Below the pieces are notes generated by a model that saw nothing but the letters and a program-made list of their open reading frames with translations, searched no databases and was not told the DNA's origin. A stretch of DNA of 64,000 nucleotides from Subtercola boreus (GTDB lineage: Bacteria; Actinomycetota; Actinomycetes; Actinomycetales; Microbacteriaceae): positions 124,001 to 188,000 of the forward strand of contig NZ_VFOO01000001.1 in NCBI RefSeq assembly GCF_006716115.1. Direction: 5' to 3'. A program made the translations under genes and the position numbers. Below are positions 1 to 64,000 of this stretch, piece after piece; position 1 is the stretch's first letter, and each line of letters begins with the position of its first letter.

Positions 1-311
1 GCGCTGAGATCAGCCAGGCGCTACAGGACCTCCACGATGCGGGCACCGACATCATCACGCTGACGCAGTACCTGCGGCCTTCCCCCCGGCACCTGCCGGT
101 CGCGCGCTGGGTTCACCCGTCGGAGTTCGTCGAGCTGAAGGAGGAGGCGCAGCAGATCGGATTCCTCGGGGTGCTCGCCGGCCCGCTGGTGCGGTCGTCG
201 TACCGCGCCGGCCGTCTCTGGGCGCAGTCCATGCGCGCGAAGGGCTGGGCGCTGCCGCCCGCGCTCGCGCACTTCGAGGAGCAGCCGGCCTCGTTCCTGC
301 AGGCCGTCTGA
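1..311 (+). CDS. lipA: Lipoyl synthase, C-terminal part
   Basis: This is the last 102 residues of a gene that begins before the window; the frame starts at base 3. Lipoyl synthase is a radical-SAM enzyme that inserts two sulfurs into protein-bound octanoyl groups to make the lipoyl cofactor of pyruvate and 2-oxoglutarate dehydrogenases. The segment [19 protein letters not shown] followed by [13 protein letters not shown] is the family's C-terminal signature, and the region [15 protein letters not shown] carries the late-acting serine of the RSSY motif. The iron-sulfur cysteines lie outside the window, so their presence cannot be checked. The frame ends cleanly in TGA. Confidence 0.93.
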
Positions 312-562
312 CCCGTCGTCTCTCCGGCCGAGCACAGTCGCCGCGCGGCCGTTGCGCGCCCGCCCTCGGCTCGCCGCCCCCCGCCCGGCCGATCTCAACG
401 AGCCACCGGGGGAGGCGGCCGAGTACGAACGGGCGTCGCTCAGGTCGCACGGCCGCGCGGGTGGTGCCGTGTCGGCTCATGTTCGTCCATTTGACGCTGC
501 CGGGTGGGGGGCGGCCGGGTGGCAGGGCCGGGTAGCAGGGCCGGGTGCGGCGGGACGGCGGC

Positions 563-1774
563 TCAGCCGCGCGGCAGGTGGGGGTACTCGGCCGCGCGGC
601 CCTGGAACTCGAGGATCGCCGGGTTCTGGATGCGCCCGCCGGCGATCTCGATGGCGCGGGTGATCGTGTCCGACTCCGCCCAGGCATCCGGACCCGACAT
701 CACGGGGCGGAGGAACGGCATCAGCGCCTCGCTGATCTCCCAGGTGGTCGAGTTCCAGAGGAACGACGGGCTGTGGTCGACGGCGTAGTAGTTCGTGGCC
801 TGCCCGACCGTGAACATCGGGTCGGCGAAGGTCGTCGGCCGCGCCCAGCTGAAACCCATTCCCTCGTCGACCGAGACATCCACGATCAGGCTGCCCGGCC
901 GGAACGCGTCGAGGTCTTCGAGGCGCAGGTACGTGAGCGGAGCGTTCGGGTCCTGCAGGGTGCAGTTCACGACGATGTCGCGCTCGGCGAGGAACGGCGC
1001 GAGCAGCACGGGACCCTCGGCCGAGTTCACGATGCTCTCGTACGGGGCTTCGTCGTTGTGCTCGAACTGGATGATGTCGACCGACGGTATCGGTGAGCCG
1101 ACCGCCGCGATGCTGCGGTTGGTCAGCACCTGAACGTCGTGGATCCCGTGGGCGTTCAGCGCGGTGACGGCCCCGCGGGCGGTCGCGCCGAACCCGATCA
1201 CGACGGCGGTGAGCCGGCGGCCGTAGTCGCCGGTCGATCCGCAGAGCTGCAGGGAGTGCAGCACCGAGCAGTATCCGGCGAGTTCGTTGTTCTTGTGGAA
1301 CACGTGCAGGCCGTAACTGCCGTCGCTGTTCCAGTGGTTCATGGCCTCCCACGCGATGAGGGTGAGGCTCTTGTCGATCGCGAGCTGGGTGATTCCCCTG
1401 TCTTGCACGCAGTGCGGCCAGCCCCAGAGCGTCTGGCCGTCACGCAGCTCTTCGAGGTCGCTCGCCTGCGGTTTCGGCAGCAGCACGACGTCGGCCAGCG
1501 CGAGGATCTCCTCCCGGGAGCCCATCGCCCCGACGAGCGGCGCGAGGTCGGCATCCGCGATTCCGAAACGTTCCCCGTAGCCGTACTCCAGCACCATGTT
1601 CGCGCGCAGATCTTCGTCGATCCGTTCGAAGTGCGCTGGATGGATCGGCAGCCGCTTCTCGTCGACCTTCCGTGAGGTGTGCAGAACTCCGAGCCGCAAC
1701 AGGGACTGGGGAGGAGTGGACGCGCCTGTGGACGAGAGGTCGGGAGCGGTCGTGTCAAGGGAGGTCGGGGCCAT
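563..1774 (-). CDS. N5-(carboxyethyl)ornithine synthase-like / alanine dehydrogenase-family protein
   Basis: A 403-residue NAD(P)-dependent dehydrogenase of the alanine dehydrogenase/transhydrogenase family. Residues about 28-170 form the substrate half, with the SRKVDEKR motif at 34-41 in place of the basic anion-binding motif of alanine dehydrogenase, and LLPKPQ at 98-103. A Rossmann nucleotide site, VVIGFGATARGAV, sits at 191-203. The segments QTLWGWPH and GLHVFHKNNELAG resemble N5-(carboxyethyl)ornithine synthase, which condenses pyruvate with the side-chain amine of ornithine, more than classical alanine dehydrogenase. That specificity is an inference. The first 25 residues are a disordered-looking extension. 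The gene stands alone, divergent from a dienelactone hydrolase gene. Start chosen because a TAGCCT box lies six bases upstream. Confidence 0.7.
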   Translation of the reverse strand: MAPTSLDTTAPDLSSTGASTPPQSLLRLGVLHTSRKVDEKRLPIHPAHFERIDEDLRANMVLEYGYGERFGIADADLAPLVGAMGSREEILALADVVLLPKPQASDLEELRDGQTLWGWPHCVQDRGITQLAIDKSLTLIAWEAMNHWNSDGSYGLHVFHKNNELAGYCSVLHSLQLCGSTGDYGRRLTAVVIGFGATARGAVTALNAHGIHDVQVLTNRSIAAVGSPIPSVDIIQFEHNDEAPYESIVNSAEGPVLLAPFLAERDIVVNCTLQDPNAPLTYLRLEDLDAFRPGSLIVDVSVDEGMGFSWARPTTFADPMFTVGQATNYYAVDHSPSFLWNSTTWEISEALMPFLRPVMSGPDAWAESDTITRAIEIAGGRIQNPAILEFQGRAAEYPHLPRG

Positions 1775-1780
1775 GGGCTG

Positions 1781-1786
1781 AGGCTA
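1781..1786 (-). promoter_or_regulatory. -10 box TAGCCT, leaderless start for the opine-type dehydrogenase
   Basis: On the minus strand TAGCCT is followed by six bases and then the ATG at 1774, so transcription would start on the start codon. No ribosome binding site is visible between them. Inferred from spacing. Confidence 0.6.
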
Positions 1787-1818
1787 CGCCACGCAGCTCA
1801 CTGCCGGGTTTCGGTGCG

Positions 1819-1824
1819 TAGGCT
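1819..1824 (+). promoter_or_regulatory. -10 box TAGGCT, leaderless start for the dienelactone hydrolase gene
   Basis: TAGGCT lies seven bases before the ATG at 1832. It is back to back with the minus-strand box at 1781-1786 in a 57-bp intergenic gap. Confidence 0.55.
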
Positions 1825-1831
1825 TGGAGCC

Positions 1832-2605
1832 ATGACGACTGTGTACCCCGCTCCCCTCACTCCGGCGCTCGAAACCCTCCTGGCCTCTGTGGAGGAGACC
1901 GCACCTGTCGAGACCGGAGCCATCACCTTCGGCGGGTTCGGCGGCTTCCTCGCCAAGCCCGCGGCACCGGATGCCCGCCCGGCCGTGCTCATCATCAGCG
2001 ACTGGTCCGGGCTGAACAACCACGCCCGGGTGCGCGCCGAGATGCTTGCGCGCCTCGGCTACATCGCCCTCGCCGGCGACGTCTACGGGGACGGCCGGGA
2101 AGTCGGGCAGGAAGAGGCGTCCGCACTGGCGGGGAGCTACTACGCCGACACCGACCTCTTCCGCGCGCACCTCGCGGCGAATCTCGAACGGCTGCGGGCG
2201 GAGCCGGGCGTCGACCCCGAACGCATCGCGGTGATGGGCTACTGCTTCGGCGGATCGGGTGCCCTCGAACTGGCCCGCGCCGGGGCGGACATCGCCGGTG
2301 CGGTCTCGTTCCACGGCCGCCTCGCCACCGAGACCCCCGCTGAGAAGGGCGCCATCACCGCACCGCTGCTGGTGCTGACCGGCGCAGCAGACCCCGTCGT
2401 GCCCGACGAGCAGGTCGTCGACTTCGAGAACGAACTGCGGGGCGCCGAGGCCCCCGACTGGCAGGTGGTCAGCTACAGCGGCGCGATGCACGCCTTCACG
2501 ATGCCCGACACGAACGCCCCCGACTACGGAGCGATGTTCGACGCCACCGCGAACGCGCGATCCTGGGTCGCCATGCGGGCGTTCTTCGACGAGATCTTCG
2601 CGTGA
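1832..2605 (+). CDS. Dienelactone hydrolase family protein
   Basis: A 257-residue alpha/beta hydrolase of the dienelactone hydrolase family. The nucleophile is Cys138 in GYCFGGS, with Asp188 (GAADPVVP) and His220 (AMHAFTMP) completing a Cys-Asp-His triad, the arrangement known for carboxymethylenebutenolidase. Known members open lactone rings of aromatic degradation intermediates, but many homologues have unknown substrates, and no aromatic pathway genes lie nearby. No signal peptide, so cytoplasmic. The frame stays open upstream to 1679, but ATG 1832 is preferred because it gives the usual family length and lies seven bases after a TAGGCT -10 box. Confidence 0.85.
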   Translation: MTTVYPAPLTPALETLLASVEETAPVETGAITFGGFGGFLAKPAAPDARPAVLIISDWSGLNNHARVRAEMLARLGYIALAGDVYGDGREVGQEEASALAGSYYADTDLFRAHLAANLERLRAEPGVDPERIAVMGYCFGGSGALELARAGADIAGAVSFHGRLATETPAEKGAITAPLLVLTGAADPVVPDEQVVDFENELRGAEAPDWQVVSYSGAMHAFTMPDTNAPDYGAMFDATANARSWVAMRAFFDEIFA

Positions 2606-2624
2606 CCAGGATCGGGACCATCGT

Positions 2625-2975
2625 TTGAACAGGGACACCAACGGCCAGCCGTTCAGTGACCTGCCGTTCGGCGGCGCGAGCCTGGAGGTGTTGCGTGCTG
2701 AGGCGCGCGAAGAGCTCGACACCGTCGTGCAGGAGCGACTGCTCGGTGGCGAAGACCCGTGGGCCTTCATGGAGGAACTGCCCACCGTCGATGAACTCGT
2801 GGTGTACCTGCTGCGCGCCGAGGCCATCGAGGCGAATGGGGGCCAACGGGCATCCGGTGCCCGGGAGTACCGGGTGCTTCGCCAGATAGCTCTGCAGCAC
2901 CCAAACCTCACAAAGACCGTCTGGCGGATGCTCGGGGAGCACGGCTGGCAACCGGAGAGGGCCCAGAACCACTGA
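2625..2975 (+). CDS. Conserved hypothetical protein, 116 aa
   Basis: A small, mostly helical, acidic protein that I do not recognise. It has no membrane segment, signal peptide or cysteine motif. The start is TTG, the only start near the 5' end of the frame; the downstream part (DELVVYLLRAEAIEANGGQ, EYRVLRQIALQHPNLTKTVW) looks like packed helices. It lies 19 bp after the dienelactone hydrolase gene on the same strand and about 150 bp before carD, so it could be cotranscribed with the former. Codon use matches the neighbours, which supports it being real. Confidence 0.6.
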   Translation: MNRDTNGQPFSDLPFGGASLEVLRAEAREELDTVVQERLLGGEDPWAFMEELPTVDELVVYLLRAEAIEANGGQRASGAREYRVLRQIALQHPNLTKTVWRMLGEHGWQPERAQNH

Positions 2976-3010
2976 TGTGGCCGTCGGCATCAGTCGACGC
3001 TGCGGTCGGG

Positions 3011-3016
3011 TAGAAT
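3011..3016 (+). promoter_or_regulatory. Possible -10 box TAGAAT upstream of carD
   Basis: TAGAAT matches the actinobacterial TAnnnT -10 consensus and lies about 110 bp before the carD start, implying an untranslated leader of roughly 100 bases. No convincing -35 hexamer is seen at the right distance. Confidence 0.4.
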
Positions 3017-3125
3017 AGCACTCTGTGCTCACTGTGCCATGCTTTTTTCGCTGGCATTCACCGGGATTCTCGTCGAGGGGGTCTGCTGGGGTGGGCCGAG
3101 ACGATTTGAACAGAGGCTGTCGTAA

Positions 3126-3614
3126 TTGAAGATTGAAGTCGGCGAGACACTCGTCTACCCCCACCACGGCGCGGTCACCATCACGGCGATCGAATCCCGC
3201 GACGTGAAGGGCGAGCAGAAGCGGTTCATCACGCTGAACGTGCACACCAGTGAGCTCACCATCAAGATCCCTGTCGACAACATCGATCTGGTCGGTGTGC
3301 GCGACGTCATCGACGACGCCGGCGTGCAGGCCGTGTACGACGTGCTGCAGAACCCGTTCGTCGAGGAGCCGGGCAACTGGTCTCGTCGCTACAAGGCCAA
3401 CCAGGAGAAGATGGCGTCGGGTGACGTGAACCGCGTCGGCGAGGTCGTGCGCGACCTCTGGCGCCGCAACGAAGACAAGGGCGTGTCGGCCGGCGAGAAG
3501 CGGATGCTCGAGAAGGCCCGCCAGATCCTCGTCTCCGAGCTCGCGCTCGCCCAGTCGCTGAGCGACGAGAAGGCGTCTCTGCTGCTCGACGACGTGCTGG
3601 CCGCCGTCAAGTAG
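3126..3614 (+). CDS. carD: CarD-family RNA polymerase-binding transcription factor
   Basis: A 162-residue CarD protein. CarD binds the RNA polymerase beta subunit and stabilises open promoter complexes, including at rRNA promoters, and is essential in mycobacteria. The N-terminal RNA polymerase-interaction domain begins [15 protein letters not shown] and spans about residues 1-60; the helical C-terminal DNA-binding domain (about 70-160) includes [18 protein letters not shown] with the conserved tryptophan. The start is TTG: an in-frame TAA lies immediately before it and the protein then aligns with the usual CarD N-terminus. In many actinobacteria ispD and ispF follow carD; here an 838-bp repeat-rich gap follows instead. 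Confidence 0.93.
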
Positions 3615-3711
3615 CCCGCCCCCCCTCTAGCGCGGCAGCGCGGCCCGCACGGCTCGCGCCGCTTGCACAGCCTGCACGCCTGCACGGCCCGCGCCGCCTG
3701 CGCGGCCCGCG

Positions 3712-3767
3712 CGAAGGGACCCGAATCGTCCCATAGGCCACGGTTGGCGCGATGTGCGCCCCTTCGG
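3712..3767. repeat. Inverted-repeat element, family 2, copy 1
   Basis: The left arm CGAAGGGACCCGAATCG (3712-3728) and the right part TTGGCGCGAT (3744-3753) followed by CCCCTTCGG (3759-3767) form an imperfect inverted repeat. The same arms, with the same spacing within one base but a different loop, recur at 48708-48764. Identity is confined to the arms, as expected for a mobile or structured element rather than a gene duplicate. Confidence 0.75.
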
Positions 3768-3885
3768 GCGGGAGCTGACGCTGTGTGCGCTCCTCGGGTG
3801 GGAGTTGGCGCGGTGGCGCGATGTGCGCGACCCTCGGGCGGGAACTGGGGTGGTGTGCGCCCCTTCGGGCGGGAGTTGCCGCGAT
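3744..3885. repeat. Degenerate tandem array of a family-2 arm
   Basis: Four variants of a unit resembling TGCGCCCCTTCGGGCGGGAG followed by a TG-rich segment occur in a row, beginning near 3755, 3786, 3823 and 3856. Spacing varies from about 31 to 37 bases, so this is an old, diverged array. Part of it is the right arm of the inverted repeat at 3712-3767. Confidence 0.6.
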
Positions 3886-4220
3886 GGCGCGATGCGCGCT
3901 GAGGGGCGTTACCGCGGGCGTCGGGCGGGCACCAGCTCACACACTCTCCGTCGCGCCGTGTGCTTTGACGCGGCCGACGGATCATTCGTCGCGGATCCCA
4001 CCGCGTTCTGTCCCCTCCATGGCTCCGGTGCCTCGCGCAACCACCCGGGCCCCTGTGCCCCTGTGCCCCCGCCTCTGCGACCCCCATGACCATGCGCGCC
4101 TGTGCCCCGCGCCCGTGCGCGTCTGTGGCCCCGAGACCCCCGCCCCTGCGCGCTTGCGCCCCCGAGCCCCCGGCGCCAATGCCCCCCGCGCCGCTTCGGC
4201 GGCCCCCCCTCGGCCTGCCG

Positions 4221-4298
4221 TCGAATCGATTCGATGGGGCCGTAACTGCTTCGAAGACGCGGTTTGCGAGCAGTTCAGGTCCTTTCGAATCGATTCGA
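4221..4298. repeat. 78-bp palindrome-bounded element, copy A
   Basis: The perfect 14-bp palindrome TCGAATCGATTCGA occurs at 4221-4234 and 4285-4298, separated by exactly 50 bp. The 50-bp interior is itself an imperfect inverted repeat around AACTGCT and AGCAGTT. A second copy with the same 14-50-14 layout lies at 39233-39310; the reverse complement of this copy's interior matches that one (shared AAGGAC, AACTGCTCG and GCAGTT blocks), so the two are in opposite orientation. Confidence 0.9.
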
Positions 4299-4342
4299 CG
4301 CGGGGCTCGGGGAGGGGAGGGGCTTCCGGGGAGGGGGCGCGG

Positions 4343-4354
4343 AGTGTGTACATT
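4343..4354 (+). promoter_or_regulatory. Candidate GntR operator, upstream repeat
   Basis: AGTGTGTACATT, containing the palindrome TGTACA, is repeated exactly 62 bp downstream. FadR-type GntR regulators commonly bind short palindromes of the TGTnnnACA kind, so autoregulation is plausible. TACATT inside it could instead be a weak -10 box. Confidence 0.5.
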
Positions 4355-4404
4355 GGGGGGAGATTCGGCGAAGTTCCAGCGCAAAGCTGGCCTGCGGGGC
4401 GATC

Positions 4405-4416
4405 AGTGTGTACATT
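4405..4416 (+). promoter_or_regulatory. Candidate GntR operator, downstream repeat
   Basis: Second exact copy of AGTGTGTACATT, 36 bp before the gntR start codon. Two identical sites spaced by about six helical turns suggest cooperative binding. Inference from sequence only. Confidence 0.5.
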
Positions 4417-4452
4417 CGAGGAGGAGATCGTCGAACGGCAAAGGAGGCAGCG

Positions 4453-5136
4453 GTGGCGTCACGAGCGAGCGACCGGGCCTATGACCTCCTCCGCGACGAG
4501 ATCCTGGAGTGGCAGCTCGAACCCGGCACCACCCTCGGCGAAGTCGAGACGGCAGCCCGTCTCGGCATCTCGCGCACACCGCTCCGTGAAGCGCTCGGGC
4601 GCCTGCAGGCCGACGGTCTGCTCGCCGAATCGGGCCGCGGACTCGTCGTCACCACGGTGTCGACCGACAACGTCGCCGAGCTGTTCGAACTCCGCCAGGC
4701 GCTCGAACAGCAGGCCGCCCGCCTGGCCGCCGCCCGCCGCGATCCGGCCGTGTTCGCCGACCTGCTGTCGCGGTTCCGCTCCGCGCCCGCGTTGCTCGCC
4801 GCCGAGGACCCCGGCCGGCACGACTACTACGAGCTCGTGCGCGAGTTCGACGCATCCGTTGACGAAGCCGTGCGGAGCTCCTACCTGGTCTCCGCCCTCG
4901 CGAACCTGCGCATCCACCTCGCCCGCGTGCGGCGCCTCTCGCAGGACAATCCCGAGCGCCTCCTCGAAGCAGCGGGCGAGCACCGGATGATCGTCGAGGC
5001 CATCCACGACGGCGATGCCGACCTGGCCGCCCACGCCACTCACCTGCACCTGCACAACTCGCTGCGGGCGATACTCTCCACCACCCACACCCCCGCAACC
5101 CACACCCCCGAAACCCACGCCCCCGCACCATCCTGA
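4453..5136 (+). CDS. GntR-family (FadR-type) transcriptional regulator of the prp operon
   Basis: A 227-residue regulator. The winged-helix domain covers about residues 1-70 ([11 protein letters not shown], then [20 protein letters not shown], the family's recognition helix signature). A helical FCD effector domain follows (about 75-210) with the His/Asp/Arg-rich metal- or acid-binding pattern ([27 protein letters not shown]). The last 20 residues are a Thr/Pro/His-rich tail with a repeated THTPxTHTPE motif. The start is GTG 4453, five bases after AAAGGAGG, the best ribosome site in the region. It is the first gene of an operon with prpD, 17 bp downstream, so it probably senses a propionate or methylcitrate metabolite. 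Two TGTACA sites upstream suggest autoregulation. Confidence 0.88.
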
Positions 5137-5153
5137 TCGAGAGGACCCCACCT

Positions 5154-6671
5154 GTGGTCGAACACCTGAACGTGCGCACCTACAAGAGCGACGAAGACCT
5201 GCCCCGCGAGAACCAGCTCGCCCACCGCATCGCGGAGGTCGCCGCCGACCCCGTCGAGGTCACCCCCGAGGTGGTCGACATGGTCATCAACCGCATCATC
5301 GACAACGCGAGCGTGGCTGCGGCCTCCCTCACCCGAAAGCCCGTCGTCTCCGCCCGCTCGCAGGCCGAGGCCCACCCGTACACGCCGGGATCGACCGTGT
5401 TCGGGCTGCCCGCCGACCAGACCGCGAGCCCCGAGTGGGCCGCGTGGGCGAACGGAGTTGCCGTGCGCGAGCTCGACTTCCACGACACGTTCCTCGCCGC
5501 AGAGTATTCGCATCCGGGCGACAACATCCCGCCGATCCTCGCCGTGGCGCAGCACGCCGGCAAGACCGGCGCCGACCTCGTGCGCGGCATCGCGACCGGC
5601 TACGAGATCCAGATCGACCTCGTGAAAGCGATCAGCCTGCACGAGTTCAAGATCGACCACGTCGCGCACCTCGGTCCGTCGGCCGCGGCCGGCATCGGCA
5701 CCCTGCTCGGCCTCGACGTCGAGACCATCTTCCAGGCCGTCGGCCAGGCCCTGCACGTCACGACCGCCACCCGCCAGTCCCGGAAGGGCGAGATCTCCAG
5801 CTGGAAGGCGCACGCTCCCGCCTTCGCCGGCAAGATGGCGGTCGAGGCAGTCGACCGGGCGATGCGCGGCGAGACCAGCCCCACCCCCATCTACGAGGGC
5901 GAAGACGGGGTGATCGCGTGGCTGCTCGGTGGCCCCGAGCGCGTGTACGACGTCGCCCTCCCCGCCGCGGGCGAGGCCAAGCGCGCCATCCTCGACAGCT
6001 ACACCAAGGAGCACTCGGCGGAGTACCAGGCGCAGGCGTGGATCGACCTCGCCCGGAAGCTCCACTCCGAGCATCCGGAGCTCGTCGACCCGGCCAACGT
6101 CACGCGGATCGTGCTGCACACCTCGCACCACACGCACTTCGTCATCGGATCGGGTGCCGGCGACCCGCAGAAGTACGACCCCACCGCGTCGCGCGAGACG
6201 CTCGACCACTCGATCCCGTACATCTTCACTGTCGCGCTGCAGGACGGCGCCTGGAACCACGTCGACTCCTACCTGCCCAGCCGGGCCGGGCGGGAAGACA
6301 CGGTCACGCTCTGGAACAAGGTCAGCACGGTCGAAGACGCCGAGTGGACGCGCCGCTACCACTCGAACGACGTCACCGAGAAGGCGTTCGGCGGTCGAGT
6401 GGAGATCGACCTCGCGAACGGCGAACGGATCGTCGACGAGATCGCTGTGGCGGATGCCCACCCGCTCGGTGCCCGGCCGTTCCAGCGCGCCGACTACATC
6501 CAGAAGTTCCGCACCCTCGCTGCGGGAGTTCTGGAGGAGGCCGAGATCGAGCGCTTCCTCGCGCTCGCCGAGCGCACCAACGAGCTGACCGCCGACGAGG
6601 TGCGCCAGCTGACGATCGTCGCGAAACCCGGCCTGTACGCCGACGTCGAAACCCCGAAGGGACTGTTCTGA
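5154..6671 (+). CDS. prpD: 2-methylcitrate dehydratase (MmgE/PrpD family)
   Basis: A 505-residue PrpD, close to the family's usual 480-505. It dehydrates 2-methylcitrate to 2-methyl-cis-aconitate in the methylcitrate cycle, which oxidises propionyl-CoA to pyruvate. Family hallmarks include the N-terminal region with [15 protein letters not shown] and [12 protein letters not shown], the [13 protein letters not shown] segment, the [18 protein letters not shown] stretch and the C-terminal [13 protein letters not shown]. PrpD-type enzymes need no iron-sulfur cluster, unlike AcnD. The start is GTG, preceded by GAGAGGA. It overlaps prpB by one base (TGATG), so the two are translationally coupled. 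Confidence 0.93.
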
Positions 6672-7570
6672 TGCTGTACGCCACCAAGACCCCCGCCGAC
6701 AAGCGCGCCGACTTCCGCGCGTCGCTCGCCACCGAAAAGCTGCACCGCCTGCCCGGCGCCTTCAACCCGCTCTCCGCCAAGATGATCCAGGCCAAGGGCT
6801 TCGAGGGCGTCTACGTCTCCGGCGCTGTGCTGAGCGCCGACCTCGGGCTCCCCGACATCGGCCTCACCACGCTCACGGAGGTCGCGGGCCGCACCCAGCA
6901 GATCGCCCGGATGACCGACCTGCCCGTTCTGGTCGACGCCGACACCGGCTTCGGCGAACCCATGAACGTGGCTCGCAGCATCCAGACCCTCGAAGACGCC
7001 GGGGTCGCGGGTCTCCACATCGAGGACCAGGTCAACCCGAAACGCTGCGGTCACCTCGACGGCAAGCAGGTCGTCGATCTGGATGTCGCGCTGAAGCGCA
7101 TCCGCGCCGCAGCCGACGCCCGCCGCGACCCGAACCTGCTCATCATGGCGCGCACCGATGTGCGGGCCGTCGAAGGTCTCGCCGCCGCCCAGGACCGCGC
7201 CCGCGCGCTCGTGGACGCGGGAGCCGACGCCATCTTCCCCGAAGCGATGGCCGACCTCACCGAGTTCGAGGCGATCCGCGCGGTCGTCGACGTGCCCGTG
7301 CTGGCGAACATGACCGAATTCGGCAAGAGTGAGTTGTTCACGACCAGCCAGCTCGAGAGCGTCGGCATCAACATCGTCATCTACCCGGTGTCGCTGCTGC
7401 GGCTCGCGATGGGGGCGGCCGACCGGGCGCTCGACGTGCTGAACGCCGAGGGCTCGCTGAACAGTGTGGTCGGTGAGATGCAGCACCGCGCCGACCTCTA
7501 CGAACTGCTCGACTACGAGGCGTACAACGCGTTCGACTCGTCGGTCTTCACCTTCACGATCACGCGATAA
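6671..7570 (+). CDS. prpB: 2-methylisocitrate lyase
   Basis: A 299-residue lyase of the isocitrate lyase/PEP mutase superfamily that cleaves 2-methylisocitrate into pyruvate and succinate. The catalytic KRCGH motif is at residues 124-128 (Cys126), and the metal-binding DADTGFG at 89-95 is present, as is the substrate-loop sequence LHIEDQVNPK just before the cysteine. Length matches PrpB (about 290-305) and not isocitrate lyase (over 420). The ATG overlaps the prpD stop codon. The 22-bp gap to prpC holds a ribosome site, so all four genes from gntR to prpC form one transcript. Confidence 0.94.
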   Translation: MLYATKTPADKRADFRASLATEKLHRLPGAFNPLSAKMIQAKGFEGVYVSGAVLSADLGLPDIGLTTLTEVAGRTQQIARMTDLPVLVDADTGFGEPMNVARSIQTLEDAGVAGLHIEDQVNPKRCGHLDGKQVVDLDVALKRIRAAADARRDPNLLIMARTDVRAVEGLAAAQDRARALVDAGADAIFPEAMADLTEFEAIRAVVDVPVLANMTEFGKSELFTTSQLESVGINIVIYPVSLLRLAMGAADRALDVLNAEGSLNSVVGEMQHRADLYELLDYEAYNAFDSSVFTFTITR

Positions 7571-7592
7571 CACCAGAAGAAAGGGAGCTGTC

Positions 7593-8732
7593 ATGGGCGA
7601 CACCACCATCACGACCACCACCGAGCCGGAGATCCGCAAGGGCCTCGCCGGGGTATACGCGGACTACACCGCTGTCTCGAAGGTCAATGCCGAGACCAAC
7701 TCGCTGCTCTACCGCGGCTACCCCGTGCAGGAGCTCGCGGCGAACTGCTCGTTCGAGCAGGTCGCGTACCTGCTCTGGCACGGCGAACTGCCGACCGCGA
7801 CGCAACTGGAGGAGCTGCAGCACGTCGAGAGGTCGTTCCGCTCGCTCGACCCCGAGATCAAGCAGGTCATCGACATCCTGCCGACCAGCGCCCACCCGAT
7901 GGACGTGCTGCGCACCGCCGTCAGTGCGATCGGTGCGCTCGACCCGCACGCGGACGATTCGAGTGTCGAGTCGAACCTCGCGAAGTCGGTGCAGCTGCTC
8001 GCGCAGATCCCGGCCGTCGTCGCCTACGACCAGCGCCGCCGCCACGGGCTCGACATCATCGAGCCCAACGACGAGCTGAGCTACGCGGAGAACTTCCTCT
8101 ACGTCACCTTCGGCGAGGTGCCCGACAAGGTCGTGGTCGACGCATTCAACGTCTCACTCATCCTGTACGCCGAGCATTCCTTCAACGCGTCGACGTTCAC
8201 CGCGCGGGTCATCACCTCGACTCTCTCCGACCTCTACTCGGCGGTCGTCGGCGGTATCGGTGCGCTGAAGGGTCCCCTGCACGGCGGGGCCAACGAGGCC
8301 GTCATGCACATCTTCGACGAGATCGGCACGGCCGACAAGGCGGCCGACTGGCTGGCCGGTGCGCTGGCGGAGAAGCGCAAGATCATGGGCTTCGGCCACC
8401 GCGTCTACAAGAACGGCGACTCGCGCGTTCCCACGATGAAGGCGTCGCTCGACACCCTGGTGGAGTACTACCAGCGCCCCGACCTCGCCGAGCTCTATGA
8501 CAACCTCGAAGAGGCGATGACCGGCGGCAAGAACATCAAGCCGAACCTCGACTACCCCTCAGGGCCCGCCTACCACCTGATGGGATTCGACACCCCGACC
8601 TTCACCCCGCTCTTCGTCGCGGCGCGCATCACCGGCTGGACCGCCCACATCATGGAGCAGTTGGCCGCCAACTCCCTCATCCGCCCGCTGAGCGCCTACA
8701 ACGGCGTCGACGAACGTCACCTCGAGAGGTAG
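7593..8732 (+). CDS. prpC: 2-methylcitrate synthase / citrate synthase
   Basis: A 379-residue citrate synthase-family enzyme that condenses propionyl-CoA with oxaloacetate, the first step of the methylcitrate cycle. It has the short, type II-like bacterial form: the two catalytic histidines are in LKGPLHGGANEAV and IMGFGHRVYK, and the catalytic aspartate region is NLDYPSGPAYHLMGFD. Operon position after prpD and prpB makes 2-methylcitrate synthase the preferred call, though such enzymes also use acetyl-CoA. GAAAGGGAG precedes the ATG by six bases. Its 3' end overlaps the convergent hydrolase gene by 16 bp, leaving no space for a separate terminator. Confidence 0.93.
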   Translation: MGDTTITTTTEPEIRKGLAGVYADYTAVSKVNAETNSLLYRGYPVQELAANCSFEQVAYLLWHGELPTATQLEELQHVERSFRSLDPEIKQVIDILPTSAHPMDVLRTAVSAIGALDPHADDSSVESNLAKSVQLLAQIPAVVAYDQRRRHGLDIIEPNDELSYAENFLYVTFGEVPDKVVVDAFNVSLILYAEHSFNASTFTARVITSTLSDLYSAVVGGIGALKGPLHGGANEAVMHIFDEIGTADKAADWLAGALAEKRKIMGFGHRVYKNGDSRVPTMKASLDTLVEYYQRPDLAELYDNLEEAMTGGKNIKPNLDYPSGPAYHLMGFDTPTFTPLFVAARITGWTAHIMEQLAANSLIRPLSAYNGVDERHLER

Positions 8733-9724
8733 CGCTCCCAGTCGCCGTTCCGCACCCGCCCGGAGTGCATCTCCGTCTGGGCGAGGGCGGAACGGCGATA
8801 CGACCCTGCGAGACCGTCCCAGCCGGCCGTCCAGTGCAGCTGTCCGGCGACCTGCCACACGGTGGCTTCCGGATGCCCGGACAGCACGGCCGCGGCCTCC
8901 CGCGTGCGGCGATCGTGGTGTTCGGCCGTCTGGCGGCGCCGTTCGCCGAGCCCGGTGAACCGATATCCGTGGCCGGGCAGCACTTCCCAGTCGTCGAACG
9001 GCTCGAGCTGTTCGAGTGAATCGATGTACGTCGTGACCGGGTTGCCGGGCATCCGGCCGCCGAGACCGATGCCGGGGAAGATCATCGGCAGAACGTGGTC
9101 ACCGGTGAACAGCAGCCGGGCATCCTCATCGGCGAAGCAGACGCTACCGGCCGTGTGCCCCGGAGTCGCCAGCACCCGGATGCTGCGGCCGGGGATGTCG
9201 AGGGTGTCGCCGGGCTGCAGCAGCAGGTCGGCGCGGGTGTCGACGATGGCGGCTTCGGAGAGGAACGTGCTCTCGAGCGCCGGCCTTTCGTCGTCGGGCA
9301 CGCCCCAGCGGGTGAAATCGTCGTCGCTGTAGCTGATGGCCGGCACCAGCGCCTGCTCGGCGATGGCCTCCTGGTCGATGCCGCTGAGGCCTATGCGTGC
9401 GCCGAATGCCTCCTGCAGCCGTCCCGCGAGGCCGATGTGGTCGATGTGCATGTGCGTCATCGTGGCGCTCGCGATGCGGCCGACGCTGCTGCCGATCTCG
9501 GCGAGGGCGTGTTCGAGTGCGGCGAAGTTCTCGTCGGAATCCCAGGCCGGGTCGATGATGTGCACCCGGTCCTCCGCGTCGACGATCAGGTAGCACAGCG
9601 TGTACGGCAGCTGCGGGTTCGGCATGGCCTGAGGCAGGGCCCAGACTCCCTCGCCGATCTCTTCGAGCGGCGGGACCGTTCCGTTCGCGGTGGCGGTGAA
9701 CTGGATCGGGCTCGTGGGCTGCAT
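8717..9724 (-). CDS. Metallo-beta-lactamase-fold hydrolase
   Basis: A 335-residue zinc hydrolase. The metal site motif THMHIDHIG (around residues 94-102) is followed by the third histidine in LATPGHTAGS, the bridging aspartate in LLFTGDHVLP and the final histidine in VLPGHGYRF. It belongs to the glyoxalase II-like group that carries a C-terminal helical extension (residues about 255-335), often seen in hydrolases acting on thioesters or lactones; the substrate is unknown. An in-frame GTG exists three codons upstream, but the ATG at 9724 is preferred because a TAGCGT -10 box overlaps that GTG and lies seven bases before the ATG. Confidence 0.85.
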   Translation of the reverse strand: MQPTSPIQFTATANGTVPPLEEIGEGVWALPQAMPNPQLPYTLCYLIVDAEDRVHIIDPAWDSDENFAALEHALAEIGSSVGRIASATMTHMHIDHIGLAGRLQEAFGARIGLSGIDQEAIAEQALVPAISYSDDDFTRWGVPDDERPALESTFLSEAAIVDTRADLLLQPGDTLDIPGRSIRVLATPGHTAGSVCFADEDARLLFTGDHVLPMIFPGIGLGGRMPGNPVTTYIDSLEQLEPFDDWEVLPGHGYRFTGLGERRRQTAEHHDRRTREAAAVLSGHPEATVWQVAGQLHWTAGWDGLAGSYRRSALAQTEMHSGRVRNGDWERYLSR

Positions 9725-9731
9725 GCCCTTC

Positions 9732-9737
9732 ACGCTA
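9732..9737 (-). promoter_or_regulatory. -10 box TAGCGT, leaderless start for the metallo-hydrolase gene
   Basis: TAGCGT on the minus strand is followed by seven bases and the ATG at 9724. It overlaps an in-frame GTG, which argues against using that GTG as the start. Confidence 0.55.
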
Positions 9738-9763
9738 GCGCGCTGCGCTCCGCTGTGCGCGGG

Positions 9764-10693
9764 TCACGTGCTGCGGTGGGTCTGGCGCGGGGGCTCGGTG
9801 AGGCCCGACGCGATGGTTCTGAGGTGCGCGAGCACGGTGCTGACCGCGGCGCGCTCGAGGGTCTCCGGGCGTGCGAGGCAGTCGATGTGGCGGCCGAGGC
9901 CGGGGTGGGCGAGCGGGCGGAGCACCAGGTCGGGGTGCGTGGCGAGGTCGGTCGTGTAGCGGGGCATCAGGGCGATCGAGCCGCTCGCGGTGACGACGGT
10001 GGCGGCGACGAGGAACTCGTTGATCCGGTGCAGGATGCGCGGCTCGCTTCCGCTGACGCCCGCAATCACCGTGATGGCCTGCTCGAGAGGGAAGCCCTCG
10101 TGCACCGCCACCCAGCTCTCGTCCCGCAGGTCGGCGGGCTCGATCACGGGATGGGAAGCCAGAGGATGGTCGGCGCGCATCGCGATGTCGAGGGGCTCGA
10201 ACAGCAGTGGTTCCACCCGCACCGACGACGGCCAGGGCGGGCTGCCGACCAGCCGGTGCGCGATCACGAGATCGTGGTCTGACGTGAGGGCTGGGAACTC
10301 CTCCTGGGCCACGTCGAAATCGCTGAGCCTCACCTGCGGGCGGCCGGGGCCCTGCGCAGCGAGGATCAGCCGGCCGAAGACCGCCAGAGCCGCGCTGTGG
10401 AAGGCCGCCACCGACACCGTGCCCGAGGGGTCACCCTGGAAGCGTGCCACCGCCTGGCCCGCACGTTCGAGCGCCACTTCGACGTCGATCGCCGCGGCAG
10501 CCAGTGCGCGACCGGCGTCGGTGAGGGCGGTTCGCCGCCCGTTCCTGAACGTCAGCGGGGCGGGGGAGTGGCGCTGCAGGGCGCTGATCTGCTGCGAGAC
10601 CGACGACGGTGAGACGTGCAGTGCCGCGGCGACGGCCGCGATACTGCCCCGGTCGCCCAACTCACGCAGCGCACGCAGCTGGCCCAGTTCCAT
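9764..10693 (-). CDS. LysR-family transcriptional regulator
   Basis: A 309-residue LysR regulator. The winged-helix domain (1-60) has the recognition helix LHVSPSSVSQQISALQ; the effector domain (about 90-300) has the two-lobe periplasmic-binding fold with DHDLVIAHRL and DLRDESWVAVHEG. It is divergent from an EamA-type exporter gene, 72 bp away, the usual arrangement for a regulator and its target. Its own start has no ribosome site but a TAGCTT box six bases upstream. The effector is unknown. Confidence 0.88.
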   Translation of the reverse strand: MELGQLRALRELGDRGSIAAVAAALHVSPSSVSQQISALQRHSPAPLTFRNGRRTALTDAGRALAAAAIDVEVALERAGQAVARFQGDPSGTVSVAAFHSAALAVFGRLILAAQGPGRPQVRLSDFDVAQEEFPALTSDHDLVIAHRLVGSPPWPSSVRVEPLLFEPLDIAMRADHPLASHPVIEPADLRDESWVAVHEGFPLEQAITVIAGVSGSEPRILHRINEFLVAATVVTASGSIALMPRYTTDLATHPDLVLRPLAHPGLGRHIDCLARPETLERAAVSTVLAHLRTIASGLTEPPRQTHRST

Positions 10694-10741
10694 AAGTTCA
10701 AGCTAACGTACCGGTGCTGATACTGCTGTCTTGTCTTATGG
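10690..10741. promoter_or_regulatory. Inverted repeat CCATAAG / CTTATGG in the LysR-EamA gap
   Basis: CCATAAG (10690-10696) and CTTATGG (10735-10741) form a perfect 7-bp inverted repeat; the matching extends weakly to TTCAAG/CTTGT. The left arm overlaps the regulator's start codon. Paired sites in a divergent promoter fit LysR autoregulation, but the 38-bp spacing is wider than the usual T-N11-A box. Confidence 0.4.
10700..10705 (-). promoter_or_regulatory. -10 box TAGCTT, leaderless start for the LysR gene
   Basis: TAGCTT is six bases before the ATG at 10693 on the minus strand. Confidence 0.5.
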
Positions 10742-10765
10742 ATTGAGACGCCGGAACATGAACGG

Positions 10766-11701
10766 GTGACCGATCTTCTGAACCGCTTCCGCGTCGACCT
10801 CTTGCTGCTCCTCGTCGCGGCATCGTGGGGTTCGACCTACCTCGCGGCCAAGGAGCTGGTCACGCCGGGTTCCGTTGTGGCGTTGCTCGCGGTGCGCATG
10901 CTGCTCGCCGCCGGGGTCATGGCGGTCGTCGTGGCCGGTCGGCGCCGTCGGGTCACTGCCGCCGAGGTGCGTGTCGGTGTGGTGCTCGGGATGCTGCTCG
11001 CCGCGGTGTTCGCCTTCGAGACGTTCGGCATCGCCCACACCTCGGCCACCAATGCCGGGCTCATCATCAGCCTGACGATCGTGTTCACGCCCCTCCTCGA
11101 CTCCGCCGTCTCCGGTCGGCGCCTGCCCGGGAGGTTCTTCCTCGCCGCCGTCATCGCTGTCGTCGGAGTGTCGCTGCTCGCCGGGAACGGCGCGCTTCGC
11201 CCGCCCAGCGCCGGAGACCTGCTCGTGCTCGTGGCGGCGATCATCCGGGCTGTGCACGTCACCTCGATGTCGAAGCTCACCGCCGGCCGCACGATGGACT
11301 CGCTGCACCTCACGACCGTGCAAGTCGCCACCTGCGCTGCACTCTTCTCCGCAGCATCCCTGTTCGCCGGCGACTCGGTACCGCAGTTCCTCGCGCGGCT
11401 CGACCCCGCGCGGAGCGTGCTGCTCCTCTACCTCGTGCTCGTCTGCACCGTGTTCGCCTTCTTCGTGCAGACCTGGGCCGTGCGGCGCACCTCTCCGTCG
11501 AGGGTCAGCCTCCTGCTCGGCACCGAACCGATCTGGGCCGCCCTCATCGGGATCACGCTCGCCCACGACATCCTGACCCCCGCAGGGTACGCCGGCATCG
11601 CGCTCATCCTCGCCGGCACGGCGTGGGGCCGCTCGATCGAGCAGCGCCACCGCGCCGCGCATCCCCGAATCGGCGGCCTCACCGCGATCCCCCGCAGATA
11701 G
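10766..11701 (+). CDS. EamA/DMT-family transporter
   Basis: A 311-residue integral membrane protein with ten predicted membrane helices in two EamA repeats of five. The N-terminal helix LLLLLVAASWGSTYLAAKELV has the family's WGS/T-F motif. The second repeat begins near residue 150 (LLVLVAAIIRAVHVTSM) and includes LLLGTEPIWAALIG, the conserved EPV-like motif. Members export amino acids or other metabolites; the substrate is not known. The start is GTG 10766; an upstream ATG at 10758 runs into a stop after three codons. The divergent LysR gene is its likely regulator. Confidence 0.87.
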   Translation: MTDLLNRFRVDLLLLLVAASWGSTYLAAKELVTPGSVVALLAVRMLLAAGVMAVVVAGRRRRVTAAEVRVGVVLGMLLAAVFAFETFGIAHTSATNAGLIISLTIVFTPLLDSAVSGRRLPGRFFLAAVIAVVGVSLLAGNGALRPPSAGDLLVLVAAIIRAVHVTSMSKLTAGRTMDSLHLTTVQVATCAALFSAASLFAGDSVPQFLARLDPARSVLLLYLVLVCTVFAFFVQTWAVRRTSPSRVSLLLGTEPIWAALIGITLAHDILTPAGYAGIALILAGTAWGRSIEQRHRAAHPRIGGLTAIPRR

Positions 11702-11784
11702 CGCGGCGGATCCGGCGGAGGCCGCCCGTTCGCCGAATCCCCGGCGTTCACTGCCGCCCTGGGGGCCCTGGCCGGGAGGGGGGG

Positions 11785-12444
11785 TCAGGCGCCGAGCGCC
11801 ATCCGGATGCCGAGCCCGAGCATCACGACGGCGATCAGCGCGTCGAGCACACGCCAGGCGCCGGGGCGGGCGAAGACGGGGCGGAGGAGTCTCGCGCCGA
11901 AGCCGAGGCCGAAGAACCAGAGGAAGCTGGCGAGGATCGCCCCGGCGACCCACCACCAGCGCTCAGCGACACCCTGCTGGTTCGCCACGGAGCCGAGGAA
12001 GATCACGGTGTCGAGGTAGACGTGCGGGTTCAGCCAGGTAAGGGCGAGAGCGGTGAGCACGGCGGTCGAGAGACGCGCGCGGGGCGCGCCTGCTGCGCCG
12101 TCCGCACCGGCTGCGCCGTCTGCGTCCGGGACGAGCGCCTTCGGGTGGAAGGCGCGGTACGCCGCGAAGAGGCCGTACACGATGAGGAACCCCGAGCCGA
12201 CGACACGGATGACCACGAGCACGGCCGGTGCCGCCGCGATCAGGGCGCCGATGCCGAGCGTTCCTGCGACGATGAGGACTGCGTCGGAGAGGGCGCAGAT
12301 CGAGACGACGACAGCGATCATCCGGCCCCGCCCCTCGATGCCGAGCCGCAGCACGAAGGCGTTCTGCGCGCCGATGGCGATGATCAGCGAGAGCCCGGTG
12401 AGGAGGCCGAGGAGGGCGGGCAGGAGGGTCTCGGATGCAGGCAC
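11785..12444 (-). CDS. LysE/ArgO-family amino acid exporter
   Basis: A 219-residue exporter with six membrane helices. The N-terminal segment LLTGLSLIIAIGAQNAFVLR is the LysE signature. It is divergent from a LysG/ArgP-type LysR gene, the known partner that activates lysE when cytoplasmic lysine or arginine is high, so export of basic amino acids is a good inference. The loop after the third helix holds a tandem Gly-Ala-Asp insertion (DGAAGADGAAGA) encoded by an 18-bp repeat. The start is GTG at 12444, six bases after a TAGGGT box. Confidence 0.88.
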   Translation of the reverse strand: MPASETLLPALLGLLTGLSLIIAIGAQNAFVLRLGIEGRGRMIAVVVSICALSDAVLIVAGTLGIGALIAAAPAVLVVIRVVGSGFLIVYGLFAAYRAFHPKALVPDADGAAGADGAAGAPRARLSTAVLTALALTWLNPHVYLDTVIFLGSVANQQGVAERWWWVAGAILASFLWFFGLGFGARLLRPVFARPGAWRVLDALIAVVMLGLGIRMALGA

Positions 12445-12450
12445 GGTCTG

Positions 12451-12456
12451 ACCCTA
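12451..12456 (-). promoter_or_regulatory. -10 box TAGGGT, leaderless start for the lysE-like gene
   Basis: TAGGGT on the minus strand lies six bases before the GTG at 12444. The divergent LysR gene's -10 box lies 45 bp away, so both promoters share one short regulatory region. Confidence 0.55.
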
Positions 12457-12500
12457 AGCGCACGGAGAAAGTGAATCCAGCTAAAGTTTTTCAGGCCTCC

Positions 12501-12506
12501 TAAGAT
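12501..12506 (+). promoter_or_regulatory. -10 box TAAGAT, leaderless start for the lysG-like gene
   Basis: TAAGAT is followed by six bases and the ATG at 12513. Confidence 0.55.
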
Positions 12507-12512
12507 CTGCTT

Positions 12513-13424
12513 ATGACGGGATTCGCGCGCGACCAACTCGAGACCCTCGTCGTGCTGGTCGACGAGGGCACGTTCGAGGCCACGGCGGGCCGGCTGCACA
12601 TCACCGCCTCTGCCGTCTCCCAGCGGGTCAAGGCGATGGAGCAGCGCGCGGGCCAGATCCTCGTCGAACGGAGCAATCCGGTGCGAACGACGCCGGCGGG
12701 CGACGTGGTGCTGCGCCTCGCGCGCCAGGTGCAGCTGGTCGAGACCGAGGCCCTCACCGAACTCGGGCAGGCGGGGGTGGGTGAGGGAACGGCGAGGCCG
12801 GTCATCCCGATCGCGGTGAACGCCGACAGCCTCGCCACCTGGTTCCTCCCGGCGCTCGCCGCGGCCGCAGAGCGCCTCGATGTCGTCTTCGACGTGCGGC
12901 GTGACGACCAGGGCTACACGACGGCCATGCTGCGCTCGGGTTCGGTGATGGCGGCTGTCACGTCGACTCCGGAGCCGGTGCAGGGCTGCTCGGTGACGCC
13001 GCTCGGAGTGATGCGCTACCGCGCGGTGGCGAGCCCGTCGTTTCTCGCGAGGTTCAGGGGCGACGGCGGCCTCGCCTCGTGGCTGCCGACCGCGCCGCAT
13101 CTCGACTTCGACCGCCGGGACGACCTGCAGCAGGGGTTCCTCCGCCAGCTGGTTCCGGATGCCCCGGCCCTCCCTGCCCCGCGGCACTATGTGCCGACCT
13201 CGGCCGACTTCGCCCGCGCGATCGTGGCGGGGCTCGGCTGGGGGATGCTGCCCGAGCAGCAGTGCGGGGCGGAGCTCGGCCGCGGCGACCTCGAAGAGTT
13301 GGCCCCGCACCTGCCCGCCGACGTGCCACTGTTCTGGCAGCGCTGGAACCTGGCGTCGACTCTACTCGACGGTCTGACCGTGGCGGTGCGGCGGGCGGCC
13401 GCGACGAGTCTCCGCGCGGCCTGA
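12513..13424 (+). CDS. LysR-family regulator, ArgP/LysG type
   Basis: A 303-residue LysR regulator of the ArgP/LysG subgroup. The helix-turn-helix is at about 5-60 (FEATAGRLHITASAVSQRVK), typical of this subgroup in which the helix reads TASAVSQR. The effector domain (about 90-295) contains VIPIAVNADSLATWFLP, a subgroup signature. Known LysG activates lysE in response to lysine, arginine or histidine. The divergent LysE gene 68 bp away fits that role exactly. A TAAGAT box six bases upstream supports the ATG start. Confidence 0.88.
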   Translation: MTGFARDQLETLVVLVDEGTFEATAGRLHITASAVSQRVKAMEQRAGQILVERSNPVRTTPAGDVVLRLARQVQLVETEALTELGQAGVGEGTARPVIPIAVNADSLATWFLPALAAAAERLDVVFDVRRDDQGYTTAMLRSGSVMAAVTSTPEPVQGCSVTPLGVMRYRAVASPSFLARFRGDGGLASWLPTAPHLDFDRRDDLQQGFLRQLVPDAPALPAPRHYVPTSADFARAIVAGLGWGMLPEQQCGAELGRGDLEELAPHLPADVPLFWQRWNLASTLLDGLTVAVRRAAATSLRAA

Positions 13425-13527
13425 CGGAGGGGTGGTGCCTGAGGTTCGGGTGTGCCTAGGCTGAGGGAGGGCATCCAGAGCCTGGTCTTTTAGAGAGTGC
13501 CCAGCATCCGGGAGAGGCGGTGACGGC

Positions 13528-13794
13528 ATGAAGCGCAGCAGGAACGAACTGATGACGCTGGAGGAGGCGACGCGCATCGAGGCGCAGGTCACCGCCGGGT
13601 CGCTCGACCTCACCCTGCCGGGAACGCAGGCGCTGGTCGACGAGGCGCACCGCGTGCACGTGAGCGCCTACATGTGGGGGACGACCCGGGGTGAGTCCGG
13701 CCGGAAGCGGTTGCACACGGGCATCGCTGTCGGCATCGGGATGGTCGTCGTGACGGTCGGCGGGTTCTGCGTGCCGTTCCTCGAAGGGCGCTGA
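13528..13794 (+). CDS. Small membrane protein, hypothetical
   Basis: An 88-residue protein of unknown function. The first 60 residues are soluble and charged; residues about 64-84 form one hydrophobic helix (TGIAVGIGMVVVTVGGFCVP), and the chain ends shortly after it, so it is probably a tail-anchored protein. GGGAGAGG lies about 12 bases upstream of the ATG. It faces the two-component system genes convergently with a 44-bp gap. I do not recognise the family. Confidence 0.55.
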   Translation: MKRSRNELMTLEEATRIEAQVTAGSLDLTLPGTQALVDEAHRVHVSAYMWGTTRGESGRKRLHTGIAVGIGMVVVTVGGFCVPFLEGR

Positions 13795-13838
13795 GCTGCG
13801 CATCCGGCGCCAGGTCGGCTGAGCCGCGGATCGGAGCG

Positions 13839-15059
13839 TCAGGTCAGATCGACCGACACCCGCGCCCGGTCGGCAGCCACATCGATGGTGTGTCGGCCGA
13901 GCCGGGCGAACAGCGGCCACACCGCGGGGTCGATTCCGCGTCGCCGCGTGTCCGTGAGCGAGAAGACGACCGTGGTGCGCGGAGGGGCATCCGGCGCCTC
14001 TGTCTGCGAGAAGACTAGTTCGAGCACGGGCGCTGTGGCGGTGGATGCGCAGAGCCAGGTCAGCGCGAGCAGGTTCCGGCGGCGCGCCGGTTCGAGGCCG
14101 CCGGCGAGTGCTCCGGGGTCGACGACGGTGACCGTTCGGGAGAGCCGTTCCGATTCCGAGACCGCGATCTGCAGCCAGGTCTGCTCGTGATCGGCCACGA
14201 GCGCGAGCCGGAGGTCGTCGCTCAGCACCTCCGCACGGGCGGCCGTTGCGTCGTCGATGGGCTGGTCGACGGGGAGTTCTGAGACCAACGCCAGCAGGTG
14301 CTCCGCGTCCCCGTCGAGGCGCCGGAGTTCTGAGACGGCTCCCATGCCGTGGCCGAGCGGGGGTGCCGTCACCAGGCTCTCCGTGACCGCCCGGTCGATC
14401 TTCTGGCCGAGAAAATGGTCCGAAGCGCCGATCATCGAGATTCCGGCCACCACCGGCGTGAGCCCGAGGAGGATGCCGGTGACCCCGGGGGAGAGGCCCG
14501 ACGGGTCCGAGACGTATCCGGCCAGCACGGCCGCTCCTCCGGTCACCGCGAGGCAGAGGGCGCCGACCACACTCCGCCGGAGCGGCTGCAGGGGAAGGCA
14601 GGCCATGAGGCACGCCCCGAATCCGATCGTCGCCGTGGGATAGAAGGGCGTCGCCTCGTCGTGGACCGCGAATCCGCTGAGGTCGAGGGCGATGGCCAGC
14701 ACACCCACCCAGATGATCAGCCCCGAGATCCGGCTCGGGATGATTCCCCCGCTCCTCTTCGCGGCCACGACCGCAGCGACGAAGGTGACGAGCAGGAGCC
14801 CCCACGCGAGGAGGGACAGCCAGCGGAGCGGCCCGTCCGACCACGACCACGCCAGCGAGGCGAGGCCCCGCACCATCAGCAGGCCGCCGAGCACAGCGAA
14901 CCCGAGGCCCAGGTAGCCGGCGCTCACGTTCCGGTCCTGTCGGATGCGGGTGCGCAGCCGGCTGATCGCAGCAGGACCTCCACTCTGGGCCGCGGCGAGC
15001 TGGGACAGGGTGCTGGCCGCGCCCCGTTCCGTGAGCGAGCGGCCGGATGGAGCGCTCAT
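13839..15059 (-). CDS. Kinase-like membrane protein, degenerate partner of the adjacent histidine kinase
   Basis: A 406-residue protein with six membrane helices in the first 215 residues (GYLGLGFAVLGGLLMV to PGVTGILLGLTPVVAG) and a soluble C-terminal half. The layout mirrors the histidine kinase encoded just upstream, whose stop it overlaps by four bases. The C-terminal half has no phosphoacceptor histidine in an H-box and no DxGxG ATP-lid motif, although RRRNLLALTWLCAST sits where an N-box would be. It is therefore probably catalytically inactive and may act as a regulatory partner. It could also be a highly diverged kinase. Coupled translation implies fixed stoichiometry with the kinase. 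Confidence 0.7.
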   Translation of the reverse strand: MSAPSGRSLTERGAASTLSQLAAAQSGGPAAISRLRTRIRQDRNVSAGYLGLGFAVLGGLLMVRGLASLAWSWSDGPLRWLSLLAWGLLLVTFVAAVVAAKRSGGIIPSRISGLIIWVGVLAIALDLSGFAVHDEATPFYPTATIGFGACLMACLPLQPLRRSVVGALCLAVTGGAAVLAGYVSDPSGLSPGVTGILLGLTPVVAGISMIGASDHFLGQKIDRAVTESLVTAPPLGHGMGAVSELRRLDGDAEHLLALVSELPVDQPIDDATAARAEVLSDDLRLALVADHEQTWLQIAVSESERLSRTVTVVDPGALAGGLEPARRRNLLALTWLCASTATAPVLELVFSQTEAPDAPPRTTVVFSLTDTRRRGIDPAVWPLFARLGRHTIDVAADRARVSVDLT

Positions 15060-16255
15060 CGCGGTATCTCCAGCAGCACGGTCGTGCCGTGGCCGGGCGA
15101 GGAGAACACCCGGGCGACTCCGCCGACGGCGGCGATCCTGGCTTCGATCGACTCGGCCAGCCCGAGACGGCCTTCTGGCACGAGAGCCCGTTCGAACCCG
15201 GAACCGGTGTCTGTCACGACGGCACGCACCAGTCGGTCATCCTGGCTGATGGTGACCTCGGCGGAGACCTCGCCCGAATGGCGACGCACATTCTCGAGGC
15301 ACTGGGCGACGGCTCGTGTCAGTGCGTCGAGCTGGGTGGGCGAGGCTGCCACCCGGTCGTCACCGTGCCAGGTGACGGTGAAGTCGTGCGACGCGCTCCA
15401 TCTGTCGACCGTGCGGTGGAGGTCATCGGCCGCACCCGGCAGGGACGGGTCGGGAGGACCCGAGGGCGACGCGGTGAACGTGCCGGCCGTACGGAGCTGA
15501 GCGAGCAGGGCGCTGTCGGAGGCCGCCTGTTCCCGGATCGCCCGCGGGGGCACCCCGACGCCCGAGTGGGCGATCACGGTCAGGGTCGCGAGCACGGTGT
15601 CGTGCAGCACCCGGGCGCCGTAACGCCGTTCTGCCTCAGTCTCGGTGGAGCGTCGTTCGGCCGCGTACCCCTCCTGCAGCTGTTCGAGACCTGTCTCCGC
15701 GCGCTTCACGCTCCGAGCGAGCCAGAGCCCGGCGAAGCTCATCGCGATCCAGCCGCCGACGATGGCGATGGCGACGAACGGGGTGCGGCCGAAGGGCGCG
15801 GTCACGATCACCGCCAGCACCAGGACGGGCGGCAGGGAGGCGATGGCGACGTAGGGGAGAGACCGCCGGTCGGCGACCGCGACCAGCAGAGACGGAATGG
15901 CCGTCGATGCCAGAGCCGTCACCGACGCGACGGTCGCGGCAGAGTCGACCCGGGCCCCCGGGAGCAGGAAGGTGGCCAGCGTGCCCAGACCGACAACGTA
16001 GGTGACCGCTGCCCAGAGCACACTCCAGCGGCTGTCCACGAGGATGAAACCGCCGACCATGATGACGAGCCCGATGAGTGCCGGGGCGAACGCGGCCACG
16101 CGGCTCAGCTCCGGTACCGCAAGATTGAGCATCGCGGAGAGGCAGAACACGACCCCGAATCCCCGGGCGCAGGCGGCACCGAGCCGGAAGCGCCCCGGGG
16201 CTGTCTGCGATCCCACGGAACCCGGCTGGCCCTCTGCCCGGGAACGTGTCGTCAC
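15056..16255 (-). CDS. Sensor histidine kinase, NarL/DesK-like
   Basis: A 399-residue membrane kinase with six membrane helices (about 32-180), a short coiled linker (180-210), a HisKA_3-like dimerisation helix with the phosphoacceptor His218 in ARVLHDTVLATL, and a HATPase domain (about 285-399). The N-box is in VAQCLENVRRHSG, the ATP-lid is DTGSGF, and GLAESIEARIAAVGG closes the pocket. It should phosphorylate the divergently encoded response regulator. The start is GTG 16255, six bases after a TAGATT box. No extracytoplasmic sensor domain is present, so the signal is likely sensed in the membrane. Confidence 0.87.
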   Translation of the reverse strand: MTTRSRAEGQPGSVGSQTAPGRFRLGAACARGFGVVFCLSAMLNLAVPELSRVAAFAPALIGLVIMVGGFILVDSRWSVLWAAVTYVVGLGTLATFLLPGARVDSAATVASVTALASTAIPSLLVAVADRRSLPYVAIASLPPVLVLAVIVTAPFGRTPFVAIAIVGGWIAMSFAGLWLARSVKRAETGLEQLQEGYAAERRSTETEAERRYGARVLHDTVLATLTVIAHSGVGVPPRAIREQAASDSALLAQLRTAGTFTASPSGPPDPSLPGAADDLHRTVDRWSASHDFTVTWHGDDRVAASPTQLDALTRAVAQCLENVRRHSGEVSAEVTISQDDRLVRAVVTDTGSGFERALVPEGRLGLAESIEARIAAVGGVARVFSSPGHGTTVLLEIPR

Positions 16256-16261
16256 CCCTGA

Positions 16262-16267
16262 AATCTA
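16262..16267 (-). promoter_or_regulatory. -10 box TAGATT, leaderless start for the kinase operon
   Basis: TAGATT on the minus strand is six bases before the GTG at 16255. Confidence 0.55.
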
Positions 16268-16334
16268 CCGCGGAACGGGTCGATCTGCCGAGCGGGGGAG
16301 CTCGTCGTTGTCACCCATCCGGGTGACGATCTGG

Positions 16335-16340
16335 CAGGAT
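16335..16340 (+). promoter_or_regulatory. Possible -10 box CAGGAT before the response regulator
   Basis: CAGGAT, a weaker match to TAnnnT, is six bases before the ATG at 16347. Confidence 0.35.
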
Positions 16341-16346
16341 GCACCC

Positions 16347-17030
16347 ATGGGACCTTCTGGAATCCGACTCGCCATCGTCGATGACCATCGGATGCTCCTG
16401 ACTGCCCTGAGCGAGTGGATCAGGGGTGCCGCCACCGACATCGAGCTCGTCGCCGCGGTGAGCTCGTGGCCAGACCTGCTGGCGCATCCGCAGTTCCCGG
16501 TGGATGTCGTGCTGCTCGACCTCGACCTCCGCGACAACCTGCCGATCTCGGTGAAGCTGCGGGCTCTCGGCACGGTCGGGGCCCGAGCAGTGGTGATGAG
16601 CACGTACTCCGAGCCGGGGGTGGTGCGGGAGGCGCTCGCATCCGGCGCGCTCGGCTACATCGTGAAGAGCGAACGGGCCGAGACCATCGTGCTCGCGGTG
16701 CGGGCCGCCCATTCGGGCAGCACCTTCCTCTCCCCCCGGCTGGCGGCCCAGCTCGAGACAACAGTTGATGCCTCGCTCCTGTCGGCGCAGGAACGGCGGA
16801 TCATGGCCCTCTACAGTTCGGGCGACTCGGCGAAGCGCATTGCAGCGGCGCTCTTCATCAGTGAGGAGACGGCGAAGTCCCATCTGAAGCGCATCCGCCG
16901 GAAGTACCGGCTGGCGGGCATCGATGTCAGCACGAAGGTGGCTCTCCGCGAGGAGGCGATCCGGAGCGGCATCATCGCGCCGGGCGAGCGGGGCGAACGC
17001 AGCGACCCGCGCCGCGCCGCGCCGCGCTGA
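16347..17030 (+). CDS. Response regulator, NarL/LuxR family
   Basis: A 227-residue response regulator. The receiver domain (6-125) has the acidic pair Asp12-Asp13, the phosphoacceptor Asp58 in VVLLDLDL, Ser/Thr at 85-86 (VVMSTYSEPG) and Lys106 region GYIVKSERAE. A LuxR-type helix-turn-helix is at about 145-200 (LSAQERRIMALYSSGDSAKRI, then SEETAKSHLKRIRRKY). The C-terminus is extended by a basic, Arg-rich tail. It is divergent from the kinase operon by 91 bp, so it is the cognate regulator. The first ATG with a nearby -10-like box was chosen; the frame stays open far upstream but overlaps the kinase gene there. Confidence 0.88.
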   Translation: MGPSGIRLAIVDDHRMLLTALSEWIRGAATDIELVAAVSSWPDLLAHPQFPVDVVLLDLDLRDNLPISVKLRALGTVGARAVVMSTYSEPGVVREALASGALGYIVKSERAETIVLAVRAAHSGSTFLSPRLAAQLETTVDASLLSAQERRIMALYSSGDSAKRIAAALFISEETAKSHLKRIRRKYRLAGIDVSTKVALREEAIRSGIIAPGERGERSDPRRAAPR

Positions 17031-17039
17031 CCGGCCGCG

Positions 17040-17669
17040 TCAGGAGACGGGTGCCCCGCACGACTCGTCCACCCACGGCTGCAGGGCCTCGCAGAGCGGG
17101 CCGAGCTCCGCGTCGAGCCGGCGGGTGAGCATTCCCGCCGGCTCCGAGAGCGGCAGCCAACTGCGGAGCTGGGCGAGGAACAGCGACTGCACGGCCCCGC
17201 TGACCACCGGCGGCACGACATGGTCGGCCGGGCATCCGATGCGCTCCACCAGGAAGTCGGACACCGCGTCGGCCCAGAGGATCCAGTGCGCCGACTCCCC
17301 GTCACGGAGTTCCGGAGAGGTGTCGATGAGCCGGAACCGCCGCATCCAGATGCCCTGCTCGTCTGCGTCGCCGGTGAGGGCTTCGACGACGGCCAGACGA
17401 ACGGCCGTGAGGGCTGGAACCGAGGGGTCTGACTCGGCGAGGAGGGAACGCAACCGGGCGATGTGCACATCGAAGGCGAGCCAGACGATGTCGGATTTCG
17501 AGGAGTAGTACCGGAAGAAGCTGGTCTTGCTGACGCCGCAGGCGGCGGCGATCGCCGTGACGGTGGTGGCCGCGAACCCGCGTTCGAGAAAGAGGGCGAT
17601 CGCCTTCGCCTCGATCTCTTCACGACTCGAGGCAGGGGGCCGACCACGCGGTTGGGAAGAACCGGTCAT
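17040..17669 (-). CDS. TetR-family transcriptional regulator
   Basis: A 209-residue TetR regulator. The DNA-binding domain is at 13-60, with the recognition region AAACGVSKTSFFRYYSSKSDIVW. The sequence after it (AFDVHIARLRSLLAES) recalls the MftR group of TetR proteins that follow SKxDIxWxxFD, but no mycofactocin genes lie in the window, so this is only a resemblance. Target and ligand are unknown; the gene has no divergent partner close by. It converges on the response regulator gene with a 9-bp gap. A TAGGCT box six bases upstream supports the start. Confidence 0.83.
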   Translation of the reverse strand: MTGSSQPRGRPPASSREEIEAKAIALFLERGFAATTVTAIAAACGVSKTSFFRYYSSKSDIVWLAFDVHIARLRSLLAESDPSVPALTAVRLAVVEALTGDADEQGIWMRRFRLIDTSPELRDGESAHWILWADAVSDFLVERIGCPADHVVPPVVSGAVQSLFLAQLRSWLPLSEPAGMLTRRLDAELGPLCEALQPWVDESCGAPVS

Positions 17670-17675
17670 GGTTTC

Positions 17676-17681
17676 AGCCTA
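17676..17681 (-). promoter_or_regulatory. -10 box TAGGCT, leaderless start for the TetR gene
   Basis: TAGGCT on the minus strand lies six bases before the ATG at 17669. Confidence 0.55.
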
Positions 17682-17840
17682 CGCCGCGGGTTCTGTGAGG
17701 TGTTTGTGCGTCGCGCGGGATGCGGCGCCGATCGCGTGCGCTTCCCCGTGGCGACGGTTCTGCTCTGACCCCTTCTGCTCTAGCGTGGAGGGGCGCGCGC
17801 AACGCCGCGCCGTTCAACCGATCTCCTGGGAGGCACAACC

Positions 17841-18161
17841 ATGGTCAGTTCCGCTGCGGCAACCGAGAGCTACGAGAACCTCACCGTTCTGATGCGCGAT
17901 GAGGAGGGCGTTGCGGTGACCGCCGACGGGCTCACCGTGCACGGCACGCTCTTCGCGTTCCTCCACGGTGACGACCTCGTGGTCGAACTGCCCGCCGCCC
18001 GAGGTGCCGACCTGCAGCAGCGCGGCATCGCCGCGGTGCACGCGGCCACGGGACTCCGCGCCGGCGACTGGGTGCGCGTGGAGGACCAGCAGCTCTGGCC
18101 CGAGCTCGCCGGCGAGGCCCACACGTTCGTGGGCGAGCCCGCGGTGGGCGGCGACTCGTAG
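17841..18161 (+). CDS. Conserved hypothetical protein, 106 aa
   Basis: A small soluble protein of unknown function. The segment DGLTVHGTLFAFLHGDDLVVELPAARGADL looks like a beta-rich fold similar in style to TfoX N-terminal or YjbR-like small domains, which often read as a short gene-fold with a hydrophobic strand pair; this is a weak impression. QLWPELAGEAHTFVGEP closes the domain. GGGAGG lies seven bases before the ATG. It is followed 98 bp later by another small gene with a similar GGAGGCACGAG-type ribosome site. Confidence 0.6.
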   Translation: MVSSAAATESYENLTVLMRDEEGVAVTADGLTVHGTLFAFLHGDDLVVELPAARGADLQQRGIAAVHAATGLRAGDWVRVEDQQLWPELAGEAHTFVGEPAVGGDS

Positions 18162-18259
18162 CGTCGGTCCGTCCTGCGGTCGACGGCGGTCGGTCGCAAG
18201 GGGTTGCCGTGGGGCCGGTGAGCGGGCGAGGGTGGTAGTACAACCCTTGGAGGCACGAG

Positions 18260-18697
18260 ATGAACGATGGCCCCGATGCCGTCCACCGGCGACCCGACGG
18301 TGTCGATGACAAGACGGTCGAGGCGCTCGGCAAGCTGAGCGAGGCGCTGGAAGTCGTCGAGAACGCCCGTGGGCTGCTGTACGGCTTCCATCGGATGACC
18401 GGCCAGGCCGATCTCGCCCTCGGGGAGGCTGTGGCGTTGCTGCGTGAGTCCGGGCATCCGGAACTCGCCGACCGCATCGACGACGAACTCGTCGGGCGGA
18501 ACGTCATTGACGGGAGGTGGACGTTCCAGATCGTGGAGGACTACGACGCGAACTACTGGTCGGCGTTCCGCGACCTCGAGCGGGCCGCCCGCGAGGCTCT
18601 CGTCGGTGGCCGGCGGCACCTCTTCGAGGCGGAAATGAAGGAGGAGCGCCGGAGCCACGGCCGCGCCCACCACGAGGCCCGCCCGCCCGAGCACTGA
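18260..18697 (+). CDS. Conserved hypothetical protein, 145 aa
   Basis: A soluble, helical, acidic protein of unknown function. Residues about 20-120 contain long amphipathic helices (VEALGKLSEALEVVENARGLL, EAVALLRESGHPELADRI, YWSAFRDLERAAREALV) and a His/Arg-rich C-terminus. No metal-binding or catalytic motif stands out. TTGGAGG lies six bases before the ATG. It probably forms its own transcription unit because a 98-bp gap precedes it. Confidence 0.65.
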   Translation: MNDGPDAVHRRPDGVDDKTVEALGKLSEALEVVENARGLLYGFHRMTGQADLALGEAVALLRESGHPELADRIDDELVGRNVIDGRWTFQIVEDYDANYWSAFRDLERAAREALVGGRRHLFEAEMKEERRSHGRAHHEARPPEH

Positions 18698-18792
18698 CGC
18701 CCGCCCGGGCACGGGCTGGCGCTCGCTCGGCACGCGGGCCGAAGCGCCGCTCGGCGGATCCGCAACCCCCTGGGCGAAATCGTTCCGCAGGC

Positions 18793-18798
18793 TAGCGT
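18793..18798 (+). promoter_or_regulatory. -10 box TAGCGT, leaderless start
   Basis: TAGCGT is followed by six bases and the GTG at 18805. This would drive the three-gene set 18805-20612. Confidence 0.5.
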
Positions 18799-18804
18799 TG
18801 TGGG

Positions 18805-19032
18805 GTGACACCTGACGTGACAGAACCGACCGACGCCGACACTCCGGCGGACGCCCCGGCGGGCATCCCTCCCGGCGACGGCGACTTCGCGGCGGCGCGT
18901 CGCGAGCAGCTGCTGACCGCGCCGGGCGCCGACGAGCGCGACGCCGCACCGCGCATCGACGTCTCCGAGGTGGCACCGAACACGAAGCGCATCGACGTGC
19001 GGGGCGACGCAGCCTTCCGCCCGGGCAGCTGA
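18805..19032 (+). CDS. Small hypothetical protein, 75 aa
   Basis: An Ala/Asp/Pro-rich protein without predicted folded core in its first 30 residues; the end (VSEVAPNTKRIDVRGDAAFRPGS) looks more ordered. Function unknown. It starts at GTG, six bases behind a TAGCGT box, and ends three bases before the alpha/beta hydrolase start, so it is likely the leader gene of that operon. Confidence 0.5.
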   Translation: MTPDVTEPTDADTPADAPAGIPPGDGDFAAARREQLLTAPGADERDAAPRIDVSEVAPNTKRIDVRGDAAFRPGS

Positions 19033-19035
19033 GCG

Positions 19036-19926
19036 GTGCACGCTGAAGGCCGCGTGCTCACCGTCGGAGGGCTTGAGTTCCGGGTGGTGCAGAGTGCGCT
19101 CGAGGGCCGGGTGAGCCGTCCGGTCTTCGTGATCGTGCACGGCATCGGCTCCTCGCACCGCTACGGCACGCGCCTGCAGGACGAGCTCGCGCTGGCCGGG
19201 GAGTCGCTCTCCCTCGATCTGCCCGGTTTCGGCGGGACGGCGACCCCCGGGCATCCGCTCACCATCGAGGCGTATGCGACCCTGCTCGGCCGGGTCTTCG
19301 ACGCGCTGCACCTGGTGGATGCCGTGCTGATCGGGCACTCCATGGGGGCGCAGATCGTGGTGGAGCTCGCCCTGCAGCGACCCGACCTCGTCTCGCACCT
19401 GGTGCTGGTCGGGCCGGTGGTGAACCCGGAGCGGGACACCCTGCGGCAGCAGACCCTCGACCTGGCCGAGGACAGCCTGCGGGAACCGTTCTCCGTCAAA
19501 CGGATCGCGTTCGCGGACACGGTGCGGGCGGGCATCCGCTGGTTCCTGCGGGAGACGCGGCCGATGCTCGCCTACCCGATGCTGGAGCGTCTCGCGCGGC
19601 TGCGGCTGCCCGTGCTGGTCGTGCGGGGGGCGGATGACCGGCTCGCGCCGAGCGACTGGTGCGCCGACCTGGCGGGGTCGGTGCCCGGCGGCCGGCTGGT
19701 GGAGGTGCGCGGGCAGCGGCACGTGGTGCACCTCACGGCGGCGCGCGTGGTGGCGGCGTGGGTGATCGCGTTCGCGGCGCCCGGGCCGTCCAGCACGCCA
19801 GTGCGCCCGGCTGCGGATTCGGCGTCCCGCGCTGCCGAAGGAGATCCGGCTGCGGGAGGTTCGGCCCCAGGAGGGGTTGCCGCGTGTCCGGGAAACGCGG
19901 CGGACGCCGACGGCGAGCAGGCGTGA
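19036..19926 (+). CDS. Alpha/beta hydrolase
   Basis: A 296-residue serine hydrolase. The oxyanion strand VFVIVHGIGSSH (about 30-41), nucleophile elbow GHSMG with Ser102, the acid in VRGADDRLAP and the histidine in GQRHVVHL form the standard triad. The last 50 residues are an Ala/Gly/Pro-rich tail with no apparent fold. Such proteins are typically esterases, lipases or C-C hydrolases; the substrate is unknown. The start is GTG 19036. Its stop overlaps the next hydrolase gene by four bases (GTGA), so the two hydrolases are coupled and may act on the same substrate. Confidence 0.82.
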   Translation: MHAEGRVLTVGGLEFRVVQSALEGRVSRPVFVIVHGIGSSHRYGTRLQDELALAGESLSLDLPGFGGTATPGHPLTIEAYATLLGRVFDALHLVDAVLIGHSMGAQIVVELALQRPDLVSHLVLVGPVVNPERDTLRQQTLDLAEDSLREPFSVKRIAFADTVRAGIRWFLRETRPMLAYPMLERLARLRLPVLVVRGADDRLAPSDWCADLAGSVPGGRLVEVRGQRHVVHLTAARVVAAWVIAFAAPGPSSTPVRPAADSASRAAEGDPAAGGSAPGGVAACPGNAADADGEQA

Positions 19927-20612
19927 CACGGCTGGCCCGCGCCAGGCGGACGCTCGCCGAGGCGCGCTGGTGGGCGCTCGACTACGTCTATGCCGCCGAG
20001 TGGCAGGCGCGAGCGGTCCTCTCGCGGGCGGAACCCGGCCGATACCTGGGCGGGGAGCTCCGACCGGTGCTGGTCATCCCGGGCATCTTCGAGACGTGGC
20101 AATTCATGCGACCGATGATCGAGGCGCTGCATTCCGCCGGGCATCCCGTGCACGTCGTCACGGCGTTGCAGAACAACAGGGTTCCGTTGGACGAGGCAGC
20201 GCGCATCGTTGCCGCCCACCTCACCGAACGCGACCTCGCGGACGTTGTCATCGTGGCGCACAGCAAGGGCGGCCTGGTCGGGAAGTCCGTGATGCTGCAG
20301 GGGCCGGCCGCCGCGCGCATCGACGGGATGGTCGCCGTGGCGGCACCGTTCGGCGGCTCGCGGTACGCCCGGTTCCTGCCGTTGCGGTCGCTCCGTGCGT
20401 TCCGGGCATCGGATGCCGGACTCTCCGCCCTCGCGCGGGACCTCCGTGTGAACGCGCGGATCCTCTCCGTGTTCGGCGTGTTCGACCCGCACATCCCTGA
20501 GGGCAGCGCGCTGGCCGGGGCTGAGAACCTGCGGCTGGACACAGGCGGCCACTTCCGCGTGCTGGCCGACCCGCGGACGGTCGCGGCAGTGCTGGAGCGC
20601 GCTGCGCGCTGA
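19923..20612 (+). CDS. Lipase-like alpha/beta hydrolase
   Basis: A 229-residue hydrolase. The oxyanion region is VLVIPGIFETWQFMRP (about 49-64) and the nucleophile elbow is AHSKGG with Ser114, which places it with triacylglycerol lipase/PGAP1-like proteins. The acid is probably in FGVFDPHIPEG and the histidine in LDTGGHFRVL. The N-terminal helix ARWWALDYVYAAEWQARAV may bind membranes. The frame is open upstream to 19659, but GTG 19923 is chosen because it forms a GTGA overlap with the previous gene. It lacks a signal peptide. Confidence 0.78.
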   Translation: MTRLARARRTLAEARWWALDYVYAAEWQARAVLSRAEPGRYLGGELRPVLVIPGIFETWQFMRPMIEALHSAGHPVHVVTALQNNRVPLDEAARIVAAHLTERDLADVVIVAHSKGGLVGKSVMLQGPAAARIDGMVAVAAPFGGSRYARFLPLRSLRAFRASDAGLSALARDLRVNARILSVFGVFDPHIPEGSALAGAENLRLDTGGHFRVLADPRTVAAVLERAAR

Positions 20613-20803
20613 CGTGCCCGCGCCCCGCCCTCGGGTACCGGGGTTGCGCCGGGCGAATGTGGCGGAGGAACCCTTGTCGCAACGGACGATCCTGGGCCTG
20701 CACGACTCTCCCTGGGCGGTCGTCTTCTCTCAGGCTCGTCCGTGTGCGTCTGCGTCGGCGTCGGCCGCGGCGAAGCCCCGCGCGGGCGCCCGCGACGGGG
20801 GCG

Positions 20804-23182
<2,379 letters not shown>

Positions 23183-23285
23183 CGCACCATCCAACCCGAC
23201 TCGCTGCGTCGGCGCAAAACGCTGCGCGTCCGCCCGGCGTAACGCAGTCGACGCTGTGAGTCTCCGCCGCGCCAGCCGAAGACAG

Positions 23286-24755
23286 CTACCCCCAGCCGCC
23301 GAAGTAGGCTGCGAGGTCGGGCTCCTCGGTGATCGGCAGAGAGACGCTCGGCTCGATGACGTGGTCGAAGAGGTCGTACCGCTGCCAGGCAGCCTCCCGG
23401 GCGCGGGCGCGCTGGGAGGTGACGATGGCGAGAGTGCAGGCCTCGCCGGGTGCGCGCGAGGCGGCGGTGTCGCTTCCGGCGTCGCGGGTGGCGGTGCCGC
23501 TTCCGGCGGCGCGGCCGGCTCCGGATGCTGTGACCAGCTCCAGCGATCCGAGCCCTTCTGCGGTGACGCGTGCGACGGCACGCCCGAGCTCGCCGGGCGC
23601 GAAGCGCACAGGACGCGGAACCTCGACGACCAGGCGCGACACGGCGACGGTTCCGGGGTGGAGCAGCCGGTCATCCGGAGCCAGCGCGTCGGCGAACGGC
23701 GGCGGCACCGTCACGCGTGCGCCCGGGAGTGCGGCGAGCACGGTGTCGACGGAGAGAACCAGGGCGGCGAGCGAGTCGGCGGAGAGGATGCGCACGACGA
23801 TGTCGGCGGGGGTGGCGGGGGTGGAGGCCGCGCCGAGCCGCAGCGCGAACGGCCTGGAGCCGGGCACCGGGATGCGCCGCGCCAGGGCCAGGGTCTCGGC
23901 GTTCTTCGCTGTGCGGCGGGCGGTGTCGTCGGCGCGGCCCGCCCACTCAGGGCCGTCGTGCCAGGCCACGGCCTCGGGCACGTGGGCGAACACGGCTCCG
24001 GCGAGCCAGGAGCGGTGGGCCCACTCCCAGTCCTCCCCGCCGTAGTCGGTGAAGGTCTCGTCGAAGCCGCCGGCCCGGTCGAACAGGCGGCGGCTGCAGG
24101 CGATGACGGCGCCGATGACGAAGCGGTAGGAGCGGTCATCCGACACCAGCAGGTTCCGTGAGTCGGCGTAGGCCTGCAGCAACCAGTCGGGGGAGGGCAG
24201 CTCGTGGGCGGGGCCCGCGAGCTCGACCGGGGCGTCGATGGGCAGGCCCGCGAGGGCGGCGTGGCGGCGCCGGCCGACCGCCAGCACGTCGGGCGAGAGG
24301 GCGGGCATCCGGGTGAGGGCGCTGAGGTAGCCGGGCTCCGGCGAGGTGTCGGCGTCGAGGAAACAGAGGATGTCACCGGTCGCCGACGCCGCACCGAGGT
24401 TGCGGGCGGCCGCGAGGCGGAAGCCGAGGTCGGGCTGCCGGAGCAGCAGCACCCCGGGCGGCACCTGAGGCGCGGAGGGAGAACCGTCGTCGACCACGAT
24501 CAGTTGGGTGCGGTCGGCGGGGTGGGTCTGGCGGCGCAGGGCGGCGAGGGTGCGGTCTAGTTCCGCCTGCTGGTCGAAATGGGCGACGATCACGGAGACC
24601 CTCGGGGGCTCAGCCGGGGTGAGGCGGTCGAGCGGGGTCCAGTCGTTGCCGCGGAGGGGGATGCCCGCGCCGGCGCCGAGGGCTGGCTGGCCTCCCGGGG
24701 CCGCCGGGTGAGGCTGCGAGTGGATGGCGGGCCCGCCGGTCGGTGCGCCGCTCAT
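23286..24755 (-). CDS. Family 2-like glycosyltransferase
   Basis: A 489-residue GT-A enzyme, last gene of the minus-strand glycosyltransferase operon. The nucleotide-sugar domain spans about 50-300: RVSVIVAHFDQQAELDRTL, the first aspartates in LIVVDDGS (88-91), the DxD motif FLDADTS at 133-139 that binds metal and the nucleotide, and the acceptor-side GGEDWEWAHRS motif of processive and non-processive GT2 enzymes. A second domain (about 300-489) of unknown function contains a run of Ala/Gly/Ser/Thr-rich sequence (GAGRAAGSGTATRDAGSDTAAS). No membrane helix or signal peptide. ATG 24755 overlaps the stop of the previous gene by four bases. Acceptor and sugar are unknown. Confidence 0.82.
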   Translation of the reverse strand: MSGAPTGGPAIHSQPHPAAPGGQPALGAGAGIPLRGNDWTPLDRLTPAEPPRVSVIVAHFDQQAELDRTLAALRRQTHPADRTQLIVVDDGSPSAPQVPPGVLLLRQPDLGFRLAAARNLGAASATGDILCFLDADTSPEPGYLSALTRMPALSPDVLAVGRRRHAALAGLPIDAPVELAGPAHELPSPDWLLQAYADSRNLLVSDDRSYRFVIGAVIACSRRLFDRAGGFDETFTDYGGEDWEWAHRSWLAGAVFAHVPEAVAWHDGPEWAGRADDTARRTAKNAETLALARRIPVPGSRPFALRLGAASTPATPADIVVRILSADSLAALVLSVDTVLAALPGARVTVPPPFADALAPDDRLLHPGTVAVSRLVVEVPRPVRFAPGELGRAVARVTAEGLGSLELVTASGAGRAAGSGTATRDAGSDTAASRAPGEACTLAIVTSQRARAREAAWQRYDLFDHVIEPSVSLPITEEPDLAAYFGGWG

Positions 24756-25882
24756 CCGAGACTCTCCCACCAGGCGAGGTACCGCTCGGCCGTGTCGGGC
24801 AGGTGCGGGCGGATGCTCGTGCCGGGCGCCAGCCACGTCGACTCCGGCGCGGCTGCTGCCGTCGCGAGGGCTGCGTGCAGGTGGTCGGGGTCGTAGACCG
24901 TGACCGTGCCGGGACGGAGCTGGTGCAGCTCGCGGCTGTACCGGCCGTCGGGGACGAGCGGTCGCCGCCCGGCCGCGATCCACGTGTTGATGGAGGCGGA
25001 AGCCGACAGGTGCTGGTGCGCCGCGACCGGAACGGCCACGCGCCGGCAGTGTTCGAGCAGCTCGTGGTCGTCGAGGTAACCGGTGGATTCGAAGCGCACG
25101 CCGCGCCGGAGGGCGCTCGCGGAGACGGCTGCCAGCTCGGCCTCGTGCCCCGGGGCGGCAGTGCCGAGGGCGAGGACGGCGAGGTCGAGTCCGCTCTCCG
25201 CAACGCCCGCGATCAGTTCGGCGTGACCCTTGCCGGGGTAGAAGTAGCCGAGGATGGCGGCCTCACGGCGGGCGGCCGCCGGCGTGCCCGGTGCGTTCGG
25301 CCCGCCCGACGCACCCGTTGCGCCCGGCTCGCCCGGCGTGCCCGGCGCCGGGGCGGTGGGAGCGGCTGCCGCTCCGCGCCCGACCGGCAGCGGGATCACG
25401 GCGACGTCCCGGCGCAGTCGCGGTGCAGAGTACTCCGCCAGCAGCAGCGCCTCGTGCCGGCTGTTGCAGGCCACAGCGTCAGCCGCTTCAGCGACGCGGG
25501 CGTAGGCCGCCGCGCGCCGGGCGAGGCTCTCCGCGCCATCCGACGGCTGCGGCAGGTCGTGCAGCGTGACCGTCACGCGGGCGTGGCGGGCGAGCGCCTC
25601 CACGAGGTCGGCCGCGCGCGCCGGCGTCGTACCGAACAGTCGGTCGGTGAACTGCAGATGCAGGCTCTGGATGCCCGCCACCGCCTCGATCGCTCCGTCG
25701 AAGCTCTCGGCCCGCACGGCCGCGGTACCGCCGCCGCCGTCGCTGGCCCCGGCCAGCTCGTCGAGCGCCCCGGCGAGCTCGGAAGCGTAGCTCGTCACGG
25801 CGTGGCGCATTGATCCGAGCACGAGCTGGCGCGGAACCGCGACCCGGCGGTCGTGGGTGGGTGCACTGCCGTCCGGGCTCAC
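24752..25882 (-). CDS. Glycosyltransferase, GT-B fold
   Basis: A 376-residue glycosyltransferase-like protein with two Rossmann-like halves. The N-terminal part holds HLQFTDRLFG and VTVTLHDLPQPSDG, where GT4 enzymes read VxTxHD; the C-terminal half has ILGYFYPGKGHAELI, the usual G-xx-xxKG nucleotide-binding region, and VPVAAHQHLSASASINTWIAAGRRPLVPDG in place of the EPFGxxxxE acidic motif. The E-x7-E pair is not obvious, so activity may be atypical. A Pro/Gly-rich linker with repeated PGxPGxPGATGASGG lies at about 170-195. Start GTG 25882 overlaps the upstream WcbI stop (GTGA), and its own end overlaps the next gene (ATGA). Confidence 0.75.
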   Translation of the reverse strand: MSPDGSAPTHDRRVAVPRQLVLGSMRHAVTSYASELAGALDELAGASDGGGGTAAVRAESFDGAIEAVAGIQSLHLQFTDRLFGTTPARAADLVEALARHARVTVTLHDLPQPSDGAESLARRAAAYARVAEAADAVACNSRHEALLLAEYSAPRLRRDVAVIPLPVGRGAAAAPTAPAPGTPGEPGATGASGGPNAPGTPAAARREAAILGYFYPGKGHAELIAGVAESGLDLAVLALGTAAPGHEAELAAVSASALRRGVRFESTGYLDDHELLEHCRRVAVPVAAHQHLSASASINTWIAAGRRPLVPDGRYSRELHQLRPGTVTVYDPDHLHAALATAAAAPESTWLAPGTSIRPHLPDTAERYLAWWESLG

Positions 25883-26904
25883 GCCGCCACTCCCGGGGCG
25901 ATCAGCCCGAGCGTCTGGAGGGTGCTGCGGTGGCGGGCGAGGGCAGCATCCACGATCGCCGGGAAGCGGGCGTACCAGTCGAGGTGGGCCTGTTCGACCT
26001 CCTCGGCCGGGACGGTCCGGCCGTCGACGATCCAGTCGGCACGGGGCTCGGCGTCGAGCCCGAACGCCTCGATCACCGCGCGCTCCCGGGGCGCGTGCAC
26101 CCTGTTGAGGAGAGGACGACCCGGGTCGACGACATGCTCCGTGAGCGAGAGGCGGTGGCGCACGCGGGCGGCCGCGGCCGTCCAGAACGGGTTGCCGGGG
26201 TGGTTGATGGTGCGCATCAGGTCGAAGCTCGGCGCCCCGAAGAGGTCGGACACAACGACGGTGTCGTGGTGCGCCTCGCGCTTCCGCAGTTCGGCGATCG
26301 ACTGTTCCGCGACCGCGCGCACCTGCGCGACGGTGGCGCTGCGGCTGGCAACGGGCGCGGCTGAGGCGCTGGCATCTGCGCCGCCACCCCGTCCCTCCCG
26401 CGCCCACCACGCCCGCATCACCGTGCGGAGGTCGTGGTACTCCACCACCGGGGGTGTGAGCGAGAGGTCGAACGGGGGGCGCACGATGGCGTGGAACGGG
26501 TAGAGCCCCGCGAACCTCACCACGGGCATCCGCACCACCTCGGCGCCGGGCCGCAGCAGCCGTGCGAGCTGCGCGGTGCCGAGCGGCAGGTCGTGGTAGT
26601 CGTCGCGCACGGGCTGCGAGACGAGATAACGGGCGCGGGCGAGCAGGCGAGCGAGGTGCGGCAGATCGGCTTCGACGAGTTCGAAGACGGGTGGCACGCG
26701 CACGGTGCGGATGTCAGGCCCGTCGAGCATGATGCGGAGCGATTCGGCCTGGCAGTTGCCCGAGACGACGGCGATCGGAGCATCGTCTGCGATCGCGTCG
26801 AGGCCGTAGAACTCTCCGTAGTGCAGCTGCCGCGCCGTCGGAGCGGCTTCGGCGGGCGCAGTCGACCCCTGCCGTCCATCTCCGTGTGGTTCGATCGCAC
26901 TCAT
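25879..26904 (-). CDS. WcbI-like polysaccharide biosynthesis protein (putative acyltransferase)
   Basis: A 341-residue protein whose segment PIAVVSGNCQAESLRIML (about 44-61) carries the GNCQ motif of WcbI, a capsular polysaccharide protein proposed to be an acetyltransferase with a GDSL-like nucleophile region. Later segments (ARYLVSQPVRDDYHDLPLGT, RMPVVRFAGLYPFH, FDLMRTINHPGNPFW) match the family's layout, with conserved histidines in the last one. It has no membrane segment. A short Ala/Ser/Gly-rich stretch (GRGGGADASASAAPVASRS) interrupts the middle. It is the first gene of the minus-strand operon, divergent from three more glycosyltransferases, and probably decorates the glycan made by them. 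That role is inferred. Confidence 0.78.
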   Translation of the reverse strand: MSAIEPHGDGRQGSTAPAEAAPTARQLHYGEFYGLDAIADDAPIAVVSGNCQAESLRIMLDGPDIRTVRVPPVFELVEADLPHLARLLARARYLVSQPVRDDYHDLPLGTAQLARLLRPGAEVVRMPVVRFAGLYPFHAIVRPPFDLSLTPPVVEYHDLRTVMRAWWAREGRGGGADASASAAPVASRSATVAQVRAVAEQSIAELRKREAHHDTVVVSDLFGAPSFDLMRTINHPGNPFWTAAAARVRHRLSLTEHVVDPGRPLLNRVHAPRERAVIEAFGLDAEPRADWIVDGRTVPAEEVEQAHLDWYARFPAIVDAALARHRSTLQTLGLIAPGVAA

Positions 26905-26936
26905 CGGTGCCTTTCCGTTCGACGGAATCTGCCTCT

Positions 26937-27010
26937 CGTCAACCCCCTCCTACACTTTCGGGCGGAGGAAGCCCACGTCATACATTGGAGAACGCGGGGG
27001 TCACCGTCAA
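26937..27010 (-). promoter_or_regulatory. Promoter candidates for the WcbI-glycosyltransferase operon
   Basis: On the minus strand TTGACG (27010-27005) is followed after 17 bp by CAATGT (26987-26982), a plausible -35/-10 pair giving a leader of about 70 bases. A second TTGACG lies at 26942-26937, again followed by CCCC on the plus strand, so GTCAACCCC is a direct repeat here and might be a shared activator or repressor site. The plus-strand operon's own promoter is not clear; TACACT at 26951-26956 is a candidate -10. Confidence 0.35.
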
Positions 27011-27067
27011 CCCCACCGCTCTCCTCTCCACCTCTGCGCTCCATTTCCGCTAAGGACCCCTCTGCTC

Positions 27068-28231
27068 ATGCCGCTGCCCGCTTCCGCAGTCGAATCGCCC
27101 CTGCGCATCGCGGCTGTGCCCGCCGGGCATCCGTACGCCCGGAACCTGCTCGACCCCGCTGCGGTTTCCGGCGACCGCATCGTCCTGCTGCCCGATCCGC
27201 TGCCGGCGGGCGCGGCACCCGGCCAGTGGTGGCCGCCGGTCGCGCTCGACCCCGAGTGGATCCGCGCGAACGCCGACACGTTCGACCTGCTGCACCTCCA
27301 CTTCGGAACCGAGTCGTTCCCGCTCGCCCACCTCCAGCAAGTGGTGGATGCCCTCCGGGCCGTGCACCGGCCGCTGGTGTTCACGGTGCACGACCTCACC
27401 AACCCGCAGCTCGTCGACCAGGCGCCGCACGAGGCGCAACTCGACCTGCTGGTGCGGGCGGCCGACGAGGTCATCACGCTGACGCCGGGCGCGGCAGCGG
27501 AGGTGCAGCGGCGCTGGGGGCGCGAGGCCGTCGTGGTCGGGCATCCGCTGCTGGCCGAGGGGGTGCCGGATGCTCGTGCCTCCCTGCCGGCGATCACCGT
27601 CGGTGTGCACCTGCGCGACCTCCGCCCCAACATCGACGGTGCGGGCACGGTGGACACGCTCCTGGCGGCGGTCGCCCTGCTCGAGGAGAGCGGCCTCCAC
27701 CTCGACGTGGTCGTCGACCTGAACGAGAGGGTTCGCGACGAGGCCGTGCGCGACGCGCTCCGCACGCGGCTGGCGGGCCTCGACGGGGTGGAGTTCCGCG
27801 AGCATCCACGGCTCACCGACACCGACCTCGCCGAAGACCTCGCACGCCTCGACATCGAAGTGCTGCCCTACCGGCACGGCACGCATTCGGGCTGGCTGGA
27901 GCTGTGCTGGGACCTCGGTGTCGCCGTCGCGGCCCCCACCGTGGGATTCTTCGCCGAGCAGCACCCGGCAGCGGGGGAGGTCGCGTCGTACCGCCCAGGG
28001 TCTGCCGAGTCGCTGGCGCAGGCGCTGCTGGAGCTCGTGGAAGCGATGGAGGCGGCCGGTCCCGCCGCTGGTCCTGTCGGCGCCGGTGCCGCGCACCCCG
28101 CGGCCGACCGCGCCGCTCGCCGCGCAGCCCTCGTTCGCGACCGGCGGGCGTGGCGCATCACGCAGCAGCGCGACATCCACCTCGCCCATCTCGCCGTGTA
28201 CCGCCGGGCGCTCGCGGCGGTCGCCGTATGA
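27068..28231 (+). CDS. Glycosyltransferase, GT-B fold
   Basis: A 387-residue protein, first gene of the plus-strand glycosyltransferase operon. The N-terminal half has DLLHLHFGTESFPLAH and PLVFTVHDLTNPQL, the acceptor-side motif of GT4-like enzymes; the C-terminal half contains VGVHLRDLRPNIDG, DIEVLPYRHGTHSGWLELCWDLG, which replaces the EPFGxxxxE motif with a GTHSGWLE element. No membrane helix or signal peptide. The last 60 residues are Ala-rich with helical content. Its stop overlaps the next gene's ATG by four bases. Sugar donor and acceptor are unknown. Confidence 0.77.
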   Translation: MPLPASAVESPLRIAAVPAGHPYARNLLDPAAVSGDRIVLLPDPLPAGAAPGQWWPPVALDPEWIRANADTFDLLHLHFGTESFPLAHLQQVVDALRAVHRPLVFTVHDLTNPQLVDQAPHEAQLDLLVRAADEVITLTPGAAAEVQRRWGREAVVVGHPLLAEGVPDARASLPAITVGVHLRDLRPNIDGAGTVDTLLAAVALLEESGLHLDVVVDLNERVRDEAVRDALRTRLAGLDGVEFREHPRLTDTDLAEDLARLDIEVLPYRHGTHSGWLELCWDLGVAVAAPTVGFFAEQHPAAGEVASYRPGSAESLAQALLELVEAMEAAGPAAGPVGAGAAHPAADRAARRAALVRDRRAWRITQQRDIHLAHLAVYRRALAAVAV

Positions 28232-29742
28232 GGCCCACCGCGCACCCCCTCCGCATCGCCGTCATCGCGCCGTTGCGCTACCCGATCCGCGAGCCGCACG
28301 CGGGCGGGCTGGAGTCCTCGATCTGGCACCAGGTCGACAGCCTCCGCCGTCGCGGGCACCGGGTCACGCTCGCCGCTGTGGCCGGCTCGGACTTCCTGGC
28401 CGACGGTCCGCCCGAGTTCGTGCTGCCGCCCGTCGTCTGGGCGCCCGGCGAGGTGCCGAACGACGTCGGGTATCCGCACGGGTACGAAGCGCACGCACTC
28501 CCCGCGCTCGAGCGCGCCCTGATGCACATCGCCCAGCACGCCGGAGAGTTCGACGTGGTGCACAATCACAGCCTGCACGGCACGCCGCTGGCCTGGGCGG
28601 GGCGGCTCGGCGTTCCGATGGTGTCGACCCTGCACACGCCGGTGCTCACCGAACTCGTGGAGGCGCATGCGCGTTCCGAGGCGCCCGCGAGCCGGTTCAC
28701 CGCCGTCAGCACGCACACTGCGGGGGAGTGGATGCCCGCGGGGATCGAGTCCACCGTGGTGCCCAACGCTGTGGACGCCGACCGTTGGCCGATCGGCCCG
28801 GGCGGCCCCGACCTGGTCTGGTTCGGCCGCATCGTCGAGGAGAAGGGTGCGCACCTGGCGATCCGGGCGGCCCGGATGCTCGGACGCCGGATCGTGCTCG
28901 CCGGGCGCATCGGCGACCCCGGATACTTCGAACAGCAGGTGCGTCCGCTGCTCGGCCCCGGGGCCTCCTATGTGGGTGAACTGCGCCAGCCCGAGCTCGC
29001 TCGGCTCGTGGGGCGGAGCAGTTGTGCGCTGGTGACACCGGTCTGGCAGGAACCGTTCGGCCTCATCATCGCGGAGACCCTGATGACGGGGACGCCGGTG
29101 GCGTGCTTCGACACGGGCGGGGTCGCCGAGGTGGTGGGGGCGGCCGGCGCCGCGGGTGCGGCCGGCGCCGCGGGTGCGGGTGCGGGCGGGTCTGGCGCCG
29201 GTGCCTCTGCGCTGCTGGTTCCGATGGGGGATGTCGCGGGGCTCGCGGCCGCGGCCGGGCACCTGATCGCCCGGGGCGAGGCGGATGCCGGCACCCGCCG
29301 CCGCACGCGGGCCGGTGCGGTGGCGGGCTTCTCGCTCGACGCCCGGGTGCTCGAACTCGAGACGATGTACCGACAGCTCGTGCTGGACGGCACGCTCGGC
29401 CTGCCTGCCGCGACGGCGGGGCGGGCCGTGGCGCCTGTGGCGCCTGTGGCGCCCGCTGCGCCCGTTGCGTCCACTGCGCCCCCAGCGCTGGCCGCCACCC
29501 CTCCGGCTGTGTCCGGCCGGGCGTCCGCTGGGGCCGATGTGTCCGGCCGGGCATCCAGTGCGCCCGATGTGTCCGGCCGGGCATCCAGTGCGCCCGATGT
29601 GTCCGGCCGGGCATCCAGTGCGCCCGATGTGTCCGGCCGGGCATCCAGTGCGCCCGATGTGTCCGGCCGGGCATCCAGTGCGCCCGATGTGTCCGGCCGG
29701 GCATCCACTCCGCCCGGCACGCCGGCCGAGGCCCGCCGATGA
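28228..29742 (+). CDS. Family 4 glycosyltransferase with minisatellite tail
   Basis: A 504-residue GT4 enzyme. Glycine-rich N-terminus with HAGGLESSIWHQVDSLRRRGH, acceptor region VPMVSTLHTPV, donor region LVWFGRIVEEKGAHLAIRAA and the catalytic acidic pair in EPFGLIIAETLMTGTPV are all present, so this is the most canonical enzyme in the cluster. An Ala/Gly insertion (AAGAAGAAG type, 18-bp repeats near 29145-29200) interrupts the donor domain after VAEVV. The C-terminal 100 residues are a Val/Ala/Pro tail ending in seven copies of a ten-residue unit (VSGRASSAPD), five of them identical at DNA level. ATGA overlaps at both ends couple it to its neighbours. Confidence 0.88.
   Translation: MRPTAHPLRIAVIAPLRYPIREPHAGGLESSIWHQVDSLRRRGHRVTLAAVAGSDFLADGPPEFVLPPVVWAPGEVPNDVGYPHGYEAHALPALERALMHIAQHAGEFDVVHNHSLHGTPLAWAGRLGVPMVSTLHTPVLTELVEAHARSEAPASRFTAVSTHTAGEWMPAGIESTVVPNAVDADRWPIGPGGPDLVWFGRIVEEKGAHLAIRAARMLGRRIVLAGRIGDPGYFEQQVRPLLGPGASYVGELRQPELARLVGRSSCALVTPVWQEPFGLIIAETLMTGTPVACFDTGGVAEVVGAAGAAGAAGAAGAGAGGSGAGASALLVPMGDVAGLAAAAGHLIARGEADAGTRRRTRAGAVAGFSLDARVLELETMYRQLVLDGTLGLPAATAGRAVAPVAPVAPAAPVASTAPPALAATPPAVSGRASAGADVSGRASSAPDVSGRASSAPDVSGRASSAPDVSGRASSAPDVSGRASSAPDVSGRASTPPGTPAEARR
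29145..29200 (+). repeat. 18-bp tandem repeat inside the GT4 gene
   Basis: GCCGGCGCCGCGGGTGCG occurs twice in a row followed by shorter variants, encoding an Ala/Gly run in the donor domain. Confidence 0.7.
29509..29718 (+). repeat. 30-bp minisatellite, seven units, at the end of the GT4 gene
   Basis: Units begin GTGTCCGGCCGGGCATCCAG and are exactly 30 bp. The five central units (29539-29688) are identical; the first and last are diverged. The period is a multiple of three, so copy changes keep the frame. Confidence 0.95.
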
Positions 29743-31832
29743 CAGCGCGGAGGCCCCTCGTCGGCTGGTACGTGCACCACCAGGGTGCCGGTCATCGCAC
29801 CCGGTTCGAATCGGTCGCCCGTCACCTCGACGCCGACCTCGTCGTGTTCTCGACCCTCCCGCCACCCCCGCTGCTGCCCGACCACACCCGCTGGATCGTG
29901 CTCGATCGCGACGACAACCACGAACGCACAGCGGACGGCAGCCGCCTCGATCCGGCGCACGCCGACCCGACCGCCGGCGGCGCGCTGCACTGGGCGCCGC
30001 TCGGCCACAGCGGGCACGCCTCGCGGCTTGGAACCATTGCGGGCTCTCTCGCGTCCGAGCGGTTCGACTGTTTTGTGGTGGATGTCTCGGTCGAGGTCAC
30101 GCTGCTGGCACGCCTCTTCGGGGTGCCGGTCGTGGTTGTGGCGCAGCCCGGGGAGCGGGACGATTCCCCGCACCAGCTGGCCTACTCCGTCGCCGACCGG
30201 ATCATCGCCCCCTGGCCGGCGGCGCTCTACTCGCCGCGGTCGCTGCAGCCGTTCGCCGGGGCGGTGCGCTACGTCGGCGGGATCAGCCGTTTTGATGGGC
30301 GCGATGTGCCGTCGGGCATCCACGGGCCCGAGGCCGGGCCGGTGTCCGGCTCAGTGCTGGTTCTCGGCGGTGCAGGGGGATCGGCGGTGGGACCGGACGA
30401 CGTCGAGGCCGCCGCGGTCGCGACGGGCGCCGCGCGGGTCGTGGCCGGCGCGGCGGATGCCGTCGTCGTGGCTGATCCCGCCCCGGTCTCGGCTGCGCAG
30501 GTCGCGGCAGGGTCCGCCTGGTCTGCGCTCGGCCTGCCGGCGACGGAGCATGTGTCGTCGACGGGCTGGCGGTCCGATCCGTTCGACCTGCTGCACCGGG
30601 CAGAAGTGGTGGTGTCGTTCGCCGGCCAGAACGCCGTCGCCGACCTCGCGGCCGTCGGTGCCCGCGCCATCGTCATCGGCCAGCCGCGCCCATTCGGTGA
30701 GCAGGAGGCTACCGCGGCCGCGCTCGATGCCGCCGGACTCGCCGTCGTCGTCCCCGCGTGGCCGGAACCGTCGGAGTGGCCGGCCCTGCTCGCGCGGGCC
30801 CGCACCCAGGCCCCGGACTGGTCGGCGTGGGAGGTTTCTGGTGCCGCCGCCCGCGCGGCCGCCGTGATCGCCGAGGTCGCTGCCGCGCGCTCACTGGCTT
30901 CCGCGCCGGCCGACCCTCCTTCCCCCGCAGCACCCGCAACCCGTGAGGCCGTCCCCGCGGCCACTTCAGCCACCCCGCGCATCGCGGTTGTCACCCTCTT
31001 CTCCGCCGCGCGCCTCGACCATGCGCAGAACCAGTTCGCCCTGCTCGCCGAGCACCCCGTGCGGGTCGTCGGCGTCTGGCTGGATGAGGGGCTGCCACCG
31101 GCGATCGACGGGGTCACGGTCATCCACCAGCCGCCCGGCGCCGCCGGACTACGGCTCGCGCGCGGTCGCAATGCGGGTGCCGCCGCCGCCATCGACGGTG
31201 GTGCCGACGTGCTCGTGTTCCTCGACGCGGACTGCCTGCCCGGCCCCGGGCTGCTGCAGCGGTACGCCGAGGCTGCTGCTGAGCATCTGGAGTCCGTGCT
31301 GTGCGGGCCCGTGACCTACCTCCCTGACGGCGTCATCCCCTCGGGGCACGCGGACTTTGAGGCGAACACGCGGCCGCATCCAGCCCGGCCGAACCTGCCC
31401 GCCGGCGAGACCCGGGCGGCCACCGCTGACGAGTACCGGCTGTTCTGGTCGCTCTCCTTCGCGTGCACGGCTGAGCTCTGGCGGCGTGTGGGCGGGTTCG
31501 ACGAGGTCTACGAGGGCTACGGCGCCGAGGACACGGACTACGCCTCGAAGCTCCGCGCGGCCGACGTCGAGCTGCGGTGGGTGGGCGGCGCGCACGCCTA
31601 CCACCAGTACCACCCGACGACCTCGCCACCCTGGCAGCACCTCGACGACATCCTGCGGAACGGCGCGCTCTACCGCCGGCGGTGGGGGTCCTGGCCGATG
31701 CAGGGCTGGCTGGAGGCCTTTGCGGATGCGGGAGCGATCGAGCTGCGGGGCGACCAGTGGCAGCGCACGGCCTCAGTTTCGGTTTCGGTTTCGGTTTCGG
31801 ATTCGGCTTCGGCCGACCAGCCGGGGGGTTGA
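29739..31832 (+). CDS. Two-domain glycosyltransferase, GT-B (MurG-like) fused to GT-A (family 2)
   Basis: A 697-residue fusion. Residues about 1-375 form a GT-B domain: GWYVHHQGAGHRTRFESVARHL at the N-terminus is the glycine/histidine loop of UGT/MurG-like enzymes, and VSFAGQNAVADLAAVGARAIVIGQPRPFGEQEATAAAL is the donor loop with the conserved QN and EQ pairs. A Pro/Ala linker (about 385-415) leads to a GT-A domain: RIAVVTLFSAARLDHAQNQFA, then DVLVFLDADCLPG with the DxD motif, and the acceptor motif GGFDEVYEGYGAEDTDYASKL. The C-terminus ends in a Ser/Val hexanucleotide repeat. No membrane segment. It overlaps the GT4 gene by four bases. The two domains could add consecutive sugars. Confidence 0.85.
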   Translation: MTARRPLVGWYVHHQGAGHRTRFESVARHLDADLVVFSTLPPPPLLPDHTRWIVLDRDDNHERTADGSRLDPAHADPTAGGALHWAPLGHSGHASRLGTIAGSLASERFDCFVVDVSVEVTLLARLFGVPVVVVAQPGERDDSPHQLAYSVADRIIAPWPAALYSPRSLQPFAGAVRYVGGISRFDGRDVPSGIHGPEAGPVSGSVLVLGGAGGSAVGPDDVEAAAVATGAARVVAGAADAVVVADPAPVSAAQVAAGSAWSALGLPATEHVSSTGWRSDPFDLLHRAEVVVSFAGQNAVADLAAVGARAIVIGQPRPFGEQEATAAALDAAGLAVVVPAWPEPSEWPALLARARTQAPDWSAWEVSGAAARAAAVIAEVAAARSLASAPADPPSPAAPATREAVPAATSATPRIAVVTLFSAARLDHAQNQFALLAEHPVRVVGVWLDEGLPPAIDGVTVIHQPPGAAGLRLARGRNAGAAAAIDGGADVLVFLDADCLPGPGLLQRYAEAAAEHLESVLCGPVTYLPDGVIPSGHADFEANTRPHPARPNLPAGETRAATADEYRLFWSLSFACTAELWRRVGGFDEVYEGYGAEDTDYASKLRAADVELRWVGGAHAYHQYHPTTSPPWQHLDDILRNGALYRRRWGSWPMQGWLEAFADAGAIELRGDQWQRTASVSVSVSVSDSASADQPGG
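31776..31811 (+). repeat. Hexanucleotide repeat GTTTCG at the end of the fusion gene
   Basis: Four perfect copies of GTTTCG and two variants encode a Val-Ser run just before the stop codon. Confidence 0.85.
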
Positions 31833-31864
31833 CATCGTGAGACTACTTTTGCGAGAGTAGTCAC
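31829..31864 (+). promoter_or_regulatory. PadR-gene promoter with overlapping palindromic operator
   Basis: TTGACA (31829-31834) is a consensus -35; after 18 bp comes GAGAGT (31853-31858), a weak -10 located six bases before the ATG at 31865, which suggests leaderless transcription. The inverted repeat GACTAC (31841-31846) / GTAGTC (31857-31862) with a 10-bp spacer overlaps the -10 box, so a repressor bound there would block RNA polymerase. The -35 box overlaps the stop codon of the upstream glycosyltransferase gene. Confidence 0.6.
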
Positions 31865-32653
31865 ATGTCATCCATTCGGCTCTACATCCTCGGCTCGCTC
31901 GCGCAGCGCGGCGAGATGCACGGGCACCAGCTCCGGCTGCTGGCCGAGGAGGAGCATGTGCACCTCTGGACAGACATCAGCGTGGGCGCCCTCTACGGCG
32001 CCATCAAGCGACTGGCCGTCGAGGGGCTGATCGACGTCGTCAGGGTCGAGCGGGAGGGCAACTTCCCCGAACGCCAGATCTACGCCATCAACGACGCCGG
32101 GCGCGAGGCGTTGGCGAACATCCGCCTCGAGCAGTTGACGACGTTGACGTTCCGCTCCGATCCGTTCGACCTGGCCCTCACACGGCTCGACGGCGACCGG
32201 TTGGATGATGTGCAGCACATCATCGAAGGTCGCCTCCAGGCGCTCGGGATGCTGCTCGAAGAGACCGAAGAGGCCAACGTGCGCGCCCTGCCGTACCTGA
32301 CCCTCAGCGAGACGTTCGCGATGCAGCACCGCGAGCACCGCATCCGGTCGGAGTTGGACTGGCTTCGCGGGCTCCTGGCAGAAGTTCCCGCCATCGTCGC
32401 CGACGAGCAGCAGCGGAACGCCGGCGGGCGAGCCCCGCTGCCGACGAAGTCGCACGCCCAGCACACCGTTCGCGCCATCCCGCCCGCCGAGTTGCGCGCA
32501 GCGCGGCCCGGTGCTCCTTCGGCGGAGCTGCAAGCAGCCCCGCCCGGGGCTCCTTCGGCGGAGCTGCACGCAGCCCCGCCCGGTACTCCTTCGCACACCG
32601 ACCCGACCGACCACACCACCACCCCGCCTCGAAAGGCCCCCACTCATGTCTGA
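31865..32653 (+). CDS. PadR-family transcriptional regulator
   Basis: A 262-residue repressor. The winged-helix PadR domain covers about 1-85 (LYILGSLAQRGEMHGHQLRLLAEEE, then SVGALYGAIKRLAVEGLI with the family's GxLYxxxxRL motif). A helical dimerisation domain follows (about 95-180). The last 75 residues are an Ala/Pro tail containing a 12-residue repeat (GAPSAELQAAPP type) from a 36-bp minisatellite. PadR repressors usually control a neighbouring multidrug exporter, and here the DHA2 exporter gene starts inside this gene's end (8-bp overlap). The palindrome over the promoter is the likely operator. Confidence 0.88.
   Translation: MSSIRLYILGSLAQRGEMHGHQLRLLAEEEHVHLWTDISVGALYGAIKRLAVEGLIDVVRVEREGNFPERQIYAINDAGREALANIRLEQLTTLTFRSDPFDLALTRLDGDRLDDVQHIIEGRLQALGMLLEETEEANVRALPYLTLSETFAMQHREHRIRSELDWLRGLLAEVPAIVADEQQRNAGGRAPLPTKSHAQHTVRAIPPAELRAARPGAPSAELQAAPPGAPSAELHAAPPGTPSHTDPTDHTTTPPRKAPTHV
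32486..32593 (+). repeat. 36-bp minisatellite in the PadR gene tail
   Basis: Two near-identical 36-bp units (32510-32545 and 32546-32581) are flanked by partial copies on both sides. They encode GAPSAELxAAPP. Confidence 0.85.
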
Positions 32654-34274
32654 CACCACCGCGCGGGCCCCGCAGGCCGCGCCCGCCATCCCCAAACGTG
32701 CCTGGCAGGCACTCGTCGTGCTGCTGCTCGGCATGTGCATCGCCCTCCTCGACACCACCATCGTGAATGTCGCGCTGCCCACCATCCGGCAGACCCTCGA
32801 CGCCAGCGAGTCGACCCTGTCGTGGATCATCTCGGGCTACGCCCTCGCGTTCGGCCTGGCGCTCATCCCGGCCGGCCGGCTCGGCGACCGCATCGGCCAC
32901 AAATGGGTGTTCTTCACCGGAATCGCCCTGTTCACCGCGGCGAGCTTCGCCTGCGGTTTCGCGGCGAACGACACCCAGCTCGTGATCGCCCGTGTCGTGC
33001 AGGGCCTTGCCGGGGGTATCTTCGTGCCGGCCGTCACCGCGTTCATCCAGCTGCTCTTCCCGCCGCAGGCGCGCGGCAAGGCGTTCGCGATCATGGGCGC
33101 CGTCATCGGTGTCTCGTCCGCCCTCGGCCCCATCATCGGCGGCCTGATCATCCAGGCGTTCGGCGAGGAGAACGGCTGGCGCGGAGTCTTCTTCGTGAAC
33201 CTGCCGATCGGTGTCGTCACGCTCGTCGCGGCGGCGATCCTGCTGCCGAAGCGCAGCGAGATCGAGGCCGGTGCGGGTGCCGGTGCCGGTGCACAGTCGC
33301 GCCGCGGCATCGACTGGATCGGGCTCGTGCTGGTCTCGGGCGCGTTCGTGGCGCTGTTGGTCCCGCTGATCCAGGGACAGGACGAGGGCTGGCCCCTCTG
33401 GACCTACCTCACCATCGCCGGCGGGGTCGTGCTCCTCGCCCTGTTCGGCCTCTGGGAGGTGCTGTACACACGCCGCGGCGGGTCCCCGCTCGTTCCGCCG
33501 AGCCTGTTCAAGCACCCGTCGTTCACCGGTGGAGTCATTCTCGCGCTCGTCTACTTCGCCGCCTTCACCAGCATCTTCTTCACGATCTCGCTGCTCTGGC
33601 AGAGCGGGCTCGGCCACACGGCCCTCGAATCGGGTGCCGTGGCGATCCCGTTCGCGGTCGGCAGCATCCTGAGCTCCTCGCAGAGCAACCGCCTGTCGAC
33701 CCGCCTCGGCCGCAACGTGCTGGTGCTCGGCACCGCGCTCGTCGCCATCGGCCTGATCTGGCTCTGGCTCGTGCTGCTGCTCACCCCGGCGTCCGACCTC
33801 ACCAACTGGGAGCTCATCGCGCCGCTCTTCATCGCCGGCGTCGGCAACGGGTTCTTCATCGCTCCCAATGCGCAGTTCATCGTCGCCACCGTCGACAAGC
33901 GCGACGCCGGAGCCGCGAGCGGCGTGATCTCGGCCGTCCAGCGCATCGGTAGTGCGGTCGGCATCGCCATCATCGGCAGCGTGCTGTTCGGTTCACTCGT
34001 GATCACCGGCCGCGACCAGGCTGCCGTCGCCACCGGCTTCTCGCACGCCGCCGCCTCGGCGATGCTCGTGAGCGCCATCTTCGCGGTGGCCGCGTTCTTC
34101 CTCGTCTTCGCGCTCCCGAAGCGCGTCAGCACCTGGGGCGGAGGCGCCCCCGCCGGCGCGTCCGGCAAGCCCGGGGCTCCCGCCGGCGCCGCAGCCGCAC
34201 CTGCAGGTGCCGGTGCCCATCGTGATGAGCCCGCCAAGCACGCGGGTGCCACCGCTCCGACCGCGGGCGCCTGA
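32646..34274 (+). CDS. MFS multidrug exporter, DHA2 (EmrB/QacA) family
   Basis: A 542-residue exporter with 14 predicted membrane helices. Motif D1 (IALLDTTIVNVALP) starts helix 1, motif A is GRLGDRIGHKW between helices 2 and 3, and motif C is SSALGPIIGGLI in helix 5, a proton-antiporter signature. After the last helix (about residue 497) comes a 45-residue Ala/Gly/Pro tail. The ATG overlaps the PadR stop by eight bases, so repressor and pump are coupled. The 3' end of the gene, including the stop codon, is duplicated just downstream. Confidence 0.9.
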   Translation: MSDTTARAPQAAPAIPKRAWQALVVLLLGMCIALLDTTIVNVALPTIRQTLDASESTLSWIISGYALAFGLALIPAGRLGDRIGHKWVFFTGIALFTAASFACGFAANDTQLVIARVVQGLAGGIFVPAVTAFIQLLFPPQARGKAFAIMGAVIGVSSALGPIIGGLIIQAFGEENGWRGVFFVNLPIGVVTLVAAAILLPKRSEIEAGAGAGAGAQSRRGIDWIGLVLVSGAFVALLVPLIQGQDEGWPLWTYLTIAGGVVLLALFGLWEVLYTRRGGSPLVPPSLFKHPSFTGGVILALVYFAAFTSIFFTISLLWQSGLGHTALESGAVAIPFAVGSILSSSQSNRLSTRLGRNVLVLGTALVAIGLIWLWLVLLLTPASDLTNWELIAPLFIAGVGNGFFIAPNAQFIVATVDKRDAGAASGVISAVQRIGSAVGIAIIGSVLFGSLVITGRDQAAVATGFSHAAASAMLVSAIFAVAAFFLVFALPKRVSTWGGGAPAGASGKPGAPAGAAAAPAGAGAHRDEPAKHAGATAPTAGA

Positions 34275-34442
34275 CCGGGCCGGGGACGGCCCGCGCAGCC
34301 TCTCTCCCCTCACCCCGCACCCCGGCCGGGGGCGGCCCCCGGCAAGCCCGGGGCTCCCGCCGGTGCCCAGCATGATGAGCCCGGCAAGCACGCGGGTGCC
34401 ACCGCTCCGATCGCGGGTGCCTGACCGGGCCGGGGACGGCCC
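34164..34442 (+). repeat. Direct duplication of the exporter gene's 3' end
   Basis: Bases 34164-34291, covering the last codons, the stop and about 17 bp after it, are repeated at 34341-34442 with about 27 bp missing and a few substitutions. Shared blocks include GATGAGCCC, AAGCACGCGGGTGCCACC and CTGACCGGGCCGGGGACGGC. The copies are separated by 49 bp. Confidence 0.9.
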
Positions 34443-34527
34443 CGTTAGCCCCGCACCCCGCCACCGTGCGGCTCCCACCCCGCACCCCGCCCCCGTCCCG
34501 CGCCCCCTGTCGGGCGGCACTGTCGAG

Positions 34528-34575
34528 TGGGCGATTTGGGCCCCAAATTGCGGGATATGGGGCCCAGACTGCCCA
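34528..34575. repeat. Imperfect inverted repeat, related to family 2
   Basis: TGGGCGATTTGGGCCCC (34528-34544) and GGGGCCCAGACTGCCCA (34559-34575) pair over 13 of 17 positions with a 14-base loop. The left arm resembles the right arm of the family-2 element (GGCGCGATTTCGGCCCC) at 14 of 17 positions, so it may be a diverged member. Confidence 0.65.
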
Positions 34576-34596
34576 TTGGATGGGGTGGCCGCTGGC

Positions 34597-34602
34597 TAGA
34601 GT
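34597..34602 (+). promoter_or_regulatory. -10 box TAGAGT, leaderless start for the ydeI-like gene
   Basis: TAGAGT is followed by TGGGGG and the ATG at 34609. The G-run is not a functional ribosome site at that distance. Confidence 0.55.
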
Positions 34603-34608
34603 TGGGGG

Positions 34609-35205
34609 ATGGTGGCTGGCGAGCAGGGCGGGGCGGGGGCGCGCGAGATCGTCTACTGCGACGACGCGGAGGCGTGGCGCGCGTGGCTCGAGCAGAACGC
34701 GAGCTCCAGCGACGGCATCCGGCTCGCCATCGCGAAGAAGGGTGGCGCGCACGAGAGCGTGACCTACGCCGAAGCACTCGACGAGGCCCTCTGCGTCGGC
34801 TGGATCGACGGGCAGAAGAACCGGCTCGACGAGCACCACTTTTTGCAGAACTTCGGTCCGCGCCGTGCGCGCAGCATCTGGTCGCAGATCAACCGGGACA
34901 AGGCGCTCGCCCTCATCGCCGCGAACCGCATGCGGCCCGCGGGGCTCGCCGAGGTCGAACGGGCGCAGGCTGACGGCCGGTGGGAGCGCGCCTACGCCGG
35001 TTCGAAGACCATCGAAGTTCCGGATGATCTCGCCTCCGCCCTGCTGCAGAGCCCCGATGCCGCCGCCTTCTTCGAGACGCTCTCGAGCGTGAACCGCTAC
35101 GCGATCCTGTTCCGCATCGGCTCGGTCAAGCGCGCGGAGACCCGGGCGCGCAAAATCGAGCAGTACGTGCAGATGCTGGAGCGCGGCGAGACCCTCTACC
35201 CCTGA
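34609..35205 (+). CDS. YdeI/OmpD-associated family protein
   Basis: A 198-residue cytoplasmic protein of the YdeI (OmpD-associated) family. The N-terminal domain has the signature ALDEALCVGWIDGQKNRLDE (about 58-77) followed by HHFLQNFGPRRARSIWSQIN; the C-terminal part EVPDDLASALLQSPDAAAFFETLS ends with the KRAETRARKIEQYVQML helix typical of the family. Homologues are described as bacteriocin-protection or stress proteins, but the biochemical role is not established. No partner is obvious nearby. A TAGAGT box six bases upstream supports the ATG. Confidence 0.83.
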   Translation: MVAGEQGGAGAREIVYCDDAEAWRAWLEQNASSSDGIRLAIAKKGGAHESVTYAEALDEALCVGWIDGQKNRLDEHHFLQNFGPRRARSIWSQINRDKALALIAANRMRPAGLAEVERAQADGRWERAYAGSKTIEVPDDLASALLQSPDAAAFFETLSSVNRYAILFRIGSVKRAETRARKIEQYVQMLERGETLYP

Positions 35206-35261
35206 CCTCGCGCCGCGGCGTCCCCGGGCTTCCGCGCCCCCAGTCTCCGCGTTCCGCCGCC

Positions 35262-35321
35262 GTTTGTCGCTTCCGCGCCGGCGCGCGCACGCGCGGAAGC
35301 GACAAACAGGCGCGGAAGCGA
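35262..35321. repeat. Perfect 17-bp inverted repeat plus partial third copy
   Basis: GTTTGTCGCTTCCGCGC (35262-35278) and GCGCGGAAGCGACAAAC (35291-35307) are exact reverse complements with a 12-bp loop. GCGCGGAAGCGAC appears again at 35311-35323 region as a partial direct copy. There is no T run, so a rho-independent terminator is unlikely, though the hairpin could separate the two flanking genes. Confidence 0.85.
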
Positions 35322-35356
35322 CCAGCACCACCGACGTGCGCGGCAGAATGGGAGGC

Positions 35357-35911
35357 ATGGGAACCTTCACGCTCGGCTCGCTCCGTTCCGTCCCCGTCGG
35401 CGGCCGACCGGACCTCGTTTCGCCGGAAGTGGCCGCCGCCCTCGAAGCACTCGGCCTCGGCGAGGAGGTCGGCGTCGTCGAGATCGATCCAGAACTCTCC
35501 GACACTGCTGCGACCCAGGCTGCCTACGACCTCCCCGAAGACGCCCTCGCCAACTGCGTGATCGTCTCCGGACGCCGCGAGGGCGAGCAGCGCATCGCCG
35601 CCTGCCTGGTGCTCGCGACCACCCGCGCCGACGTCAACAACACGGTCAAGCGCCGGCTCGACGTGCGGAAGGCCTCCTTCCTCGCCCGCGAGGATGCCGT
35701 CACGCTGACGGGCATGGAGTTCGGCGCGATCACGCCCATCGGTCTGCCGGCGGGGTGGCCGGTGTTCGTCGACCGGGCGGTTCTGGATGCTCCGCTGATC
35801 GTCATCGGATCGGGCCTCCGCCGCACCAAACTCCTCCTCGCCGGAAGCTCCCTCACGTCGATCCCCGGCGTCGAGATCATCGACGGCCTCGGACAGCCGA
35901 TCGCCCCCTGA
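35357..35911 (+). CDS. YbaK/EbsC-family aminoacyl-tRNA deacylase-like protein
   Basis: A 184-residue protein with the YbaK fold. The order NCVIVSGRREGEQRIAACLVLATTRADVNNTVKRRLDVRKASFL, then MEFGAITPIGLPAGWPVFVD and IVIGSGLRRTKLLLAG, is the family pattern; the lysine needed for catalysis in YbaK/ProX would be the one in RKASFL. Members hydrolyse mischarged Cys- or Ala-tRNAPro. Domain present without fusion to prolyl-tRNA synthetase. The start could be ATG 35348 or 35357; 35357 is preferred because CAGAAT lies seven bases upstream as a leaderless -10 box. Confidence 0.82.
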   Translation: MGTFTLGSLRSVPVGGRPDLVSPEVAAALEALGLGEEVGVVEIDPELSDTAATQAAYDLPEDALANCVIVSGRREGEQRIAACLVLATTRADVNNTVKRRLDVRKASFLAREDAVTLTGMEFGAITPIGLPAGWPVFVDRAVLDAPLIVIGSGLRRTKLLLAGSSLTSIPGVEIIDGLGQPIAP

Positions 35912-36036
35912 CCGGCCCGCCCCCCGCCCGGCGCGCCCGCGACCCCACCCGGGAGGACGCCAGCCAAACCGTGCCCAGATGTGCGGCGGATCCGCTCATC
36001 TCCTCCCGGGCGGATCACCCAGCGCACATCGTGCGC

Positions 36037-36645
36037 TCAGCCGAGCAGCAACTCGAAGCAGAGCGAGTTCGGGATCGCCAGCACGTACGGCTCGTACGTC
36101 GGGATCGGCGTGTAGCCGAGCCGGGTGTAGAGCGCGACCGCCTCGGGTTGCCGGTCACCGGTCTGCAGGATCATCCGCCGGGCATCCGGGCCCGCCTCGC
36201 GCACGATGCGCTCGAGTTCGCTCATCAGCGCGCGGCCGATCCCGCGGCCGCGCTGGCTGCCGTCGACGATGACCCGTTTGACCTCCCATTCGCCGCGCAG
36301 GATGCGGAGCGCCGCGTGGGCGAGGGGAGTCCCGTCCGCGTCGAGCACCAGCACGGTCGCCTGCACGCTGGTCGGGTCGACGGTGAGCGCGGCGAGCACC
36401 GCAGCGTCCATGGGTTGCCCGGAGTGGTAGCGCTCGCCCATCTCGACGTCCATCCGGGCGCGGAGCGCCACCGCGCGCGGGTCGTCCCACGCCACGCGGG
36501 CAAAGGCGAAGGGACGCTCGGCCGGCGGGATGGCGGACGAGTCCACACGTGAGCCGGCCGCGCCGGGCACACCCGTGGGGGAAGCGGGGGCGTCGCTGGT
36601 CGCGCGAGGAGCAGGGGTCGCCGAGGCGGCAGGATGATCGGTCAC
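36037..36645 (-). CDS. GNAT-family acetyltransferase
   Basis: A 202-residue acetyltransferase. The first 42 residues are an Ala/Pro/Ser-rich, probably disordered, extension. The core (about 45-202) has EWEVKRVIVDGSQRGRGIGRALMSELE with the RGxGxG/A acetyl-CoA loop, and ILQTGDRQPEAVALYTRLGYTPIPTYEPYV, the typical C-terminal half. Substrate unknown. The start is GTG 36645, six bases after a TACGCT box. It follows the LysR-like gene on the same strand by only four bases but has its own promoter inside it. Confidence 0.82.
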   Translation of the reverse strand: MTDHPAASATPAPRATSDAPASPTGVPGAAGSRVDSSAIPPAERPFAFARVAWDDPRAVALRARMDVEMGERYHSGQPMDAAVLAALTVDPTSVQATVLVLDADGTPLAHAALRILRGEWEVKRVIVDGSQRGRGIGRALMSELERIVREAGPDARRMILQTGDRQPEAVALYTRLGYTPIPTYEPYVLAIPNSLCFELLLG

Positions 36646-36649
36646 CGTT

Positions 36650-37444
36650 TCAGCGTAAGCCCGCCGCGAGCCGCGCGAAGTCCGCGACATCGTCGCGGGC
36701 GGATCCACCGGCCCACACCAGCACGCTCCTGCGCTGCTCCACGCCGTTGACGGGAACCAGTACGACGTCGGGTCGCTGCTCCGCCTCCACTACGGGCCGC
36801 GGCAGGATGACGATCCCGTTCCCGGCGGCGACGTGGTCGAGTTGCTGCCCAAGAGTCGCCAGCACTCCGAGCTCGAGGCTCTTGCGCGTGCCGACCGTTC
36901 GTCCACGGAGTTCCGACGCGATCTCCCGCCACTCGGGAACCACGTCGGGGTTCTGCAGCAGGTGGTGCCCGCCGAGCTCGGCGAGGTCGATGCGGTCGAG
37001 GGCGGCGAGCGGGTCTTCCGGTGCCAGCGCGACGACGGCGTGCGCTCTGCCGAACGGCGCGGATCCCAGCCCGCGGAGGTGCTGCGGCAGCCACACCGCG
37101 CTGAGGTCGGCCCTGCCGCCGCGGAGGGCGCGCACCCCGGCCCGAGAGACGGTGACGTCCACGTCGACGTGCGGGTTCGCCGTCCGGAACGCCGCAATGA
37201 CGCTGTCGAGCGGGATGCCCGGGGCCGCTGTGATGCGCAGCACCCTGCTCCGGGCATCCGGAAGCGGCACCCTCACCGCCCGGAGTGCCCGCGCGGCAGC
37301 GACCAGCGCGTCGCCCTCGGGCGTGCCCGCGTGTCGGGCGGCGGCAGCAACGAGCGCGTCGAGCCGGTCGAGCTCGCCGGATCGCTCGAGAGCGCTGAGC
37401 CGGCCGGACTCGCCGCGCGCCGGAAGAGAGGGATTCGATGCCAT
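36650..37444 (-). CDS. LysR-type substrate-binding domain protein without DNA-binding domain
   Basis: A 264-residue protein whose residues about 60-264 match the LysR effector domain: LRITAAPGIPLDSVIAAFRTANPHVDVDVTV, the ligand-pocket aspartate stretch, AVVALAPEDPLAALDRIDLAELGGHHLLQNPDVVPEW, and HVAAGNGIVILPRPV. The first 55 residues are Ala/Arg-rich and show no helix-turn-helix, and the frame has no other start that would add one. It may therefore bind a ligand without binding DNA, or be a degraded regulator. A second protein with the same architecture is encoded at 57961-58887, and both share LLQNPDxVPEW-type sequence. Confidence 0.72.
   Translation of the reverse strand: MASNPSLPARGESGRLSALERSGELDRLDALVAAAARHAGTPEGDALVAAARALRAVRVPLPDARSRVLRITAAPGIPLDSVIAAFRTANPHVDVDVTVSRAGVRALRGGRADLSAVWLPQHLRGLGSAPFGRAHAVVALAPEDPLAALDRIDLAELGGHHLLQNPDVVPEWREIASELRGRTVGTRKSLELGVLATLGQQLDHVAAGNGIVILPRPVVEAEQRPDVVLVPVNGVEQRRSVLVWAGGSARDDVADFARLAAGLR
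36652..36657 (-). promoter_or_regulatory. -10 box TACGCT, leaderless start for the GNAT gene
   Basis: TACGCT on the minus strand lies six bases before the GTG at 36645 and inside the end of the upstream gene. Confidence 0.5.
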
Positions 37445-37515
37445 GGGTCTCCTTCGACTGCGACTTCGATCGTGACCCCGACAGCGTACGCCTGCCGGCT
37501 GCGAACGCGCAGTGA

Positions 37516-39147
37516 CTAGCGCTGCACCCACGCGTCGTAGAGCGTCGGTGTCGACACCGTCGGCATCGCCCGCACCCCGTGCACCGCCGACCGCAGCAGG
37601 TAGTGGTTCTGCTGGTCGTACAGCGGCAGGATGTAGAACCCCTCGAGCACGATCTTCTGCGCCTGGGCGTAGAGCGTGGCCGCCTCCGCCGCATCGGTGG
37701 TCTCGGTGGCACGGGTCAGCAGGGCATCCAGAGCGGGATCCTTCACCTGCGAGTGGTTCGCGAAGTACCCGCTCGGCGCCGGAACCGTGCCCGAGCTGTC
37801 GAACAGGATGCGCAGAACGTCGGGCCCGACCTTCGTGTAGGGCGCGCTGACCAGATCGTACGAGTTCGAGCCGAGGGCCGCGTACCAGCTCGACAGGTCG
37901 AGCGGGGCGAGGTCGACCTTGAAACCGACCTGCTTCGCGGTGGCCTGCAGCTGCTCGAAGAGCGACTGCTCGGCCGGGATCGACTGGTTCGTCGACACGG
38001 GGAACGCCAGTTCCAGCGTCTTCCCGTCTTTCGTTCGGTAACCGTCGGCGTCGCGGCCCGTCCAACCGGCCTCGTCGAGCAGGGTCGCGGCTGCCGCCTG
38101 GTCGTAGGTGAACAGGTCGGGCTCCGAGATGCCGTCCTTCTCCACGCTGGAGAGCGCCGAGTACGAGCGGGTGGCGGTTCCGAAGAAGAGGCTCTTCACG
38201 GCGCTGTCGACGTCGGCAGACCGGATGAACGCCTCACGCACCTTCGCATCGTCGAACGGTGCCTTGCTGGAGTTCAGTTCGATGCGATTGGAAGCTCCCG
38301 GCCGCGGTGCGTCGATCGCGACAACGGACGAGTTCGAGGCGGCCTGCGACAGGATGTCCGGCTGTACGTTGTCGATCATGTCGACGGTGGACGTCTGGAG
38401 GGCCGCGTAGCGGGAGGTCGAGTCGGGCAGGAACGTCCAGTCGATCTCGTCGAGGTACGCGGGGCCGGTGTGCCCGGCGTCGGCGGGCGGCGAGCTGTAG
38501 TTGTCGTTCCGGGTCAGGATGATCGACTGCTGACGGTTCCACTGCGTCACCAGGAACGGGCCGGTGCCGACGGGCGAGACGCAGTTGTCCGCCTGCGGGC
38601 GAGCGATCGCCGTGGGCGACTCCATCGCGAGCCACGGCTGCGAGAGCGAGTCGAGCAGGGCGCTGTCGGGCTCCGACAGGTCGAATCGGGCGGTCTGGGC
38701 ATCCAGTGCCTCGACTTTCGCGACTTTCTGCAGGGCGAGGTACCCGGTCGACGAGCCCGTCGCCGGGTTCTGGATGTGCGCCACGTTCGCGGCCACGGCG
38801 GCAGCGTCGAACGGGGTTCCGTCGGTGAAGGTCACCCCGGGCTTGAGGGTGAACGTCCAGCTGAGGGCGTGGTCGGAGACCTTCCATTCGGTCGCCAACC
38901 ACGGGATGACCTCGCCGTCTGTGTCTTTCGAGACGAGGGATTCGAGGTACTGCGTCGCAACGAGGGCCTGCGGGTAGTTGCCGCCGACGTGCGGGTCGAG
39001 GCAGGTGGGCTCGGCATCGCCACTCGCGTAGACCAGTTTTCCGCCGGCGACCGGGGTGGAACTCGTGGCGGCCGGTGTGGATGTGCACCCGGCAAGCAGG
39101 GTGGCGACGGCGAGGCCGGCGAGGAGGGGCAGGGCGAAACGGCGCAC
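37516..39147 (-). CDS. ABC transporter substrate-binding lipoprotein, family 5 (peptide type)
   Basis: A 543-residue extracytoplasmic binding protein. The signal peptide RRFALPLLAGLAVATLLAG ends in a lipobox with Cys21 (LLAGC), so it is membrane-anchored by a lipid. The SBP_bac_5 signature lies in the section from LDPHVGGNYPQALVATQYLESLV to AYLDEIDWTFLPDSTSRYAALQ, and the fold continues to the end. Known members deliver oligopeptides, dipeptides, nickel or opines. No permease or ATPase genes for such a system are in the window, so this is an orphan receptor. GTG 39147 is used because it gives a normal signal peptide; AGAGAG lies about ten bases upstream. Confidence 0.87.
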   Translation of the reverse strand: MRRFALPLLAGLAVATLLAGCTSTPAATSSTPVAGGKLVYASGDAEPTCLDPHVGGNYPQALVATQYLESLVSKDTDGEVIPWLATEWKVSDHALSWTFTLKPGVTFTDGTPFDAAAVAANVAHIQNPATGSSTGYLALQKVAKVEALDAQTARFDLSEPDSALLDSLSQPWLAMESPTAIARPQADNCVSPVGTGPFLVTQWNRQQSIILTRNDNYSSPPADAGHTGPAYLDEIDWTFLPDSTSRYAALQTSTVDMIDNVQPDILSQAASNSSVVAIDAPRPGASNRIELNSSKAPFDDAKVREAFIRSADVDSAVKSLFFGTATRSYSALSSVEKDGISEPDLFTYDQAAAATLLDEAGWTGRDADGYRTKDGKTLELAFPVSTNQSIPAEQSLFEQLQATAKQVGFKVDLAPLDLSSWYAALGSNSYDLVSAPYTKVGPDVLRILFDSSGTVPAPSGYFANHSQVKDPALDALLTRATETTDAAEAATLYAQAQKIVLEGFYILPLYDQQNHYLLRSAVHGVRAMPTVSTPTLYDAWVQR

Positions 39148-39232
39148 GGATGACTCTCTCAGAGCTGAGGGGGGATTGATGGACTCAGTCCACAATCCTA
39201 CGGGCCGTGCGGCCGCCTCGCGCCCGTGCGCG

Positions 39233-39310
39233 TCGAATCGATTCGAAAGGACGCCAACTGCTCGAAAGCGACCCGCACGGAGCAGTTGGCGTCCCATCGA
39301 ATCGATTCGA
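39233..39310. repeat. 78-bp palindrome-bounded element, copy B
   Basis: TCGAATCGATTCGA at 39233-39246 and 39297-39310 flanks exactly 50 bp. The interior has the perfect 15-bp inverted repeat GGACGCCAACTGCTC (39249-39263) and GAGCAGTTGGCGTCC (39280-39294). It lies about 90 bp upstream of the binding-protein start, between it and an unknown gene. See copy A at 4221-4298. Confidence 0.92.
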
Positions 39311-39382
39311 GCCACGGAGGCGGGGGGCGGTGGCGCGCGGAGGCGGGCGCGAGGGGGCGAAGGCGCGGGGGCGTGGTGTGCG

Positions 39383-39925
39383 CTAGGCGGGGTCGAGGCC
39401 GATGCGGTCGGGCACTGAGCGCGCCACCTCACGGAGCCACGGGTCCGGGTTCGGCCAGGCGCGCCCGACCGGGAGCTGCCGCAGCACCCGCGACAGCGGC
39501 GTCTGTCCCTCGTTCCATGGGATGACCCGCGTCGGGGCCGCCTTCGGCAGCACGCCCAGCCACCAGTGCTTCCATGTCGGCGCGAGCGTCTCCGGCTGGA
39601 TGATGATGTAGTAGTCGGGCAGGCTCAGCTCGCCCGCGGCGAGCCCCGCGACGGCGCGATCCACCTCCAGGTCAAGGGTGCCGAGCGTGGCCTGGTCGTC
39701 GAAGAACTCCACCCAGGCCGACGCGACGTGCCCGAGCGGATCCCTGTCGTGCACGACATAGGGCGTGTCGGACTGGCTCACCCACCGGTCGACCTGCTCG
39801 TTGGAGATGTCGCTCTCGTCGGGGAAGCTCGAAGCCCGGACGTTCGCGAGCTGGCCGAGCGCACCCAGCGCCCTGTCCGATCCCTGGCCGACCAGAACGA
39901 GTGTGGTGCTGCGTGGGCTCCCCAT
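39383..39925 (-). CDS. Hypothetical protein, 180 aa
   Basis: A soluble protein I do not recognise. It begins with a strand-turn-helix (TTLVLVGQGSDRALGALGQLANV) that may be a nucleotide- or phosphate-binding loop, has acidic central segments (VEFFDDQATLGTLDLEVDRAV) and a tryptophan-rich part (ETLAPTWKHWWLGVLPKAAP). No membrane helix. The mix of ordered strands and helices and codon use like the neighbours support it as real. A TAGGAT box six bases upstream marks the start. The nearby repeat element separates it from the binding-protein gene. Confidence 0.6.
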   Translation of the reverse strand: MGSPRSTTLVLVGQGSDRALGALGQLANVRASSFPDESDISNEQVDRWVSQSDTPYVVHDRDPLGHVASAWVEFFDDQATLGTLDLEVDRAVAGLAAGELSLPDYYIIIQPETLAPTWKHWWLGVLPKAAPTRVIPWNEGQTPLSRVLRQLPVGRAWPNPDPWLREVARSVPDRIGLDPA

Positions 39926-39931
39926 GACGAG

Positions 39932-39937
39932 ATCCTA
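39932..39937 (-). promoter_or_regulatory. -10 box TAGGAT, leaderless start
   Basis: TAGGAT on the minus strand lies six bases before the ATG at 39925. Confidence 0.5.
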
Positions 39938-39962
39938 CGCCGCGCTGTGCTGTCCTGGCGCC

Positions 39963-42900
39963 TCAGATCACGTCGTCGGACAGCGTGCTCGGAGCCCCGA
40001 AACGGTGCCGCGTGATGCTGACAGCCTGCTCGTGCAGGAACGGCAGCAGCTCGAGCCGCCCGACGGATGTCACGGGGTTGTCGTAGATCGCGAGGTCAGG
40101 TCGCCCTCCTGTTGCATCTGCCAGGGCGCTCCGGCTCCCACCGATCAGCCGCACGCGCTGGGCGCGGAGAGTGGATGCCCGGGCGAGCCACTGCTCGTCG
40201 CGCTCCACCCGCACGGCGAGGGCATCGGCCGTCGCCGCGCCGAGCACCTTCCGGAGAGCCTCCTTCGGCACCTCGAGCGCACTCGAGACCTCGAGGGGGG
40301 CCCCTGCCGTCGCCGCGGCAGAGAGGACGCGCAGCAGCAGTTCGACGGGCTCGCCGTCACTCAGCCGAACGGTGACGGGCAGCGGACGGTAGCGGAACAC
40401 GTTGCGCTCCGCCGTCAGGGCCGAGCTGTCGTGGCTGCGGCCGAATTCGGAGTCCCAGGCTGCGCGGTCGCTCGCCTGCGAGCGGGCGAGGAAGTCGCTG
40501 TCAGACGCACCGGCCGAGCCGGCAGCACTGGACGCGGTACCGGCATCCGTCGTCTCGGCAGGCAGCCACGCGCCGAGACCGACCAGGTAGTTCGGGCCTC
40601 CGGCCTTCGTGCCCGCACCGACGGCGGACTTCTTCCAGCCGCCGAAGGGCTGCCGGCGCACGATCGCGCCGGTCGTGCCGCGGTTCACGTAGAGGTTGCC
40701 GGCCTGAACGGTGTCGAGCCAGAGCCGCAGCTCTTCGGGGTCGAGGGAGTGCAGCCCGGCGGTCAAGCCGTAGTCGACCTCGTTCTGGATGGCAATGGCC
40801 TCTTCGATCGTGGCGGCCGTCATGATGCCGAGCACCGGCCCGAAGTACTCGGTGAGGTGGAACTGCGAGCCGCGCGCGACGCCCGTGCGGAGGCCGGCGC
40901 TCCAGAGTCGGCCAGACTCGTCGAGCTGTTTCGGTTCGACCGCCCAGTGTTCACCCGGCTGGAGGGTGGTGAGAGCGTCCAGGAGCTTGCCGCCGGCCGG
41001 TTCGATGATCGGCCCCATCTGGGTGGTCGGGTCGGCGGGGTAGCCCACCTTCAGGGCGCGCACGGCATCCACCAGCTGGTTGTTGAACCGTTCGGAGCTC
41101 GCAGCGGAGCCCACGAGGATGACGAGCGAAGCGGCCGAGCACTTCTGGCCGGCGTGGCCGAAGGCCGAGGAGACCACGTCTTTCACGGCGAGGTCGAAGT
41201 CGGCGCTCGGGGTCACGATGATCGCGTTCTTGCCGCTGGTCTCGGCGAGCAGCGGCAGGTCGGGCCGGAACGAGCGGAACAGCTCGGCCGTCTCGAACGC
41301 ACCCGTGAGGATCACGCGGTCGACGCGCGGGTCGGCGATCAGCTGGCGACCGAGCTGCTGCTCGTCGACGTTCACCAGCTTCAGCACCTCGCGCGGCACA
41401 CCGGCCTGCCAGAGGGCTTCGACGAGCACGGCGCCGCAGCGCGCGGCCTGCGGGGCGGGTTTGATGACGACGGAGGATCCCGCCGCGAGGGCAGCGAGTG
41501 TCGAACCGGCGGGGATCGCCACGGGGAAGTTCCAGGGCGGCGAGACGACGGTCAAGCCGGCTGGAACGAAGGTCGCCCCGTCGACGTGGTCGAGCTCTGG
41601 CGCGAGCTCGGCGTAGAACCGGGCGAAGTCGATGGCCTCGCTGACCTCGGGGTCGGCTTGGTCGAGCGTCTTCCCGGTCTCGCTGGCCATCACCTCGAGC
41701 AGGTCGGCGCGGCGTTCGGCGAGCCGGTCGGCGGCACGGTTCAGGATGACCGCCCGGGCGGCCCCGCCGAGACCGGCCCACGCGGGGGCGTTCTGCCGGG
41801 CATCCGCGAGCACGGCGTCGAGCTCGGCCTCGCTCGTGAGCGTCGTCTGGGCGACACCCGCGACGCCCAGCACCGAGGCCTCGACGCGGGACAGGATGTC
41901 GCGCCCCCACGCCCGGTTCGCCGGCAGTGCGGGATCGGTGTCGGGGGTGTTCTCGAACGGCTGCGGCACGTTTGCGGTCGGGTGCTCCTCGGTCGCTCGG
42001 TTCTGTGTCCGCCGCGGCTCAGGGATGCTCTCGTCGAGCAGCTCGAGCGAGCTCACGAAGCGCTGCCGCTCCCGCTCGAACAGAGCCTCGTTCTCGGTCA
42101 GCTCGAACACGGCCGACATGAAGTTGTCCTGGCTGGCACCCTCCTCGAGGCGGCGGATCAGGTAGGCGATCGCCACGTCGAACTCCTTCGGATGAACGAC
42201 CGGCGTGTAGAGCAGCAGCCCTCCGACATCGCGTTTCACCGCTTCGGCCTGGCCCTGGGCCATGCCGAGCAGCATCTCGAACTCGATGCCGCCCTCGACG
42301 CCGCGCTGCTTCGCGAGAAGCCAGGCGAAGGCGAGGTCGAACAGGTTGTGGCCGGCGACGCCGATCCGCACGTTGCCGATGTGCTCGGGGCGGAGTGCGT
42401 AGCCGATCAGGCGCTTGTAGTTCGTGTCCGAGTCCCGCTTCGTGCTCCAGGTCGCGACGGGCCAGTCGTGCAGAGACGCCTCGACGAGCTCCATCGAGAG
42501 GTTCGCGCCCTTCACGATACGTACCTTGATGGCCGCGCCGCCGCTCGCGCGCCGCGTGGCAGACCACTCCTGCAGGCGCACCATCGCGGCCACCGCATCG
42601 GGCAGGTAGGCCTGCAGCACGATGCCGGCCTCCAGGTTCCTCAGGTGAGGCAGGTCGAGGATGCGCGTGAAGACCGCGATGGTCAGGTCGAGGTCTTTGT
42701 ACTCCTCCATGTCGAGGTTGATGAATTTCGGCGTCTCGAACGATGCCGCCTTCTCGAACAACGGGGTCAGGCTCGCCACGACATGGTCGACGGCCTCGTC
42801 GAACGCCCAGGCGGAGTGCGGTGCGACCGTCGAGGAGACCTTGATCGAGACATAGTCCACATCGGGACGGTCGAGCAGACGGTGCGTGCCTTGCAGCCGC

Positions 42901-43424
42901 CGCTCGGCCTCGTGCTGCCCGAGAACGGCCTCGCCGAGCAGGTTGACGTTCAGCCTCACGCCCGGTGTCCTGATCTTCGCGATGGCAGCACCCAGTTTCT
43001 GGTCTGTCGCATCGACGATGAGGTGCCCGACCATCCGGCGCAGCACCGTACGGCTCGCGGGGACGACGATGGCGGGGAGCACCGGCGCCAGGACGCCGCC
43101 GACGCGCACAGCGGCCTTCAGGTACCACGGCAGGAATGCCGGCACCTTCGGCGCGAGCTCCGCGAGATTGCGAGCGGCGACGCGGAGGTCTTCGGGGCGC
43201 ACGACGCCGTCGACGAAGCCGACCGTGAAGGCCAGGCCGTTCGGATCCCTGAGCACCCCGGCGAGCTGGGTCGCGGAAGAGTCGACGGGCTCGGCCTGCG
43301 ACTCGGTGAGCCAGCGCCTGACCACCGCGACGACCTCGGGGACCAGGGCTTCCGCCTCGGCGCGCAGCGCGTCGGGCTGGGCGGGATGCGCCGCGTTCGC
43401 AAGGGGAGGTGCGAGGTCGGTCAT
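39963..43424 (-). CDS. putA: Bifunctional proline dehydrogenase / glutamate semialdehyde dehydrogenase
   Basis: An 1153-residue fused PutA that oxidises proline to glutamate in two steps. The FAD-dependent proline dehydrogenase barrel is about residues 90-480, with VKGANLSMELVEA and WSTKRDSDTNYKRLIGYAL as hallmarks. The aldehyde dehydrogenase domain is about 530-1010, with the general base in LLAETSGKNAII (near 725) and the catalytic cysteine in GHAGQKCSAASL (near 761). About 140 further residues form a C-terminal domain. There is no N-terminal ribbon-helix-helix DNA-binding domain, so regulation must come from elsewhere, probably the divergent LysR protein. AGGAG precedes the ATG by seven bases. 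Confidence 0.94.
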   Translation of the reverse strand: MTDLAPPLANAAHPAQPDALRAEAEALVPEVVAVVRRWLTESQAEPVDSSATQLAGVLRDPNGLAFTVGFVDGVVRPEDLRVAARNLAELAPKVPAFLPWYLKAAVRVGGVLAPVLPAIVVPASRTVLRRMVGHLIVDATDQKLGAAIAKIRTPGVRLNVNLLGEAVLGQHEAERRLQGTHRLLDRPDVDYVSIKVSSTVAPHSAWAFDEAVDHVVASLTPLFEKAASFETPKFINLDMEEYKDLDLTIAVFTRILDLPHLRNLEAGIVLQAYLPDAVAAMVRLQEWSATRRASGGAAIKVRIVKGANLSMELVEASLHDWPVATWSTKRDSDTNYKRLIGYALRPEHIGNVRIGVAGHNLFDLAFAWLLAKQRGVEGGIEFEMLLGMAQGQAEAVKRDVGGLLLYTPVVHPKEFDVAIAYLIRRLEEGASQDNFMSAVFELTENEALFERERQRFVSSLELLDESIPEPRRTQNRATEEHPTANVPQPFENTPDTDPALPANRAWGRDILSRVEASVLGVAGVAQTTLTSEAELDAVLADARQNAPAWAGLGGAARAVILNRAADRLAERRADLLEVMASETGKTLDQADPEVSEAIDFARFYAELAPELDHVDGATFVPAGLTVVSPPWNFPVAIPAGSTLAALAAGSSVVIKPAPQAARCGAVLVEALWQAGVPREVLKLVNVDEQQLGRQLIADPRVDRVILTGAFETAELFRSFRPDLPLLAETSGKNAIIVTPSADFDLAVKDVVSSAFGHAGQKCSAASLVILVGSAASSERFNNQLVDAVRALKVGYPADPTTQMGPIIEPAGGKLLDALTTLQPGEHWAVEPKQLDESGRLWSAGLRTGVARGSQFHLTEYFGPVLGIMTAATIEEAIAIQNEVDYGLTAGLHSLDPEELRLWLDTVQAGNLYVNRGTTGAIVRRQPFGGWKKSAVGAGTKAGGPNYLVGLGAWLPAETTDAGTASSAAGSAGASDSDFLARSQASDRAAWDSEFGRSHDSSALTAERNVFRYRPLPVTVRLSDGEPVELLLRVLSAAATAGAPLEVSSALEVPKEALRKVLGAATADALAVRVERDEQWLARASTLRAQRVRLIGGSRSALADATGGRPDLAIYDNPVTSVGRLELLPFLHEQAVSITRHRFGAPSTLSDDVI

Positions 43425-43502
43425 CGGGAGCTCCTACGGGTCAGAGGTGCATGAGTCCTGACCAGTCTCCGGCGTCGCTCCCGTCAGGTAAAGCGACGTT
43501 TT

Positions 43503-43520
43503 CTTATTGGTAGTGATAAG
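43503..43520. promoter_or_regulatory. Candidate LysR site between putA and its regulator
   Basis: CTTAT (43503-43507) and ATAAG (43516-43520) form a perfect inverted repeat with an 8-bp spacer, close to the T-N11-A pattern of LysR binding boxes. It is about 80 bp upstream of putA and 75 bp upstream of the LysR gene. A consensus -35 TTGACA at 43559-43564 could serve the LysR gene. Confidence 0.5.
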
Positions 43521-43593
43521 TTCTGCTTACCGGATCTGTCCACAGGTTCCATGATCTCTTGACACCTCCGGCCCTGCATGCTTCGACGATCGG

Positions 43594-44589
43594 ATGACCG
43601 TGCTCGACGTTCGCCGCCTCCGGCTCCTCCGTGAACTGAAGCTCCGCGGAACCCTCGCGGGCGTCGCCGCCGCGCTCAACCAGAGCCCCTCCTCCGTGTC
43701 GCAACAGCTGGCACAGCTGGAATCCGAGGTCGGCGTCGAACTGCTGCGGAAGAGCGGGCGGCGGGTGCAGCTCACGGCGCAGGCCGAGATCCTCGTCGGG
43801 CACACGGCGGCCGTGCTGGAGCGGCTCGAACTCGCGGAATCCGAACTCGACGCATCGTTCAGCCAGACGACCGGGCTTGTGCGCATCGCGGTCTTCCAGT
43901 CGGCGGCGCTCGCCCTGATGCCGGCGGCGCTCAGCCTGCTCGCCGCCGAGCATCCGCTGCTGCGGGTCGAAATGACACAGCGCGAACCCGAGACCGCCCT
44001 CTACGAGACCTGGGCGCGCGACTTCGACCTCGTGATCGCCGAACAGTACCCCGGCCACGCCGCACCGCGACTGCCGGAACTCGACCGGCTGAACCTGACC
44101 ACGGATGCGTTGCGGCTGGCGGTGCCGGGCGTGCCGCCCGCTGACCCGGCCGGCGAGGCCGCGTCCGGGCCGGCAGCCGACGCGCCGGACACTGCCATCC
44201 CGGCCGGCCGCGGGTTCTGGCGCATCACCTCCCTCGAGCAGGCCGCGGGGGCGGCCTGGGTCATGGAACCGCGCGGTGCGGCATCCAGGCACTGGGCGGA
44301 GCAGGCCTGCCGCCAGGCCGGCTTCGAACCCGATGTGCGCTTCGAGACCGCCGACCTGCAGGCCCAGATGCGCCTCATCGAGTCGGGCAATGCCGTGGCC
44401 CTCATGCCCGATCTGGTCTGGGCCGACCGCGGCACGACGGCCCAGCTCATCGACCTGACGGCCGCCCCGCACCGCACCGTATTCACCTCCGTGCGCCGCG
44501 CGAGCGCTGCCCGCCCCGGCATCATCGCCTGCCGCGAGGTGCTGGCGCGGGTGGCTGCCGCGCAGTCCGCCGCGGCGCCTCCGGCCTAG
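43594..44589 (+). CDS. LysR-family regulator, likely of putA
   Basis: A 331-residue LysR regulator. The helix-turn-helix is at about 10-60 (GTLAGVAAALNQSPSSVSQQLAQLESEVG). The effector domain (about 90-325) is interrupted near residues 178-203 by an Ala/Pro/Gly-rich insertion (VPPADPAGEAASGPAADAPD) that is not usual in the family. Its divergent position next to putA, and the lack of a DNA-binding domain in that PutA, suggest it activates proline catabolism; the ligand could be proline or its semialdehyde. The ATG follows a TTGACA-containing promoter region. Confidence 0.87.
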   Translation: MTVLDVRRLRLLRELKLRGTLAGVAAALNQSPSSVSQQLAQLESEVGVELLRKSGRRVQLTAQAEILVGHTAAVLERLELAESELDASFSQTTGLVRIAVFQSAALALMPAALSLLAAEHPLLRVEMTQREPETALYETWARDFDLVIAEQYPGHAAPRLPELDRLNLTTDALRLAVPGVPPADPAGEAASGPAADAPDTAIPAGRGFWRITSLEQAAGAAWVMEPRGAASRHWAEQACRQAGFEPDVRFETADLQAQMRLIESGNAVALMPDLVWADRGTTAQLIDLTAAPHRTVFTSVRRASAARPGIIACREVLARVAAAQSAAAPPA

Positions 44590-44706
44590 CGCCTGCGCTC
44601 GGGGTGGCCGCGCCCGGGGTGGACGTCCAGAGCACAGACGGACGAGCCTGAGCCCGGACGATCCGCTCCGCGAGGCAGTGGTGGCTGAGCTCGTCGATCC
44701 GGAAAG

Positions 44707-45375
44707 TCAGGCGCGCTCGCGGATGCTCGTGACGATGTCGACGAGGGTCGGCGTCGCCGGCGCTGACCCGAACCCGAACGTCACGGGAGGCTCGAGCCGC
44801 TGCACGGCGCCCAGCGCGGATCCGTCCCACGCCGCATCCACCGCCGTGATCGCGCGAGCCCGTGTCACACCATAGAACTCGCGCCGGCCCCCGCCCGCGG
44901 AACCGCTCGTGCGGGCGCCGGGTACGAGCATCCGCGCGACCGGATCGACGGCCTGCAGCCACACCGGATGCTCGGCCACCGCCCGCGGAACGCCGCGTAG
45001 CAGCCGCCCGACCGCCGTCGGCCCGCCCACTTGCAGCGTCGCGACAAGGGGCCCCGCGCTCACCCGGATGCGCCGCGAGGCGTCTCCGCCGCCCGCCCGG
45101 CCCGCGGCGCCCCTTCCACCGGACCCGCCGGACCCGCCGGACCCGCCGGACCCGCCGGACCCGCCGGACCCGCTGGCACCGCCGGACCCGGCGCCGCCGC
45201 CGCCCGCGCCAGGCGCCCGCCCGAACCGCACCTCGACCACCCGCACCTCGTCGAACGTGTAGGTGCTCGCCACATAGTCGGCCACGGCCTCGCTCGGCGC
45301 GAGCAGCAGCCGGTGCCCGGCGTCGTTCTCGACCATCACGTCGGCGAACCGCCCGAACGGCGACCGCTCCCACAT
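44707..45375 (-). CDS. Hypothetical protein with Gly/Ser repeat linker
   Basis: A 222-residue protein of unknown function, last gene of the ABC exporter operon. The N-terminal domain (SPFGRFADVMVENDAGHRLLLAPSEAVADYV) and the C-terminal part (RRIRVSAGPLVATLQVGGPTAVGRLLRGVP, then FYGVTRARAITAVDAAWDG) appear ordered and are joined by a Gly/Ser linker encoded by 9-bp repeats. No membrane helix. ATG 45375 is the first start codon in frame after the permease stop, although the frame's coding character (RTRIVIG) continues a few residues upstream. It may be a homologue-specific cytosolic partner of the exporter. Confidence 0.55.
   Translation of the reverse strand: MWERSPFGRFADVMVENDAGHRLLLAPSEAVADYVASTYTFDEVRVVEVRFGRAPGAGGGGAGSGGASGSGGSGGSGGSGGSGGSGGRGAAGRAGGGDASRRIRVSAGPLVATLQVGGPTAVGRLLRGVPRAVAEHPVWLQAVDPVARMLVPGARTSGSAGGGRREFYGVTRARAITAVDAAWDGSALGAVQRLEPPVTFGFGSAPATPTLVDIVTSIRERA
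45121..45190. repeat. 9-bp minisatellite GGACCCGCC
   Basis: Five perfect tandem copies of GGACCCGCC (45121-45165) and degenerate flanking copies encode the Gly/Ser linker of the gene on the minus strand. Confidence 0.9.
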
Positions 45376-45518
45376 GCCGATGACGATGCGCGTGCGCCCG
45401 CCGTTCCGCGCGCCAGGCCCTGTATTCGGCGGGGCCCCGACCCCGAACCCGGCGATCCGCCCCTCGAACCGCTCCGTCTCCCGCGACCCCGCGTCAGCCC
45501 CCGACGCGCGCCGCCACC

Positions 45519-46409
45519 CTACGACAGCACATCCTTCGACGCGAAGCGGCCGTAGGCGAGCGCACCGAACACGGCAACGTAGGCCAACTGCAGCAGCGCG
45601 TTCGTTCCGAACGACGACCACTCGACGGGCTGGCGCAGCAGGTCGGCGAAGTCGAGCCAGTAGTGGCTGAACAGCCACGGGTGGAGGGCGTCGAGTTGCG
45701 GCAGCGAGTCCAGCACCTGCGACACGATCGAGATGACGACGGTCGCGGCCATGGCTCCCACGGGGATGTCCGTGAGCGTCGAGATGAACAGCCCGATCGC
45801 GGTGAGCCCGAGCAGGGACACCGTCACGTAACCGGCGATGAGCAGCGCTCGGAGGGCTGCCTCGCCGATGCCGATGGTGTCGCCTGAGAGCAGCGTCACC
45901 GGCCCGACTGGGAACAGCGCTGCGCCGATGAGCACCCCGGCGAGCACGACGACGACGGCCGCCGCCAGGCAGAACGCCATCGCCGCCACGAACTTCACCA
46001 GCAGCAGACGGGCCCTCCCGACGGGGGAGACCAGCAGGTAGCGCAGTGTTCCGAGGTTCGCCTCGCCCGCGATGGTGTCGCCCGCGACGACGCCGACCGT
46101 GAGTGGCAGGAAGAGGGGGATGCAGATCGTCAGCGCCACGAGCGCCACGAACAACCCGTTCTGGCTGATCTGGTCGATGAAGGCGGGGCCGCGCCCGGAG
46201 GAGCCGGCTGAGGAGATCCTCACGGCGACCGCAACGAGTACGGGGATGAGCGCGAGCGCCAGCAGCATCACCCACGTGCGCCGCCGACGGAACAGCACAG
46301 CGAGTTCCGACCCCAGAAGCGACCAGCCCGCCGAGCGGCGTCGGGTGGTCGTGCCTGCCGAGGGGGCTCTGGATGTCTCGGGGGAGCCGGTCACGTCACT
46401 GGGCAACAT
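45519..46409 (-). CDS. ABC-2 type transporter permease
   Basis: A 296-residue permease with six membrane helices. The first follows a basic stretch (LAVLFRRRRTWVMLLALALIPVLVAV), the conserved ABC-2 segment is GDTIAGEANLGTLRYLLVSPVGRARLLLVKF, and the remaining helices run to LLQLAYVAVFGALAYGRF near the end. It pairs with the ATPase gene, whose end overlaps its start by 14 bp. In-frame GTG 46394 is an alternative start. The substrate is unknown; the LolA/RseB-like protein encoded first in the operon may be cargo, receptor or sensor. Confidence 0.86.
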   Translation of the reverse strand: MLPSDVTGSPETSRAPSAGTTTRRRSAGWSLLGSELAVLFRRRRTWVMLLALALIPVLVAVAVRISSAGSSGRGPAFIDQISQNGLFVALVALTICIPLFLPLTVGVVAGDTIAGEANLGTLRYLLVSPVGRARLLLVKFVAAMAFCLAAAVVVVLAGVLIGAALFPVGPVTLLSGDTIGIGEAALRALLIAGYVTVSLLGLTAIGLFISTLTDIPVGAMAATVVISIVSQVLDSLPQLDALHPWLFSHYWLDFADLLRQPVEWSSFGTNALLQLAYVAVFGALAYGRFASKDVLS

Positions 46410-47484
46410 CGAACCCCTCCCCGGTGAGTGCCACGAAGAGGTCTTCGAGGGTGGCACGTTCCACCGCGAAGCCGCGGACGCGCACGTCGGCCGCGACCAG
46501 GGCCGCGACGATGCGGGAGGGATCGAGCGGCCCGTCGCCGAGTGGGGCGGTCACGCTCTCCCCGTCGAGAGGGTGTTCGTCCCGGGCATCCGGATCAGCC
46601 ACCAGGCCCAGCCCCGCCAGCACCTGCCGCGCCGCTCCCGGGTCGGGTGTCAGCACGCGCACACGCGCCTGGCCGGCCTGCCGAAGCTCGTCGAGGCTGC
46701 CCTGCGCGACGAGGGTGCCCGCACGCATCACCGCCGCATGCGTGCACATCTGCTCGATCTCGGCGAGCAGGTGGCTGGAGACGAAGACGGTCGTGCCCTC
46801 CGCCATCAGCGAGCGCACGAGGTTCCGCACCTCGCGGGTGCCCTGCGGGTCGAGGCCGTTCGTCGGTTCGTCGAGCACGATCAGGTCGCGCGGGGTGAGC
46901 AGCGCGTTCGCAATGCCGAGGCGCTGCTTCATGCCGAGAGAGTAGGCGCGGACTTTCTTGCCGGCCGCGTGGCTGAGACCGACCCGTTCGAGCGCCTCGG
47001 TGACGCGGGACGTGCGCGTGGAGCGGGAGGCGAACCGGTCTGCGCTGTCGAGCCGGCGGAGGTTCGCCGCACCCGAGAGGAACGGGTAGAAGCCCGGCCC
47101 CTCGATCAACGCCCCGACGCGTGGCAGCACAGAGCCCGCGCGCGCCGGCATCCGCTGCCCGAGCAGGCTGATGTCGCCGCTCGTGGCCGCGGCGAGGCCG
47201 AGCAGCATCCGGATGCTCGTGGTCTTGCCCGACCCGTTGGGGCCGAGGAAGCCGAACACCGAACCGCGCGGCACGGCGAGATCGATGCCGTTCACGACGG
47301 TCTGCCTGCCGAACACCTTCGTGAGGCCGCTCGTCTCGATGGCGAGTTCGGCCGCCCGGATGCCCGTGGGCTCGGCCGCGCCGGGCCCTGAGGTCAACGC
47401 AGGCTCGGCCGTGCCGGGCCCAGAGGTAGCTGTACGCTCAGCCGCGCCAGGCCCCGGGATGCCCGCGGGCGCCGCTCCGCTCAC
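46396..47484 (-). CDS. ABC transporter ATP-binding protein
   Basis: A 362-residue ATPase. The Walker A motif is GPNGSGKTTS, the signature motif reads YSLGMKQRLGIANAL, Walker B is LIVLDEPTNGLDP and the switch histidine is in VSSHLLAEIEQ, so it should be active. The first 40 residues are three copies of an 11-residue Pro/Gly/Ala/Glu repeat (33-bp DNA units), absent from normal family members. The C-terminal 90 residues form the extra domain typical of ABC-2 exporters. Start GTG 47484 overlaps the upstream gene's stop (GTGA). Confidence 0.9.
   Translation of the reverse strand: MSGAAPAGIPGPGAAERTATSGPGTAEPALTSGPGAAEPTGIRAAELAIETSGLTKVFGRQTVVNGIDLAVPRGSVFGFLGPNGSGKTTSIRMLLGLAAATSGDISLLGQRMPARAGSVLPRVGALIEGPGFYPFLSGAANLRRLDSADRFASRSTRTSRVTEALERVGLSHAAGKKVRAYSLGMKQRLGIANALLTPRDLIVLDEPTNGLDPQGTREVRNLVRSLMAEGTTVFVSSHLLAEIEQMCTHAAVMRAGTLVAQGSLDELRQAGQARVRVLTPDPGAARQVLAGLGLVADPDARDEHPLDGESVTAPLGDGPLDPSRIVAALVAADVRVRGFAVERATLEDLFVALTGEGFDVAQ
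47371..47469. repeat. 33-bp minisatellite in the ABC ATPase gene
   Basis: Three diverged 33-bp units start at 47371, 47404 and 47437 (for example CTCGGCCGCGCCGGGCCCTG). They encode an N-terminal extension with repeated PGxAExxxxSG. Confidence 0.8.
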
Positions 47485-48608
47485 TGCGCGGCAGCGGCCT
47501 CGAGGGCCTCCGCCGGAACGGAGCCCGCGAACACCCGCCCGTCGCTCGCCACGAACACGTTCAGCAGGGTGGTCGAGAGCAGGTTGCCGCCCGCGACCGG
47601 TGTGGTCAGCTGGGCGAGGAGCGGTGAGGAGGTGAGTGCGGAGGAGTCGGATCCGGCGGGGATCTCGACGATCGAACTCCACCCGCTGCCCGTCACGACG
47701 GGCTTCGACGCGTCAGGAACGTGGGCGTACTGTTCCTGGGCAGGGTTCGCGGGTGCCGTGGATGCCGCGCCGGACGGCACCGTCTTCTCCGTCACGGTCG
47801 TTCCCGCCGGGGGCGTGAACGAGAAGAGGTCCGCCGGCGGGGTCGACAGGTCGAGCGCGGTGAACGAACTCGAGAACGCAGGGTCGGCGGCGCCCGCCGC
47901 AGTCACCTCGACGCGGAGCGGGAGGCCGGTTGCGGAGTCCACCGCGATCGAGACGGCCCCGACAAGGGTGCTGCCCGACTGCGGTGTCAGAACGAGGTCG
48001 TAGGCGCTGCGGCCGGCGACGGTCACGTCTCCGCCGACCGTGACGTCGGTGGTCGAGTCTGCGGCTGCGAGGAACTTCTGGGCCAGCTGCTGCGGTGTGG
48101 CAGTCTCTGCGGGGCTGGTGGGGTCGGCATCCGGAGCGGAAGTCGACGCGGCCGTCGCGTGCACGGCGGTCTGCTTGGCCGAGTCGTACAGCCAGAGCGA
48201 GTCGCCCGACCGGATGACGTCACGCTCGGCGAGCTGGTCGAGCACCTGCACGCGCAGGTTGCCGGCCCCGTTCGAGGTGTCGACATAGACGCGGGCCGTA
48301 TGGGATCCGGTGAGCAGTTCGAGGGCACTGGATGCCGCAGCGGCACTGCTGTCGGAGGAACCTTCAGACGAGCCCGACGCGGAGCCCGCGCCAGCCGGAA
48401 GCGACGGCAACCCGAGGTCGGACGTCTGCTCCACCGTGCCCGAGAAACCCGTCACGGAGCTGCCCGCGACCAGCGCCAGCACCTCCTCCGCCGACTTCGT
48501 GGGGAGCGCGCCTGCCGCCCCGGCCGACAGCGGCACGGCGACGGCCGCTCCCGCCACGACCACGCCCACGACCGCCGCGGGGATCCACCGCTTCCAGACC
48601 TTGCTCAT
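47481..48608 (-). CDS. Secreted LolA/RseB-like protein
   Basis: A 375-residue protein. Residues 9-37 form an N-terminal signal or anchor (RWIPAAVVGVVVAGAAVAVPL), so it is exported or membrane-anchored. The middle part (about 45-260) reads as the LolA/RseB-like fold: a lipid- or signal-sensing beta sheet with TGFSGTVEQTSDLGLPSLPAG, SHTARVYVDTSNGAGNLRVQVLDQLAERDVIRSGDSLWLYDS, and YDLVLTPQSGSTLVGAVSIAVD. Ser/Ala-rich stretches interrupt it. It is the first gene of a four-gene operon with an ABC-2 exporter, coupled by a GTGA overlap to the ATPase. A ribosome site GTGAGGAG precedes the ATG. Confidence 0.75.
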   Translation of the reverse strand: MSKVWKRWIPAAVVGVVVAGAAVAVPLSAGAAGALPTKSAEEVLALVAGSSVTGFSGTVEQTSDLGLPSLPAGAGSASGSSEGSSDSSAAAASSALELLTGSHTARVYVDTSNGAGNLRVQVLDQLAERDVIRSGDSLWLYDSAKQTAVHATAASTSAPDADPTSPAETATPQQLAQKFLAAADSTTDVTVGGDVTVAGRSAYDLVLTPQSGSTLVGAVSIAVDSATGLPLRVEVTAAGAADPAFSSSFTALDLSTPPADLFSFTPPAGTTVTEKTVPSGAASTAPANPAQEQYAHVPDASKPVVTGSGWSSIVEIPAGSDSSALTSSPLLAQLTTPVAGGNLLSTTLLNVFVASDGRVFAGSVPAEALEAAAAQ

Positions 48609-48707
48609 CGACGTTCTCCTCACGATTCATGAGGGACAGTACACCCGTTTTCTGCGAGAACGGCCGAGTGTTCGCTGACTCTGCCGTGACCGCCGGAGAG
48701 CTGATTC

Positions 48708-48764
48708 CGAAGGGACCCGAATCGCGCTGCGCCAGGGATCTTGGCGCGATTTCGGCCCCTTCGG
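48708..48764. repeat. Inverted-repeat element, family 2, copy 2
   Basis: CGAAGGGACCCGAATCG at 48708-48724 is identical to the arm at 3712-3728, and TTGGCGCGAT (48741-48750) with CCCCTTCGG (48756-48764) matches the other arm. The two halves form an inverted repeat with about 18 of 22 positions paired. It lies in the 266-bp gap between the divergent secreted-protein operon and the CitE-like gene. Confidence 0.8.
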
Positions 48765-48874
48765 CCGGGCGGTGCCCACCGCCCCGATTCGGGCCCCCGC
48801 GCCCGTCTGCCGTAGGCTCGGAGAGGCCCCACACCTCGGCCCGCACCGTTGCACCGCGCGAGAGAAAGCTGCAC

Positions 48875-49741
48875 ATGACGTACCTGCCCGAGCACGCGAG
48901 AGACGCCGACACCACGACCGACGAGGTCTCCGCGGAGATCGCCCGTTCCTGGCTGCTCGTCAACGCGACGAAGACCGAGACGTTCGACGCCGCAGCTGCG
49001 TCGAGGGCCGACCAGGTCATCCTCGACATCGAAGACGCCGTCGACCCGGCCGCCAAACCCACCGCCCGTGGCGATGTCGCCGACTGGCTGCAGGGCGGCG
49101 GGAGCGCCTGGGTGCGCATCAACGACCGCACGACCGACTTCTGGTCGGGCGATGTGGATGCTCTGAAGGGCGTCCCCGGACTCCGCGGCGTCATGCTCGC
49201 CAAAGCCGAATCCGGCGCGCACGTGACCGAGACCTTCGACCGCCTCGGCGGCAGCACCCCCGTCATCGCGCTGATCGAGTCGGCGCTCGGCATCGAGGAG
49301 GCGCGCTCCATCGCCGAGGCGCGCGGGGCGTTCCGGCTCGCGTTCGGGAGCGGTGACTACCGCCGCGACACCGGCACCGGCGCCGACGACCTCGCGATGG
49401 CGTACCCGCGCTCCCGCCTCGTGGTGGCCAGCCGCATCGGCAAGCTCCCGGGCCCGATCGACGGGCCGACCGTCGGCTCGAGCCACCCGGTGCTCCGCGA
49501 GCAGTCGGCGCTCGCCGTGACCCTGGGCCTCACGGGCAAGCTCTGCCTCGACGTCGAACAGCTGCCGGTGATCAACGAGGTCATCAGCCCGACCCGCTCG
49601 GACGCCACCTGGGCCCGCGACTTCCTCGCCGACTTCGAGTCGCGTGGGCGGGTCATCCGTGACGGCAGCGACCTGCCGCGCCTCGGCCGTGCGCAGAAGA
49701 TCGACAAGCTGGCGCAGGCGTTCGGCATCCGCCCGCTCTAG
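48875..49741 (+). CDS. CitE/HpcH-family lyase
   Basis: A 288-residue TIM-barrel enzyme of the HpcH/HpaI aldolase and citrate lyase beta subunit family. The metal site residues lie in VILDIEDAVDP and VIALIESALGIEEA; the arginine in AWVRINDR and the LAFGSGDYRRD segment complete the pocket. Related enzymes cleave citramalyl-CoA, malyl-CoA or citryl-CoA. No lyase alpha subunit or acyl carrier gene lies nearby, so it is the stand-alone type. ATG 48875 follows GAGAGAAAG. Cytoplasmic. Confidence 0.85.
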   Translation: MTYLPEHARDADTTTDEVSAEIARSWLLVNATKTETFDAAAASRADQVILDIEDAVDPAAKPTARGDVADWLQGGGSAWVRINDRTTDFWSGDVDALKGVPGLRGVMLAKAESGAHVTETFDRLGGSTPVIALIESALGIEEARSIAEARGAFRLAFGSGDYRRDTGTGADDLAMAYPRSRLVVASRIGKLPGPIDGPTVGSSHPVLREQSALAVTLGLTGKLCLDVEQLPVINEVISPTRSDATWARDFLADFESRGRVIRDGSDLPRLGRAQKIDKLAQAFGIRPL

Positions 49742-49820
49742 CCCTCGAGGGCGGAGCGCCGCTCATCGGCCTGCCGGGCGGTGCGGGAATGGATGGATGC
49801 CCGCCGACGCTGTAGGAAGG

Positions 49821-50081
49821 GTGAACATCCGCCTCTACACCTCGTCGTTCTGCGGAGCCTGCAGCCAGGCACGTGTCGTCGTCGACCAGGCCGCCGCGCT
49901 GGTGGGTGCCGCCCGCGTGACCGAGGTCAACGTCGCGTTCCACCCGGATGACGCGGAGCGTGCTGCCATCGCAGCGACTCCGACGATCGTGCTGGAGAAC
50001 GCCGCGGGCACCGAGGTCTTCCGCGCGGAGGGCGTGCCGACCCTCCACCAGGTTCTCGCAGCCCTGGCCCTCGCCGTCTGA
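49821..50081 (+). CDS. Thioredoxin/glutaredoxin-fold protein
   Basis: An 86-residue redox protein. The CxxC site CGAC lies in YTSSFCGACSQAR near the N-terminus, the cis-proline is in IAATPTIVLEN, and the domain has the minimal thioredoxin length. The start is uncertain: GTG 49821 begins the fold directly; in-frame ATG 49797 would add eight residues. It follows the CitE-like gene by 79 bp on the same strand. The partner and role are unknown, but disulfide reduction in the cytoplasm is likely. Confidence 0.78.
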   Translation: MNIRLYTSSFCGACSQARVVVDQAAALVGAARVTEVNVAFHPDDAERAAIAATPTIVLENAAGTEVFRAEGVPTLHQVLAALALAV

Positions 50082-50101
50082 GCTGTGGCCGGGCGGGCGG
50101 G

Positions 50102-50788
50102 TCAGCGGGCGTAGCTGACGAAGCGGTACCGGATGCCCGTGCGGGACTCCAGCCAGGGGGTCGATGCGGCGCGGAGCCAGGACGCGTCGATCGCCGGAGC
50201 GAAGGTGTCGCCCTTGATGCCGAGGTCGAGCTCGGTGACCTCGAGCCGGGTCGCGAGCTGAGACGCCGCCGCCAGCCGGTAGAGCTCGCCGCCGCCGATC
50301 ACCCACAGCGTCGCCCCGTCGCCCGCCTCCGTTCGACCGGCGGAGCCGCCACGCGCGGAGCCGCCACGCGCGGCGCCGCCACTGGCCGCCCCGCCCCCGG
50401 CCGCCCCGGCCGCCGCTACGGCTGCGTCGAGCGTCGCCACCCGCTCGGCGCCCTCCGCCGCCCAGGCGGCGTTCCGCGTCAGCACGAGGTTGCGCCGCCC
50501 CGGCAGCGGGCGGAACCGCTCCGGCAGCGACTCCCAGGTGCGCCGCCCCATGACGACGGTCGCGCCCCTGTCGGACGCACCCCTGCCGGCCGCGCCCCTG
50601 TCGGCCGCACCCCTGCCGGACGCACCCCTGCCGGCCGCGCCCCTGTCTGCCGTGCCCGCGTGAGCGCCCGCATCGCCGGACGTCAGCTCGCGGAAGTGTG
50701 CCAGATCCTCCGGCAGATGCCACGGCATGGCCCCGTCGTACCCGATGATGCCGCCCCGCGCCTCGGCCCAGATGAGCGCGAGGCTCAC
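50102..50788 (-). CDS. folA: Dihydrofolate reductase with two repeat insertions
   Basis: A 228-residue DHFR, about 60 residues longer than usual. Core motifs are intact: the Met20-like loop and catalytic aspartate in GAMPWHLPEDLAHF, TVVMGRRTWESLPERF and LWVIGGGELYRLA. Two insertions of Ala/Gly/Ser/Arg-rich five-residue repeats, from 15-bp DNA units, lie between helix B and strand B (after HFRELTSG) and before the strand leading into VIGGG (after LDAAVAAAG). Both sites are surface loops in known structures, so activity may survive. It regenerates tetrahydrofolate for the neighbouring thymidylate synthase; the gap to thyA is 52 bp. The start is GTG 50788. Confidence 0.87.
   Translation of the reverse strand: MSLALIWAEARGGIIGYDGAMPWHLPEDLAHFRELTSGDAGAHAGTADRGAAGRGASGRGAADRGAAGRGASDRGATVVMGRRTWESLPERFRPLPGRRNLVLTRNAAWAAEGAERVATLDAAVAAAGAAGGGAASGGAARGGSARGGSAGRTEAGDGATLWVIGGGELYRLAAASQLATRLEVTELDLGIKGDTFAPAIDASWLRAASTPWLESRTGIRYRFVSYAR
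50342..50401. repeat. 15-bp minisatellite in the DHFR gene, second insertion
   Basis: Two exact copies of GGAGCCGCCACGCGC (50342-50371) and two diverged units downstream. Confidence 0.8.
50561..50665. repeat. 15-bp minisatellite in the DHFR gene, first insertion
   Basis: Six 15-bp units (50561-50650) of the type CGCGCCCCTGTCGGA plus a degenerate seventh. Variants differ at three positions, giving alternate RGAAG/RGASD peptides. Confidence 0.92.
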
Positions 50789-50840
50789 GCGGGCATCCGG
50801 AGCCGTCGGCCCCCGCCGCGCTGCACAACCGCGAGCATCC

Positions 50841-51650
50841 TCACACCGCCACGGGCGCTTTGATCGCCGGGTGGTGCTGGTAGTCGACCACCTCGAGATC
50901 GTCGTACGTGTAGTCGAAGATGCTCTCCGGCACCCGGGCGAGCGACAGGGTGGGGAGGGGGAACGGCTCGCGCGTGAGTTGCTCGGCGACCTGTTCGCGG
51001 TGGTTGTCGTAGATGTGGCAGTCGCCGCCGGTCCAGACGAAGTCGCCGACCTCGAGCCCGGTCTGCGCGGCAACGAGGTGGGTCAGCAGCGCGTACGAGG
51101 CGATGTTGAACGGAACACCGAGGAAGAGGTCGGCGCTCCGCTGGTAGAGCTGGCAGGAGAGCCGGCCGTCGGCGACGTAGAACTGGAAGAACGCGTGGCA
51201 GGGCGCGAGGGCCATCTGCGGGATCTCGGCGACGTTCCAGGCCGACACGATCATCCGCCGTGAATCCGGATCGGTCCTGATGGTGTTGATGACCTGGCTG
51301 ATCTGGTCGATGTGCTCGCCCGTGGGCGATGGCCACGACCGCCACTGCACCCCGTAGACCGGCCCGAGCTCCCCGTCGGCGTCGGCCCACTCGTCCCAGA
51401 TGGTCACCCCGGCGTCTTTCAGGAACCGGATGTTCGATTCGCCCCGCAGGAACCAGAGCAACTCGTACGCGATCGACTTGAAGTGCACGCGCTTCGTTGT
51501 GATCAGCGGGAATCCCTCGCGGAGATCGAACCGCAACTGGGCGCCGAAGACGCTCGTGGTGCCCGTTCCGGTGCGATCGGATTTGGCGACGCCGGTCGCC
51601 AGCGTGTGGCGAAGCAGATCTTCATAGGGAGTACTCAGCGACGTATTCAT
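50841..51650 (-). CDS. thyA: Thymidylate synthase
   Basis: A 269-residue ThyA that methylates dUMP to dTMP using methylenetetrahydrofolate. The nucleophile is Cys151 in [12 protein letters not shown]; the phosphate-binding RR is in [35 protein letters not shown] and [12 protein letters not shown] complete the dUMP and folate sites. Length is as expected for the bacterial short form. It is followed by the DHFR gene in the classic thyA-folA pair. ATG 51650 is chosen because a TAAGCT box lies seven bases upstream. Confidence 0.96.
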
Positions 51651-51657
51651 CGCGACC

Positions 51658-51663
51658 AGCTTA
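51658..51663 (-). promoter_or_regulatory. -10 box TAAGCT, leaderless start for thyA
   Basis: TAAGCT on the minus strand lies seven bases before the ATG at 51650. Confidence 0.55.
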
Positions 51664-51681
51664 TTTGACGCGGGGCGGGAG

Positions 51682-51687
51682 TAGCGT
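51682..51687 (+). promoter_or_regulatory. -10 box TAGCGT, leaderless start for the EthD-like gene
   Basis: TAGCGT is six bases before the ATG at 51694, back to back with the thyA box in a 43-bp gap. Confidence 0.55.
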
Positions 51688-51693
51688 TTGAGC

Positions 51694-52005
51694 ATGCCAA
51701 CGAAAATCACCGTGATCTATGACAATCCGACCGACCCCGAGGCCTTCGAGGCCGCCTACGCCGATGGTCACGTCGCGCTGGCGAAGAAGCTCCCCGGCAT
51801 CACCCGCTTCGAGAGCTCGAAGGTGTGGCCGAAGGAGGACGGTTCGGCCACTCCGGCCTACCGGATGCTCGACCTCTACTTCGACGACTACGACGCCGCC
51901 AGCGCGGCCGTCGCCACGGCTGAGGCGGGCGAACTGTTCCCGTCGGTCTTCGGTCTCGCGACCGGTGGCGTGCGCATCCTGTTCTCCGACATCGAAGAGG
52001 GCTGA
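51694..52005 (+). CDS. EthD-like protein
   Basis: A 103-residue protein with the ferredoxin-like fold of EthD and Dabb-type proteins. The pattern [31 protein letters not shown] and the later [27 protein letters not shown] is the family's strand-helix-strand order; the His in DGHV is the residue conserved in this fold. Members are small enzymes or accessory factors, often in oxidative degradation. It ends three bases before the glutathione peroxidase gene, so the two are cotranscribed and it may act in an oxidative-stress context. Confidence 0.77.
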
Positions 52006-52008
52006 GCC

Positions 52009-52512
52009 ATGACGGAGCTGCACGAAACCCCCCTGAATGACATCCCGATCGCGACGACGACAGGCACGGAGACCTCGCTCGCCGAGTTCGACGGCAAGGT
52101 GAAGCTGATCGTGAACGTGGCGTCGCGCTGCGGGCTCGCCCCGCAGTACGAGAAGCTGGAGCAGCTGCAGAAGACCTACGGCGAGCGCGGCTTCACCGTG
52201 CTCGGGTTCCCGAGCAACCAGTTCCTGCAGGAGCTCGGCTCGGCCGAGGCGATCAGCGAGTACTGTTCGACGACCTGGGGCATCACCTTCCCGATCTTCG
52301 AGAAGATCAAGGTCAACGGCCGGAGTGAGCACCCGCTCTACACCGAGTTGAAGAAGGCGACCGACGCCGAAGGCAAGGCGGGCAAGGTGAAGTGGAACTT
52401 CGAGAAGTTCGTCGTCACCCCCGACGGCTCGGTGCACCGGTTCCGTCCGCGCACCGAACCGGATGACCCGGCCATCGTCTCGCTCATCGAGAGTTCACTG
52501 CCCGAGGCCTGA
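52009..52512 (+). CDS. Glutathione peroxidase-like (thiol peroxidase)
   Basis: A 167-residue peroxidase of the GPx family. The active-site tetrad is visible: Cys41 in NVASRCGLAPQYEKL, Gln71 in GFPSNQF, and Trp/Asn in KWNFEKFVV. A cysteine replaces selenocysteine, as in bacteria. Actinobacteria lack glutathione, so it probably takes electrons from thioredoxin or mycothiol. A further cysteine (SEYCSTTW) is in position to resolve the sulfenic acid. It follows the EthD-like gene by three bases. Confidence 0.9.
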   Translation: MTELHETPLNDIPIATTTGTETSLAEFDGKVKLIVNVASRCGLAPQYEKLEQLQKTYGERGFTVLGFPSNQFLQELGSAEAISEYCSTTWGITFPIFEKIKVNGRSEHPLYTELKKATDAEGKAGKVKWNFEKFVVTPDGSVHRFRPRTEPDDPAIVSLIESSLPEA

Positions 52513-52552
52513 GCCTCCACCGCTGGGGGCCGTCCGGCCGAGCGGCCCCCGC

Positions 52553-53569
52553 TCAGCCTGCCGAGCCCCGCACCACCAGCTCGGTCGGCAGCACGGTGAC
52601 CCGCGGAACGTCGCGCTGTTCGATCACCCGCACCAGCACCTCCGCCATCTTCGCCCCCATCTCGTTGGACGGCTGCCGCACGGTGGTAAGCGGAGGTGTG
52701 GCGGTGGCGCCGTAGAAGTTGTCGTCGAATCCGACGACGGCGATGTTGGCGGGGATCGCCAGCCCGCGCTCATGGAGCACGGAGTAGACCCCCGCAGCCA
52801 TCTGGTCGTTCGCCACGAAGAGAGCGTCGAGCGGGCGGCCACGGTCGAGCATCCGGATCATCGCGGCCGCACCCGACTCGGGTGTGAAGTCTCCGCACTC
52901 GACCAGGGTGGAGTCGAGGCCCTCGGCATCCAGGGCATCGCGCCAGCCGGCGAGGCGGTCAAGGCCCGGCGGCATGTCCTGGGGACCGGCGATCGTGCCG
53001 TGCTGCCGGAGCCCGCGCCCGAGCAGGTGCTCGGTCGCCGCACGCGCCCCGCCGTAGTTGTCGACGTCGACGTAGTAGGTCAGGGCGCCGCCCGCTGCGA
53101 GCGGCCTCCCGCCGAACACGACCGGGAGCGTGCGGCTCACCTCGCCCAGGGAGTGGTCGCCGCTGTGGTGCGAGACCACGAGGGCCCCGTCGACGTTGCC
53201 GCCGAGCAGGTAGCGCTGGGTCTTCTCGGGGGTGTCGTCGGAGGCGATCAGCATGGTCAGGGTGTAGTCGGTGTCGGCGAGGTGGAGGGCGATGCCCTGG
53301 GTCACGCTGGCCAGGAACGGGTCCGAGAACAGCTTCGCGGTCGACTCCGGCATCACGAGCGCGATCGTGCGGGTGCGGCGGCTGGCCAGGGTGCGGGCGG
53401 CCCGGTTGGGCACGTAGTTGAGCGACGCGATCGCCTCGTTCACCCGTTCGACCACACGGACCGACACCTTGGGGGAGTTGTTGACGACCCGCGAGACGGT
53501 GGCCCGTGAGACCCCCGCGAGGGCGGCCACCATTTCGAGGGTGGGTGAACCTCCCCGCTGATCGCTCAC
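52553..53569 (-). CDS. LacI-family transcriptional regulator
   Basis: A 338-residue LacI regulator. The helix-turn-helix is at about 12-60 (EMVAALAGVSRATVSRVVNNS, the LacI consensus), the hinge helix follows at YVPNRAARTLASRR, and the sugar-binding domain (about 65-335) has ALVMPESTAKLFSDPFLASVTQGI and GALVVSHHSG. No sugar transport or catabolic genes lie close by, so its target is probably distant. The frame is open upstream, but GTG 53569 gives the normal N-terminus and AAGGCGGG lies about eight bases before it. Confidence 0.87.
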   Translation of the reverse strand: MSDQRGGSPTLEMVAALAGVSRATVSRVVNNSPKVSVRVVERVNEAIASLNYVPNRAARTLASRRTRTIALVMPESTAKLFSDPFLASVTQGIALHLADTDYTLTMLIASDDTPEKTQRYLLGGNVDGALVVSHHSGDHSLGEVSRTLPVVFGGRPLAAGGALTYYVDVDNYGGARAATEHLLGRGLRQHGTIAGPQDMPPGLDRLAGWRDALDAEGLDSTLVECGDFTPESGAAAMIRMLDRGRPLDALFVANDQMAAGVYSVLHERGLAIPANIAVVGFDDNFYGATATPPLTTVRQPSNEMGAKMAEVLVRVIEQRDVPRVTVLPTELVVRGSAG

Positions 53570-53667
53570 GGCCCGCCTTCCCTCGTTGGTCTGCCCCCCC
53601 AGTGTAAGGCGACGGCGATTCGCCGGAGGCGATGCGGTACGGCCCCGCATCCTGCAACACTGGGTCG

Positions 53668-55599
53668 ATGCAGCAGACACATTCCGCTCCTGAGGTGACC
53701 GAAGGCGACAGGTCGCCGCGTTTCCCCCGCCTGCGGGAGCTGGTGAGCCACCGCCGCGGATTCTCGGACAGCGAGAAGACCGCGGCCGCCCTGCTGCTCG
53801 TCGCGACCGTGCTCGCGCTGGTCTGGGCGAACCTCCCGCTCGGCAGCTCGTACGACGACTTCTGGCACTCGACCGTCTCGCTGCAGGTCGGCACGAACAC
53901 TCTCGGACTCGACTTCCGGTCGCTCGTCAACGAGGGGCTCATGACCCTCTTCTTCTTCGTCGTCGGGCTCGAGGTGAAACGCGAGTTCGCCCTCGGTGAG
54001 CTCAGCACCTGGTCGCGGGCCGTGGTGCCGGTCAGCGCCGCGATCGCCGGTCTCGCCATCCCCGCCGTGATCTTCCTGCTCATCAACGGCAGCGGGGAGT
54101 CGAGCCACGCCTGGGGCGTCGTGATCTCAAGCGACACGGCCTTCCTCCTCGGCGCGCTCGCGATCGTCGGGCCACGCCTGCCCGGTCACCTCCGCACCTT
54201 CCTGCTCGCCCTCGCGGTGGTCGACGACATCGGTGCGCTCGCCGTGATCGCGATCTTCTACACCGACGAGGTGCACATCATCCCCCTGATCGTCGCCGCC
54301 GTGGCGCTCGTCGGCATCTGGGCGATGCGATACGTGACCGTCGCGCAGGGTCCGCTCTACGTCGTGCTCTCGATCGCCGTCTGGGTCGCCCTGCTCGCGT
54401 CGGGAGTGCAGCCGACGCTCGGGGGAGTGGCGATCGCGCTGCTCATCCCGGTCTACGCCCCGAGACGCCGGGAGGTCGAGCGTGCCGCGGAGCTCAGCCG
54501 CGCGTTCCGCCAGTCGCCCAACCCGGTCTACGCGCAGGCGGCCGTGCGCGGCCTGCTGAACTCGGTCTCGGTGAACGACCGTCTGCATACGCTCTACATC
54601 CCGTACACGAGCTACCTCATCCTGCCGGTGTTCGCGCTGGCCAACGCCGGGGTGCATCTCAGCCCGGAGACGCTCGGCGCGGCCATCCGTTCGCCCCTCA
54701 CCTGGGGCGTGGTCGCGGGCCTCGTGGTCGGCAAGCTGGTGGGGATCACCGGCATCACCGCGCTGATCCGCGCCATGAAGCTCGGCGTTCTCGCACCCGG
54801 GTTGACGCTCGGCCGGGTCGGCGGCGGCGCTGCGCTCTCGGGCATCGGCTTCACGATCTCCCTGTTCATCATCGACCTCGCCATCGATGACCCGCAGTTG
54901 CAGGACGAAGCGCGCGTCGGCGTGCTCGCCGCGTCGCTGATCGCCTTCCTGCTGGGCTGGGCGGTCTTCCGCATCGTCGACCGGGTACAGCCCCCGTCGC
55001 GCATGAGCCTCGTGCTCGCCCGCGACGTCGACCCCGCCCGCGACCACATCAGAGGGCCGGTGGATGCTCCGCTCACGCTCGTCGAATACGGAGACTTCGA
55101 GTGCCCGTTCTGTTCGCGCGCCACGGGGTCGATCGACGAGGTGCGGGCGCACTTCGGCGACAGTCTGCGCTATGTCTGGCGTCACCTGCCCCTCACCCGC
55201 GTGCATCCACACGCCCTGCTCGCGGCGCGGGCGAGCGAGGCGGCGGCGAACCAGGGGAAGTTCTTCGAGCTGGCCCCCTTGATGTTCGGCCACCAGGACG
55301 CCCTCGAACTCGACGACCTGCTGGGCTACGCGGCCTCGCTCGACCTCGACCTCGACCGTTTCGAGGAGGACATGCGCTCGAGCGAAGTCGTCAGCCGGGT
55401 GCGCGACGACGCGATCGACGCCGAGCTGATGGACGTGCACTCCACGCCGACGTTCTTCATCTGCGGCAAACGGCACTCGGGGCCGTACGATGCGGCGACG
55501 CTGATCCGGGAGCTGTACGAGTCGGGGCAGGCGTCCGCGCCTGCGCCGGGCGGGCCGGGCTCCGGGGGTTCGACCCCTCAGAACGCTGGCTTAGGCTAG
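53668..55599 (+). CDS. nhaA: Na+/H+ antiporter NhaA fused to a DsbA-like domain
   Basis: A 643-residue fusion. Residues about 20-445 are NhaA: the cytoplasmic funnel begins with [20 protein letters not shown], the ion-binding aspartate pair is in [19 protein letters not shown], and the last helices include [20 protein letters not shown]. Residues about 460-630 are a DsbA/thioredoxin domain with the active site C479-P-F-C482 ([12 protein letters not shown]) and the cis-Pro in STPTFFICG. NhaA exchanges two protons for one sodium ion; the fused domain should face the same side as the NhaA C-terminus, the cytoplasm, if the helix count is even. A -10-like AACACT precedes the ATG by six bases. Confidence 0.92.
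55592..55597 (+). promoter_or_regulatory. Possible -10 box TAGGCT for the FBP gene
   Basis: TAGGCT overlaps the nhaA stop region and lies 40 bases before the GTG at 55638, where a ribosome site is present. Confidence 0.4.
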
Positions 55600-55637
55600 A
55601 AGCATCCGATCGCCACCAGGAGCAGCGAGGAGCGCGT

Positions 55638-56138
55638 GTGAACAGGATGACCGGAATGCAGATTCGGCATTCGATCGTCAACGGTTCGGCGGCAGAGGTC
55701 GCGAACATCGTGCTTCCCTCCGACTTCGTCGAGCTCGACTGGGAGAACCTCGACTTCCTCGGCTGGCGGGACTCGCACTCGCCGCACCTCGGGTACATCG
55801 TGCGCTGGGACGGTGACGAGCCGGTCGGCATCATCGTGCGGGAGGCCGACGGCCCGCTCTCCCGGCGCCGCATGATGATGTGCCAGTTGTGCCGTGCCAC
55901 CCACACGGAGCACGGCGTCTCCCTGTTCAGCGCGAAACGCGCGGGGGAGGCGGGTCTCGCCGGCAACACGGTCGGCACATACATCTGCGCGAACCTCGGC
56001 TGCTCGGCCAACATCCGCGTGGAGGTGCCGCACGCCTCGTACTACTCGGACCCCGAGAGCGTGCTCGCCCAGAAGGTCGAGGGGCTCGAGTCGCGGGTGA
56101 GCGGCTTCCTCCGCGACGTGATGCGCCCGCTGGACTGA
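55638..56138 (+). CDS. FBP-domain zinc-finger protein
   Basis: A 166-residue protein matching the FBP domain found at the C-terminus of elongation factor G-binding proteins (FusB relatives). The treble-clef zinc site is MCQLCRATHTEHGVSLF ... TYICANLGCSANIR, four cysteines in two pairs. The N-terminal part has LGYIVRWDGDEPVGIIVRE, a fold-specific strand pair. FusB-type proteins release EF-G from stalled ribosomes; this shorter form has only the zinc domain, so ribosome binding is a reasonable guess. GTG 55638 follows AGGAG at six bases; ATG 55647 is an alternative start. Confidence 0.75.
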   Translation: MNRMTGMQIRHSIVNGSAAEVANIVLPSDFVELDWENLDFLGWRDSHSPHLGYIVRWDGDEPVGIIVREADGPLSRRRMMMCQLCRATHTEHGVSLFSAKRAGEAGLAGNTVGTYICANLGCSANIRVEVPHASYYSDPESVLAQKVEGLESRVSGFLRDVMRPLD

Positions 56139-56168
56139 GCCGCGCTCGCCGTGCGGTGCGGCGGCGGG

Positions 56169-57446
56169 CTACAGGCCGGCGGTGCCGAAAAGTAGCCCGA
56201 GCAGGTAGGTGACGAGCGCGGCGCCGTAGCCGATCGCGAGCTGGCGGAGGGCCCGTCGGAGGGGCGGCCCGCCCGAGAGGATGCCCACGACCGCGCCCGT
56301 GCCGAGCAGGGCGATGCCCACCAGGACGGCCGCGACGATGAGCGCGGGGAGGCCCTGCAGCCCGAAGAGATAGGGGAGCACCGGGATGATCGCGCCCGAC
56401 GCGAAGAAGCAGAAGCTCGAGACGGCGGCGCTGAGGCCCGTGCCGACGGCTTCGTGCTCGTCGACCTCCTCGTGGGCGGCCGGGTCGGCGATGCTGGCGG
56501 TGCCGGCCGGGTCGGCGGTGCTGCCGGTACCGCCGGTGCTGCGGGGGTCGTCGGCGCTGCTGTTGGCGGTGGCCGGGTCGAGCGGGTCGCCCGCAGGCAC
56601 GTCGGCCGCGACATCCGGCGCCGCCTTCGCGAGGGACGGGAGAACGATGGCCCCCGTCATCACGGCGTGCCCGCGGAGCACCTCCGTGGCGTGTGCCTCG
56701 GCCTCCTCGACGCTCATGCCTCGCGCCCGGTAGACCAGCGCGAGTTCATTCGCGTCGACGTCGAGGTGCGGCACCGCGCGGGTGGCCTCGGGGTTCGGAG
56801 TGGAGGCTTCGAGCAGCTCCCGTTGCGACCGCACCGACACGTACTCGCCGGCCCCCATCGAGAGGGCGCCCGCGAGCAGCCCGGCGAGTCCCGTGACGAG
56901 CACGACCGCATTCGGCACGCCGCTCGCCGAGATGCCGATCACGAGCGCGAGGTTCGAGACGAGGCCGTCGTTCGCTCCGAAGACGGCGGCGCGGAACGTG
57001 CCCGAGAGGCGGTTGCGGCCGCGGGCGGCGAGTCCGCGCACCACCTCGGCGTGCACCTGTTCATCCGCCGCCATCGCGGGCGTCGCATCCGAGTCGTTCG
57101 CGTACGGCGAGCGGGACTCCGCGCGCTGCGCGAGCGCCAGCACGAAGACCGAGCCGAACCGCCGGGCCAGGAACCCGAGGATGCGCGTGCGGAGGTCACC
57201 GCGATGCGTGCTGCCGATGTTGTCGCCGAGGAGCGCGCGCCAGTGCGCCTCGTGCCGCACCTCGGCTTCGGCGAGGGCGAGCAGGATGGCGCGTTCCTCA
57301 CCCGTGCGCCGCTCGGCCAGGTCGCGGTAGACGGCGGCCTCGGCGCGTTCGTCGGCCAGGTACTGCCGCCAGCGCCGGATGTCGGATGCGCGCGGCTTGG
57401 CGGCGGCCGCCGGGCTGCTGGCGCGGGTCGCCGGGTCAAAACTCAT
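56169..57446 (-). CDS. MbfA-like iron exporter (erythrin-VIT1 fusion)
   Basis: A 425-residue membrane-bound ferritin-like exporter. Residues about 25-145 are an erythrin (rubrerythrin-like) helical bundle with the di-iron ligands in YLADERAEAAVYRDLAE and LAEAEVRHEAHW, then AMAADEQVHAEVVRG. Residues about 155-425 are a VIT1/CCC1 transporter with five membrane helices (AAVFGANDGLVSNLALVIG starts it). The cytosolic loop between helices 2 and 3 carries a long Asp/Ala/Gly/Ser-rich insertion. The bacterial MbfA protein exports Fe2+ and protects against iron and peroxide stress. A GATAAT box six bases upstream supports the ATG. Confidence 0.85.
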   Translation of the reverse strand: MSFDPATRASSPAAAAKPRASDIRRWRQYLADERAEAAVYRDLAERRTGEERAILLALAEAEVRHEAHWRALLGDNIGSTHRGDLRTRILGFLARRFGSVFVLALAQRAESRSPYANDSDATPAMAADEQVHAEVVRGLAARGRNRLSGTFRAAVFGANDGLVSNLALVIGISASGVPNAVVLVTGLAGLLAGALSMGAGEYVSVRSQRELLEASTPNPEATRAVPHLDVDANELALVYRARGMSVEEAEAHATEVLRGHAVMTGAIVLPSLAKAAPDVAADVPAGDPLDPATANSSADDPRSTGGTGSTADPAGTASIADPAAHEEVDEHEAVGTGLSAAVSSFCFFASGAIIPVLPYLFGLQGLPALIVAAVLVGIALLGTGAVVGILSGGPPLRRALRQLAIGYGAALVTYLLGLLFGTAGL

Positions 57447-57452
57447 GCTCCC

Positions 57453-57458
57453 ATTATC
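57453..57458 (-). promoter_or_regulatory. -10 box GATAAT, leaderless start for the mbfA-like gene
   Basis: GATAAT, a five-of-six match to TATAAT, lies six bases before the ATG at 57446 on the minus strand. Confidence 0.55.
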
Positions 57459-57492
57459 CCGGGGAGCCGGCTCCGCCCGTGCGGGGCGCCGC

Positions 57493-57939
57493 TCAGCGCG
57501 GCTTCGGCGCGATCGAGTTCGGGTTCGTGCGCGCGTGGCGCTCGGCCCGCTCCTTCTGCGCGGCCTTCTCGGCGCGCTCCGTCTTGATGCGGGCGTTCTC
57601 CTCCATCACACCGGCCTGGCGGGCACGTTCGACGACGAGCCACTCCGGCGGAGCCTCCAGCAGCGCCTTGATCTCCGGCGTCGTGAACGCGTCGTCGACG
57701 CCCCCACGGGTGAGGCCCGAGATCGAGACGCCGAGCTTCCGCGCGACCTCCTGACGCGGGAACGGTCCGTTCAGTCGCAGCTCCACCAGCCACTCCGGTG
57801 GCGTCTCGAGCAACGTGTTCAGTTCGGCGCGCGTCACGTCGCCCTCCTGGAACTCGGCCGGCGCGGCGGGGAGGTAGATTCCCAGTTTCTTCGCCGCGGT
57901 GGCGGGCTTCATGGTCTGGGGTGATTTCGCGGGCGTCAT
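57493..57939 (-). CDS. DUF5997-family protein
   Basis: A 148-residue protein of the actinobacterial DUF5997 group. It contains two similar segments of the form LNTLLETPPEWLVELR and IKALLEAPPEWLVVER, each with the repeated LLExPPEWLV motif, separated by an HTH-like stretch (EVARKLGVSISGLTRGG). The C-terminus is Lys/Arg/Glu-rich and likely coiled. The function is unknown. It is divergent from a LysR-effector-like gene with overlapping -10 boxes, an arrangement I recall from other actinobacteria; the two may form a split regulator in which this protein supplies DNA binding. That last point is inference. Confidence 0.75.
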   Translation of the reverse strand: MTPAKSPQTMKPATAAKKLGIYLPAAPAEFQEGDVTRAELNTLLETPPEWLVELRLNGPFPRQEVARKLGVSISGLTRGGVDDAFTTPEIKALLEAPPEWLVVERARQAGVMEENARIKTERAEKAAQKERAERHARTNPNSIAPKPR

Positions 57940-57945
57940 GAGGCC

Positions 57946-57955
57946 AGCGTATCCT
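57946..57955. promoter_or_regulatory. Overlapping divergent -10 boxes
   Basis: TACGCT (minus strand, 57951-57946) lies six bases before the DUF5997 ATG, and TATCCT (plus strand, 57950-57955) five bases before GTG 57961. The two boxes share bases 57950-57951, so RNA polymerase can occupy only one promoter at a time. Confidence 0.55.
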
Positions 57956-57960
57956 GACCA

Positions 57961-58887
57961 GTGTTGTTGGCGGATGATCGGGGCGTGACCATGACGAACG
58001 AGCACTCCGGCGAGTCCGCCGCCGCTCCGGTGACGGAGCCCGCCGCCCCGGGCATCCGGCCGTTCAGCATCGCCTTCGCCGCCGGCGTCACCGTCACGAA
58101 GTGGACGCGGCTGTGGGCCGAACGCCGCCCCGGGACGCCGCTCGAGGTCTTCCGCGCGGAGGCCGATCAGCAGGTCGCGGTGCTGCACGAGCGCTCCGCC
58201 GACGTCAGTTTCGTTCGCCTGCCTGTCGAACAGCAGGGGCTCAGTGTCATCACCCTCTACAGCGAGGTGCAGGTCGTCGTCGTGCCGAAAGACCACCCCG
58301 CGTCGGTGTTCGACGCTGTCACCGTGGCCGACCTCGCCGACGAGCACCTGCTGCAAGATCCTGACCTGGTGCCGGAATGGCGCGACGTCGCCGCGGAGAT
58401 CGTCGACGGTTCGCGGAGGCCGCTGCGCGGCATCCAGAGCATCGACGACGCCGTCGAACAGGTGGCGGCGGGTGTCGGCATCCTGATTGTGCCGCAGGCC
58501 ATCGCCCGGCTTTCCAGTCGCAAAGACGTGGTCTACCGGCCGGTGACGGATGTCGCGGAGACCCGGATCGCGCTGGCCTGGCTGTCCGAGGAGACCACCG
58601 CCGACATCGAGGAGTTCGTCGGCATCGTGCGGGGGCGTTCGGCGTCGAGTTCACGGGCCCCGTCGCGGGAGGCCGAGGAGACGGCCCCGGATGCCCGGGT
58701 GAAGAAGCTCGGACCGGTGGCCAAGGCGAAAGCCAAAGCGCGGGCCGCGGCCGAGGCGGAGGCCGCGTCGGCCAAGCGTGCCGGCGTGAAGAAGCCTGCT
58801 GCGACGCAGGCCGCCCGCAAGAAGAAGCAGTCGGACGCCGCCAATGCCGCCCAGGCGCGGAGGCGTAAGTTCGGTGGGAAGCGCTGA
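57961..58887 (+). CDS. LysR-type substrate-binding domain protein with basic tail
   Basis: A 308-residue protein. Residues about 30-215 match the LysR effector domain, including FRAEADQQVAVLHERSADVSFVRLP, VVVVPKDHPASVFDAVTVADLADEHLLQDPDLVPEW and DDAVEQVAAGVGILIVPQAI. There is no N-terminal winged helix. The C-terminal 85 residues are a Lys/Arg/Ala-rich basic tail (KKLGPVAKAKAKARAAAEAEAASAKRA and following), suited to nucleic-acid contact. It is divergent from the DUF5997 gene, sharing overlapping -10 boxes. Starts at GTG 57961 or ATG 57991; the former is used because of the TATCCT box. A paralogous effector-only protein is encoded at 36650-37444. Confidence 0.78.
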   Translation: MLLADDRGVTMTNEHSGESAAAPVTEPAAPGIRPFSIAFAAGVTVTKWTRLWAERRPGTPLEVFRAEADQQVAVLHERSADVSFVRLPVEQQGLSVITLYSEVQVVVVPKDHPASVFDAVTVADLADEHLLQDPDLVPEWRDVAAEIVDGSRRPLRGIQSIDDAVEQVAAGVGILIVPQAIARLSSRKDVVYRPVTDVAETRIALAWLSEETTADIEEFVGIVRGRSASSSRAPSREAEETAPDARVKKLGPVAKAKAKARAAAEAEAASAKRAGVKKPAATQAARKKKQSDAANAAQARRRKFGGKR

Positions 58888-58901
58888 ACGAAAGGCAGGC
58901 C

Positions 58902-59939
58902 ATGAAAGCCGTTGTTTACTCCCGCACGGGCGGGCCAGAGGTGTTGGAGTTCGTCAACAGGGAGCTCCCGGCGGTCGAAGCAGGCGAGGTGCGCGTGCGG
59001 ATCGCGGTGTCGGGTGTCAACCCAACAGACTGGAAGTCACGCTCGGGAGCCGCGGGCGGTTCGGGCGCAGCGGTGGAGGTCGACCCCGAGCAGGTGCCCA
59101 ACCAGGACGGCGCCGGTGTCGTCGACGCCATCGGTCTGGGTGTGACGCGCTTCGCGGTGGGCGACCGGGTGTGGCTGCGGGATTCCGCGTTCCAGCGCCC
59201 GACCGGCACGGCGGCCGAGTACACCGTGCTGCCCGACCATCTCGTGAATCCGCTGCCCGACGGGGTCTCCTTCGACGTCGGGGCGTCGCTCGGCATTCCG
59301 GCCCTGACCGCACACCGGGCGCTCACGGCGCGGGAGTCGGGCCCGGCGCGGCTTTCGCCGGGCTCGCTGGTCGGTACGACGGTGCTGGTGACCGGTGGCG
59401 CGGGGGCGGTCGGCCACGCCGCCATCCAACTCGCCGTCTGGGCCGGAGCGACGGTGATCACCACCGTGAGCAGCGCCAGGAAGGCTGACCTGGCCGCGGC
59501 GGCCGGTGCCCACCACATCGTGAACTACCGCAGCGAAGACGTCGTCGCCCGGGTGAAGGAGATCGCCCCGCGCGGCGTCGAGATCGTGGTCGAGGTGAAT
59601 CCGCTCGCGAACATCGCCGACGACATCGCCGTCATCACCCGGGGCGGCACGGTCGCCATCTACGTTGCCGACGAGCCGGATGAGATCCCGGTGCCGGCCC
59701 GCGCGAGCATGGTGAAGAACGTGCGCCTGCAGTTCGTGCTCACCTACACGACGAGCGAGGTCGAGAAGGCCAATGCGGTCGCGGCGGTGACGGCTGCGGC
59801 GGCAGCCGGCGCGCTCGAGGTCGACGACGACCACGGCCTGCCGCTCACCCGGTTCACTCTCGCCGAGACCGCGGCGGCACATGAGGCGGTCGAGGGCGGC
59901 GCGGTCGGCAAGGTGCTCATCGACGTGGCCGGGCTGTGA
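58902..59939 (+). CDS. Quinone oxidoreductase-like zinc-free MDR enzyme
   Basis: A 345-residue medium-chain dehydrogenase/reductase of the quinone oxidoreductase group. The GroES-like N-terminal domain starts MKAVVYSRTGGPEVLEFV; the Rossmann site is TVLVTGGAGAVGHAAIQLA (160-178); GIPALTAHRAL and VGDRVWL are group motifs. The zinc-binding cysteines of alcohol dehydrogenases are absent, so it uses NADPH without zinc. Known homologues reduce quinones or enones. It is coupled by a GTGA overlap to the GH13 amylase gene, an unusual pairing. GAAAGGCAGG precedes the ATG. Confidence 0.88.
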   Translation: MKAVVYSRTGGPEVLEFVNRELPAVEAGEVRVRIAVSGVNPTDWKSRSGAAGGSGAAVEVDPEQVPNQDGAGVVDAIGLGVTRFAVGDRVWLRDSAFQRPTGTAAEYTVLPDHLVNPLPDGVSFDVGASLGIPALTAHRALTARESGPARLSPGSLVGTTVLVTGGAGAVGHAAIQLAVWAGATVITTVSSARKADLAAAAGAHHIVNYRSEDVVARVKEIAPRGVEIVVEVNPLANIADDIAVITRGGTVAIYVADEPDEIPVPARASMVKNVRLQFVLTYTTSEVEKANAVAAVTAAAAAGALEVDDDHGLPLTRFTLAETAAAHEAVEGGAVGKVLIDVAGL

Positions 59940-61318
59940 GCGAGCCCGGCTGGGTCGCCCATGCCATCCTCTGGCAGGTCTACCCGCTCGGGTTCACGGG
60001 CGCTCCGGTCTCGGTCGAGGCTCAGGATGCCGTACCCTCCCATGGCGCAGACGGCACCCATTCGCTCGACCGTCTGGTGGGCTGGCTCGACTACGCCGTC
60101 GAACTGGGCATGTCGGGCATCCTTCTCGGCCCGATCTTCGCCTCGGAGACCCACGGCTACGACACGGTCGACTACTTCCGGCTCGACCCGCGGCTTGCCG
60201 GCCCATCGGGCGAGGACAGCTTCGACGTGCTCATCCGGGAGGCGCACCACCGCGGGCTCCGCGTGGTGCTCGACGGCGTGTTCAACCATGTCGGACGGAG
60301 CTTCGAACCGTTCCGCCGGGCACTGGCGGAGGGTCCGGCGGCGCCGGAATTCGGGTGGTTCCGGGCGATCGGCGACCCGTCGCACCAACGGTTCGAGAAC
60401 TTCGAGGGCCATGACGCCCTCGTACTGCTGAACCACGACGAGCCCGCTGTGGTCGATCTCGTCGCAGAGGTCATGACCCACTGGCTCGGGCGCGGAGCCG
60501 ACGGCTGGCGTCTCGACGCCGCGTACGCCGTCCCTCCGGCGTTCTGGGCGAGCGTTCTGCCGCGGGTCAGGTCCGAGCATCCGGAGGCCTTCGTCTTCGG
60601 CGAGGTGATCCACGGCGACTACCCGGGAATCGTGCGGGAGTCGACGTTCGACTCGCTGACCCAGTACGAACTGTGGAAGGCGATCTGGAGCGCGGTCTCC
60701 GATGCGAACTTCTGGGAGCTCAGCGCGGCACTCGAACGCCACAACGGATTCCTGCAGAGCTTCGTTCCGGTGACGTTCGTCGGCAACCACGACGTGAACC
60801 GGCTCGCGACCTCGATCGCCGACGAGCGCCACCGCGCGCACGCCCTCGTCGTGCTGATGACCGCCGGCGGCACGCCCACGGTCTACTACGGCGACGAGCA
60901 GGGCCTCGCGGCCGCGAAGGAGGAACGCGAGGGCGGCGACGACGCGATCCGGCCCGAATTCGATGCGGCGGGTCCGGATGCCCTGCCGCCCGGCGGCTGG
61001 CCGGTCTACCACCTGCACCAGAACCTCATCGGCCTGCGCCGCCGGAACCCCTGGCTGCACACCGCCCGCACGACGAACATCACCCTGACGAACGAGTTCT
61101 TCGCCTACGAGGTGTCCGCGGCGACGGGCGCAGCTGATGAGGGGGCTGGAGCCCAGCGGCTCATCGTGATGCTGAACCTCGCCGACTCCGACTACACGCA
61201 GACGCTCCCGGGCGCCTGCAGCGTGGTCGCCGGATCCGCTGCCTGGGCCGTGGTGGCGGGAACCTCCACCGTGGTGACCGTGCCGCCGCACGGCTGGGTC
61301 GTCATTCAGCCGGGCTGA
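59936..61318 (+). CDS. Glycoside hydrolase family 13 alpha-amylase-like enzyme
   Basis: A 460-residue cytoplasmic GH13 enzyme. The four conserved regions are visible: DGVFNHVG (113-120), GWRLDAAY with the nucleophile Asp194, the general acid Glu223 in VFGEVIHGDYP, and FVGNHDVNRL with Asp286. The barrel is followed by a C-terminal beta domain. No signal peptide or carbohydrate-binding module is seen, so it acts on an internal alpha-glucan or trehalose-like sugar; the exact substrate is unknown. GTG 59936 overlaps the quinone reductase stop. Its 3' end overlaps the convergent MFS gene by 17 bp. Confidence 0.88.
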   Translation: MSEPGWVAHAILWQVYPLGFTGAPVSVEAQDAVPSHGADGTHSLDRLVGWLDYAVELGMSGILLGPIFASETHGYDTVDYFRLDPRLAGPSGEDSFDVLIREAHHRGLRVVLDGVFNHVGRSFEPFRRALAEGPAAPEFGWFRAIGDPSHQRFENFEGHDALVLLNHDEPAVVDLVAEVMTHWLGRGADGWRLDAAYAVPPAFWASVLPRVRSEHPEAFVFGEVIHGDYPGIVRESTFDSLTQYELWKAIWSAVSDANFWELSAALERHNGFLQSFVPVTFVGNHDVNRLATSIADERHRAHALVVLMTAGGTPTVYYGDEQGLAAAKEEREGGDDAIRPEFDAAGPDALPPGGWPVYHLHQNLIGLRRRNPWLHTARTTNITLTNEFFAYEVSAATGAADEGAGAQRLIVMLNLADSDYTQTLPGACSVVAGSAAWAVVAGTSTVVTVPPHGWVVIQPG

Positions 61319-62543
61319 GCCGGGGCGCCCCGCGCGGGAACCCGCGTCGGCCGAGCACCATGAGCGCGAACCCGATGGCGACGAAGACCAGGGCGACGGC
61401 GGGCAGGGCTCCGATGCCGGCACTCGCGAACACCACTCCGCCGAGGGCGGCGCCGAGGGTGATGCCGATGTTCGATGCCATGTTGATCACCGCTCCGACG
61501 ATGTCGGGCGGTGCGCCGTGCGTGCGGATGGCTGAGGTCATGAAGAGGGAGGGGAGGGCTCCGAGCGTGAGCACCCAGAAGCTGGCGATCACCAGAACCG
61601 CCACGAGCCCGGCGCCCCCGGCCGAGACGCCCGCTCCGCCCGCTCCCAGAATGACCGGCACCATCACCGCCAGCGCTGCGAGGCTGGCCATCAGCACCAC
61701 GGTCAGAGTGAGGACGATTCGCCGGGGGTACCTGTCGACGAACAGCCCCGCTGTCCAGAGACCGAGGATTCCGGCCGCTCCGAAGAGCAGCAGGGTCGGC
61801 CCGAGCAGGTCCAGCTGCACACCGACGGCGAGCACCAGCGGTGTCACGAACGTGTAGAGCGTGAAGTGCCCGAGGTACACCGCACTGTTCGCACCGGCCA
61901 CCGTGACGAGTCCGCGGCGCCACCACGTCCGGAGAGAACTCCGTGCGTGAAGCGGATTGCCCGGCGCGGAGGGCAGCAGCACGACGGCGAGGCCGCCGAG
62001 CAGCAGGGTCATTGTTCCGACGGCGACGAACGCTGTCGGCCACCCGAAGGTGGTGCCCACCGAGGTGGCAAGAGGCAGGCCCAGGATGCTGCCGAGAGAG
62101 GAACCTGCGTAGACCGTGGCCAGCGCGCGCCCCACGAGGTGCGGGGGCACGAGGTGGGACGCGTAGGCGGTGACGACCGAGAAGAACAGGGCGTGTGCCA
62201 GCCCTCCGACCCCCCTCCCGACGACGGCCAGCGCGAACGACGGCGCCACGGCGATCACGAGGTTGCTGACGGCGTACGCCAGCAGAGTGCCGACGAGCAG
62301 GCGCTTCCGCGGCATCCGTGTCGTGGCGAAGGTCACAGGCAGGGCCAGCACCGTCACAGCGAGCGCGTACACCGACACCATCAGCCCGAGTGTTGACTCG
62401 TCGACTCCGAACGAGGAGCTCATCGGCGTGAGAAGACCGATGGGCAGCAGCTCCGTCGTGATCGCCGCGAACGTGGCGAGCGTCAGCAGGATGAGCCCCG
62501 GCCAGGCGTGCCTCGGGATCCTCGGCCTGCTCGTCACGCTCAC
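61302..62543 (-). CDS. MFS transporter
   Basis: A 413-residue 12-helix MFS transporter, of the drug/sugar efflux DHA1-like type. Helix 1 is LILLTLATFAAITTELLPIGLLTP; motif A-like sequence is RMPRKRLLVGTLLAYAVSN in the loop after helix 2; VGRGVGGLAHALFFSVVTAYASHLVPP follows the conserved pattern of arabinose-efflux-type permeases. The 3' end overlaps the amylase gene convergently. The GTG at 62543 overlaps the upstream GntR stop (GTGA), so it is coupled to that regulator, probably its repressor. Substrate unknown. Confidence 0.87.
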   Translation of the reverse strand: MSVTSRPRIPRHAWPGLILLTLATFAAITTELLPIGLLTPMSSSFGVDESTLGLMVSVYALAVTVLALPVTFATTRMPRKRLLVGTLLAYAVSNLVIAVAPSFALAVVGRGVGGLAHALFFSVVTAYASHLVPPHLVGRALATVYAGSSLGSILGLPLATSVGTTFGWPTAFVAVGTMTLLLGGLAVVLLPSAPGNPLHARSSLRTWWRRGLVTVAGANSAVYLGHFTLYTFVTPLVLAVGVQLDLLGPTLLLFGAAGILGLWTAGLFVDRYPRRIVLTLTVVLMASLAALAVMVPVILGAGGAGVSAGGAGLVAVLVIASFWVLTLGALPSLFMTSAIRTHGAPPDIVGAVINMASNIGITLGAALGGVVFASAGIGALPAVALVFVAIGFALMVLGRRGFPRGAPRLSPAE

Positions 62544-63274
62544 GTGTGCAACCCGAACGACACCGAACTGTTGGCGGGGGTGAAATGGCTGACACCGTGG
62601 GCAACACCGTGACCGGTCTGGTCGAACATCGTCGAGACCACCCGCAGCAGCTTCTCGCCCGTGACGACGCCGAGTGCGTCGGCTACCGCGGCGGGTGCAG
62701 GTTGCACCGAGACGACGAGGTCGTTGCGTTCGAGCGAGAGGTCGTACGCTCCGCAGAGATAACCGTAGAGCGAGTCCTGCTCGAAGTCCTGGTCGAGGGC
62801 CCCGGGGAAACGCCCGTGTGGAACGATCGTCTCGACGAGGTGGTGCAGGGTGCCGTTCACGAACCGGAGTCGTGCGAGTGCGACCACCTGGTCGGTGGAC
62901 GCGAGCCCCAGCGCGGCCGCCGCGGCATCGTCGGCGAGGGATGCGCTCACCGATACCAGACGCTGGCTGAGCACCCTCGTGGTGACGGTGTGCCCCTCGG
63001 CCGTCTGCCGCGCGTGGAAGCCCGAGATCGCGCCTCCGAAACGCTCGCGATAGCGGTTGCGTTGGAGCGGCTCGAGAACGAAGGTGCCGCGGCCGTGCTG
63101 TCGCGTGAGGTAGCGCTCGAACACGAGATCGTCGACAGCATGCCGGAGCGTGATCCGGCTCACGCCGTATTCGGCGCACAGGGCAGGCTCCGCGGGGAGC
63201 AGCGTTCCCGCGGCCAGGCCGCTCACGCGGGCGCGCAGCTGTTCACGAACGGCGACGTATTTGGCGGTGGTCAC
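62540..63274 (-). CDS. GntR-family (HutC/UTRA) transcriptional regulator
   Basis: A 244-residue GntR regulator of the HutC subfamily. The winged helix (about 1-75) has YVAVREQLRARVSGLAAGTLLPAEPALCAEYGVSRITLRHAVDDL. The UTRA ligand domain (about 90-244) contains GFHARQTAEGHTVTTRVL and FVNGTLHHLVETIVPHGRFPG, family hallmarks; many such proteins sense sugar phosphates. It is divergent from the transketolase gene and coupled to the MFS gene. GTG 63274 is used because it gives the normal N-terminus; the frame is open further upstream. The gap to the transketolase gene holds an inverted repeat that may be its operator. Confidence 0.87.
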   Translation of the reverse strand: MTTAKYVAVREQLRARVSGLAAGTLLPAEPALCAEYGVSRITLRHAVDDLVFERYLTRQHGRGTFVLEPLQRNRYRERFGGAISGFHARQTAEGHTVTTRVLSQRLVSVSASLADDAAAAALGLASTDQVVALARLRFVNGTLHHLVETIVPHGRFPGALDQDFEQDSLYGYLCGAYDLSLERNDLVVSVQPAPAAVADALGVVTGEKLLRVVSTMFDQTGHGVAHGVSHFTPANSSVSFGLHT

Positions 63275-63320
63275 GGGGCCCGGGGTCTTTCTCTCACTCG
63301 TCAGTCTGGTGCGGGAGTCA

Positions 63321-63346
63321 AGTCGTCTCAGGCCAGTATGACGACT
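63321..63346. promoter_or_regulatory. Candidate GntR operator AGTCGTC / GACGACT
   Basis: AGTCGTC (63321-63327) and GACGACT (63340-63346) form a perfect 7-bp inverted repeat with a 12-bp spacer between the divergent GntR and transketolase genes. GGAGTCGTC recurs at 63410-63418, overlapping the transketolase start. A TAGCGT box at 63359-63364 could be the transketolase -10. Confidence 0.45.
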
Positions 63347-63417
63347 CCGGCCGGAGGCTAGCGTCGGGGACACCGCGTCGACGGTTGTCGGTGCGTCCCC
63401 GATGAAGTGGAGTCGTC

Positions 63418-64000
63418 ATGACACATCCCGACCGTCCAGGTGCCGTCGAAAGCCCCGACCGCCCCGGCCTCAGCGACCTCGACAGGCGCGCCATCACCAC
63501 GGCACGGGTGCTGGCCATGGATTCCGTGGAGCGGGCCGGTTCCGGGCATCCGGGCACGGCCATCGCCCTCGCGCCGGTGGCGCACCTCCTGTTCCAGAAG
63601 CACCTCCGCCACGCTCCCGGGCAGCCCGACTGGGTCGGGCCGCGACCGATTCGTGCTCTCCTGCGGCCACGCGAGCATCCTGCTCTACACGCAGCTCTTC
63701 CTGACGGGCTACGGGCTCGACATCGACGACCTCAGGACCTTCCGTGCTCACGAGTCACGCACCCCCGGGCATCCGGAGTTCGGGCACACGCCCGGCGTCG
63801 AGACGACGACCGGCCCGCTCGGCCAGGGATTCGCGACCGCCGTCGGCATGGCCATGGCGATGAAACACGAGAAGGGTCTCTACGACCCCGACCAGGACGA
63901 GTCGGTCTTCGACCGCACGGTGTGGGTGCTCTGCTCAGACGGCGATGTGCAGGAGGGCATCTCGTATGAGGCGGGAGCGCTCGCGGGCCGCCACCAGCTC
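63418..64000 (+). pseudogene. Transketolase, N-terminal part, frameshifted (partial at window end)
   Basis: The first 74 codons encode a transketolase N-terminus (MDSVERAGSGHPGTAIALAPVAHLLFQKH...), the thiamine diphosphate enzyme that moves two-carbon units in the pentose phosphate pathway. At about 63640 the frame breaks: dropping one C in GTCGGGCCGCGACCG restores an uninterrupted transketolase frame to the window edge, with DRFVLSCGHASILLYTQLFL, TTTGPLGQGFATAVGMAM and the cofactor motif CSDGDVQEGISYEAG. Either the gene is a recent pseudogene or one base is a sequencing or assembly error; a single-base error in a C-run is the simpler explanation. Codon use stays normal on both sides. It faces the GntR/MFS pair and may be regulated by that GntR. 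Confidence 0.85.

What the first reader, a model, noticed from the sequence alone, without database searches (positions are those of the whole stretch)
4221..39310. A 78-bp element bounded by TCGAATCGATTCGA occurs twice
Copies at 4221-4298 and 39233-39310 share an exact 14-50-14 layout: two perfect 14-bp palindromes around a 50-bp interior that is itself an inverted repeat on AACTGCT/AGCAGTT. The interior of one matches the reverse complement of the other, and substitutions partly preserve pairing. Both lie in intergenic DNA upstream of a gene (gntR; a binding lipoprotein). This does not match any element I can name. It could be a miniature mobile element, a REP-like repeat, a protein-binding site of a nucleoid or segregation factor, or a site for a site-specific recombinase.
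Basis: seen in the sequence. Interest (0 to 1): 0.78.

Follow-up and report, generated by a model that had tools for sequence, protein, structure and literature searches.

The report
Mobile palindromes carrying repressor operator sites
The two 78-bp repeats belong to a family of about 58 short palindromes scattered through this bacterium, mostly between the ends of genes and sometimes in frame inside enzymes, and eighteen of the copies carry the DNA site that marks the promoters of a conserved repressor gene and its neighbours throughout the genus.

Summary
The 14-mer TCGAATCGATTCGA occurs 25 times in this genome (reversed control 0); fifteen near-exact pairs lie 64 bp apart. The 78-bp element is the long form of a palindrome of about 58 bp with 58 scored copies: conserved arms, variable loop. 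Copies favour convergent gene ends (24 of 49 intergenic copies; Fisher p 3e-8). Seven lie in frame inside genes such as nadB and a cysteine-desulfurase-like gene, in Ala/Pro/Gly-rich linkers. The nearest known kind is the protein-coding palindromes of Rickettsia. Plain copies are shared with relatives at orthologous sites; the 78-bp form is missing at most such sites read. The 14-mer is operator-like: in 12 of 12 genus genomes it lies at the promoter of an MFS gene divergent from a LacI-family gene (that gene seen in 11) and before a second MFS gene. Here 18 palindromes carry it, 15 at both ends. No target-site duplication, Y1 transposase or RNA-strand bias was found. How it moves, and whether the repressor binds the copies, is inferred.

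The parts
4221..4298 (.). 78-bp element, copy 1: 14-mer, 50-bp interior, 14-mer
4231..4288 (.). 58-bp core of copy 1
   Evidence: R2 model, 36.7 bits
4221..4234 (.). operator-like 14-mer, left end of copy 1
   Evidence: exact; the same 14-mer lies at two MFS promoters in 12 of 12 genus genomes, one of them shared with a LacI-family gene
4285..4298 (.). operator-like 14-mer, right end of copy 1
   Evidence: exact
39233..39310 (.). 78-bp element, copy 2
39243..39300 (.). 58-bp core of copy 2
   Evidence: R2 model, 54 bits
39233..39246 (.). operator-like 14-mer, left end of copy 2
   Evidence: exact
39297..39310 (.). operator-like 14-mer, right end of copy 2
   Evidence: exact
3712..3766 (.). further core copy without 14-mers, about 97 bp downstream of the stop of the CarD-like gene 3126-3614
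   Evidence: R2 model, 27.3 bits; CarD domains
48708..48763 (.). further core copy without 14-mers, in a divergent intergenic region
   Evidence: R2 model, 28.6 bits; palindrome scan

Best explanation
The element is the long form, concentrated in this genome, of a dispersed palindromic repeat (core about 58 bp, arms of about 24 bp) that behaves like a non-autonomous mobile element. Shown: many copies; a preference for convergent gene ends; in-frame copies inside protein linkers; plain copies at orthologous sites in related species; orthologous sites without the 78-bp form; and, in 18 copies, ends identical or nearly identical to a promoter site kept across the genus beside a LacI-family gene. 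Inferred: it spreads by copying with help from a trans-acting machinery not identified here. It survives where insertion does little harm, behind genes or in frame in flexible linkers; most of its reading frames are free of stops (285 of 348 frames in 58 copies). The 78-bp subfamily, by carrying the site of the LacI-family regulator at both ends 64 bp apart (about six helical turns, by recall of 10.5 bp per turn), seeds paired repressor sites. The most likely consequences are binding or bridging by that repressor, titration of it, and a roadblock to transcription from neighbouring genes.
For: 61 places at E up to 1, 59 of them catalogued (two partial matches left out), 52 at E 0.001 or better, 58 over the score used; only 150 of 2242 candidates were scored, so this is a lower bound. 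Convergent 24 of 49 intergenic copies against 21 of 191 background IGRs of 60 bp or more, odds ratio 7.8, p 2.7e-8. Seven in-gene copies: Pfam domains on both sides in five, on one side in two; 5 of 7 in the same reading frame, with peptides like SKGPELL..AVSVLS. Cysteine-desulfurase linker: no such insert in 5 of 12 genus genomes, one copy here, a similar peptide once in G090 and twice in tandem in G153. In G153, 9 of 11 orthologous intervals of 78-bp copies hold no core above 5 shuffles each; with both flanks aligned, two loci (L018, L027) are longer here by DNA that includes the element. The 78-bp copies share a T at column 15 (73% of half-sites against 2% in 18 plain own copies) and show left-right asymmetry in common. 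14-mer: MFS_A site in 12 of 12 genomes with the divergent LacI-family gene seen in 11 (in G090 that side is off the contig), MFS_B site in 12 of 12; end scores are bimodal, 33 at 12-14 matches and 83 at 8 or fewer.
Against: No target-site duplication at k 2-9. No Y1 transposase in this genome; other transposases were not searched. Nothing in plasmids or phages by blastn with one copy, nor in viral contigs with one exact pattern. Relatives do hold a core at or near three loci that carry the 78-bp form here: plain in G090 (L023) and in G153 and G199 (L028), with one 14-mer in G153 (L025), so at those sites 14-mers were gained, lost or the copy replaced, not newly inserted. Several orthologous intervals were reached from one flank only; for L026 the right-hand flank did not align, so rearrangement could mimic absence. 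One G153 spacer (orthologue of 4015002) holds a 12-of-14 remnant without a core, which could mean loss. In-gene calls rest on my own gene caller plus Pfam; expression is untested. Repressor binding to the copies is untested.
Confidence: 0.65

Rival explanations
1. They are bidirectional transcription terminators: hairpins selected at convergent gene ends, whose shared sequence reflects a host factor.
For: Strong predicted stems in three copies folded (-46.2 to -56.2 kcal/mol), preference for convergent ends, copies kept at orthologous spacers while flanks diverge (arms 0.80, loop 0.61, flanks 0.42 identity in 14 pairs chosen because both members have a copy, flanks compared without gaps), pair-preserving change in 66 copies.
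Against: No U-tract follows the stem in the copies read by eye. In 17 tandem copies G-U and A-C mismatches on the sense strand are equal (15 and 16), so there is no sign of pairing selected in RNA of one strand. Seven copies lie inside genes. Pneumococcal repeats and IS elements also crowd between convergent genes, which its authors read as a sign of mobile, parasitic entities (PMC3049150, passages).
Confidence: 0.25
2. A REP/RAYT-type system: palindromes moved by a Y1 (TnpA-REP) transposase.
For: Short intergenic palindromes in many copies.
Against: No Y1_Tnp family match in this genome (0 of 1). Relatives were not searched.
Confidence: 0.06
3. The palindromes are old neutral insertions; arm matching is produced by template-switch correction of imperfect palindromes (mechanism recalled), not by selection, and the 14-mers are a hitch-hiking end sequence of one amplified copy with no binding role.
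For: No sense-strand bias; 78-bp copies show no arm covariation; 78-bp copies look like one subfamily.
Against: Arms stay about 80% alike between species while loop and flanks drift. The 14-mers are better kept than the rest of the same copies, and identical to a site present at the same two promoters in 12 of 12 genomes.
Confidence: 0.25

Closest known systems
Rickettsia palindromic elements (RPE) and the protein-coding palindromes of Wolbachia
   Same: Stem-loop palindromes found between genes and fused in frame in unrelated conserved genes, several families, conserved peptide (RPE passages seen in PMC2229807 and PMC10969869). [quoted passage not shown]
   Different: About 58 or 78 bp here against 105-146 bp for RPE; high-GC genome; ends carrying a host operator-like site; C-rich left and G-rich right flanks. 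RPE sequences were not compared directly.
SPRITE / RUP / BOX repeats of Streptococcus pneumoniae
   Same: Small dispersed repeats enriched between convergent genes (PMC3049150, passages).
   Different: SPRITE has a T-rich tract; none seen here, and here copies also lie in frame in genes.
ERIC / RU elements of enterobacteria
   Same: Small mobile palindromic repeats, also reported inside genes (PMC2229807 passages; PMC2759123 listing).
   Different: 127-168 bp, with target-site duplication for some (table); sequence not compared.
REP / BIME with RAYT
   Same: Short extragenic palindromes in many copies.
   Different: No Y1 transposase in the genome; the RAYT association is recalled, not looked up.
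MITEs
   Same: Terminal inverted repeats, small.
   Different: No target-site duplication; no parent element known, and none but Y1 searched.
LacI-family operators
   Same: 14-bp palindrome with central CG between a LacI-family gene and a divergent transporter gene; the general operator form is recalled.
   Different: Here also at the ends of dispersed palindromes.

Membership tests
Rickettsia-type protein-coding palindromes | palindrome able to form a long stem-loop | tested here: met
   three copies folded; pairing in 66 copies
Rickettsia-type protein-coding palindromes | in-frame presence inside unrelated conserved genes | tested here: met
   7 genes with recognised Pfam domains; species without the insert
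Rickettsia-type protein-coding palindromes | conserved peptide in one frame | tested here: inconclusive
   5 of 7 in one frame here; other frames in the cysteine-desulfurase-like gene and in G153 NadB
Rickettsia-type protein-coding palindromes | length 105-146 bp | tested here: not met
   about 58 or 78 bp; length of RPE from PMC2229807
Rickettsia-type protein-coding palindromes | sequence kinship to RPE | not tested
   no RPE sequence was fetched
MITE | target-site duplication | tested here: not met
   direct repeats at chance level, k 2-9, 15 two-ended and 40 plain copies
MITE | parent transposase with the same ends | not tested
   only Y1_Tnp was searched
REP with RAYT | Y1 transposase (RAYT) in the genome | tested here: not met
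   0 of 1 genome; 5 of 14 control genomes ring
intrinsic terminator | hairpin followed by a U-tract | tested here: not met
   flanks read by eye; no terminator scan was run
LacI-family operator (the 14-mer) | conserved palindrome at the regulator's own promoter | tested here: met
   MFS_A site in 12 of 12 genus genomes, LacI-family gene seen beside it in 11, off the contig in G090
LacI-family operator (the 14-mer) | binding by the regulator | not testable with these tools
   needs EMSA or ChIP

The most novel reading that the evidence does not exclude
A small mobile palindrome has captured the operator of a chromosomal LacI-family repressor at both of its ends and, by spreading, has planted about 33 extra repressor sites in 18 places in one species. 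This would turn a regulon conserved at two sites across the genus into a genome-wide set of paired sites that the repressor can bridge, or would titrate the repressor, while sister elements of the same family write a recurring peptide into enzymes.
Probability: 0.4. Interest if true: 0.86.

Novelty: new variant of a known kind. Interest (0 to 1): 0.74.

Why it matters
Protein-coding palindromes are known from Rickettsia and Wolbachia, and in-gene small repeats from enterobacteria; my searches (open-licence PMC papers only) listed no report of them in Actinobacteria. Here related genomes show species with and without inserts, and different palindromes at the same linker of the same enzyme, so birth and spread can be followed. 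The operator-bearing ends offer a natural case in which a mobile repeat distributes sites of a host regulator, a proposed route to regulon growth. Simple binding and mapping experiments would test it directly.

Tried and rejected
RNA-level selection: a G-U over A-C bias on the sense strand was looked for in 17 tandem and 6 in-gene copies and not found. Target-site duplications: none. RAYT: none in this genome. Rfam: in 12 loci (28,120 bases) three weak microRNA matches, all below their gathering scores. Named relatives: the pair pattern in genome contigs gave 8 stretches, from Anaerosolibacter, Herbidospora, Frondihabitans and Paractinoplanes; I took them for unrelated operator-like pairs from their titles and differing spacings and did not analyse them. 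Plasmids, phages, viral contigs: nothing. The genus was not named: I think from recall (genome sizes and number of genera) that it is an actinobacterium of the Microbacteriaceae, but no call shows this. The first catalogue with model R1 missed weak copies; model R2 is used for counts.

Rows dropped: two partial matches (3532694, 3259165) were not catalogued; of 59 loci, one (3803981, score 23) was dropped before the counts. Two of nine 'coding' calls (1312661, 1521656) are probably caller artefacts at gene ends and are not among the seven. For model R2, 66 of 73 collected copies were used (L027, L030, L112, L125, L127, L139, L140 left out). L091, L100, L118 and L121 were left out. The 58-bp length is partly built into my windows: L091 and L118 fit 59 bp, L125 has an indel, and three catalogued copies are off by a base or so (127710, 711455, 3702700). 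The L091/L118 pair is not among the 14 pairs. The in-gene copies first looked like an artefact; Pfam and the orthologues showed otherwise. An RNA-only reading was given up.
Full report
Check of the observation. The 14-mer TCGAATCGATTCGA occurs 25 times on the forward strand of the genome of 4,214,389 bases, and the reversed control pattern 0 times; base composition predicts 0.0017. A pattern of two inner 12-mers 52 bp apart (64 bp from start to start), with up to 3 mismatches, gives 15 places, 11 with none and 4 with one, control 0. With the gap free between 50 and 54 and no mismatch the count stays at 11.

The family is larger than the 14-mer. A sequence model of 17 copies in the 78-bp frame (15 two-ended, 2 with one end lost) and then one of 66 cores were searched. 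The second gave 61 places at E up to 1 in this genome, of which 59 were catalogued and 52 have E 0.001 or better; 58 pass the score used. The search scored 150 of 2242 candidates, so the count is a lower bound. The core is about 58 bp: roughly 24 bp of arm, 10 bp of centre, 24 bp of arm. The length is nearly constant, though my windows favour 58 bp and a few copies fit 59. Eighteen of the 58 copies carry the 14-mer, 15 at both ends and 3 at one; end scores are bimodal, 33 ends at 12 to 14 matches and 83 at 8 or fewer. The window holds four copies: 3712-3766, 4221-4298, 39233-39310 and 48708-48763.

Place. By my own gene caller the 58 copies fall as 24 convergent, 19 tandem, 6 divergent and 9 called coding. 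Against 191 background IGRs of at least 60 bp, 21 of them convergent, the enrichment at convergent ends has odds ratio 7.8 and p 2.7e-8. The background is the window plus 20 stretches chosen away from known copies, so it is not a random sample. No copy was found in 0.861 Mb of the chromosome (P 7e-5 for so large a gap); I could not place the origin.

Inside genes. Two of the nine coding calls are doubtful. The other seven lie in reading frames in which Pfam recognises domains: PRTase_2 and TRSP, a NAD(P)/FAD-binding protein, an amine oxidase (NCBIfam: like protoporphyrinogen oxidase, below cut-off), a histidine kinase, L-aspartate oxidase (above the TIGR00551 cut-off), an Aminotran_5 protein like cysteine desulfurases (below the NCBIfam cut-offs), and a double ABC ATPase. 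In five the domains lie on both sides of the copy, in two on one side. The copies occupy Ala/Pro/Gly-rich linkers, and five of seven share a frame, giving peptides such as SKGPELLQSAPERAVSVLSM and PKGPELFESDALGAVGVLSA. Of the six frames of 58 copies, 285 of 348 have no stop. In the cysteine-desulfurase-like gene the linker holds no such insert in 5 of 12 genus genomes (G200, G199, G007, G205, G206), one copy here, a similar peptide in G090 and two tandem ones in G153; the other four have linkers of other sequence. In NadB, 8 of 10 loci examined could be read: this genome has one copy, G153 a tandem pair, G200 a similar peptide without a clear palindrome, G201 and G206 a different, weaker palindrome in the same linker, and the other three no strong palindrome.

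Age and spread. Among the copies fetched, plain ones here have counterparts at orthologous sites in G153 or G200. In 14 such pairs, chosen because both members have a copy, the arms are 0.80 identical, the loop 0.61 and the flanks, compared without gaps, 0.42. The 78-bp copies behave differently. Of 11 orthologous intervals read in G153, 9 hold no core above 5 shuffles, one holds a plain core, and one holds a plain copy that by position matches the window copy at 3712, not the one at 4221. Of 9 read in G200, 7 hold nothing above shuffles and two score slightly above them through a different palindrome, by eye. With both flanks aligned, L018 and L027 are longer here by DNA that includes the element; for L026 only the left flank aligns. 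Against a simple insertion story, relatives have a core at or near three 78-bp loci: plain in G090 (L023) and in G153 and G199 (L028), with one 14-mer in G153 (L025). The 78-bp copies share a diagnostic base and a common left-right asymmetry. I read this as spread of one subfamily in this lineage, partly into new sites and partly by change or replacement at old ones.

The 14-mer. With up to one mismatch, each of the other 11 genus genomes has only 2 to 4 sites. Reading the genes around the exact ones shows, in 12 of 12 genomes, one site beside MFS_A, with the divergent LacI-family gene on the other side in 11 (off the contig in G090), and one before MFS_B; G201 and G206 have a third between other genes, one of which looks like an MFS transporter by eye. 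The remaining exact copies are in palindromes: 23 ends here and 2 in G153. The one-mismatch sites of relatives were not examined. The 14-mer is therefore a conserved operator-like site of the genus, and the palindromes of this genome carry it. Binding has not been tested.

DNA or RNA. The 66 cores show more pair-preserving change than shuffles (117 against 70.2, 0 of 500); the 17 copies in the 78-bp frame do not (6 against 10.9). On the sense strand of 17 tandem copies G-U and A-C mismatches number 15 and 16, in 6 in-gene copies 4 and 4. Pairing therefore looks like a property of the DNA; template-switch correction of imperfect palindromes (recalled mechanism) could produce it without selection. 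Copies also sit between a C-rich left and a G-rich right flank whatever the gene orientation: mean skew difference 0.51 against 0.02 in 128 control IGRs, p 4e-17; among convergent regions alone 0.50 against 0.15, p 3e-4. In-gene copies show it too. I have no explanation for that.

Wider distribution. With the core model and strict filters (18 candidates scored per genome), 19 of 299 genomes of the family, in 11 of 85 genera, have a match at E 0.001. By eye the outer arms differ between genera and stay complementary, while the inner CGCAAA-TGCTC is largely kept. Nothing was found in plasmids or phages by blastn with one copy, or in viral contigs with one exact pattern.

Comparison with known elements. 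The best match in behaviour is the Rickettsia palindromic element, 105-146 bp, found between genes and in frame within genes, in several families (passages of PMC2229807 and PMC10969869). Length differs and sequence kinship was not tested, so I do not file it as an RPE. Enrichment between convergent genes is also reported for the pneumococcal repeats (PMC3049150 passages). MITE membership fails on target-site duplication, REP membership on the missing Y1 transposase.

Verdict. A dispersed, probably mobile palindrome family of a kind known elsewhere, apparently unreported in this group within the papers I could search, with a subfamily that carries a host operator-like site at its ends. The first part is well supported, the movement mechanism is unknown, and the regulatory consequence is a testable inference.

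Noticed in passing
L250, L261 (own genome); L205, L206 (G200): A second palindrome family of similar length, around TCGAGTGGGC..GCCCACTCGA, in this genome and at two orthologous spacers in G200.
   Followed up: partly
window about 35252-35317; L259: A third palindrome type, around TTTGTCGC..GCGACAAA, between tandem genes in the window and elsewhere in the genome.
   Followed up: no
L219 (G203), L209 and L304 (G201), L296 (G206): Another palindrome type, around GGACGAGAG..CTCTCGTCC or similar, in other species of the genus; in G201 and G206 something like it lies in the NadB linker.
   Followed up: partly
58 copies, own genome: C-rich left and G-rich right flanks over about 100 bp, independent of gene orientation. 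Unexplained.
   Followed up: partly
G000:C1 1.957-2.819 Mb: No copy found in 0.86 Mb of the chromosome; also none listed on the second contig, where 2.4 would be expected.
   Followed up: partly
window 3767-4220: C-rich low-complexity stretch between the core copy at 3712 and the 78-bp copy; the matching G153 spacer is about 550 bp shorter.
   Followed up: partly
L195 (G153), spacer orthologous on its left side to the copy at 4015002: A 12-of-14 match to the 14-mer without a palindrome core, 0 of 200 shuffles as good.
   Followed up: no
L176 (G201), L171 (G206): A third exact 14-mer in two species, between other genes; one looks like an MFS transporter by eye.
   Followed up: no
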